The position numbers and the translations under genes were made by a program. Of a stretch of 64,000 nucleotides of DNA, positions 1-64,000 are shown piece after piece. The notes beneath the pieces are model-generated. The model saw only the letters and a list, made by a program, of their open reading frames with translations, was not told the origin of the DNA and did no database searches. This stretch comes from Crambe crambe (lineage: Eukaryota; Porifera; Demospongiae; Poecilosclerida; Crambeidae), in the NCBI GenBank assembly GCA_963924555.1, contig OZ004582.1:6572001-6636000 (forward strand), read 5' to 3'. Each line of letters starts with the position of its first letter. Positions within the stretch are counted from its first letter, which is position 1.

Positions 1-27
1 ATGACTTTAATTAGGGGGCGTGGCAGC

Positions 28-836
28 TATTATTCATAGCTAGCATTAGCTGCTGATTAAGTGAAGAATGTGGTGGTATGTACTGACTAAACCTAGCCTC
101 GTACCCAGGCCCGCTTTTTTCGCGGGGCGGTGGAAAAGTGAAGGGCCTGGTATAAGTTGCATGCGTATGTGCTCCATCCCCCCATTTAGGGGGGATTCGC
201 TATACTTTCGGGCACGTCCGTTACACAAATCGTAATAAACATTACATCATCGTAATTTTGAGTCAGCAGCTAGCTCTAGACTGTTCTGTCTTTCTGCGCT
301 AGGTTCAACTCACCTCACTCCCAGAAGCGTTCTGTGCAAGCTGTTTATGAAAGAAGTTATTTGTTTGTGTCGCTACCAACTGGTTAGACGAGAAGAGTCG
401 CTGCTATCATCTTACCTTTTGTTTTTATCATAAGCTTGGCTTGAGAGGGATAGTGCTGTTCTTGTTGTGTCTTAGTTTATTTTCACTGATGTGGATAAGG
501 TCTGGAGCCAGATCTAGCCAGCTAGCTGCACTGATTGAATGCGCACGTGCTACATATGTTTTTATGATTACATCATTCATCATGGATGAAATTTTACGTA
601 TTATTTCGTGTCTAATTAAGCGCATGCGCATGCAACTTATACCAGGCCCTTCGCTTTTCCACCACCCCGCGAAAAAGGCAAGCCTGGGTACGAGGCTATG
701 ACTAAACCCAACGTGTCTAACCCTAAACCCTCTCTTTATAAGGAAGTCCCTTGTTACGCTTGCTATTCCCATTGAGTTTATCGAAGTTGTATACAATTTT
801 TGGAAAGCTTGCATAAGTGGGGTTCTTGCTAAGCTC
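28..836 (+). pseudogene. Sm-RNA unit 1, split by a MITE
   Basis: First copy of the array family. The upstream element (28-73) and the start of the TAAACCC box are separated from the rest by a 605 bp inverted-repeat element (94-698). After it the box resumes (703), with TATA at 737 (34 bp), an Sm site AATTTTTGG at 795-803 and a weak 3' hairpin (AGCTT near 807, AAGCT near 831). Removing the insertion would restore a normal promoter layout, so this unit was complete before the insertion. It is probably inactive now. Confidence 0.5.
94..698. mobile_element. MITE with ~75 bp terminal inverted repeats, copy 1
   Basis: It begins TAGCCTCGTACCCAGGC and ends with the inverse GCCTGGGTACGAGGCTA. The arms continue inward through GGGCCTGGTATAAGTTGCAT and its inverse. 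It is flanked by a perfect 10 bp direct repeat, TGACTAAACC (84-93 and 699-708), taken as the target-site duplication. There is no transposase ORF, so it is non-autonomous. The 10 bp duplication does not clearly fit hAT (8) or MULE (9), so the superfamily is left open. Confidence 0.8.
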
Positions 837-1183
837 TAAATGTTTTAATGCACCAGCAGAAAATAATTTTCTGGCTATAAGTGCTGATCACATGACTTGG
901 ATCCAATCAAAATCCATACATAGCAAACCAAAAATAAAGGGACATCCCCTCCTCTTAGTTAGGCTATACCTCTTTGATTTTATGTTTCTCAGATTCCCTG
1001 GAAGAAAAATGACACCTGGCAGGCAGGAGGAAAAAAAAAAACAGTCTTGCTTGCTGATATAAACATGGTAGATAATTTCTCCTTCAAGCTTGTGGTCATA
1101 CTTGAGCAACAATAACTTTCCCAGGTACACTGCTGGCTTTGATGATCTCATGATCACACTTGTACCTATAATTATGAAATATG

Positions 1184-1238
1184 AATTTTTGGAAAGCCCA
1201 CGATAAAATAGGGGTTGGTGTGACCTCCGTGAGCTTGA
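1184..1238 (+). pseudogene. Sm-RNA unit 2, 3' half only
   Basis: Sm site AATTTTTGG at 1184-1192 is followed by the family hairpin (GGGGTT/GACCTC arms, then GTGAGCTTGA). No TAAACCC box or TATA precedes it at the expected distance, so this is an orphan tail. Confidence 0.45.
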
Positions 1239-1411
1239 TTCAATAGTATTTTCATGACTTGTGGATTGTGGAGGGCTGATCACCCTTTAAACAAATTTGG
1301 ACAATCCTCTATCCAACTAACCTCTTAACATGGAAAGTTATTACTAGAAGTCAGTACGTACCACTACTGCATGGCTACATTAGCTATAGAAATATTCCTT
1401 TTGTACTTCTG

Positions 1412-1523
1412 ATTATTCATAAGGGTATATTAAGTGGGAATTGTCACTCAGACTCAGGAATTCAGATTTTCAATTTTTGGAAAGCCCACACAAATGAGGC
1501 TCTGGTATCCTCAGTGAACTTGA
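1412..1523 (+). pseudogene. Sm-RNA unit 3, promoter deleted
   Basis: Sm site at 1472-1480 and a tail (GAGG/CCTC arms) nearly identical to unit 19 at 11,742. Upstream only a remnant TTATTCATAA is left; the TAAACCC-TATA block seen in unit 19 is missing. It is a deletion derivative of the same lineage. Confidence 0.45.
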
Positions 1524-1854
1524 TGTGTTGATAGAACCACAAAATTTACTAACTGATTGGAACATGGACTCTCCAATTAGAGAAGGCCAGACTGTGTGTT
1601 AGTTCAGGATTCTGAAGCAATGCAAGGCTAAATAATGAGGCCTTCAATTTGATTTCAATTCAGCTTATCCACTTAACTTATGTATTTAGAATGGTTTCAG
1701 GCATGTGGTTATGTTTTAACCACATAAAAGAAAAATGGGCCCCATCAGAGTGGTGTTGCACCTCTCTAACACCCTTTGGAGAGAACCCTGGTAATGGGTG
1801 TATAGTTGTGGTATAATGGCTGTGCCAGTCATAAATAGAATGCATTCTAGTCTT

Positions 1855-2075
1855 TCTCTTACTCAAATTCACGACCAAAGTCATGTGTGATTTTAATGAT
1901 CCAGTCCTTACCACCAAAACTGATTTCTTTGCATCCATACAATACCTTATGGGAATAATTTTTCTTATTGGGGGCAGAAATGAAGTATTCAAAATAGTTT
2001 ATGCTTCTTTTTGAGTTTGGAATGATTTCCTCAAATTTATTATCAGGTCCTTCTTAAATTAAAATGCAGCCCTGG
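1855..2075 (+). repeat. Spacer block B, copy 1
   Basis: This block recurs between Sm-RNA units. It runs TCTTACTCAAATTCACGA, then CCAGTCCTTACCACCAAAA, GGCAGAAATGAAGTATTC and AAAATGCAGCCCTG. Other copies lie near 5205, 8905, 10,750, 19,195 and 25,795. Short ORFs across it are not conserved and are treated as noise. Confidence 0.6.
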
Positions 2076-2160
2076 ATGTGATGGTTGGATAATTTTTGGT
2101 ATAATAATATCATGCTACTGAACATTGTTTGTACTCATGATAGATGGAGGTTATTAAAGT

Positions 2161-2389
2161 TGTACTATTATTCATAGTTGCTGATTAAGTGAAGAATGTG
2201 ATCATGTAGTAGTGGTATGTACTGACTAAACCCAACGTGTCTAACCCTAAACCCTCTCTTTATAAGAAAGTCCAGAAGGTGTATATTTTAGACTCAACTC
2301 CACCATAGTAGTTGGCAATAGTTCTTAATATCTTAATAATTTTTGGAAAGCCCACGCAAGTGAGATTCTCATAATCTCTGTGAGCTTGA
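2161..2389 (+). ncRNA. Sm-RNA unit 4 (complete)
   Basis: Reference-quality unit. Upstream element 2161-2200; TAAACCC box at 2227; TATA at 2261 (34 bp later); unit-specific segment about 2275-2337, the longest in the array (77 bp from TATA to the Sm site); Sm site AATTTTTGG 2338-2346; 3' hairpin with distal stem GAGATT/AATCTC over a CTCAT loop and basal stem AGCCCAC/GTGAGCT. If transcription starts 25-30 bp after TATA, the RNA would be about 95-100 nt. Function is unknown; the Sm-class assignment rests on the site plus the hairpin. Confidence 0.6.
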
Positions 2390-2544
2390 AAGCTTCTTTT
2401 TTTTTTCAAACCTGAAATGCAAATATAAATTAAGTTGTACAGTGCAGAAAAACATCAAAGAATGTTAAAATAAGACCAGGAAATAAATTTGTAATTGGGA
2501 GGTAAGGAGGGTCCCCACCATTCAAAGTTCCATTGCCCCCTTTT

Positions 2545-2815
2545 TAGGGACATCCCTTCTATCAAAGGTTTCAGTGCCTCCTTTCATGTCTCAGCTTTAT
2601 GGGCAACATGGTGATCTTTTTTTCTTCTCTTTTCTCTGTGGTACCATTATTAACTAGCATTGCACATGTGTGTCAAATCTTTCTTATTGTCTTAATGAAA
2701 GGGACATCCCCTCCCCCTCCCCTTTGTCAGTAGCCCCATATATCTATGCCTTCTTCTCTCAGAGTCTCCACATCAAAAGAATCAATGAAACAATGAGTGT
2801 GTTTATTAATTAATA
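2545..2815 (+). repeat. Spacer block C ('GGGACATCCC' block), copy 1
   Basis: Spacer with GGGACATCCCTTCTATC, CTCAGCTTTATGGGCAACAT and ATGAAAGGGACATCCCCTC. It is near-identical to 7735-7950 and related to 15,840-16,020, 18,290-18,540, 19,610-19,860 and 22,620-22,740. It travels with the downstream Sm-RNA unit in segmental duplications. Confidence 0.6.
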
Positions 2816-2821
2816 TCTGAC

Positions 2822-3009
2822 AGTTATTCATAGTTTGCTGGTTAAGTGAAGAATGTGATTATAAACCCAACGTGTGTAAGCGCTAAACTCTCTCTTTATA
2901 AGGAGATCCAGAGGATGGCTCTGGCTACCCACATGGAGTGTTGTTTTTAAATAGTCTACAATTTTTGGAAAGCCCACGGTAAAGAGGTTTTGTGACCTGT
3001 GTGCTTGAT
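2822..3009 (+). ncRNA. Sm-RNA unit 5 (complete)
   Basis: TAAACCC box 2862, TATA 2897 (35 bp), Sm site 2960-2968, distal stem AGGT/ACCT. The basal stem ends GTGTGCTT rather than GTGAGCTT. The upstream element sits about 25 bp nearer the box than in unit 4, yet the box-TATA distance is kept. Closest relatives are units 16 and 27. Confidence 0.58.
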
Positions 3010-3252
3010 CTGTTTGAAATTTGAAATTCAATTAGTTGTCCAGTTTGTGTTCACTAGATTTGATAGCTTGAATCTTGACATTTATAGAATCATTCTATAA
3101 TAAGCTGGTTTTGAGAAGTTGATATTTGGTTAATAAATGAGCAGTTGATCAAGGTATCAAATAGTATGGACTAATGTGCATGCTCCAATATGATTGCTGC
3201 ATGTTGGCAAGCTGTTGATAGCTTCTGGGATTTCCCACCCCAAGAAAAAATT

Positions 3253-3277
3253 CCCCCCCCCCCCCCCCCCCCCCCCC
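3253..3277. repeat. Poly-C tract
   Basis: Run of about 25 C following a GGGATTTCCCACCCC motif; the same place in the paralogous segment (8438-8473) is also C-rich. Confidence 0.9.
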
Positions 3278-3314
3278 AAAGAATTAAGGATGCTTATTCG
3301 GTTGTGTTAGCTAA

Positions 3315-3470
3315 TAGTATTCATAGGTTAACAAAGAATGCAAGTATTAATACTGACTAAACCCAGCCTGCCAAGTGCTATACAACTGATTCGGGAAAAT
3401 TTTTTTTGGAAAGCCCACGTTAATGTGGAAAGCCCACAGTAAAGGGGTCTTATGACCTCTGTGAGCTTGA
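3315..3470 (+). pseudogene. Sm-RNA unit 6, box-TATA block deleted
   Basis: Upstream element and ACTGACTAAACCCAG are present, but the stretch carrying TATA in the near-identical unit 17 is missing. The Sm-like site is expanded to AATTTTTTTTGG (3398-3409). The tail has a duplicated GGAAAGCCCAC before the GGGGTC/GACCTC hairpin. Its unit-specific segment matches that of unit 17. Confidence 0.5.
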
Positions 3471-3479
3471 TTCAATTAG

Positions 3480-3850
3480 TGTTATCTTCATCACGGAGCA
3501 AAGAGTTGATCAAACTCTGAGTTGGTTTTTATGGTCAGTGCACGGCTAGAATTGGTGTCAAAAATTGATCGAGGCATTGCTGCCTAGTGGTTGAGTGCAG
3601 TATTGTTCTCGAGTGTCTGTAAGTAAAGTATTTCTGAATTTGAATGCTGAATGAAAATGCTTTCCTCAGGGGGTGGGGGAATTTTACCTGCCCCCTCCTG
3701 CCTAAACTAAAATGCAGCTCTACATATGATGTTGGGATACAATATGCTATTCAACATAAGAGATTTAGTGCTCATTATAAGGTTATGATAGTTGTACCAT
3801 TATTCATAGCTGCTGATTAAGTGAAGAATGTGACAATGTAGTAGTGGACT
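3480..3850 (+). repeat. Segmental duplication, copy 1 (partner 9725-10,102)
   Basis: The spacer and promoter up to unit 7 are nearly identical, base for base, to the DNA before unit 18. The similarity continues to the end of the TATA block, is lost in the unit-specific segment, and returns at the Sm site and hairpin. Confidence 0.8.
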
Positions 3851-3990
3851 AAACCCAATGTGTCTTGCCCTAAACCCTCTCTTTATAAAAAAGTCCAGAG
3901 CCATTTTTTACTTTAATTGCTTTTCAATTTCCGTCTGATAATTTTTGGAAAGCCCATGCTAAGGAGATTCTAGTAATCTCCGTGAGCTTG
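3797..3990 (+). ncRNA. Sm-RNA unit 7 (complete)
   Basis: TAAACCC box 3850, TATA 3884 (34 bp), unit-specific segment about 3898-3939, Sm site 3940-3948, distal stem GAGATT/AATCTC with CTAGT loop. A T-run follows the hairpin. Promoter and flanks are almost the same as unit 18, but the segment before the Sm site has no obvious similarity to it. Confidence 0.6.
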
Positions 3991-4029
3991 AAATCTTTGA
4001 TCTTTTTTTTTTTTTCAAACCTAATTATG

Positions 4030-4560
4030 ATCACTCCCCATGAGAGAGCTACTCTATCCCCCATGAGAGTGAAGTAAGCCCCACCTATCTGTGTGTGTGT
4101 GTGCGAAAGATCTATGATGTAATAACACAGCTCATCCAAGCTAGAGTTACCAGACCCGTTTCCCCCCCGAGAAAAAGGAGGTAAAGGGTTGGCACCACCA
4201 GACTAGCCCCCTTCTTCTCTCCACACCAAGATTAATTGGTGCGAGTTGGCTGAGAAAACTTTTATGTATCGTACGTACGCACGTTTTTCCAGTTACGTCA
4301 GCTGCAATACGATGATGTCATCGGCTAAAGAATACTAATTTCAGGGGATTTTAGACCCTCAAGTGCTGAGTACAAAAGTGACAATAACTTCAACATATGT
4401 AGCTAAAACATGTAGTGAAGTCAGTCAGTTGTCATTCAAAGGATCCATTAATAGCACGTGCCTTGGTTGGTGAACCTTTATTGTGGTGATCATTATTGGG
4501 GGGAGGGGGGATCTGCCACTGAATTTAAAAGTTCGCCCCACAATTACAATGCCCTAGTCA
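4030..4560 (+). repeat. Spacer block D, copy 1 (partner 14,205-14,770)
   Basis: Contains CTCCCCATGAGAG, ATCTATGATGTAATAACA, CAATACGATGATGTCATC and GACAATAACTTCAACATATG. It recurs in the same order before unit 22. No coding potential is evident. Confidence 0.6.
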
Positions 4561-4582
4561 AAGATGTTAATTGAGATGTGTT

Positions 4583-4794
4583 AATAGTATTCATTGCTTA
4601 CTGGTTAACAAAGAATGCAAGTATTACATACTGACTAAACCCAACGCGTGTAGAGCTAAACTCTCTCTTTATAGAGAAGTCTGACTGCCAAGTGCTGTAT
4701 AACTGATTCTGAAAAAATCATTGTAATTTTTGGAAAGCCCACGTTAATGTGGAAAGCCCACAATAAAGGGGTCTTATGACCTCTGTGAGCTTGA
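4583..4794 (+). ncRNA. Sm-RNA unit 8 (complete)
   Basis: TAAACCC box 4636, TATA 4670 (34 bp), Sm site 4725-4733. The tail has GGAAAGCCCAC duplicated, as in units 6 and 17, then GGGGTC/GACCTC. The unit-specific segment is related to, but diverged from, those of units 6 and 17. Confidence 0.55.
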
Positions 4795-4902
4795 TTCATT
4801 ATCTTCATCACAGAGCAGAGAGTTGATCAAACTCTGAGTTGGTTTTTGTAAGACGTTTGTCAGTGTATGGCTGTAGTTTGAGAGAATTGGTGTCGAAAAA
4901 TC

Positions 4903-5050
4903 GATTGAGGCATGGCATGGCTGTTGAGTGTCTCTGCAACGGTATTGTCTGGTTTGCCCGCAGTGGTAGAGTAGCACTAGTCAGTAATTTTCAACTGTAG
5001 CATCATTTATTTATGAATTATTCATGAGCAAACATTATACCACAACCACT
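4903..5050. mobile_element. Fragment of the TTAA-type MITE
   Basis: Shares GTCTCTGCAACGGTATTGT, GTAGAGTAG and GAATTATTCATGAG with the right half of the complete element at 11,200-11,526. Confidence 0.55.
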
Positions 5051-5140
5051 TTATAAAAAAGTCCACATGCACTTGTAGAAGTATCACGAGTATGTACAAC
5101 ATGTTTATAAGGAAAGCCCACACTAATGGGGTGAAAAATC
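5014..5140 (+). pseudogene. Sm-RNA unit 9 (decayed)
   Basis: Only remnants: TTTATAAAAAAGTCC (TATA region, near 5050) and GGAAAGCCCACACTAATGGGG (from 5111). The Sm site is lost and no closing hairpin arm is found. Confidence 0.35.
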
Positions 5141-5388
5141 ACAAAAGAATTTTTGTGTTATATAGTAACCCCCCTTCTCTTATTGCTTTCTTATATTTGG
5201 AATCGTCTCTTACTCAACTTCACGATCAAAGTCGTGTGTGACTTTGGTGATCCAGTCCTTACCACCAAAAATGCATCCATACAATACCTAGAAACTGGGC
5301 ATCTTTTCTGATTGGGGAGAGGGGGGTCCGTGTGGCAGAAATGAAGTATTCTTTTTGAGTTTGGAATGATTTCCTCAAATTTATTATC

Positions 5389-5415
5389 GGGGGGGGGGGG
5401 GGGGGGGGGGGGGGG
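5389..5415. repeat. Poly-G tract
   Basis: About 27 G inside spacer block B, at a spot where other copies have only 4-6 G. Confidence 0.9.
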
Positions 5416-5504
5416 CAGAGAATATTTTCTGCCCCCTCCTTCTTAAATTACAATGCAGCCCTGCATGTGATGGTTTAAATAATAGATGGAGATAATTAAA
5501 GTGA

Positions 5505-5712
5505 CTATTATTCATAGTTGCTGATTAAGTGAAGAATGTGGTCATGTAGTAGTGGTATGTACTGACTAAACCCAACGTGTCTAACCCTAAACCCTCTCTT
5601 TATAAGAAAGTCCGGAGGGTGTCCATTTTATACTCAAGTGATTTCAAGAACACACTTAATAATTTTTGGAAAGCCCACGCTAGTGAGATTCTGGTAATCT
5701 CTGTGAGCTTGA
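5505..5712 (+). ncRNA. Sm-RNA unit 10 (complete)
   Basis: TAAACCC box 5567, TATA 5601 (34 bp), Sm site 5661-5669, distal stem GAGATT/AATCTC with CTGGT loop. The segment 5636-5656 differs from units 12 and 14 although everything around it is nearly the same. Confidence 0.62.
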
Positions 5713-5975
5713 AAGCTTTGAATATGAATTAAATCGTAATTGATGTTTGAATCCTCTTGTGATGTTTTGAGTACACATACACATCATAGGAATAGCTTCT
5801 GATTGGGAGGGTATCCATATGAAGTATTCAAAATAGTTTATGGCTCTTTTTGTGTTGGAAGAATGCTTTCCTCATCAGATTTATTATGGGGGGAGCAAAT
5901 ATTCCCCGCCCCCTCATCCCTAAATTAAAATGCGGCCCTGCATGAGATGTTTCTCATGAGGTAACTAAAGTTGTA

Positions 5976-6162
5976 ACATTATTCATAGTTGTTGACTAAA
6001 AGTGAAGAATGTGGTCATGTGGTAGTGGTATGTACTGACTAAAGCCAACGTGTCTAACTCTCTATAGAAAGTCCACAGGCACAAGAATTATTATTGGGAT
6101 ACCAGTAATAATAATATAATAATTTTTTGAAAGTCTATGCAAATGAATTTCTATGAGCTTGA
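5976..6162 (+). pseudogene. Sm-RNA unit 11 (decayed)
   Basis: The upstream element is good, but the box reads TAAAGCC and about 10 bp are missing before CTCTATAG, which breaks the 34 bp spacing. The Sm-like site is AATTTTTTGA (6121-6130) and the distal hairpin is gone. Units 13 and 15 share these defects. Confidence 0.5.
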
Positions 6163-6260
6163 AGTTGTTTTCAAACCTATATATCTGCCCCCTCCTTCTT
6201 AAATTACAATGCAGCCCTGCATGTGATGGTTTAAATAATAGATGGAGATAATTAAAGTGA

Positions 6261-6471
6261 CTATTATTCATAGTTGCTGATTAAGTGAAGAATGTGGCCA
6301 TGTAGTAGTGGTATGTACTGACTAAACCCAACGTGTCTAACCCTAAACCCTCTCTTTATAAGAAAGTCCGGAGGGTGTCCATTTTATACTCGAAATAATT
6401 TGAAGTAGTCATGCATAATAATTTTTGGAAAGCCCACGCTAGTGAGATTCTGGTAATCTCTGTGAGCTTGA
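6261..6471 (+). ncRNA. Sm-RNA unit 12 (complete)
   Basis: TAAACCC box 6323, TATA 6357 (34 bp), Sm site 6420-6428, distal stem GAGATT/AATCTC. The unit-specific segment (6391-6417) is identical to unit 14 and unlike unit 10. Confidence 0.62.
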
Positions 6472-6732
6472 AAGCTTTGAATATGAATTAAATCGTAATT
6501 GATGTTTGAATCCTTGTGATGTTTTGAGTACACAGACACATCATAGGAATAGCTTCTGATTGGGAGGGTATCCATATGAAGTATTCAAAATAGTTTATGG
6601 CTCTTTTTGTGTTGGAAGAATGCTTTCCTCATCAGATTTATTATGGGGGGAGCAAATATTCCCCGCCCCCTCATCCCTAAATTAAAATGCGGCCCTGCAT
6701 GAGATGTTTCTCATGAGGTAACTAAAGTTGTA

Positions 6733-6919
6733 ACATTATTCATAGTTGTTGACTAAAAGTGAAGAATGTGGTCATGTGGTAGTGGTATGTACTGACTAAA
6801 GCCAACGTGTCTAACTCTCTATAGAAAGTCCACAGGCACAAGAATTATTATTGGGATACCAGTAATAATAATATAATAATTTTTTGAAAGTCTATGCAAA
6901 TGAATTTCTATGAGCTTGA
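6733..6919 (+). pseudogene. Sm-RNA unit 13 (decayed)
   Basis: Second copy of the decayed unit type: TAAAGCC box, shortened box-TATA distance, AATTTTTTGA at 6878-6887, no distal stem. Essentially identical to unit 11. Confidence 0.5.
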
Positions 6920-7017
6920 AGTTGTTTTCAAACCTATATATCTGCCCCCTCCTTCTTAAATTACAATGCAGCCCTGCATGTGATGGTTTAAATAATAGAT
7001 GGAGATAATTAAAGTGA

Positions 7018-7228
7018 CTATTATTCATAGTTGCTGATTAAGTGAAGAATGTGGCCATGTAGTAGTGGTATGTACTGACTAAACCCAACGTGTCTAACCC
7101 TAAACCCTCTCTTTATAAGAAAGTCCGGAGGGTGTCCATTTTATACTCGAAATAATTTGAAGTAGTCATGCATAATAATTTTTGGAAAGCCCACGCTAGT
7201 GAGATTCTGGTAATCTCTGTGAGCTTGA
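7018..7228 (+). ncRNA. Sm-RNA unit 14 (complete)
   Basis: TAAACCC box 7080, TATA 7114 (34 bp), Sm site 7177-7185, distal stem GAGATT/AATCTC. The predicted RNA is identical to that of unit 12; they are recent tandem copies. Confidence 0.62.
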
Positions 7229-7488
7229 AAGCTTTGAATATGAATTAAATCGTAATTGATGTTTGAATCCTTGTGATGTTTTGAGTACACAGACACATTA
7301 TAGGAATAGCTTCTGATTGGGAGGGTGTCCATATGAAGTATTCAAAATAGTTCATGGTTCTTTTTGTGTTGGAAGAATGCTTTCCTCATCAGATTTATTA
7401 TGGGGGGAGCAAATATTCCCCGCCCCCTCATCCCTAAATTAAAATGCGGCCCTGCATGAGATGTTTCTCATGAGGTAACTAAAATTGT

Positions 7489-7673
7489 AACATTATTCAT
7501 AGTTGTTGATTAAAAGTGAAGAATGTGGTCATGTGGTAGTGGTATGTACTGACTAAAGCCAACGTGTCTAACTCTCTATAGAAAGTCCACAGGCACAAGA
7601 ATTATTATTGGGATACCAGTAATAATAACATAATTTTTTGAAAGCCTATGCAAATGAATTTCTATGAGCTTGA
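7489..7673 (+). pseudogene. Sm-RNA unit 15 (decayed)
   Basis: Third copy of the decayed type, with TAAAGCC, AATTTTTTGA at 7632-7641 and a degenerate tail. It differs from units 11 and 13 by a few bases. Confidence 0.5.
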
Positions 7674-7734
7674 AGTTGTTTTCAAACCTGAAATGCTAAA
7701 AGTAAAATTAATTCACTTGAAGTGAATAGGGACA

Positions 7735-7960
7735 TCAAAGTTTCAGTGCCCCACCTTTCATGTCTCAGCTTTATGGGCAACATGGTGATCTTTTTTTCTT
7801 CTCTTTTCTCTGTAGTACCATTATTAACTAGCATTGCAAATGTGTGTCAAATCTTTCTTATTGTCTTAATGAAAGGGACATCCCCTTCCCCTCCCCTTTG
7901 TCAGTAGCCCCATATATCTATGCCTTCTTCTCTCGGAGTCTCCACATTATTAATTAAAAA
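7735..7960 (+). repeat. Spacer block C, copy 2
   Basis: Nearly identical to 2545-2815 and, like it, followed by a unit of the unit-5 type. Confidence 0.6.
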
Positions 7961-7965
7961 CCGAC

Positions 7966-8154
7966 AGTTATTCATAGTTTGCTGGTTAAGTTAAGAATGT
8001 GATTATAAACCCAACGTGTGTAAATGCTAAACTTGCTCTTATAAGGAGATCCAGAGGAGAGCTCTGGCTACCACATGCATGGAGTGTTGTTTTTGAACAC
8101 TAAAAAATTTTTGGAAAGCCCACGGTAAAGAGGTTTTGTGACCTGTGTGCTTGA
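7966..8154 (+). ncRNA. Sm-RNA unit 16 (complete)
   Basis: TAAACCC box 8006, TATA 8040 (34 bp), Sm site 8106-8114, distal stem AGGT/ACCT. Paralogue of unit 5; they agree up to GGAGTGTTGTTTTT and then diverge over the last ~15 bp before the Sm site. Confidence 0.57.
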
Positions 8155-8437
8155 TCTGTTTGAAATTTGAAATTCAATTAGTTGTCAATCTTGACATTTA
8201 AAACGCCAGTAGAATCACTCTATAAGCTGGTTTTGAGAAGTTGAAATTTGGTTAATAAATGAGCAGTTTATCAAGGTATCAAATGAATTCAAATAGTATA
8301 GACTAATGTGCATACTCCAATATGATTGCTGTATGTTGGCAAGCTGTTGATAGCTTCTATACATTTCATCATTAACACAATTCAGGGTTTCATAGAGGGG
8401 GGTGGGAAACCTGGGATTTCCCACCCCAAGAAAAAAT

Positions 8438-8473
8438 CCCCCCTCCCCCCCCCCCCTCCCCCCCCCCCCCCCC
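8438..8473. repeat. C-rich tract
   Basis: Almost pure C with a few T, in the same context as the tract at 3253. A second pure C run lies at 8641-8658. Confidence 0.85.
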
Positions 8474-8775
8474 AAAAAGAGATTATAATCATACACACAG
8501 CAAGAAAGCCCAAAAAATGATAAATAAATAACCAAAACAGAGAATTAGCCAACAATAAGTCCTCCAAATTTCTTTCACGCCCCTCCCACACCCTCCCCCT
8601 TGCCGTGGCCTAACAGCCACATGATCGGCACAAATCCACTCCCCCCCCCCCCCCCCCCAAAAAAAAAAAGAGAAGGAAAAATCCCTGATTGAATTGTCAG
8701 TTAACCTTTAGCCAAATTGCTCAGATTGCCCAACAATTGGGATACTCGTTTAACTATAAACAACCAGCACATTAA

Positions 8776-8850
8776 AACAACAACAACAACAACAACAATG
8801 ACAACAACAATGACAACAACAATGACAACAACAACAACAACAACAAACTT
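8776..8850. repeat. (CAA)n microsatellite
   Basis: CAA repeats interrupted by TGA triplets; a similar tract occurs at 19,085-19,135 in a paralogous context. Confidence 0.9.
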
Positions 8851-8904
8851 CGTCTGTGAGCTAGTTGGAAAGATAGCTCCCCTTCTCTGACTGCTTTCTC
8901 CTTT

Positions 8905-9175
8905 CATTTGGAATCATCTCTTACTCAAATTCACGATCAAAGTCATGTTGATCCAGTCCTTACCACCAAAAGTGAATTCTTTGCAATACCTGGAATTATA
9001 GGAATAACTTTTCCGATGGGGGGGGGGGGGGGGGGGGGGGGGTGGGGTCCATGTGGCAGAAATGATGTATTCAAAATAGTTTTGTGTTGGGAATGCATAT
9101 TCCTCAGAATTATTGCTTTCTTCGGATTTATTTATTGGCTCTGAAAATTTGAATGCAGTCCTGCATGTGATGTTG
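8905..9175 (+). repeat. Spacer block B, copy 3, with poly-G 9018-9042
   Basis: Same order of motifs as 1855-2075. A 25 bp G run sits before TCCATGTGGCAGAAATGA, where other copies have short G runs. Confidence 0.6.
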
Positions 9176-9427
9176 GGATTATTTAGTGAGCCAACACTAG
9201 CAGGTCGACTCTGGAGAGCACTTTTATATATATTATATCTCTGAGTACATTCTTCCGGTGTCATTTAGTATTACGCATGCACAAATCTTTACGACAAAAT
9301 AACATTAATGGTTTTTCCTGCAACAATCACTTGGTGACATTATATCACATTGCACTTGTACTTATACTTGAGCATCAGCAAACAGATCACAGAATTATCC
9401 TATGCAGAAAACATGCACAAAATTCTG

Positions 9428-9449
9428 CCCCCCCCCCCCCCCCCCCCCC
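9428..9449. repeat. Poly-C tract
   Basis: About 22 C in a row. Confidence 0.9.
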
Positions 9450-9515
9450 TTGGATCTTGCTTTGCTTGCCCCACAATTATGTGATGAAGGAATGAGAATG
9501 CTTATTCAGTTGTGT

Positions 9516-9722
9516 TAATAGTATTCATAGCTTACTGGTTAACAAAGAATGCAAGTATTAATACTGACTAAACCCAACACGTGCAGTGCTAAACTCTCTC
9601 TTTATAAGTCTGCCTGCCAAGTGCTATATAACTGATTCGGGAAATTACTATAAATTTTTGGAAAGCCCACGTTAATGTGGAAAGCCCACAGTAAAGGGGT
9701 CTTATGACCTCTGTGAGCTTGA
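9516..9722 (+). ncRNA. Sm-RNA unit 17 (complete)
   Basis: TAAACCC box 9569, TATA 9603 (34 bp), Sm site 9653-9661; this is the shortest TATA-to-Sm distance (50 bp). The tail has the GGAAAGCCCAC duplication and GGGGTC/GACCTC stem. It is the intact counterpart of unit 6. Confidence 0.57.
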
Positions 9723-9724
9723 TT

Positions 9725-10102
9725 CAATTAGTGTTATCTTCATCACAGAGCAGAGAGTTAATCAAACTCTGAGTTGGTTTTTATGGTCAGTGCACGGCTA
9801 GAATTGGTGTCAAAAATTGATCGAGGCATTGCTGCCTAGTGGTTGAGTGCAGTATTGTTCTCGAGTGTCTGTAAGTAAAGTATTTCTGAATTTGAATGCT
9901 GAATGAAAATGCTTTCCTCAGGGGGTGGGGGGAATTTACCTGCCCCCTCCTGCCTAAACTAAAATGCAGCTCTACATATGATGTTGGGATACAATATGCT
10001 ACTGAACATAAGAGATTTAGTGCTCATTATAAGGTTATGATAGTTGTAACATTATTCATAGCTGCTGAATAAGTGAAGAATGTGACAATGTAGTAGTGGA
10101 CT
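9725..10102 (+). repeat. Segmental duplication, copy 2 (partner 3480-3850)
   Basis: Near-identical to the DNA before unit 7, including a G-rich CCTCAGGGGGTGGGGG and AAAATGCAGCTCTACATATG. Confidence 0.8.
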
Positions 10103-10260
10103 AAACCCAATGTGTCTTGCCCTAAACCCTCTCTTTATAAGAAAAGTCTACTTTATACATGTAATCCAATTCCTCTAGAAGTGCTTTTTTCTATATTCTT
10201 TAATTATAATTTTTGGAAAGCCCACGCTAATGAGATTGTAGTAATCTCCGTGAGCTTGAA
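10049..10260 (+). ncRNA. Sm-RNA unit 18 (complete)
   Basis: TAAACCC box 10,102, TATA 10,136 (34 bp), unit-specific segment about 10,148-10,207, Sm site 10,208-10,216, distal stem GAGATT/AATCTC with GTAGT loop. The segment is about 16 bp longer than in unit 7 and unrelated to it. Confidence 0.6.
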
Positions 10261-10749
10261 AGCTTTTGATCTTTTTTTTTTTCAAACCTAAAATCTCAAA
10301 TTTTGATATTTGAAGTATCATGTTTTAGAAAGTCGACACTGACTTGAGAGGTACACTTGAGTTGTTTTCTTTGGTGGTTATTATTTTCTATTGCCTTATT
10401 AGGAGGAGAAATCTCCTCAGACAGTTGAAGGTCACAATACTGAATTTAGTTGTTCAGACATAATACAGCCTGAAATACCCCTTCAACAGTTGGCATGCTC
10501 ATTGCACTACAAGCAACCAGCATAGCTTTGTCTGCAAGCTAAAATTCCTAGCAGTAGCGATCGAAAAAAGACCCTGCAGCTCTCAGTTTTGAGCCGTGCT
10601 GTGGCTTCACCTTCACTATTTCCACATTTTCCTCTGAATTCCCAAAGTTGCCCCACACCCACATTTTTAAACCAAGGTCAGAGTTTATAACAACAGTTGA
10701 GCCAGATTTGCTAGAGAAAAAAACCACTCACTGCCTTCTCCTTGCATTT

Positions 10750-10945
10750 GGAATCATCTCTTGCTCAAATTCTTGAAGTCGTGAACAGTCTTTACCACCA
10801 AATTGAATTCTTTGCATCCATACAATGCCTAGAAACTGGGTATTAGGAATATTACATTTCTGATTGGGGGATCCATGTGGCAGAAATGAAGTATTCAAAT
10901 AGTTTATGCTTCTTTTAAATGCTTTCCTTATCAGATTTATTGTGG
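10750..10945 (+). repeat. Spacer block B, copy 4
   Basis: ATCTCTTGCTCAAATTCTTG, TTACCACCAAATTGAATTC and GGCAGAAATGAAGTATTC in block order. DNA just left of it (10,290-10,740) shows nothing recognisable. Confidence 0.5.
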
Positions 10946-11103
10946 GGAGGGGTCCACGAGCTAACTATTCCTACTTCACTCCCTTTATATCTCATCTTGG
11001 CGTGTCATGGGAGTGAAGAAGGAATAGTCAGCTCGTAACTTAGTAATATTGGTGATGGGTAAGGGGTTACTTGACTGAAGTTCACTCTCTTGTTGCTGAA
11101 CTT
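10945..11103. repeat. Foldback element, partner of 32,461-32,575 (inverted)
   Basis: GAGCTAACTATTCCTACTTC and GGGAGTGAAGAAGGAATAGT form a hairpin. The right part (GGTGATGGGTAAGGGGTTAC) is the reverse complement of 32,490-32,512. Confidence 0.6.
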
Positions 11104-11199
11104 TTTTGAACCACACACAGACATCCCATCCCTACTTTTCTTTACTTGTAGGGCATTATAATTGCCTACCCCTCATCTCTTAGGGGATATCCCTTTTCA

Positions 11200-11526
11200 T
11201 TAAGGTAGTGGAGGCGTGTTTGCTCATGAATAATTCATGAGTTAATGGTTAACGAGGCGGGTGTTGAGTTTCATACTGACTAGCATTCCTACTCTACAGC
11301 TGAGAAAATTGATGTGAAAAAATCAATCAAGGCATGGCTGCTTAGTGGTTAAGTTTCTCTGCAACGGTATTGTTCTCGAGTGTCTGGTTTGCCCTCAGTT
11401 GTAGAGTAGGAAGTGCTAGTCAGTATGAAACTGTAGTTTTCAACTGTAGCATCTCGTAGCCGGTGCAACTACCCGCCTCATTAACTTACGAATTATTCAT
11501 GAGTGAACACGCCCCCACCACCTTAA
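11200..11526. mobile_element. TTAA-flanked MITE
   Basis: Ends are TTAAGGTAGTGGAGGCGTG and CACGCCCCCACCACCTTAA, giving imperfect inverted repeats with TTAA at both edges. The arms continue through GAATAATTCATGAG, GAGGCGGGT and CATACTGACTAGCA. The TTAA target suggests a piggyBac-type non-autonomous element; no transposase is present. Confidence 0.7.
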
Positions 11527-11588
11527 CTCAGTCCAAATATTTAGTACTTATGCTTATGATTATTCATAAGGGTATAATTAAAGTTGTA

Positions 11589-11793
11589 CTATTATTCATA
11601 GTTGCTGATTAAGTGAAGAATGTGATCATGTAGTAGTGGTATGTACTGACTAAACCCAACGTGTCTAACTCTAAACCCTCTCTTTATAAGAAAGTCAGAT
11701 ACAAAATCTCAGTGAGAATGATTGTAATGCATAATTATTTCAATTTTTGGAAAGCCCACACAAATGAGGCTCTGGTATCCTCAGTGAGCTTGA
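11589..11793 (+). ncRNA. Sm-RNA unit 19 (complete)
   Basis: TAAACCC box 11,651, TATA 11,685 (34 bp), Sm site 11,742-11,750, distal stem GAGG/CCTC with a larger loop. Intact counterpart of unit 3; lies directly after the TTAA MITE. Confidence 0.6.
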
Positions 11794-11859
11794 TGTGCCA
11801 CAAAATTTACTAACTGTTCCTGCAACATGGACTCTTCAAATGGAGAAGACTGGAGTATC

Positions 11860-12055
11860 AGTGCTTATGAATAAGAAATTAATATTGACTGGACATGATG
11901 TATAGTTTGTCCTAATATTTAACTGGACATTATATCAGTGTGCATTTTGACAAATATTTTTGTCCCGACAAACAAATTATGACCAGACATATGCCCGAAA
12001 ATGTCAGGTATCAGGCTGTTATCATAAGCTCTGGACTATGTGTTATTCCAGGTAT
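11860..12055. repeat. Dispersed repeat E ('GACTGGACAT' element), copy 1
   Basis: Shares ATATTGACTGGACATGATGT, CAGTGTGCATTTTGA and GAAAATGTCAGG with 26,450-26,640 and 37,970-38,095. Ends GTGCTTATGA and TTATCATAAGCTCTG are imperfect inverse copies, so it is probably a MITE. Confidence 0.5.
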
Positions 12056-12180
12056 CTGAAGAGGCAATAATGAGGCCTTCAATTTGATTTTCAATTCAAA
12101 AACAACATACTGTAATTCAGCTTGTCTATTTAGAATGGTTTCCTTGAGTGGGACCCTATGCTAAACTAAGACACTATATA

Positions 12181-12318
12181 TTAGACAACGAGACCTAGGG
12201 ATCTAAGTTATTTAGAGACCCGAGGGCCCTGGGCTGTAGCGACCCGAGCGCAGCGAGGGCGCTACTAAGGGCCCGAGGGTCTCTAAATAACTTAGATCCC
12301 GTTGGTCAAGTTGCCTAA
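12181..12318. mobile_element. Foldback element F, copy 1
   Basis: Near-complete palindrome. TTAGACAACGAGACC is matched by GGTCAAGTTGCCTAA, and GATCTAAGTTATTTAGAGAC by its inverse around 12,280-12,298. The centre is GTAGCGACCCGAGCG/GAGGGCGCTAC. Copy 2 is at 28,007-28,148. Confidence 0.7.
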
Positions 12319-12399
12319 CTTATTTAGAACATAGCAACATAGTTTTGGAACTTAGACTAAAGTAGAAGGTCAAATGAATCGCTAGTCAGCCATGAAAGC

Positions 12400-12560
12400 T
12401 TCGTGCACAGAAAATCCAGCAGCTGAAAATCACCGGAACTAAGGTAGGCTTTCTAGCTTATACGCTTGAAGATATGAACTAACTAAGCTTTCTACGCTAC
12501 CTTCGGTACCTTGTTACTCTTTTCTAGGCTTCAGTTGGTACTCACTAGCATCAGGAGGCG
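12400..12560. repeat. Inverted partner of 16,210-16,370
   Basis: AAGGTAGGCTTTCTAGCTTATA, read in parts, and CTACGCTACCTTCGGTACCTT match the reverse complement of the segment around 16,270-16,345. ORFs here (12,511-12,858, 12,901-13,086) resemble nothing I recognise and are not called. Confidence 0.5.
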
Positions 12561-13109
12561 AGAAAACTTTCACCATAATGGTTTTTTGACAAAGTCTTCT
12601 AACACACGCCCACCAGGTGGGGTGGTTGTTTACTATGGATTCATAACAATATTTCTAATTGCTGCCCACCACAGGGTACTAAGTGCCTTTAGCTACAATA
12701 GTAGGTTTACTAAGTGCCATAGGCTCTTAGTAAATCCTGGTAGGTTACTAAAGAAAATAATGAGGTCTACAAAACAAGGTAACTGTGTTCTAGTCAATTC
12801 ATCCCTGAATGCTTCCCTAATCTCAATATTTTTTCATGGTCTTAAGTATTCACATTGAGCGATTTCACTGTATTAAACTCTACCATACCACAACCTCCCA
12901 TTGTGGGGTCAACCTACATGGAAAGGAACATTGCATCACCTTGATCATTGCTCTACTTTAAGAGCTACTAATCAGCAGAGAGCGTGGGTTATTCTCTCTG
13001 TTGTAATAGCATATTTATCACTATCCATATTTCCTTTTCTTGTGTTAATGAGAGGGACGTCCCCTCATCTTTATTTGAAGGGCTAGATGGATGTAATTAA
13101 AGTTTTAGT

Positions 13110-13270
13110 ATAATTTTTATACACAGCTGCTGGATGTGGTCATGTGGTAGTGACTGAACCCAACATGTCTATCCCTAAACCTTCTCTTTAGCATGCATGG
13201 ATGTTTTTTCTGCATTTAATCATTTTTGGAAATCTCGCACTGATGTGCAATTATTTATGAGCGCGATTTT
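13110..13270 (+). pseudogene. Sm-RNA unit 20 (decayed)
   Basis: Remnants only: CTGAACCCAACATGTCTATC for the box, a broken TATA (CTTCTCTTTAGC) and a CATTTTTGG Sm-like site at 13,221-13,229, followed by an unrelated AAATCTCGC ... GCGCGATTT pair. Confidence 0.4.
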
Positions 13271-13775
13271 AGCTTTTGGTGTATTGAAATGAAGTCTATC
13301 TACTAGGGAAGTGCAAAGCGTTGTGACAAGCAAAGCTTTAGCCGATGGCATCACCTTATCACAAAAGAGGGAACTGGAAGAATGTTAGCGCCTTCTCATT
13401 CAACCACCTAGTGACTCGCTTCACTCGAAATTATTGCTAGGTTTATGTATTGTCTGGTAGTAGTGTGTACAACTCCTTGAATTCCAGCCTCCCCCCCTAT
13501 AAGCGGTCATGAAATATGCTCAGTAAGTGTATCGTAACACACATACAGTATGCTAGATTTCTCTATTGCAACAGAATTTTTTCAAGAATTTTTTTTTTCA
13601 AGAACTATATGATTTTGAGACCGTGAAATTAAAATTTATCCCACAGTATTTCAGCGATTTAATTCAATAAGTGACATTCAAGTGTTTTAACAAGCACTGC
13701 ATATTGCTAAGCCTTATATTGGTCTTAATGAAAGGGACATCCCCTCTTCCTTTTGTTAATAGCCTCAGGTTATAA

Positions 13776-13966
13776 TAGTATTCATAGATTGCTCTGGTTA
13801 AATGAGGAATGTGAGTAAACCCAACGTGTATAATGCTAAGCCCTATCTTTATAGGGGGAATCCAGAAGGATGATTGGCTACTGCCGTGTATGGGAGTAGT
13901 TTAACTGTAACTAATTTTTGGAAAGCCCACGTTACTTCTAGGGATCTTATGATCTCCGTGAGCTTG
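13776..13966 (+). ncRNA. Sm-RNA unit 21 (complete)
   Basis: TAAACCC box 13,816, TATA 13,850 (34 bp), Sm site 13,913-13,921. The distal stem GGGATC/GATCTC with TTAT loop differs at two paired positions from the GGGGTC/GACCTC stems while keeping pairing, a compensatory change. Confidence 0.6.
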
Positions 13967-14204
13967 CTTTTTTTTTTTTCTTTTTTTTTTCATTATTATG
14001 TGGAGCACTCATGTGGAGTGCAGTAGATATAGAGTGGTTAGGTGTGGTTAAACTTTTTTGAGCTTTATAAACAGCACATCCCTCCCTACTTGCCTATTTT
14101 TATTTAGAATGCAATAAAACAGACAAAGATGTCTGTAGAGTTCCAAAGAAAACCTACCCTTCCTAATTTCAATAGTCATACTCATATTACTCAACTACTC
14201 TATC

Positions 14205-14770
14205 CTTACTTCACTCCCCATGAGAGCACTACTCTATCCCCCCATGAGAGTGAAATAACCCCCACCTATCTGTGTGTGTGCGAAAAAAATCTATGATGTA
14301 ATAACATAGCTCACCCATGTTTGAGTTACCAGACCTGTTCGCCCCGAGAATAAAGGGTTGGCACTGCTGAGTAGCCCTTTCCCTGTGCCTTCTTCTCTCC
14401 ACACCAAAATTAATTGGTGCGAGCAGTCTGAGAATTTTTTAATGCATAGTATCACGTTATTCTGGTTTCATCTGCTGCAATACGATGATGTCATCTAGTA
14501 AAGAATACTAATTTCAGGGGTGGATCTATGATTTTTGAGATAGGTGGGCCCAGACCCTCAGTGCTGAGTGCAAAAGTGACAATAACTTCAACATATGTAG
14601 CTAAAAACATCCAGTAAAGTCAGTCAGTTATCATTCAAAGGATCTACTAATAGCATGTGCCTTGGTTGGTGACCTTTTTATAGTGGTGATCATTATGGAG
14701 GGAGGGGGGGAGCCACTTGGATCTGCCACTGAATTTAAAAGCACACCCCACAATTACAATTCAATGCATT
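14205..14770 (+). repeat. Spacer block D, copy 2
   Basis: Same order of motifs as 4030-4560. Both copies stand directly before a unit of the unit-8 type, so spacer and unit were duplicated together. Confidence 0.6.
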
Positions 14771-14801
14771 TCCCTAGTAAAGGATGTTAATTGAGATGTG
14801 T

Positions 14802-15038
14802 TAATGGTATTCATAGCTTACTGGTTAACAAAGAATGCAAGTATTACATACTGACTAAACCCACTAAACCCAATGCGTGTAGAGCTAAACTCTCTCTTTA
14901 TAAAGAGGCTGCTAAGGGCTAAGATTGTTCGAAATGCTATAATTGTACGAAATGTTTATCAATTGTTAAATTTTTGGAAAGCCCACGTTATTGTGGCTAG
15001 CCCACATTAAAGGGGTCTTATGACCTCTGTGAGCTTGA
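14802..15038 (+). ncRNA. Sm-RNA unit 22 (complete)
   Basis: TAAACCC appears twice in a row (14,856 and 14,865) through a 9 bp duplication. The second lies 34 bp before TATA (14,899). Sm site 14,969-14,977, GGGGTC/GACCTC stem. The unit-specific segment contains two near-repeats, ATTGTTCGAAATG and ATTGTACGAAATG. Confidence 0.57.
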
Positions 15039-15043
15039 TTTAA

Positions 15044-15296
15044 TTTGGACTAAACCCAACGTGTCTAACCCTAAACCTTCTCTTTATAAGAAAGTCTGGA
15101 GGGTGTCCATTTACTTCAAAGTTCCTATTTGATATTCCTAATTTTTAATTTGGACTAAACCCAACGTGTCTAACCCTAAACCTTCTCTTTATAAGAAAGT
15201 CTGGAGGGTGTCCATTTACTTCAAAGTTCCTATTTGATATTCCTAATTTTTGGAAAGCCCACGCTAATAAGATTCTAGTAATCTCTGTGAGCTTGA
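15044..15296 (+). ncRNA. Sm-RNA unit 23/24, tandemly duplicated head
   Basis: Fused directly to the tail of unit 22 with no upstream element. The box, TATA and unit-specific segment occur twice with a 105 bp period (boxes 15,051 and 15,156; TATA 15,085 and 15,190). The first copy ends AATTTTTAA and lacks a hairpin; the second has the Sm site 15,245-15,253 and a stem AAGATT/AATCTC. It may be inactive without the upstream element. Confidence 0.5.
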
Positions 15297-15488
15297 AAGC
15301 TTTTGATCTTCTTTTTTCAGAAGTTCCTTTTAAAATCTAGAAAATTGACACTGGAGAGGTACACTTGAGTTATGTTTTCTTTGGTGGTTATTAGTTTTGA
15401 TTGCCTTTTAAGGGGAAGAGAAATCTCCTCTGTCGAAGGTCACGTTACTTAATTTAGTTGACCTGAAATACTTAATATTAAAGTTGTA

Positions 15489-15650
15489 CCATTATTCATA
15501 GTTGCTGGTTATGTACTGACTAAACCCAATGTGATATTCTTGTGCCAGTGGACTTTCTTATAAAGAGAGGGTTTAGTGTAAGGATGTAATAATATCTGTT
15601 AATAATGGAAAGCCCACCTAATGAAATTCTGCTAATTTCTGTGAGCTTGA
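15489..15650 (+). pseudogene. Sm-RNA unit 25, internal inversion
   Basis: Upstream element, TAAACCC box and tail run on the + strand, but the TATA block between them (15,550-15,576) reads in reverse: GGACTTTCTTATAAAGAGAG is the inverse of the usual CTCTCTTTATAAGAAAGTCC. The Sm site is reduced to AATAATGG. The hairpin GAAATT/AATTTC is still paired. Confidence 0.6.
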
Positions 15651-16209
15651 AATTTATTCGAAACTTGAAATGGTAAACGTGTTTCAAGTTCACCTACACC
15701 TCTTGAATGTGGACTTTAAAAAAAAATTATTTTTTTTTTTTCACTTGGAGTGAATAGGTATTAGAAAGTAGTTGGTTCCAAGACCAAGAAAAAAACAGAA
15801 AATCCATAGGCCTTTTCTAATTGGGGGAGGTATTTAAGGTTTAGGGACATCCCTTCTATCCAAAGTTACCCTTTCAGGTCTTAATGAGAGGGACATCCCC
15901 TCTATCCAAAATTTTAGTGCCTCCTTTCAGGTCTCAGCTTTATGAGCAACATGGTGATTTTTTTCTCTTTTCTCTTTAGTACTAGCTTTGCAAGTGTGTA
16001 TCAAATCTTTCTTATTGTCTGGACATGCATGTGATGTTTCTCCCGAGGACACTGTACTTGCTCCTAATTAAGCGCTACTGGCTGTTAAGCACATGATTTG
16101 TTAATGGAATATGTGTTCCAAATCAAGCTCACCTTAAATACAAGCGCACCCACGAAATTATGCTGAATAAGCAATGTGTTGGTGGGCGGAGTTTCAAACT
16201 TGAGTCTAA

Positions 16210-16370
16210 GAGAAGCTAGATTTCTCTCCTCCTGGTGCTGTAAAGTGCCAACTAAAGCCTAGAGAAGAGAAACAAGGTGCTGAAGGTAGCGTAGACAGCT
16301 TAGTTCATGATTCCAAGCATATAAGCTGGAAAGCCCACCTTAGTCCTGATGATAGCTTTGCTTAGCTTTT
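16210..16370. repeat. Inverted partner of 12,400-12,560
   Basis: Same element in opposite orientation. The stretch 16,020-17,215 holds otherwise no gene I can recognise. Confidence 0.5.
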
Positions 16371-16991
16371 CTTTCATTTCACTAGCGCACACACTTGCAC
16401 GCTCTTTGACAACCCTGACAAAGAGCACACTATTGTACATGCCTACCATAGATGGAGGTAATTAAAACTGTACTACTAGGGCAATGTTCAACATTCAGTT
16501 AACAGCGAGCGAGCAAGCAAATATTCTTTAGTGCCACAACTTTTATTTTGCTGTTTAGTTCATATGAGCTACAACTACTACTTTAGCTTTAGGCAGTGAG
16601 CAAGTGAGCATGATAGGCTCCAGTGCTTGATATTGCATCAAAGACAAGAGTCATGTAAGTGGTGGTTCCAACCAGAAAGCTAAAACTGTAAATACTTACC
16701 ACAAGCACTTAGATAAACCAAGCGCCTACAATTCACTTTGATATGTAGTATTATCATAACTAACTGAGTTAATAGCTAGTGAACATGGCCAAGAGAAAGA
16801 CATCCTCTCTAAGAAATAGCTTTCTTTCCTCAATATCTGAGGAATTTATTGACAGGAGGAGGAAATTTTTTTGGAGAGTTTAAGTCTTAGCTAACACATA
16901 ATTACAGTGAATAGTTGTTTGTTCTGAATAGCTACAATAATTAGGGATTTATTATTGCTTGTTCTGATTTTTTTAAATATGAACAGTCCAG

Positions 16992-16994
<3 letters not shown>

Positions 16995-17027
<33 letters not shown>
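16995..17027. repeat. Poly-C tract
   Basis: About 33 C in a row. Confidence 0.9.
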
Positions 17028-17030
<3 letters not shown>

Positions 17031-17215
17031 AGTACTTTAGCACTTCTATATGACAAAAGGCTGTAGAAAACAATCTAGCTCAATTACAATTATTGGAGCA
17101 TGCACATTATGCACTACTATACATGACAGGTATACTGTACCATACCTACCCTGGGGCATTTTGCAATGAGTCATGACCTGAGAGTCAGCTCACTCCTGCT
17201 GTGCTCGCTTGCTGC

Positions 17216-17426
17216 AATTATTCACATAGGTTGCTGATTAAGTGAAGAATGTGGTCATGTAGTAGTGGTATGTACTGACTAAACCCAACGTGTCTAACCC
17301 TAAACCCTCTCTTTATAAGAAGTCCAGTGCATCCAAAGACACAAGAATATAGATATAGATCATTAAGAAATAATAATTTTTGGAAAGCCCATGTGAACGA
17401 AATTCTGGTAATTTCCATGGGCTTGA
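17216..17426 (+). ncRNA. Sm-RNA unit 26 (complete)
   Basis: TAAACCC box 17,280, TATA 17,314 (34 bp), Sm site 17,375-17,383. The basal stem here is fully paired (AAGCCCATG with CATGGGCTT), unlike the usual copies with one mismatch, and the distal stem is GAAATT/AATTTC. Strong support for an RNA hairpin. Confidence 0.63.
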
Positions 17427-18578
17427 ATTTTTTCTTCAAACCTGAAATATAATCTTTAAGTGAAATTTACCATGTTTCAAGTTCTTAAATAATGTGGGCT
17501 TTCAAAAAAAAAAAGAGAAAATAGTTCCAAGCCCAAAATGTAATAGGCCATAGGTGGAGGGTCCCCACTATTTAAAGTTCCAGTGCCCCCCCTTTTTTTA
17601 TGGTTATCCCCTCTAAAGTGAATGGCAAGTTGGTCCAATGTGCTGTGCTGTGTAAACTTGAGGCTGTTCCTGAATAGATGTGTGGCTTTTCTTCAATAGA
17701 TGGAAATGTTTGCCTCAGCATCAGAGTGCCAAGGCACAGTGCCGAAGGCAACTATTATTAATAGCGCACGCAGCTAGCTACTAGTCTAGCAAGCTAGCCA
17801 ACACGACTTCAAGCTCTACTACAGTACTAAAGACAAACAGACAGGCTCAGGCTCGCAGTCACTATACAGTAATGATACACCGTGAAGAGAGTGCTGATGC
17901 TTCTTGGCCGTCTTTAAGCTTTGCCAACAAATCAAGCCCATGCAGAGAAGACAGCAATGAACAAAAACAACAGAGATTGCAATGTACACAAACTAGGTGA
18001 TCATTTGAAGTGCCAAAGAGAGAGCCATGTTGAAGGAGAATATAATGAAAGAATCCAGTACACATACTTCAATCAAGCTATGCGTGAGAATCATTCAAAA
18101 CGGCAGTTTGAAAGCATTGAACAGCAAGAATACTAGCTGTGTAAATACCCACCTTACTACAATAAGCCATGTTGCTCAGTGCACATTATTTAGAAAATTT
18201 AATAATAATAAAGGTTGCACTGAAGTTGTGCCGAGGCATTCCTAATCTTTCACTTGTTATTAGAATCAATCTGCGCTTCATTTCACTGTATCCAAAGTTA
18301 CCCTTTCAGGTTTTAATGAGAGGGACATCCCCTCTATTCAAAGTTTCAATGCATTCCTTCATGTCTCAGCTTTATGGGCAACATGGTGATCGCTTTTTTC
18401 TCTTTTCTCTTTAGTACCATTATTAGCAAGTGTGTATCAATTAAATCTTTCTTATTGTCTTAATGAAAGAGACATCCCCTCCCCTTTGTCAGTAGCCCCA
18501 TATTATCTATGCCTTCTTCTCTCCACACCAAAACAAACAAACAAACAAACAAAAAAGTGTTTATTAATTAATATCTGA

Positions 18579-18768
18579 CAGTTATTCATAGTTTGCTGGT
18601 TAAGTGAAGAATGTGATTATAAACCCAATGTGTGTAAATGCTTAACTCTCTCTTTATAAGGAAGTCCAGTGGATGGCTCTGGCTACCACATGGAGTGTTG
18701 TTTCTTAGTAGTGTAAAAATTTTTGGAAAGCCCACGATAAAGAGGTCTAATGATCTCCGTGTGCTTGA
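18579..18768 (+). ncRNA. Sm-RNA unit 27 (complete)
   Basis: TAAACCC box 18,620, TATA 18,655 (35 bp), Sm site 18,718-18,726, distal stem GAGGTC/GATCTC with a G-U pair. Family of units 5 and 16 with a different end to the unit-specific segment. Confidence 0.58.
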
Positions 18769-19084
18769 TCTGTTTGAAATTCTTCATCATCACTAATCAC
18801 TTGCCATTTGCAAATCTTGATATTGAGAGAGCTCACTCTATGAGCTGAAGTTGGAATTTGGTTATAATATTATAGCAGTGTGTCAAATCTAAATAGACTG
18901 ATGTGTAAGTCCAATATGATTGCTGTATGTTGGCAAGCTGGTTGACAGCTTCTACACACTTCATGATTAACGTAAATAAATTATGAAGGAGCAGTCTCCT
19001 CTGATTGAATTATCAGTTAAATTACTCAGATTGCCCAATAATTGGCATACTCATTGTACTATAAGCAACCAGCACATAAAAACA

Positions 19085-19096
19085 ATAACAACAATG

Positions 19097-19129
<33 letters not shown>

Positions 19130-19135
19130 ACAACA
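19085..19135. repeat. (AAC)n microsatellite
   Basis: CAA/AAC triplets with two TGA interruptions. Confidence 0.9.
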
Positions 19136-19194
19136 AACTTGGTCTGCAAGCTAAAAGAATAGTTGGGAAGATAGCTCCCCTTCTCCAACTGCAT

Positions 19195-19435
19195 TTGGAA
19201 TCCTCTCTTACTCAAAATTCACGATCAAAGTTGTGTGTGACTTTGATGATCCAGTCCTTGCCACCAAAAGTGCATCCATACAATACCTAGAACTATAGGA
19301 ATAACTTTTCTGAAAGGGGGTCCATGTGGCAGAAATGAAGTATTCGAAATAGATCTGTCGTTGAGGGGGAGGGATATTTCGGCCCCCTCCCCTCTGAAAA
19401 TTTGAATGCCGTCCTGCATGTGATGTTGGGATTAT
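19195..19435 (+). repeat. Spacer block B, copy 5
   Basis: Same motif order as 1855-2075, followed by a block-C stretch (19,610-19,860) with several GGGACATCCCCT repeats. Confidence 0.55.
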
Positions 19436-19876
19436 TTAGCAATGTACTAACTAAACCCAATATCACTTTTATATCTAATTTTAAATGCTTGTAGCATTTC
19501 AGGTTTAAAACCAGCACAGAATTAAGGCTCATGAATAAGAATAGTTGGTTCCAAGGCCAACTTCTTGTGAAAGCAAGAGTATCTTGCTCCCCAATTAGAA
19601 AAGGCTTATGGTCCCCTCTATCCAGTGCCCCCTTTTTAGGGACATCCCCTCTATGTCTCTTAATGACAGGGACATCCCCTCTATCCAAAATTTCTTTCTG
19701 GTTTTAATGAGGACATCCAAAGTTTCATAGCTAGGTCTTAATGAGAGGTGCCATCCCCTTCTTCATAGTCCTATAAGTAATCAGAGTGATACCATTCTAA
19801 TTAAAGGTCTTAATGAGAGGGACATCCCCTTCCTCATAGTCCTCCTATTGGGAAGAAGGAAGTAATCAGAGTGATA

Positions 19877-20063
19877 ACATTATTCATAGCTTGCTAATTA
19901 AGTGAAGAATGTGAATGGCATTTACTGACTAAACCCAACGAGTCCAACCATAGACTTGCTCTTCATAAAGGAGTCCAGGTGTGTCTAGAGAACACTTCTT
20001 CATCGGTCCATCAAGTTTCTGAATTTTTGGAAAGCTCATGCTTATCGATTTCCATGAGCTTGA
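19877..20063 (+). ncRNA. Sm-RNA unit 28 (complete, variant hairpin)
   Basis: TAAACCC box 19,930, CATA in place of TATA at 19,964 (34 bp), Sm site 20,022-20,030. The hairpin is one long basal stem AAGCTCATG/CATGAGCTT with no distal GAGATT-type stem. Paralogue of unit 30 with a different unit-specific segment. Confidence 0.57.
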
Positions 20064-20379
20064 TTTTATTCCAAACAGTGTATTAGTTATTCATGTCAAA
20101 GGATCATTGTGGGGGCCTGTACAATGATTCTGTCATAGGACAATGGGGTTTTTCATGGATTTAAAGACTGAGGGTGATTATTTACATCATTTAATTATCC
20201 CTGTGAGAATGTCTTACTTATTTAGAAAATGGTGAAATTTATAAGGAGATGATATCTTATTCTCCGTGAAATAGGCTCTTATCGCCTGTGGTGAGGTGTC
20301 TTAAAGTTGAACACCTGCTTAATGACTAAAGATCAAAGCATACCATTTTCTAAGTGTAGGAATATTTCAATAATGAAAT

Positions 20380-20575
20380 AAATATGCTTGGCCACCACGT
20401 ACATGCTGGTACAAAGGAGTCGAAGCACAAATGAGTTACTTGTTCACTGCATGTCACACGAACATAGGGATGGCTGAGTATATGGTTCAAAAGACTTCAA
20501 TTACCACCTTACCCAACGCCAAAACACATCCCTACTTTGTTGCCCTTTACGTGTTCGATGATCACTCCTCTATCC
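20380..20575 (+). repeat. Segmental duplication (partner 23,260-23,465)
   Basis: GGAGTCGAAGCACAAATGAG through GATCACTCCTCTATCC is repeated almost unchanged before MITE copy 3. Together with units 28/30 and 29/31 it defines a duplicated block of roughly 3 kb. Confidence 0.75.
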
Positions 20576-21191
20576 TAGCCTCCAGGCCCGCTTTTTTCGC
20601 GGGGCGGTGGAAAAGCAAAGGGCCTGGTATAAGTTGCATGCGCATGCACTTCATCCCCCCCATTTAGGGGGATCGCTATACTTTCGGGCACGTCCGTTAC
20701 ACAATCGTAATAAACATTACATCATCGTAATTTTGAGAGCTGAGTCAGCAGCTAGCTCTAGACTGTTCTGTCTTTCTGCGCTAGATTCAACTCACCTCAC
20801 TCCCAGAAGCGTTCTGTGCAAGCTGTTTATGAAAAAAGTTATTTGTTTGTGTCGCTACCAACTGGTTCGACGAGAAGAGTCGCTGCTATCAAAGTATCAT
20901 GTCTTGACTTACCTTTTGTTTTTGACCATAAGCTTGGCTTGAGAGGGATAGATCTGTTCTTGTGTCTTAGTTTATTTTCACTGATGTGGATAAGGTCTGG
21001 AGCCAGATCTAGCCAGCTAGCTTTAAGCTGCACTGATTGAATGCGCACGTGCTACATACATTTTTATGATCATCATGGATGAAATTTTACGTATTATTTC
21101 GTGTCTGATTAAGCGTATGCGCATGCAACTTATACCAGGTCCTTCGCTTTTCCACCACCCCGCGAAAAAAGCGGGCCTGGGTACGAGGCTA
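20576..21191. mobile_element. MITE with ~75 bp terminal inverted repeats, copy 2
   Basis: Full-length relative of 94-698, beginning TAGCCTCCAGGCCCGC and ending GCGGGCCTGGGTACGAGGCTA. Flanks TCCTCTATCC and TCCTCTACTT share seven of ten bases, consistent with a decayed 10 bp target duplication. Confidence 0.75.
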
Positions 21192-21215
21192 TCCTCTACT
21201 TATGGAAATTGTACA

Positions 21216-21433
21216 CCATTATTCATAGGTGCTGATTAAGTGAAAGATGTGGTCATGTAGTAGTGGTATCACTGGTATGTACTGACTAAACCCAACGTGT
21301 TTATCCTTAAACCCTCTCTTTATAAGACTGTCCACAGGCATAGCAATGTTGAAGTATTAAATTATAGTAGTATGATTAAGGAATTTTTGGAAAGCCCACA
21401 CTAATGGGGTACGTTTAACCCCTGTGAGCTTGA
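21216..21433 (+). ncRNA. Sm-RNA unit 29 (complete)
   Basis: TAAACCC box 21,287, TATA 21,321 (34 bp), Sm site 21,382-21,390, distal stem GGGGT/ACCCC. The hairpin is followed by GTTTAAGAAAGTGA (21,437-21,450), which resembles the metazoan snRNA 3' box; few other units show it. Confidence 0.6.
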
Positions 21434-21467
21434 AATGTTTAAGAAAGTGAATAGGTGTGCTACATAT

Positions 21468-21724
21468 ACAAGTGAGCGCAAAAAATTTCTTTTAAATAAA
21501 AAATTAAGTAGGGATAGCTTAAAATCTAACTGGGCTGTATAATGTACTGCAGCCTCGTATGAAAACAATCCTACATTTATATTCACTGCCTTTAGCTAGC
21601 TATGGGCCGTTGTAAAAGTAGGGATTGTTTTCATACGAGGCTGCAGTACATATACAGCCCAGTTAGATTTTAGGCTATCCCTACTTAACTTTTTATTTAG
21701 AAGAAATTTTTTGCGCTCACTTGT
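21468..21724. mobile_element. 257 bp foldback element
   Basis: Two arms of about 105 bp are near-perfect inverse copies: ACAAGTGAGCGC at the left edge and GCGCTCACTTGT at the right, with CAGCCTCGTATGAAAACAAT opposite ATTGTTTTCATACGAGGCTG near the centre. About 44 bp separate the arms. No ORF of substance. Confidence 0.75.
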
Positions 21725-22121
21725 TTTTATCCTTTTTTTTAGTGCTTGAAGTTGAAAGTAAGTTTGTATAAGTAAAGAATTGAGGGTGGCAGTATTGATC
21801 GTCACTTGAACTGAGAGTATGCAGTGATTATTAATATTTGACATGAGGCTACAGTATATAGTCTATACAAAGCCAGCTCTATATAAACCTGATAGTGTTA
21901 TTTAGAGCTTGTGGTCCAGTGTAGTAAAGATTCTCACCTGGACTAATTTACAGAGTTTGGGTTACTCTTCCCTCTAAAAACCAAGTTTAAGAAATGTAAG
22001 TGGGGAAAAGAAATATTGTTCATTGGCTTAATGAAAGGGGCTCCCCTTTCTGTGTCGTCATCTCCATGCCTTATTCACTCCACACAAGTAGTAGATTTTG
22101 TGAGATGCATTCGAAGAACGT

Positions 22122-22150
22122 AGTGGCTAAACCCAATGTATCTAGGCACT
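22122..22150 (+). pseudogene. Orphan TAAACCC box
   Basis: GTGGCTAAACCCAATGTATC without TATA, Sm site or hairpin; a fragment of a unit. Confidence 0.3.
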
Positions 22151-22765
22151 CTGTGCATTTGAATTATGAATTATGTTTTGTTGGGTGGTTTTTTTGTTTT
22201 CGATTGCCTTATTAGGAGAGGAGAAGTCTCTTCTGATTGAATTATAAGTACATAGCCTGAATGATTTAACAATTAGCATACTCATTGAACTACCAGTAAC
22301 CAACACATAGTCAATCTTTATCTGCAAGCTGTAGTTAGCTTGGGAAAGAACAGTAGCTCCTCCCTTTCTCTGACTGGCTGCCGAGAATGCTTGCATTTGG
22401 AATCATCTCTTTTTTGGTGCTACTAATTTCTGTTAAGTCTCAGGCTCGCCCCACAATGCATTGCAGTATGTAGCTACTGAATGTAAGAGGTTACCAAGAG
22501 ATTTTGATTATTCGTGAAGATAGATGGAGAATGTGGCCATGTGGTATCCAGGTTTAAAACCAGAACAGAATCAAGACTCGAATAGTTGGTTCCAAGGCCA
22601 AGGAATACCCTTTATCCAAATCAGTGCCTTTATGACAGGGACATCCCCCTATCTAAGTTTCAGTAATGACAGGGACATGCCCTCTATCCAAGGTTTTTAA
22701 TGAGAGGGACATCCCCTTTATCCAAAGTTTCAGTCCTGGGGAAGAAGGAAGTAATTAGAGTGATA

Positions 22766-22945
22766 ACATTATTCATAGCTTGCTAATTAAGTGAGGAATG
22801 TGAATGGACTAAACCCAACAAGTCCAACCATGCACTTGCTCTTTATAAAGGATCCAGGTGTGTCAGGACACAACCAACTCTTCTCCATATAGAACCATAA
22901 AAGAATTTTTGGAAAGCTCATGCTAATTGATCTCCATGAGCTTGA
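22766..22945 (+). ncRNA. Sm-RNA unit 30 (complete, variant hairpin)
   Basis: TAAACCC box 22,810, TATA 22,844 (34 bp), Sm site 22,904-22,912, basal stem AAGCTCATG/CATGAGCTT. It shares promoter and CCAGGTGTGTC with unit 28, then differs until the Sm site. Confidence 0.58.
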
Positions 22946-23465
22946 AACAGTTATTCATATCAAGGGGTCAAAGTACTTACATTAGTAAATTTTTGGATGT
23001 TGATTAATCTTTGTGATCATGCTGGAAAATGAAGGTTAATTACTTAGTACAAAAAATAGTGAAGCTGTAACAGTGAAAATTAAATTGTTATTGTCTAGCA
23101 AGAATTTCCCAATTTAATTAAGGTAGACTATTTTTTTTATTTTATTGTGGGGCCTGTGTAAATTTTCTGTCAGTGATCATTTTGGCTTGTTCATTACTTA
23201 ATTACTTAATGCTTAATACTAAATTGGGAAGTATTTCAATAATGATATGCTTGGCCACCACGTACGTGCTGGTAGCAATATTTTAGCCAAAGGAGTCGAA
23301 GCACAAAATGAGTTAGTACTTGTTCACTGTTTCAATCACCATGTCACACGAACATAGGGATGGCTGAGTATATGGTTCAAAAGACTTCAATTGCCACCTT
23401 ACCCAACGCCAAAACGCATCCCTACTTTGTTACCCTTTACGTGTTCGGTGATCACTCCTCTATCC

Positions 23466-23551
23466 TAGCCTCGTACCCAGGCCCGCTTTTTTCACAGGGC
23501 GGTGGAAAAGCGAAGGGCCTGGTATAAGTTGCATGCGCATGCGCTCCATCC
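23466..23551. mobile_element. MITE, copy 3, left end only
   Basis: TAGCCTCGTACCCAGGCCCG through GTTGCATGCGCATGCGCTCC; the remainder is missing. Its left flank equals that of copy 2 because the flank was duplicated. Confidence 0.65.
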
Positions 23552-23609
23552 CCCCTCTCCTTTATTCCTCCATGTCTTGGGCTACTCATTAACAGATGGA
23601 GGAAATTAA

Positions 23610-23820
23610 CTATTATTCATGGGTGCTGAAAGATGTGGTCATGTAGTAGTGGTATCACTGGTATGTACTGACTAAACCCAACATGTCTATCCTTTAACCC
23701 TCTCTTTATAAGACTGTCCACAGGCACTGCAATGTTGAAATATTAATCGAAAACATGTGATCTTAAGGAATTTTTGGAAAGCCCACACTAATGGGGTACA
23801 TTTAACCCCTGTGAGCTTGA
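23610..23820 (+). ncRNA. Sm-RNA unit 31 (complete)
   Basis: TAAACCC box 23,673, TATA 23,707 (34 bp), Sm site 23,769-23,777, distal stem GGGGT/ACCCC. Paralogue of unit 29; the two match as far as GCAATGTTGAA.TATTAA and then differ for about 20 bp. Confidence 0.6.
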
Positions 23821-24454
23821 AATATTAAAGAAAGTGAAATGAGGGTGCCGTTTTACAAGACTCTGTTTTTTTTTCAAATAAGTAGAGCTTGCACGGCCAC
23901 AGTCCTATGTAGTAAAGGTTCATTGCATCATCACCTGGATTAATTCACAGTGTGGGTTGCTGTATAGCAAGTAATTTTTGCAATTATGCAGAACTTTTCG
24001 TTTAAAACCACAAAATCCGTGATATTAAATTAGCAAGTTTAAAAATGTAAGTTGGGGGAAAGAAATATCATTTATTGGCTTAATGAAAGGGGCTTCTCTT
24101 TCTGTGTTGTCATCTCCATGCCCATGCCTTCAAGTAGATGAAATGATTCATACTGTAGCTTGCTAACAGTAGCTCCCCTTCTCTGATTGGTCGCCATTTG
24201 GAATCATCTCTTGCTCAAATACATTCGGTGGCCTCAAATTCACAATCAAAAGTCGTGTGTGACTTACCACCAAATTCCTGAACGTATATAGGAATAAAGA
24301 AGGGAAACTGTGGATATAACGATGGTAAAAGCACATTGTGTGGTTATTACTCCACAAGTTGATATAAATTTCATTGTCGTATGTGAGAGGATCATGGAGT
24401 TACAGCCGTCAAAGAATATTTGATGATGATGAACGAATCATAAAAATTTTAGAT

Positions 24455-24559
24455 TTAGGCGGCGGCTGGTGCCGATTGTTGGCGCTGTTCTGGAGGAGTT
24501 TGAGCAGTCACATCATCATCTTCTGCATTGTTTTCCAGATGTAAGAAGTTTAGTTGAGC
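24455..24559 (-). other. Possible orphan terminal exon (34 codons)
   Basis: On the - strand a good acceptor (pyrimidine tract then GCTACAG) is followed by 34 codons and TAA. The peptide is acidic then Gln/Pro/Ala-rich (AQLNFLHLENNAEDDD...). Composition looks coding, but I recognise no family and no upstream exon, so it may be a transposon remnant or chance. Confidence 0.2.
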
Positions 24560-24662
24560 CTGTAGCAAGAATAGAAGAGATACAGAGATTCTAGTTTGTA
24601 TTGTTCTAATGAGAGAAGCCACGCCCATTCCATACTAGCACTCTCTGATGTCTTTTCTGATT

Positions 24663-24678
24663 GGGGGGGGGGGGGGGG
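24663..24678. repeat. Poly-G tract
   Basis: 16 G, preceded by TTTTCTGATT and followed by TCTATGTGGCA, the same setting as the block-B tracts. Confidence 0.85.
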
Positions 24679-25132
24679 TCTATGTGGCACTTGCACTCTG
24701 GAGTCCCCAGTGTCCAGTGTCTTTTAACACTGTGTCTTTTATTAATAGCTTTATCTTTTGAATGTCTCTGGTGGGTTGAATGAAGGACACTACATTTATG
24801 TCATATGTACATTCTTCCAGTTCTGTTTGGTGTGATATGGTAACATTATCTGCTACAAGCATCACTCACCACAATCCTTTGCATTTGTGTGGTTTGGAGA
24901 TCCATAAGTCATACAACGGCCTCCTTCAGTAGTGTTATTGATTAGAGTCTGGGAATAATGAAGTAAGAATTATATATACCCTTGTATTCGTCTAAATCCA
25001 TGAATATTTTACTCCAGATTTTTAAGTGCGAAAGACAAGTGTGCCAATTATATCCCTTATCGTCATAATGAAGGGGGCTTCACCCTCTTTTTTTTTTGTC
25101 ATCCTCATGTCTTTTGGAGATAATTACACTTT

Positions 25133-25335
25133 AACATTATTCATAGCTTGCTAATTAAGTGAAGAATGTATAGTGGCTAAACCCAATGTGTCTTTTCTCC
25201 AATTCTCTCTTTATAAGAAGTCCAAATGAGCTGTAGTGGACTGCAGTCTAGTGAACAATCTAGTGACCATAATTCTTAATCTAATTTTTGGAAAGCCCAC
25301 ACTGGGGAGGTTCCAAATAACCTCTGTGTGCTTGA
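25133..25335 (+). ncRNA. Sm-RNA unit 32 (complete)
   Basis: TAAACCC box 25,178, TATA 25,212 (34 bp), long unit-specific segment (71 bp TATA to Sm), Sm site 25,283-25,291, distal stem GAGGTT/AACCTC with CCAAAT loop. Confidence 0.6.
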
Positions 25336-25672
25336 ATTTTGCTTCGGTTTGGTTGTGAATTGAAGCCTTTTTCTATGGAGTGGTAGAAGAGGGTAGCCAT
25401 ACAGTATAATATTGAAGAATTGTAATTGGCAGATTCCCCAGAGTTATTAAGCATTCATATTCTACAAATAACCAGCACAATAATTGTAGCTAGCTTAGCT
25501 AGGGGAAAGAATACTGTAATGGTCGAACGCTCAGTTATCCAGATGACTTTGTCCAAACTTTTTACCAGGCTGCTGTATAACTAAGTGAATCAGTCCAGAT
25601 AACTTATGGTATAAGCTGCATTGTTTCATTAATAGCCTAGAAAAGTGTTGGATGCTACTAATTTCTGTTACG

Positions 25673-25676
<4 letters not shown>

Positions 25677-25748
<72 letters not shown>
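25677..25748. repeat. (CT)n microsatellite
   Basis: About 36 uninterrupted CT units; the two long ORFs over it are artefacts of the repeat. Confidence 0.95.
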
Positions 25749-25752
<4 letters not shown>

Positions 25753-25794
25753 AATGTATGTATTAATACATCTGTTGTAGTAAAAAATAGCTCC

Positions 25795-26135
25795 CCTGGC
25801 TTTTCCTTGCATTTCGTCACACTTGAAGTCGTGTGTGACTTTGTCCTTACCACTAAATTGAATTCTTTGCAATACCTAGAAAGACAGGACTCCTAAACAT
25901 ATTATAGGAATTTTATCCCCTGAGGAAGGCCTGAGCACCAGGCCGAAATGTCGGATGTGAAACGAATTTTTGATATATATTATCTAGAGAATTTTTCATA
26001 GGAATAACTTTTCTGATTGGGGATCCACCCATTTGGCAGAAATGTGTTTGGAATGCTTTCCTCATCAGATTATTTAATGAATGGGGAGGGCCTGGCCCCT
26101 CCCCCTCATGAAGCCCTGCATGTGATGTAGGGACT
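25795..26135 (+). repeat. Spacer block B, copy 6, interrupted
   Basis: Block-B motifs (GTCCTTACCACTAAATTGAA; TTTGGCAGAAATG; GCCCTGCATGTGATGT) flank an inserted stretch at about 25,910-26,000 that carries the hammerhead-like motif. Confidence 0.5.
25918..25952 (+). ncRNA. Hammerhead-ribozyme-like core, copy 1
   Basis: CCCCTGAGGA (fits CUGANGA) is followed by a perfect stem GGCCTG-AGCA-CAGGCC and then GAAA, which is the order of the hammerhead core. A closing stem III and the cleavage triplet could not be made out, so activity is doubtful. A second copy lies on the - strand near 46,640. Such motifs are known from Penelope-like elements. Confidence 0.35.
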
Positions 26136-26183
26136 ATTTTTGAATATCCTCTTTTATCTAGAAGAAATTTTTTGCACTCATAA

Positions 26184-26406
26184 CTGTTATTCATAGTTGC
26201 TAATTAATTATGTGAAGAATGTGGTTATTATTATAGTTGTGGTATGTACTGACTAAACCCAACGTGTCTAACCCTAAACCCTCTCTTTATAAGGAAAAGT
26301 GATACTATCTAGCAGAGAGCCACACATTCAAGTACTTCACTCAGACTATTTCAGTTAATTTTTGGAAAGCCCACGTTAATAGGGTTCATTAACCTCGTGA
26401 GCTTGA
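26184..26406 (+). ncRNA. Sm-RNA unit 33 (complete)
   Basis: TAAACCC box 26,254, TATA 26,288 (34 bp), Sm site 26,357-26,365, distal stem AGGGTT/AACCTC-type with CATT loop. Confidence 0.6.
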
Positions 26407-26449
26407 AACAGTATTCCTTAATTCCCAGTATAGCTGGCACTGTCTGCAG

Positions 26450-26640
26450 TGCTTATCATAAGAGATTGATATTGACTGGACATAATGTCCCCCACAATGT
26501 ATAGTTTGTCCCTGGACATTGCATCAGTGTGCATTTTGATATGTTACTTAAATTGTCCTGACAAACAAGTAATGACCAGGCATATGCCAATATTTGCCAG
26601 AAAATGTCACGTGTCAGGCTGTTGTCAAAGGCAGCTGCTC
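26450..26640. repeat. Dispersed repeat E, copy 2
   Basis: GATATTGACTGGACATAATG through GTCAGGCTGTTGTCA; related to 11,860-12,055 and 37,970-38,095. A further GTTTTGGTCGGTTGGTTCCA is repeated at 26,658 and 26,721. Confidence 0.5.
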
Positions 26641-27078
26641 TACGTATACCACAATAAGGTTTTGGTCGGTTGGTTCCAAGGCCAAGAAATAGCATGCTAT
26701 AAACTAACACCTTATATCAGGTTTTGGTCGGTTGGTTCCAATGCCAAGAGATAGAAGAGTTCCTTCCTTATATCAGGCTATAAACCAGTTAACTAATGAT
26801 GATTTTGGCTAGAGTATCTGTCATTGGTAGGTGGTTCAAAGCCACTTCGTAACAGGTGTGTGAAGTAGGACATTGATAACTGAATTTTCTCTGATCTGGC
26901 ATACTGAGCTATTACAAATAATTCTGGACTGGAGTCCTTTTAGGAGAATATTACCTATTCAACTAAAAATAGCGTAAGCATGTGATATAATGTTACGGTA
27001 GAATATCTACGTAATATTTTTATCTGCAAGAGATTTTGTCTTATGATTATTCATGAGGAGGGTAATTAATAGTTAAAC

Positions 27079-27282
27079 CGTTATTCATAGCTGCTGATTA
27101 AATGAAGAATGTAATAATCATGTAGTGGTATGTACTGACTAAACCCAACGTGTCTAACCCTAAACCCTCTCTTTATAAGAACCCTCTACATTGATACAAT
27201 AATGGAATTTAGTATAATGGAATTTAGTATAAATTTTTGGAAAGCCCACAACAAAGAGGTTCAGTAACCTCTGTGAGCTTGA
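27079..27282 (+). ncRNA. Sm-RNA unit 34 (complete)
   Basis: TAAACCC box 27,140, TATA 27,174 (34 bp), Sm site 27,232-27,240, distal stem GAGGTT/AACCTC. The unit-specific segment contains a perfect tandem repeat of AATGGAATTTAGTAT immediately before the Sm site. Confidence 0.6.
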
Positions 27283-27399
27283 AACTATCAGAGGAAACTC
27301 ATCACAATTATGTAATGTACTGCATATAACTGATTAACTCTCAGTGTGGAGTAGTCAGTTACTCAGTTGGTGTATTTGTCACGTACCTGATCTCCGAGT

Positions 27400-27540
27400 T
27401 TTTGACCTTGTCATATTTGCACAAATATAATTTTAGTGGGTACATATTCATGATCCTTTCACTTATTGTGCTTTTACCATCATTATCCACACAGTTTTCC
27501 TCCAAAATAATCAGTCATATCGAACGACTTTTCATTATAA
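27400..27540. repeat. Inverted pair with 30,905-31,045
   Basis: GGAGGAAAACTGTGTGGATA, CGATGGTAAAAGCACAATAA and GATCATGAATATGTACCCAC occur on opposite strands at the two sites. Confidence 0.7.
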
Positions 27541-27807
27541 AACGATACAACGTCAGCCATTTTTAGACATCATTTGCACGTGCATCTGTTGTGATCACGT
27601 GCACGTGTGCGCCCGCCGAACAAACATCGAAATTATGTAATAATTCCTACATCACTGCATGAACAATTAAAGCAGCTTGGTGGGAGGCAGAAGGCAGCAT
27701 ACTTTTGATGTTTGTTCACAGAAACTGCTATAATAGGTAAAAGTACAGACTGACTCCTTTTTATTTAGCATAATTTTTTTCCCTTCATACCATTTTTAAT
27801 GATAATG

Positions 27808-27846
27808 AATTTTTGGAAACCTCACATTAATGATTTGTGAGCTTGA
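27808..27846 (+). pseudogene. Sm-RNA unit 35, 3' half only
   Basis: Sm site AATTTTTGG 27,808-27,816 and a shortened tail CCTCACATTAATGATTTGTG; no recognisable box or TATA. Confidence 0.4.
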
Positions 27847-28006
27847 AACATGATGCATTAGTAAAGTAAGTGAAGGTCCAAATATTTCTACTGAGTTCCA
27901 GCTAGGCAGCTATTATAAGGCTCACTTGCATGGATAAGCCCAGTGGATAAGTCAATTATGATAAATTATCTTGCAATTACAATTAGACCATGACATTATA
28001 TATACG

Positions 28007-28148
28007 TTAGACACTGAGACCAAAGGATCTACGGTCTATTTAGAAACCTGAGAGCCCTGGGCTGTAGCGTCCCGAGCACAGCGAGGGCACTACTAAGGGC
28101 CCGAAGGCTTCTAAACAGACCGTAGATCCCGTTGGTCAAGGTGTCTAA
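28007..28148. mobile_element. Foldback element F, copy 2
   Basis: Same design as 12,181-12,318, but both arms have changed together: GATCTACGGTCTATTTAGAA is opposite TTCTAAACAGACCGTAGATC. The central GTAGCGTCCCGAGC is conserved. Confidence 0.7.
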
Positions 28149-28309
28149 CTTATTTAGACTATGACCAATCACTGGAGTTGTTTAACCTACCTCAACACGC
28201 ACTTGGAAACAATAACCATGGTTTTTAAATGCAATAAACATGAATCAGAGCGCACCTAAAAACAATAACCGTGGCCACCGTGATGCTTTGCTAGAATTGG
28301 ACCAATTGG

Positions 28310-28410
28310 AATGACCATCTTTACCGGGTTTTCTAAGTGCCAGTAGCACTTAGAGAACCTGCTCGGGAGGGACTCTACGGGATTTAGAGTCCCTCTAGCT
28401 GACCAATCAG
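28310..28410. repeat. Pair of short hairpins
   Basis: TCTAAGTGCCAGTAGCACTTAGA and GGACTCTACGGGATTTAGAGTCC, read as stems CTAAGTGC/GCACTTAG and GGACTCTA/TAGAGTCC. Function unknown; likely part of a repeat. Confidence 0.5.
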
Positions 28411-28571
28411 GTAACTGGCATGTGACTAACTATAGTCTAAGCACAATTAGAACACAACATTATGCACATGCAGGACTCTATTGTATACCTGGGGCATTTT
28501 GGAGTGAGTCATGACCTGAGAGTCTGAATAAAATAGTCATGTTGGTTAGCTTCCCATAGAACACTGAGTTA

Positions 28572-28767
28572 ACCATTATCCATAGCTGCTAATTAAAATG
28601 TTGTGGTTCGTAGGGACTAAACCCAACGTGTCTTAGTCTCAAACCCTCTGTTTATAAGAGAGGGTCTTGCATTTCCATTTAACCAACCTTCAGCATATTA
28701 ACTGAAGTTTGCAATTTTTGGAAAGCCCACAACAAAGAGGTTAAGTCAACAACCTCTGTGTGCTTGA
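28572..28767 (+). ncRNA. Sm-RNA unit 36 (complete)
   Basis: TAAACCC box 28,618, TATA 28,653 (35 bp), Sm site 28,713-28,721, distal stem GAGGTT/AACCTC with a longer AAGTCAAC loop. Paralogue of unit 39. Confidence 0.58.
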
Positions 28768-28769
28768 AC

Positions 28770-29560
28770 TAAATATGAGCAGTCAACCATAACAAATGAT
28801 TCTTGAGAGGAGTAGAATTGTAGTTCAAGGTCACCAGCACTGGTGCTGCTACAACAGGTGGGTTAATAGCAATGCTTTCCAACACTTGTAGTGGTACAAA
28901 AAGCACTCGTGCATGTAACCTCAAAATGTAGACACTTTTGAGACCAGTAACAATAAGTGTCCTAGAGTCTCCCCCTGGCTATACTTTCAAACTGGGTGCT
29001 TAAGTATATTCATGAGAATTTAGTACCATAGACCCAGCCCACTTTCTTTGAAGTTCTATATCAGTATACTGGGGGAACAATGTCCTAGGTGTCCTTGATT
29101 CAGGGGTGAATTTTATTGCAATGAGGATTATAACTCTTTTGAAATGATCTGACAAAATGTCAGACCATGGGTAGCGATATTATGATATGGCCTTTACATT
29201 CTTTAGTGCAATGGGATGTTTTATGCCAATATGATGTCAGACCAAAGCAAATCTTGATCAGACATTTTGATTTTTTGACCCAGCAAATGGCCTTTTACAG
29301 ACTGTTAAAATCCTCACTGCATTGGAACCTCTATAATTAATGTGGGACCATGTAATTAGTGTCCTGATTGAAGAGGCTCTGAGCACAAAGAAGAGAAGTT
29401 TATTAAAGTGTACACATGCAATGTTACGTTGAACAAAAATTTTGCACTAACCCTCAGTGCATGCATGAGAGGGTTATGGTATTCCACACACACATAGACA
29501 CACCTTGGAATTTTCTCAAGCATTAATTTTTGGAAAGCTCTGTGAGCTTGATTGTGATGG
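28770..29560 (+). repeat. Segmental duplication (partner 31,332-32,330)
   Basis: Contains GTGTCCTAGAGTCTCCCCCT, CCATAGACCCAGCCCACTTT and TGGACCATGTAATTAGTGTC-like motifs in the same order as 31,332-32,330. ORFs in either copy are not conserved in frame. Confidence 0.75.
29525..29551 (+). pseudogene. Sm-RNA unit 37, 3' half only, minimal hairpin
   Basis: AATTTTTGG 29,525-29,533 then AAAGCTCTGTGAGCTT: a perfect AAGCTC/GAGCTT stem with a TGT loop. The tail equals unit 40, but the promoter is missing here. Confidence 0.45.
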
Positions 29561-29869
29561 TACAGCAGATTTCAGTGCCGGCACAAGTCCAGAACAGCAA
29601 AACGATTCTCCCAGCAACTCACAAGAAAATACCAGAATAGCTAAGCTGACACAATAGCATTGTAGGATGCTACAGACTTTGTGTTTATCATCAAATTACA
29701 TGTGACGTGGATTTCTACCCGTGACTGCCACAAATGCTATCAGCATAGCTACATCAAATTCTATTGCCACAAATGCTATCAACATACATTAAGATTAAAT
29801 TCTATCTACATACATCACTCTGGCTACATCAATGAAATGTGGTTACCTGTGATAACTTTGTCATAGGAT

Positions 29870-30236
29870 ATCTGTTGCAAGTCTCATTAAATCAACTGTA
29901 CAATAGATTGCAGTGATCGAACTGATCTTGCAACATACCAAAGCATAATATAGCCTCCATTCAAGCAGTGTTGACTTTGCTCACCAACATACTCTAATTA
30001 TTAGTGTTTTGTCCATGTGGGTGTGGTTTGAACTTTGAACTTGAAGGCATATGTACCAAGTCTCATTAAATCAACTGTACAATAGATTGCAGTGATCGAA
30101 CTGATCTTGCAACATACCAAAGCATAATATAGCCTCCATTCAAGCAGTGTTAACTTTGCTCACCAACATACTCTAATTATTAGTGTTTTGTCCATGTGGG
30201 TGTGGTTTGAACTTTGAACTTGAAGGCATACGTACA
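29870..30236 (+). repeat. Tandem duplication, 179 bp period, two copies
   Basis: GTCTCATTAAATCAACTGTA through CTTTGAACTTGAAGGCATA is repeated twice with very few differences. Confidence 0.9.
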
Positions 30237-30312
30237 ATGTACATACATTAATGTTGACTCTGGCATTATGACCTTCACAAAATCTGGCACTAGGATTACG
30301 ATAATTAAAATT

Positions 30313-30521
30313 GTACTATTATTCATAGTTGCTAATTAAGTGAAGAATGTGGTCATGTAGTAGTGGTATGTACTGACTAAACCCAATGTGTCTAACCCTA
30401 AACCCTCTCTTTATAAGTAAAAAAGAATCACAAAGTTTATAGTAATCTTTTGCTAACCTACACTAAATGAATTTTTGGAAAGCCCACACTAAATGAGGTA
30501 TATATACCTCAGTGAGCTTGA
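30313..30521 (+). ncRNA. Sm-RNA unit 38 (complete)
   Basis: TAAACCC box 30,378, TATA 30,412 (34 bp), Sm site 30,470-30,478, distal stem GAGGTA/TACCTC with a TATA loop, another compensated stem. The tail is partly duplicated again at 30,561-30,594. Confidence 0.6.
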
Positions 30522-30631
30522 AATGTGATAATCCTGAGATATTCCGAGACTTGGTGTTCTAATGAGGTGTATGTTAAAACCTCAGTGAGCTTGAAATGTG
30601 ATGATCCTAAGTTATTCCAAGACTTGATGTT
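30490..30631 (+). repeat. Tandem duplication of the unit-38 tail (71 bp period)
   Basis: The second copy keeps GAGGT...ACCTCAGTGAGCTTGA but lacks a box, TATA or Sm site. Confidence 0.7.
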
Positions 30632-31123
30632 TTGATCTCTCTCTGTACAGTGAAACATTGAAACTTAGTTGTTAAGAAACATTGGTCAGTGGCCAAGAGT
30701 ATCTGCATGTACCACACCTATGCTATTTTATTCGAAAAAAAAATAATCAAATTACTGCAGTGGAAACATTTTAAACACCACAGGGCCAAATGATCAAAAA
30801 GTATGCCGGATTGGTGTTGTGATCACACCCATTACACACACCTGTGAAATTCCATCCTCTTAGCTAGCCACCAATGACAGATACTGGTTTATGATAGGTA
30901 AAAGTACAGACTTGTTATAATGTCGATATGACTGATTATTTTGGAGGAAAACTGTGTGGATAACGATGGTAAAAGCACAATAAGTGAAAGGATCATGAAT
31001 ATGTACCCACTAAAATTGTGTTTGTGCAAATATGACAAGGTCAACCTAACTGAGAGTTGATCAGCTCACTCACTTGCTGAATGAAATAAAGTCATGTTAT
31101 AAAATGAGTGGTCAGCTGAGTTA

Positions 31124-31331
31124 ACCATTATTCATAGCTGCTAATTAAGTGAAGAATGTTGTGGTTTATACAGACTAAACCCAACGTGTCTTAGCCCCAA
31201 CCCTCTCTTTATAAGAGAGCTTAGGAGGACATTCCAATTTGACCATCGCACCTCCATATATATAGAAATTTTTTTTAATTTTTGGAAAGCCCACAACGAA
31301 GAGGTTAAGTCAATAACCTCTGTGCGCTTGA
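31124..31331 (+). ncRNA. Sm-RNA unit 39 (complete)
   Basis: TAAACCC box 31,176, TATA 31,210 (34 bp), Sm site 31,277-31,285 preceded by an extra T-run, distal stem GAGGTT/AACCTC. It differs from unit 36 in the unit-specific segment. Confidence 0.58.
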
Positions 31332-32137
31332 ACTAAATGTGAGCAGTCAACCATAACAAATGATTTGTAGAATTGTAGTTCAGGTAGCAACACCTTCCAA
31401 CACTTGTACTGCAATAATTGGTACAAAAAAGGTCACCTTCCAGCACTCGTGCATGTAACCTCAATGCTTTTGAGACCAGTAATGATAAGTGTCCTAGAGT
31501 CTCCCCCTGGCTGTACTTTCAAACAGGGCTGGTGCTTAAGTATATTCATGAGAATATAATCCATAGACCCAGCCCACTTTCTTTGAAGTTTTATATTCAA
31601 ACAGGGTGGCCTGCCCTGCATTTAGTATACTGGGGAAACAATGTCCTAGGTGTCCTGATTCAGGGGTTAAGCAATGAGGATTATAACTCTTTTGAAATGA
31701 TCTCAGACCATGGGCAGCCATATTATGATATGGCCTTTAAATAACATTCCTAAATGCAATGGGATGTATTGTGCCAATATGATGTCAGACCAATCAGACA
31801 TTTGACCTTTTGACCTGGCAAATGGATCCTCACTGCATTGGAACCTCTATATGTATAATTAATGTAGGACCATGTAATTAGTGTCCTGATTGTGAGCATA
31901 AAGAAGAGATCTTTATTAAGTGTACATATGTAAAGTCTGATCTATTAAATCCTAAGCGTTGAACTGAAATTTTGCACTCATAATGAAATAGATGGAGATG
32001 TATGATTAACCCTCAGTGCATGCACGAGAGGGTTATGGTACTCCACACACACACAGACAAACTGAGCGTTCTGCTGCTGCAGTTCAGAGAAGTCCGAACT
32101 CCGGAGTTGAACAGAAATTTTGCACTCATAATGAGTA

Positions 32138-32309
32138 ACCATTATTCATAGCTGCTAATTAAGTGAAGAATGTGGCCATGTACTGACTAAACCCAACGTG
32201 TCTAATCCTAAACCCTCTCTTTATAAGAAAGTTTAGGGGAACACTATTCATACATGTCTCCATGGACGTTTCTCCAGTATTAATTTTTGGAAAGCTCTGT
32301 GAGCTTGAT
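32138..32309 (+). ncRNA. Sm-RNA unit 40 (complete, minimal hairpin)
   Basis: TAAACCC box 32,188, TATA 32,222 (34 bp), Sm site 32,282-32,290, then AAGCTC-TGT-GAGCTT. The distal stem is absent, but the basal stem has become perfectly paired. Confidence 0.58.
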
Positions 32310-32460
32310 TGTGATGTCCAGTCAGAACAGCAAAACCATTCTCCCAGCAACTCCCAAGAAAATACCAGCATAGCTGAGTTGGTACAATAGAACTCAAGTA
32401 AAGGAGAAAAATATTTATTCTAAATGATAGAATAGAAAAGTAGGGATGGCTGTGTGTGGA

Positions 32461-32575
32461 GCAACAAGAGAGTGAACTTCAGTCAAGTAACCCCTTACCC
32501 ATCACCAACTATTCCTACTTCACTCCCATGACAGGCCAGAGAAGGGAGTGAAGTAGGAATAGTTAGCTGCTACAG
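32461..32575. repeat. Foldback element (inverted partner of 10,945-11,103)
   Basis: AACTATTCCTACTTCACTCC opposes GGAGTGAAGTAGGAATAGTT across a short loop, about 23 bp of near-perfect stem. Confidence 0.65.
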
Positions 32576-33450
32576 ACTTTGTATAACATGTGTTTATCAT
32601 GTGACATGGGTTTCTATCCGTAACTGCCACGAAATGCTACCAACATAGCTACATCTCTCCATTTTACATCACTCTGGCTACATCAATGAAAATGTGGTAA
32701 CCTGTGATAACATTGTCATACGATATCTATTGCAAGTCTCATTACTAAATCAACTACTGTAGATTTCTGGATGGTTGTCCATACGGAATGAGAAATTGGT
32801 AGTGGCTTAAAAGGACCTAAGAAACCTGATCCTTTCATGTCCTATACAATCCATGCAGTTGTGTAAACCATAGAACAAAATGTATCCACCTATTCCCCAA
32901 ACCTTCCTGACAACCAACCTGCAATGGACAGTATACAGTAGATAGCAGTGATCTTGAAACATAGCTTCCATTCAAGTATCCTATCTCCAAGTCCTTTGAA
33001 AGGAGGCTATGTAAATTTTGGTTAACCACTGGCTACAAACTCTGTTGCAAGTTTTACTAAATCAACTGTATCAAAGGAAATTGTTGTTTTCAACACTTGC
33101 ATATTGTTTTCTCTGTCCAGTGAAGCCTCCATATTATCTAAACCTTGGTTTGAAACCTACACAATTATTAAGATCAAAGCTCAGAACACTTTGGTCAGTT
33201 GGTTGTGTGCATGGATCAGTTAAATGTGATGATGTGCTGCCTTGATCCTTGGCATCCATTGCTAGCCTTCCATTTTGCTTTTTTGATGTTCTTGACTGGG
33301 GCAAGTTACTCGTTCTACCCGTTACCATACAATGAAACTGGTAAAGGGTCGACATACTTAATAATGCTATTGTTAATGGCTTTTAGTACTAACTACCTGG
33401 GCTATGTGGTTAGCTCTATCTTCTGATCTTTGAGTTGGTTCCTTGAGACT

Positions 33451-33494
33451 GCTGTTTGTTTGTTTGTTTGTTTGTTTGTTTATTTGTTTGTTTA
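33451..33494. repeat. (GTTT)n microsatellite
   Basis: About ten GTTT units; a (GT)n tract follows at 33,738-33,760. The stretch 32,600-34,470 has no recognisable gene; several ORFs of 60-75 codons have no family resemblance. Confidence 0.85.
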
Positions 33495-34472
33495 TTAATT
33501 CAATGCTGAATAACATTTGGCTAAGCCAACTAGCTTTGTAGCTAATGTGAATGCCGCCAGAAATACACAAATGCTATACAAATACTATACAGCATACAAT
33601 TTAAGAGTTAGCGGCAGGTTAGTTACGTAAATAATCACTCCTTCATGTTGACTCCTTCATGCTGCACCTGCATATTAAAAAAGTAATGCTCATAGTCAGC
33701 AGATCGAGTGAAGATTCAGAGCCTAGACATAAGGTAGTGTGTGTGTGTGTGTGTGTGTGTCTCACCAACTACCATTAGTGATGTTTTGTCCATGTGTGTG
33801 CGGTTTGAACTTTGAACTTGAAGACATACGTACAATGTACATACATTATGGTTGACTCTGGCACTATAAAACAATCAATATTAAATCCTTCACAATAACA
33901 GGCCCTACATAACCTTTTTTATCTAAATGAAATTTTGCACTAGGATTGCGATAATCACAGTTGTATTATATTTAATCTAGTCTAGTTATTTGCTTACTTT
34001 GAATGCTTGCTGCTCTGTAGAGTCGAACCTGTATTATCTGAAACACAGTTATTTAGCATTTCGTGTTTGATACAAAATTATTATTAAGATCAAGGCTCAA
34101 AAATCACATTGGGTCAGTTGGTTACAGGGCCCAGAAATAGAAGAGTTCCATAGAAAGGCTAAGCATACATTTAGTCCTGAGCTGTTGGAATAATAATGAT
34201 TCCACTTAACAGCATATTAGCATCTGATTCTTCAACTAAAATATAATGTAATGTAAGCTATGCTAAAGGTTAGGCCATAACCTTTTTATCGAGGAGATTT
34301 CGTATCATCGGTGTTCTCCTAAGCATACCTACTATGCCTCCAAGTACACCATCCCTTTGATGTGGTCAATAGAACGCTGATTAGTTAACCACAATTACCC
34401 TTTGATGTGTGAAATGTCCTATTCTTCACTAGTGTAGGGAGAACACTGTATCATGATCATTTATAAGGATAA

Positions 34473-34655
34473 TTATATTCATAGCTGCTAATTAAGTGAA
34501 AAATGTGGCCATGTAAACCCAATGTGTCTAAACCCTAAATCTGCCTTTATAAGACAGTTCAGGAAAGCACTATTTTATCCTCCATTATTATAAACGTTTT
34601 TTTTAATTTTTGGAAAGCCCACAATTAAGAGGCCAGGTAACCTCTGTGTGCTTGA
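34473..34655 (+). ncRNA. Sm-RNA unit 41 (complete, last of the array)
   Basis: TAAACCC box 34,514, TATA 34,548 (34 bp), Sm site 34,605-34,613, GAGG/CCTC stem with a large loop, ending GTGTGCTTGA. It lies about 290 bp before the first recognised DDB1 exon and in the same orientation. Confidence 0.57.
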
Positions 34656-34947
34656 ACTTATTCATACATTTTAATACTAAAGCATGGAGCACAAGTTGAG
34701 CTCTGTAAAGAAAATTCCTTAAAGTTCAAGGTAGAAAATAGATTTCTGGAGATTCTCATATGTTCTTCCCAAGCCATAGGGGAAAGACTATGAACCACCG
34801 TCATAAGGAGAGGGGGCCCAATGATTATAAATTTAGTGGGGTAAATTTTTGTGGATTTCGTAGTTTCGAAAAGTCCACGAATTTAAGCAGAGCAAAAAGT
34901 GACAGTTTTTGATTTCATTAGTGTTCATCTGCTTTCTAATTTTGCAG

Positions 34948-57445
<22,498 letters not shown>

Positions 57446-58450
57446 AAACTGTAATAGTACTATGAAGGTTGAGGTAGTAGCTACCTCAATCTTTCCTTGC
57501 CTCTTCATTAATACTTTATAATCATTAATTTTCCAGTAATATAAATGCTGTGTTTTCCATAACCATCCTTTGGGAACCTGGATACATGAATAGATCAAAA
57601 ACACCATTGCTTTGGTACCAGCCCTTAAGTTGTCTTCTCTTGGACCATTTATTGTACAATAATCAGACCTGATTACAACCCTCTCTGTCGAGTAACATAC
57701 AGTATATATATATAACTAGAATCATTAATTACCATGTACAAAAATAGTGTAAAAGCAAGCTGTAACAATGACAATCTAATGAAAACTTTGCTCATAATAA
57801 TTATAATGAAATAGCTACTTGCTGACATTTTTGGCCAATCAGGACTCAGTATTTTATGATGTCCAATATTGGACTGCCATGAGAAAGACAATAACATTGA
57901 TCCATGCATGGATTCATTTAAGTAATATGGACTGCCATGAGAAAGGGAGTGCTGTAACAGTGAAGAAAAGTGAGCAAATCTTGGTCTTATTCCTACTCCT
58001 CATGCTACAATTTGGACCCAAACTAAAACAGTAAGTGCAGGTCAATCAGGATCTGTGGGTCATATTTTGCTACAATCATCACTGAACTACTTTGCTGAGT
58101 TCTGGGATTGTAGCCTTCGTATTATGGTTATGTCCGGCGAAAGTATAGCTACACTTCATGTCGTGGATTCCCAATTTGCAAGGGATTGAAGCACCACTTG
58201 GCCTCATGCCCTTTAACGGGCCATATTTATGTACTTTCTATAGTCTTGACAGCTGGTCATGCATTAATGTCTAAAATAGAAGCGTAATAGGTATCATAAT
58301 GGAATAAGTAGCTATAAACTTTATTTTTTTCATTTGGTACAGCTGGGCTACTGTAGATTATGTGTCATGGAAATAAAAATTAATGATCATGCATGGACGA
58401 ATAAAGATAACTGTTTAGTTGACGAAGAATTTGTTGAGTGCAGGCCTAGG
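57446..58450. other. DDB1 3' flank without recognisable genes
   Basis: AT-rich. ATATGGACTGCCATGAGAAAG occurs twice in related form (57,872 and 57,927). No coding sequence recognised. Confidence 0.5.
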
Positions 58451-59001
58451 CATTGGTAAGAAATACCATTGATACAGAATTCCTTATATGAAAATATATT
58501 ATTATTAGTGTTAATGAGCTAAGTGATTAACTAGTAGCTATGAGAAGCATGTTCATTTGATCCCTTGATCATCCATAACTTTCATAATGCTTAACCAAAT
58601 TCAAAACCAGCTCGTGGAGTGATTGATTAGCTGTTTCGAATGCATCTAAGAATTGAGAAAGTTAAAACAGATATAGTAAATCATCAAGGAATCAGTATCT
58701 GCTGATCGATGTTTCGACTTCAAAATCTGTCAAGAATTAAGTTAATAATTATTATGAATACAATTAAGTGAATGTAGATGGTAGACTTTTTAGAAAACAA
58801 GTATAGCATAAAATTAATATGAGTAGTTATAAAAATGAAGCATTAAAATTGTATCATGAAAAGGAGCACAAAATAAAGCATCTAGCTACGTAGCTACAAT
58901 TAGATTTTGGACTAAAGCAAGAGTCATAATTATGTTTGAGATACTAGTTCAGTCGCTAAGTATGTTATTTATTATGTGTAGTCTCAAGTAAAAGGATAAC
59001 G

Positions 59002-62000
59002 TCACACAGCTTCATTTGAGAGCAGTGGTTCCCTTAACTCAAAAGAAGAGTGTGTGATTGATGTAGCCACATACTTTGCATCCTTTTCTTTCTTTTCACT
59101 CTCGTTTAGAGTGTCTTGCTTTGTGCAATGAGACTCCTTTGCAGTCTTTTTGAAGCACGATTTGATTACTTTGCGAAATATTTTGACCTTCAACACTGCA
59201 ATGATGATATGGTACAAGAGGATTGCACAGGAAACCACAAATGCACTCCCAACCATTACAAGTGTGACGATCTGTTGCTTTTGTATCTCCAAAGAATATG
59301 TGAATTTGAAGTAAAGAGAAAAAACTGACAGGATTACCAAATTGAAAAGAAAGAAGATTTCCAAGTAGGTTACTTTATCTTTTCTGTATAAGTGAGGAGA
59401 TATTTTATGGAATAGTCCAGTTCCAATTAAAATGATGAGCAGCACTGAAACAGTGATTAAATTCAAAGCTAGTTGGTAAGCAGTTTCGCCCAAGGAATAA
59501 AGAGCGAATATCGTGAACAATACAAGTCTTTTGATGAGTAGCAAGCCTGGCCAATATCGATACTTGTCGGTAAAGGGTCCATAAAAAGCGTCAAGGAAAG
59601 GCTTGATTTTGTTAATCCATTTCAGTAACTTGTAATGAGACTTTGCCTGTAAGATGGGTCCGAACGTTATCAATAAAGTGAATGGTATGATATAGACTAG
59701 AGTCATTATCATGCTGATGATGAACAGTGGCTCGTGCTTGCCTGATAAATAGTCGATATTAGCATCTTCTATCCATAATGGGTGACTCTGAACACCATTA
59801 TCCAAATTTAGTGTCGTATAGGAAAAGGTTGTGATAACAGTGGTTAATAATTTGGTGTAGGAAAGTAGGAAAAGGGTAGCCAACACAGAAACAGCGTTAT
59901 GACCTATCAGCCTGGATATTTTCGTTGAATGTTTACTCGAGATTATCATCATCACTATCAAAATCCAGATGTATATCGGAAATATGAATTGTAGCCACGT
60001 TGCTTTGTAAGTGTCAAGACCGTCGAAAAGGCATACTGTGAACCCAAAATCTAGGTTAAGCCATGCTCGGACAGTGTAAAGGAACGTTATTGCATTATCA
60101 AGATGAGTTGTGTTTCTATCCAGATTAGTAGGGAAGAAGCCGTTGTTTGAATAGATGATGTTTGAATAGAAGATGAGTCCGTTGATAATTCCAGTCGAAA
60201 CTGTTAAGTTTAGCAAGAGCAATAGGAGAACCAGTACGAATCCAAGCACAATGAATAAAAGTATCAATAGGAATCCTTTGGCTCTAAAGTTGGAGCAATC
60301 GCCGCATATGTAGTTACCTAGCTTGAGGCTATAGCCATCGACACATGCTCCACAAAGAATACCCCTTCTCTTGTACGTGCAGAGTTCATCAGAATCATTG
60401 TATAAGTCGTGAATGACTTTTGTTCCTTCTGATTTGCAATATCCACAGTTGTCGTGTGAGGCGACTCTCTCTTTTCCTTCTTCCATCTTCTCTTTCATCA
60501 CACCTATCCACGTAAAAGGAGGAACCTTCAGTGAACGATCGGAAGGCTTGCATTCTACACCTGCTTTTTCAATACTGTCATAGCAAATGCAAGTTTGTTG
60601 TGCTTTATCAAAACGAAATCCAAGAGGGCATTCGCTTAGCTCTATGGTAAGAATAGCGGGATTTACATGAAGTGATCTTGCTCCATACTGGATAAACTTT
60701 AAAGTGACATTTCGTGAAGTTTGGCTTGTGTTGATTGAATATGAATAATTTGCGCAATATTTTTGTGCTTGTTTGATACATTGTCCATCTCCAAGTCGGA
60801 ATTCCGGTTCTATTTCAGCTTGTATGATCCCAGCAGAAGTGGAACAGATTTCATCTGAGAGCATCATGGAAACATTGAAAGTTTGACCTCTGTATACTTT
60901 CACGGATTGAACGTCATTGCAAGATACTTTTCGAATGTTATTGTGGTTTGTGATCGAGTCTTTACAAAACACAACTCTATTGGGATATTCGGTGAATCTT
61001 GATTGAGACATGTTTTCATCGGATTGCACAAACTTCCAAAATTCATCATTGTCCTTGCTGATATTGACCCAAGTTTCAAAATGATCTATTTTGCAGTTTG
61101 ATAAGCAGCCTCCAAGCATTTGGTCACCCCCTAGAGTAGCATTATTACCCTTGAAATAAATTGCTGGTCTGCTCGGCTTTGAATCAAACTGGAATGGACA
61201 AGATTCATCTGATTCTCTTTTCATGCACGTTTCATCAGAGTATATGCCCCCTCCATACAGGGAAGCAGTATTATTGAACACATCCATTTCAGAATCCTCC
61301 ATCAGAATCAATTTTGAGTATTTCTCTGATTGTGTTCCTTTAATTGGAACGACCTTGTGGACCATCTGCAGTGCACCACCTAATATTCCAGAATTATTGG
61401 TCATGTTGAGGTTATTTTGAATTTTCATTCTAGAGCCTTGTAGTACCAATCCTGTGCATCTATTATCAGTGAAGGATGTGTCGTTTAAAACAATGCTATC
61501 AATATTGTTAATGTATAAAGAGGAACAGTTGCTTCCATTATATTTAGAAAAAGTGCCAATGAGTTTTCATGGAAATTCGTTCTGCTGATATCTATATGAT
61601 TGTCGACATCTGCTTTCTTGTCAATATGGATCCCAATTCCTCTGTTTCTGCTGATATCGCAGTTATCAACCGTTATGTGATTTATTTGTTTTAAAGCAAT
61701 TGCTCCATAGTGATTATCAGTAAAGTTGCTGTCTTTAATTATAATATTCACACAAAGGTGGTTATGTTTGACTTCTGAATGTAAAAATATAGCAAATGAA
61801 TCTTTTCCCATTGCTTGTGAAAATTCACATTGCGTGATATCAATATCAGTCGAACTACAAGTACCATTTGGACAAGATGTATTAACTTTGTAATAGATGT
61901 GGTTTTCTCTGTTAGATTTGAAGTAGGAATTCATGATTCTCAATTTGCTATGTGCATTTTTACCTGTTGTCAGTTCAATTCCACCAGTATCACTGCTTCC

Positions 62001-62717
62001 ATAGTAGAATTCTGTTCCATTAATAGTCACAGTGGTATTCACTTCCTTTTCATGGTATTGGAACACAAGTTTGAGATGTCCCTTGGTATTTTTATGAAAC
62101 TTGCAGTTGTCTATTGTCTGATTTATACATTGATAAGCATAGAGGCCCAATCCTTTTTCATTAATTACTCTAACATTTCGGAGCACATAAGATGTATTCT
62201 TAAAGAAAAGTGTGGCTGGTTCTTTCTCTAAATCTTTCCGTCCAGACACTAATGTGCTGCAGTTTTGGAAAGTTAAGTCTGACATGTTCACAAATGTATC
62301 ATTGAACTGAAGATTTGTTTCATGGTTGCATGATATGATGGTGCGATCACGAGATAATCCATGTAGTTCTACATGTACTTGCTTCTTCGTGAATGTCAAG
62401 TTTTGGTCAAGACTATGAACTTCACTTGTCAAAGATGCATGGATATAAGTACACTCAGATACATTATTGAGATCAGATAAACTCCTTGTTGCATTTATAT
62501 TCTGGCATTCATTCATTCGCTGGTTGTAAATACAAATGGTGGCATTGTTGCATCTCTTTGATTCTGAGGTTGTTGCACAGAAAACGAAGAAGAGAAATAG
62601 CAGAATTTTGTAGTTTTTTTCTTTCTCTCTCTGCCTCATCTTGATCCTGTTAGAGAGGCTTTCAAAGAGCATATAAAACTCAACCTTGTGCTTTCTTTTT
62701 ATAAACTGTGTGTACAT
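59002..62717 (-). pseudogene. Second beta-helix/multi-membrane gene, frame broken
   Basis: The 5' part (61,485-62,717; 410 codons, preferred start 62,639 with the same signal peptide) and 3' part (59,002-61,449; 815 codons) match the intact copy at 50,539-54,462 almost residue for residue. Between them about 211 bp are missing relative to the intact gene (equivalent of 53,085-53,295). As 211 is not a multiple of three, the frame shifts and stops soon after FLNIMEA. The next frame continues with homology (NCSSLYINN). The 3' part still has the signature YGPFTDKYRYWPGLLL and all membrane segments. Either a pseudogene or a sequence that yields a truncated secreted N-terminus. Confidence 0.85.
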
Positions 62718-62934
62718 GCCTGTGTATGGGATGGCTATCTATATGACTCCCAAATACAGTATTATTGATAGGTATGTTCAATAGATTATTATTGTTGTGT
62801 AGAGAGATGAATTGTAGCCTATTCCCAACAGTTTCACCTTTTTCAAAGCAAGAAATGCAATGACCTAGACTATTCTAAAAAACAAGTGACTGACAACCAG
62901 GAATACACTTATTCTTATTCAATGCAAGTTTATA

Positions 62935-63070
62935 ATTTAAGTCATTGAGTGAATGCATGTGAGCATACCCAAGTTATCTATTACATCATATTACATTCAC
63001 TAAATAACTTGGGTATGATCACATTCACTCAATGACTTAAATTATAAACTCACTTTGAATATGAATAAGT
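62935..63070. repeat. Inverted repeat downstream of the duplicate
   Basis: AAGTTTATAATTTAAGTCAT, TGAGTGAATGCATGTGAGCA and ACCCAAGTTAT are mirrored by ATAACTTGGGTATGATCACA, CATTCACTCAATGACTTAA and ATTATAAACTC. A ~60 bp armed foldback absent from the original copy at 54,700. Confidence 0.7.
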
Positions 63071-63572
63071 CATTGAATGTGGTGTAATTACATCTTAATG
63101 GGGGGAAAAACATTTCAATCCCTAAAAGTATGTTAACGTTCAGACTTTTTTTTTTCCTCAGCCAGTAGCCATTCCTGTAACACTGTACAGGGAAAATTTT
63201 CAAATGTTCTTGTTGTCTTGTCATGTTCAACAAAATAAAAAATTGTGCAAAGCGGTTCCAGCTTGCATGAATTCTTGAAATCTGCTAATTATGGACTGTA
63301 CACACACACTGGCTACCATCAAATATTGGGCAGGATTATTTTACATGAACCAAGTGAAGGAACCCAATCAGGTGTACTTGATACTAATGAAGAAGCCAAC
63401 ATGAAGTTTTCAGTTCTGCAAGGTCTGTCAGAACTATGGACAAATATTCACACCAGGGTCACCTGATCCAATCCACAGGTAAGGATTTAAGGAAGCAGTG
63501 GGTACATGAGGTAGCTAAAGGATCTTTATAGTTCAATAACCCTAGGTACATTACATTCAATGCTACTGTAAG

Positions 63573-63990
63573 ATGTATGTAACAGATAATGGTGTTCAAG
63601 TTCTGAACTCTGACTTTACATTCTCCAAAACCTTTGGCAGTGGCAGTGGTCAGTTTGATAACATACAAGGTATAGCCTGTGACAGAACCAGGAATTAATG
63701 TGTATGTGGACTGGTGGCATTGGGTATTGCTATTGACAGCAGTGATGTTGTGTAGCTATAGCTATCAGCAGATGTGGTGTTTCTGTGTTCACTTCTAAGG
63801 GTCATTATATCATGCATCATTTGGTGAAGAGGGATGGGCCCAGGAGAGTTTAAGTGTCCTTGTGGTGTGGCAGTGGATGACAAGGACAGTGGAATGGTGT
63901 ATGTGTGTGAATGATGGCCTTAATGATTGTATTCAAGTGTTTTCTATAGTTATTCTGCTCCTTGTGGTAGCTAATTTATTCTGTGCTATG
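63573..63990 (+). pseudogene. NHL-repeat fragment (frameshifted)
   Basis: MYVTDNGVQVLNSDFTFSKTF, read in parts, then GSGSGQFDNIQGIACD and, in other frames, LGIAIDSSDVV and GPGEFKCPCGVAVDD with MVYVCE. These are NHL beta-propeller repeats as in TRIM2/TRIM71-like and related proteins. At least two frameshifts and internal stops separate them, so this is a decayed gene fragment or part of one that runs off the right edge. Confidence 0.65.
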
Positions 63991-64000
63991 ATGAAATACT

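Follow-up and report, generated by a model that had tools for sequence, protein, structure and literature searches.

The head-to-tail run of small RNA units in the demosponge Crambe crambe is, at sequence level, best read as part of a gene family for Sm-class RNAs that is new, as the original prediction had it: the units carry an snRNA-type promoter and a covarying hairpin and have no Rfam match at gathering score. The window—the whole stretch of 64,000 nucleotides that was analysed—contains 38 such units, and the genome appears to hold some ninety or more snRNA-type genes, nearly each with its own 5′ arm. That these form a gene family with snRNA promoters is highly probable. The explanation favored here as a whole, in which Sm RNPs are guided by a variable arm, is given a probability of roughly one half.

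Extent of the array and of the family

The window has 35 copies of the motif AATTTTTGG, all of them on the plus strand and between positions 795 and 34613, whereas 100 shuffled windows have 1.81 on average and at most 5; a chance origin of these sites is excluded. At 33 of them, all on the plus strand within 795–34,655, the motif continues into AATTTTTGGAAA; the two others (2091 and 22988), about the number expected by chance, are absent from the matches of a covariance model. This model was trained on 18 units and run over the window at E ≤ 0.1, where it finds the 38 plus-strand loci and a lone, weak minus-strand match (15684, E 0.043). Five of the 38—at 3422, 6121, 6878, 7632, and 15604—are without the exact core. 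The array and its constant orientation were thus correctly predicted; the predicted count of about 41 units is slightly high, a perfect Sm site is found in 33 of the 38 with an altered or truncated site in the others, and the start at position 28 was not borne out, the array extending upstream to C3:6,547,475. The features of the array are collected in Table 1. The array holds further repeats besides the Sm-RNA units.

Table 1. Coordinates in the window of the array and of selected units
Feature	Position	Strand	Remark
Sm-RNA array, 38 units (exact AATTTTTGGAAA in 33)	795..34655	+	Motif count and covariance model
Sm-site starts, first part	795, 1184, 1472, 2338, 2960, 3940, 4725, 5661, 6420, 7177, 8106	+	
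Sm-site starts, second part	9653, 10208, 11742, 13913, 14969, 15245, 17375, 18718, 20022, 21382, 22904	+	
Sm-site starts, third part	23769, 25283, 26357, 27232, 27808, 28713, 29525, 30470, 31277, 32282, 34605	+	
Upstream element GCTGATTAAGTGAAGAATGTG of exemplar unit 6420	6276..6296	+	Distal-element-like; putative role
PSE-like element AAACCCAACGTG of unit 6420	6324..6335	+	Same element ahead of U1, U2, and U6 in the genome
TATA-like box CTCTTTATAA of unit 6420	6352..6361	+	
Predicted 5′ arm of unit 6420	6386..6419	+	34 nt, variable core; start predicted 62 nt past the initial A of AAACCC
Sm site AATTTTTGG of unit 6420	6420..6428	+	
3′ hairpin of unit 6420	6430..6469	+	
Predicted arm of unit 5661	5630..5660	+	Accelerated versus unit 6420
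Arm of unit 7177	7143..7176	+	Identical to arm of unit 6420
Degenerate unit	6121..6162	+	AAAGCCAACG replaces AAACCCAACG; Sm AATTTTTTG
Variant unit with additional stem copy	3422..3470	+	Core is TTTTTTTTGG
Degenerate unit with truncated Sm site	15604..15650	+	
105-bp tandem duplication ahead of unit 15245	15039..15251	+	Promoter and arm

The family, which had been described as local, is not confined to the array. Exact AATTTTTGGAAAGC sites number 164 in the genome, against 0 for the reversed control, and AATTTTTGGAAAGCC..GGCTTG occurs 33 times (0 in the control), spread over 9 contigs. Among the 164 sites, 103 units were read in the fetched stretches and 118 distinct units overall. This spread had been missed by the original prediction, as had the fast 5′ part in some duplicates and the units without promoter or with a mutated core. 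A swapping of arms between paralogues was considered and is not general: the main exception beyond subfamilies and duplicates is a promoterless group (C3:7143106, 7150655, and 7153191, together with C1:715729) that has one common arm and unlike upstream DNA, and this arm is in part common to the promoter-bearing unit 26357 (C3:6598357).

Sm site, hairpin, and promoter

Sm sites are defined as being of the AAU4-6G(G/A) type, and the 33 exact window units feature the canonical Sm site AAUUUUUGG. The predicted hairpin lies directly 3′ of the Sm site and shows compensatory changes in the 18-unit alignment: 17 cells carry double-sided changes versus 4.9 in shuffles, and 88.3% of the hairpin cells are paired versus 18.7 to 47.0% with the partners slid—the slide control being biased toward the structure since this was defined from the same sequences. 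The RNA would consist of a 5′ arm of 21 to 51 nt, followed by AAUUUUUGGAAAGC and the terminal hairpin, with a predicted length of ∼80 nt. Behind the hairpin, a 3′ box or other common motif is not evident by eye and by 6-mer counts.

The examined U1, U2, and U6 genes of the same genome feature AACCCA approximately 60 to 66 nt ahead of the RNA start and a TATA-like box near −30. The element is found at all three U1 loci (60, 61, and 61 nt to the start, counted from ACCCA), at three U2 loci (62, 63, and 63 nt; a fourth, divergent locus, L008, was left uncounted), and at one U6 locus (66 nt). ACCCA within a 6-nt window has a P of ∼0.006 per gene, the window having been picked after the data were seen. 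The promoter-like block predicted in front of each complete unit contains this very element at matching spacing, namely at a compatible distance in 29 of 32 AATTTTTGGAAAG units of the window, with some units lacking it, and in 90 of the 118 distinct units genome-wide (units with identical 60-nt upstream DNA merged). By their sequence, the units look like genuine snRNA genes, in which the PSE-like element AAACCCAACGTG and the TATA-like box would set the transcription start ∼62 nt past the element.

The many copies, some of them degenerate, and the other repeats in the array would also suit a mobile element with an snRNA-like cassette or snRNA pseudogenes that arose by retroposition. This origin is very improbable: the upstream promoter is retained, unlike in retroposed copies, and the hairpins covary. 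Any BLAST match at all was found between 93 of the 1225 pairs of 50 units—a set that included array units and overlapping loci—and, among the 40 pairs listed, many matches lie outside the RNA and common element ends were not seen.

Divergence of the arm in recent duplicates

In some recent copies, though not in all pairs, the arm probably evolves faster than its flanks. The median identity of 37 close pairs is 0.96 in the promoter, 0.91 in the hairpin, and 0.54 in the arm (units with identical 60-nt upstream DNA were merged, which leaves the identical pairs 6578420/6579177 and 7150655/7153191 outside the 37), whereas arms of 1288 unrelated pairs have an identity of 0.48. Arms of close pairs resemble each other more than those of unrelated pairs do (p 9e-6; 9 of the 37 exceed the 95th percentile), so that the arms are partly inherited. 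Unit 7177 is a young 757-bp tandem duplicate of unit 6420 and differs from it in 6 of 969 columns outside the arm.

Two pairs were tested apart, as a G-run and an upstream stretch of no more than 202 nt kept them from passing the upstream filter. Units 5661 and 6420 differ in 10 of 24 columns of the arm core versus 9 of 591 outside (p 7.5e-11), and, with each indel run counted as a single event, by 9 events in the 31-nt arm versus 4 in 559 nt of flank (p 5.6e-10). The pair 7151257/7153798 features an accelerated arm by columns (p 2e-14; counts summed by hand, the 9-nt Sm duplication excluded) and by events (6 in 51 versus 7 in 1434; p 1.7e-6), and a promoterless unit ∼600 bp further in the same duplication carries 0 events in 50 nt. 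Eight further recent pairs were examined, with C8:8450454/8450481 dropped as one locus compared with itself. Four are accelerated by columns (9e-13, 3e-8, 1e-4, and 0.03) and two by events (1.7e-4 and 8.8e-3), the single-event counting of indels having weakened two pairs; significant arm acceleration is missing in four of the eight by columns and in six by events, including one pair identical over the whole stretch and one without promoter. The degenerate unit 6121, which has resembling copies at 6878 and 7632, shows no arm acceleration when compared with 7632 (2/21 versus 10/242, p 0.25). Promoter-bearing and promoterless pairs, with units of identical 200-nt upstream DNA merged, do not differ significantly (21 versus 3, p 0.125; rank test, p 0.54), and, to judge by L061, one of the three pairs scored as promoterless (L055/L061) probably has its promoter at a greater distance upstream. 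The average profile shows divergence beginning as early as ∼55 nt ahead of the Sm site, between the TATA box and the start.

Proposed guide function and known Sm-class RNAs

In the favored explanation, a ring of Sm proteins would assemble on the Sm site, the RNA would carry a trimethylguanosine cap, and the arm would base-pair with a target RNA, each gene thereby encoding an RNP with its own address and a mode of action like that of U7 or the engineered U7-SmOPT antisense RNA. The role of the arm as antisense guide is put forward tentatively. From the rewriting of the arm in some recent duplicates—with promoter, hairpin, and neighboring DNA kept—we infer diversifying selection, most simply explained if the arms were guides in conflict with targets that themselves change, for instance the RNAs of transposons or viruses; that the targets are parasitic RNAs is doubtful and speculative. 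A large, fast-diversifying animal repertoire of Sm-class guide RNPs might amount to an RNA-based and possibly defensive recognition system, combining a constant promoter and Sm/hairpin handle with a hypervariable antisense arm that evolves as the binding sites of immune receptors do, a rather unlikely extension. If the explanation were true, ninety-plus snRNA-type genes (164 core sites) with their own arms, fast evolving in some duplicates, would put the snRNP machinery to a new use and be a natural parallel to the U7-SmOPT antisense RNAs used in therapy, and the targets could reveal against what the animal defends itself or what it regulates.

A genome-wide search with two arms (22 nt, ≤3 mismatches) returned their own loci and weak matches and no credible targets, with 2 and 1 same-strand matches at three mismatches versus 4 and 0 for reversed controls. 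Pairing of arms to U1, U2, U6, neighboring genes, or the array and window is in no clear excess, the means being at most ∼0.4 nt above shuffles, and the openness of the arms does not exceed that of shuffled ones (MFE z −0.09; unpaired 0.553 versus 0.558). A joined query of 18 arms gave 5 self-matches only, in a search too insensitive to count. The lack of a target for the two arms and the ordinary openness of the arms fit with Sm-class RNAs that are real but do not use their arm in a sequence-specific way: only the hairpin and the Sm ring would matter—as an assembly factor, a decoy, or in an SmY-like role—and the stretch from TATA box to Sm site would be an unconstrained mutation hotspot, shaped by slippage or by break repair near the start. 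Local tandem duplications in some arms (a 15-mer before unit 27232; a doubled Sm site in C3:7151257), the onset of average divergence upstream of the RNA start, and the two of eight further pairs left significant by events point the same way. This explanation is possible but not probable, as relaxed constraint alone cannot outpace flanking DNA in recent duplicates, and a hotspot should hit promoterless copies too, few of which were seen and none accelerated.

The units are poorly explained as spliced leaders, as U7 proper, as members of Rfam families, or as a transposon. As predicted, known U snRNAs are not matched: Rfam covariance models give 0 matches at gathering score over the whole window and nothing relevant at E ≤ 10 in window positions 5500 to 12000. 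Known Rfam families were thus rejected; the weak matches to miRNA families lie at 10952–11040 on both strands.

The layout was correctly called closest to U7, with its short 5′ arm, Sm site, single 3′ hairpin, and snRNA promoter; the Sm site is canonical and not of the U7 type, and RF00066 has 0 matches in the genome at E ≤ 1 among the best 65 candidates scored. An expanded U7 family processing histone pre-mRNAs would account for this layout and for the lack of any other U7 by RF00066, and the classical stem-loop ends both H4 loci among the matches listed. The arm of C1:498010 ends in a U7-like manner (AACTCTTTCAG before the Sm site, resembling human U7) and is able to pair with the stretch downstream of either H4 locus. 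It ranks third of 90, however, its score is reached in 4 of 300 shufflings of that arm and also by whole shuffled sets, and a single histone element cannot be matched by arms this numerous and varied; with H4 downstream pairing not above shuffled sets and RF00066 empty, U7 identity was rejected and such a family is very improbable. The native, histone-targeting U7 features the Sm site AAUUUGUCUAG as quoted in PMC11232981, which the sponge units lack, and the SmOPT site AAUUUUUGGAG quoted there is nearly the AAUUUUUGGAAAG of the sponge units, which are natural, stem from many genes, and differ in their arms.

Diversified spliced-leader RNAs, with the arm as a leader exon trans-spliced onto mRNAs, would agree with the Sm site, size, and promoter. 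Such RNAs of nematodes, Hydra, ctenophores, and glass sponges are likewise of the Sm class, with several variants in Hydra according to PMC7986045, and a trans-spliced leader is mentioned for a glass sponge in PMC10282587. PMC7986045 also places the expected GT donor 20 to 60 nt before the Sm site. AGGT[AG] occurs in 9 of 90 arms versus 4.2 ± 2.2 in shuffles, but it is as frequent in the reverse complements (8/90), 81 arms are without it, and neither a donor at a common position nor a shared exon was seen. Moreover, the arms are gene-specific, whereas leaders are common to many mRNAs. Spliced-leader identity was rejected for want of a shared AGGT[AG]-type donor among the 90 arms—looser donors may occur—and is very improbable.

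To our knowledge, animal Sm-class RNAs are few in kind and conserved, and no description of such a family was found in the open-access literature among the matches listed. The SmY RNAs of nematodes are multi-copy Sm-class RNAs outside the spliceosome proper and share their class with the sponge units; they have a conserved structure of their own, whereas the sponge window is without Rfam match. HSUR1 and HSUR2 of Herpesvirus saimiri are Sm-class RNAs whose action on miRNAs and mRNAs, as described in PMC13158664 and PMC6763288, relies in part on base-pairing; they are a handful of viral RNAs, in contrast to a host family with hypervariable arms.

Sm site, hairpin, and promoter element of the units

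The units are candidate Sm-class RNA genes, named by the start of their Sm site, and consist of a promoter block, a variable 5′ part (the arm, between the predicted RNA start and the Sm site), the Sm site, and a 3′ hairpin. AATTTTTGG occurs at 35 sites within the first 35 kb of the window, all on the plus strand, and 33 of these extend to AATTTTTGGAAA. Downstream of most AATTTTTGGAAA sites lies a hairpin with the pattern AAGCCCAC–loop–GUGAGCUU, from which unit 795 and a few others depart. A covariance model built from 18 units matches 38 plus-strand loci in the window; the original prediction of approximately 41 plus-strand units thus holds as to strand, the number being lower. The 3′ hairpin that it placed after the Sm site is borne out by compensatory changes (17 cells compared with 4.9 in shuffles) and by slid-partner controls.

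Rfam searches yielded three U1 loci, four U2 loci, and one U6 locus; the fourth U2 locus (L008) is divergent and was left out, and the other seven (L001–L007) were used. All seven carry AACCCA upstream, with ACCCA lying 60, 61, and 61 nt (U1), 62, 63, and 63 nt (U2), and 66 nt (U6) ahead of where the Rfam match begins, as well as an A/T-rich TATA-like box near −30. One U1 gene features AAACCCAACGTG, identical letter for letter to array units. The promoter-like block noticed originally contains this element of the genome's own U1, U2, and U6, which lies at a compatible distance in 29 of the 32 AATTTTTGGAAAG units of the window and in 90 of the 118 distinct units read genome-wide. One element (AACCCA, at approximately −60) is found upstream of U1, U2, U6, and array units alike; U6 and the other snRNAs usually rely on different polymerases. 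With the predicted RNA start set 62 nt from AAACCC, it falls 21 to 51 nt before the Sm site (median 34; 79 distinct arms), and the predicted RNA is approximately 80 nt long (median 79.5; n = 90). As judged by sequence, the units combine an snRNA promoter element, an Sm site, a covarying hairpin, and a variable arm.

Distribution and relation to known Sm-class RNAs

In the genome searched (143 Mb, 119 contigs), where the window spans C3:6572001–6636000, AATTTTTGGAAAGC has 164 matches compared with 0 for the reversed pattern, and positions were obtained for at least 100 of the 164. The genes form an array at C3:6.547–6.607 Mb (contig coordinates), taking in the window units, and a second array at C3:7.137–7.168 Mb, mostly on the opposite strand; others are dispersed. 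AATTTTTGGAAAGCC..GGCTTG, mostly a short-hairpin subtype, has 33 matches on nine contigs (0 in the control), one of them a window unit; among the matches listed, most carry the promoter element and unrelated arms. Flanks are largely unrelated, with any BLAST hit in 93 of 1225 pairs (50 units, some array units and overlapping loci included). A subfamily at C8:8448.5–8453 kb (fetched as L028 and L054) has longer, C-rich hairpins, and in one of its genes the Sm site is present twice in tandem, at a spacing of 27 nt.

The layout of the units is that of U7, as originally proposed, and, for units carrying AAUUUUUGGA, also that of engineered U7-SmOPT antisense RNAs, the Sm site of which is AAUUUUUGGAG according to PMC11232981. 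The Sm site and RF00066 speak against U7 identity of the units; a search of the genome with RF00066 finds no U7 at E ≤ 1 among the best 65 candidates scored. The dispersed unit C1:498010 (L020, L040) has an arm ending in AACTCTTTCAG immediately before the Sm site—an end we take to be U7-like by comparison with human U7—and is possibly a U7 with a canonical Sm site. Two H4 loci were found, L073 (C12:6538816) and L074 (C21:4528927), both with the histone stem-loop; pairing of the C1:498010 arm with stretches at both is not above that of shuffled sets. The AGGT[AG] donor test speaks against spliced-leader identity. Rfam over the window returns no family at gathering score, in keeping with the initial view that no unit matches U1, U2, U4, U5, U7, U11, or U12. 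Sm-class RNAs acting on other RNAs are known in Herpesvirus saimiri, according to PMC13158664 and PMC6763288. Searches of open-access literature gave no description of a family such as the present one, which is weak evidence of absence. At the sequence level, the units are Sm-class snRNAs in the broad sense, distinct by gene number and hypervariable arms.

Divergence of the arm

In some recent copies, the arm is a fast-evolving segment. Over an alignment of approximately 600 bp, units 5661 and 6420 differ in 10 of the 24 columns of the arm core compared with 9 of 591 outside (p = 7.5e-11); counted by events, with an indel run as one, 9 fall in 31 nt of arm and 4 in 559 nt (p = 5.6e-10). Units C3:7151257 and C3:7153798 lie within a duplication of at least approximately 1.5 kb and differ in 13 of 50 arm columns compared with 11 of approximately 1475 elsewhere (p = 2e-14), or by 6 events in 51 nt of arm compared with 7 in 1434 nt (p = 1.7e-6); no event falls within the corresponding 50 nt of a promoterless unit (lacking an AACCCA-type element) located approximately 600 bp away in this duplication. 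Among eight further recent pairs, with at least 90% identity in the non-promoter flank, acceleration is seen by columns in four (p = 9e-13, 3e-8, 1e-4, and 0.03) and by events in only two (p = 1.7e-4 and 8.8e-3); the remaining pairs show none, one being identical over the whole stretch and one promoterless. Median identity in 37 close pairs is 0.96 for the promoter, 0.91 for the hairpin, and 0.54 for the arm, compared with 0.48 for arms of unrelated units; close-pair arms are still closer to each other than unrelated ones (p = 9e-6). In several subfamilies, as judged by eye, the arm ends are kept and the middle 12 to 24 nt differs.

Arm exchange between paralogues is not general. The exception is the promoterless group C1:715729, C3:7143106, 7150655, and 7153191, with a near-identical arm despite differing upstream DNA; the arm of the promoter-bearing window unit 26357 is similar. 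Short tandem duplications build the arms at window 27199–27232, C3:7147283, and C3:7151257—one of the three also doubling the Sm site itself—and hint at how arms change.

The snRNA-type promoter would drive transcription of the unit, the RNA would be capped and assembled with an Sm ring, and the arm would base-pair with target RNAs. Since rapid change is confined to the arm, changing targets are suggested; that these are, for example, transposon or viral RNAs is speculation. An unconstrained spacer with a mutation hotspot stays a serious rival, because genome-wide searches with two arms yielded neither a credible source nor a credible antisense target, arm pairing to U1, U2, U6, and local DNA shows no clear excess, arms fold as shuffled arms do, and promoter-bearing and promoterless pairs, in a small comparison (21 versus 3), do not differ significantly (p = 0.125). 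Local tandem duplications in some arms also favor such a hotspot.

Neighboring sequence in the window

Close to the array lie two paralogous large open frames featuring a right-handed beta helix (Pfam) and, by eye, several membrane spans; 261 proteins are similar at E ≤ 0.001, none of the best 120 of the 261 being named.

Open frames and repeats in the window
Feature	Window position	Strand	Remark
Large open frame, first paralogue	50539–54483	minus	right-handed beta helix (Pfam)
Large open frame, second paralogue	59002–62738	minus	right-handed beta helix (Pfam); split into two frames
Open frame, 654 aa	39715–41679	minus	no Pfam match
Near-perfect tandem duplication, 179 bp	29878–30235		just upstream of unit 30470
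Probably a MITE-like inverted repeat	10952–11040	both	weak plant-miRNA-family matches, on both strands
GTGGTCTCTTAAGAGAG-type palindromic repeats	43261–44338		in tandem arrays
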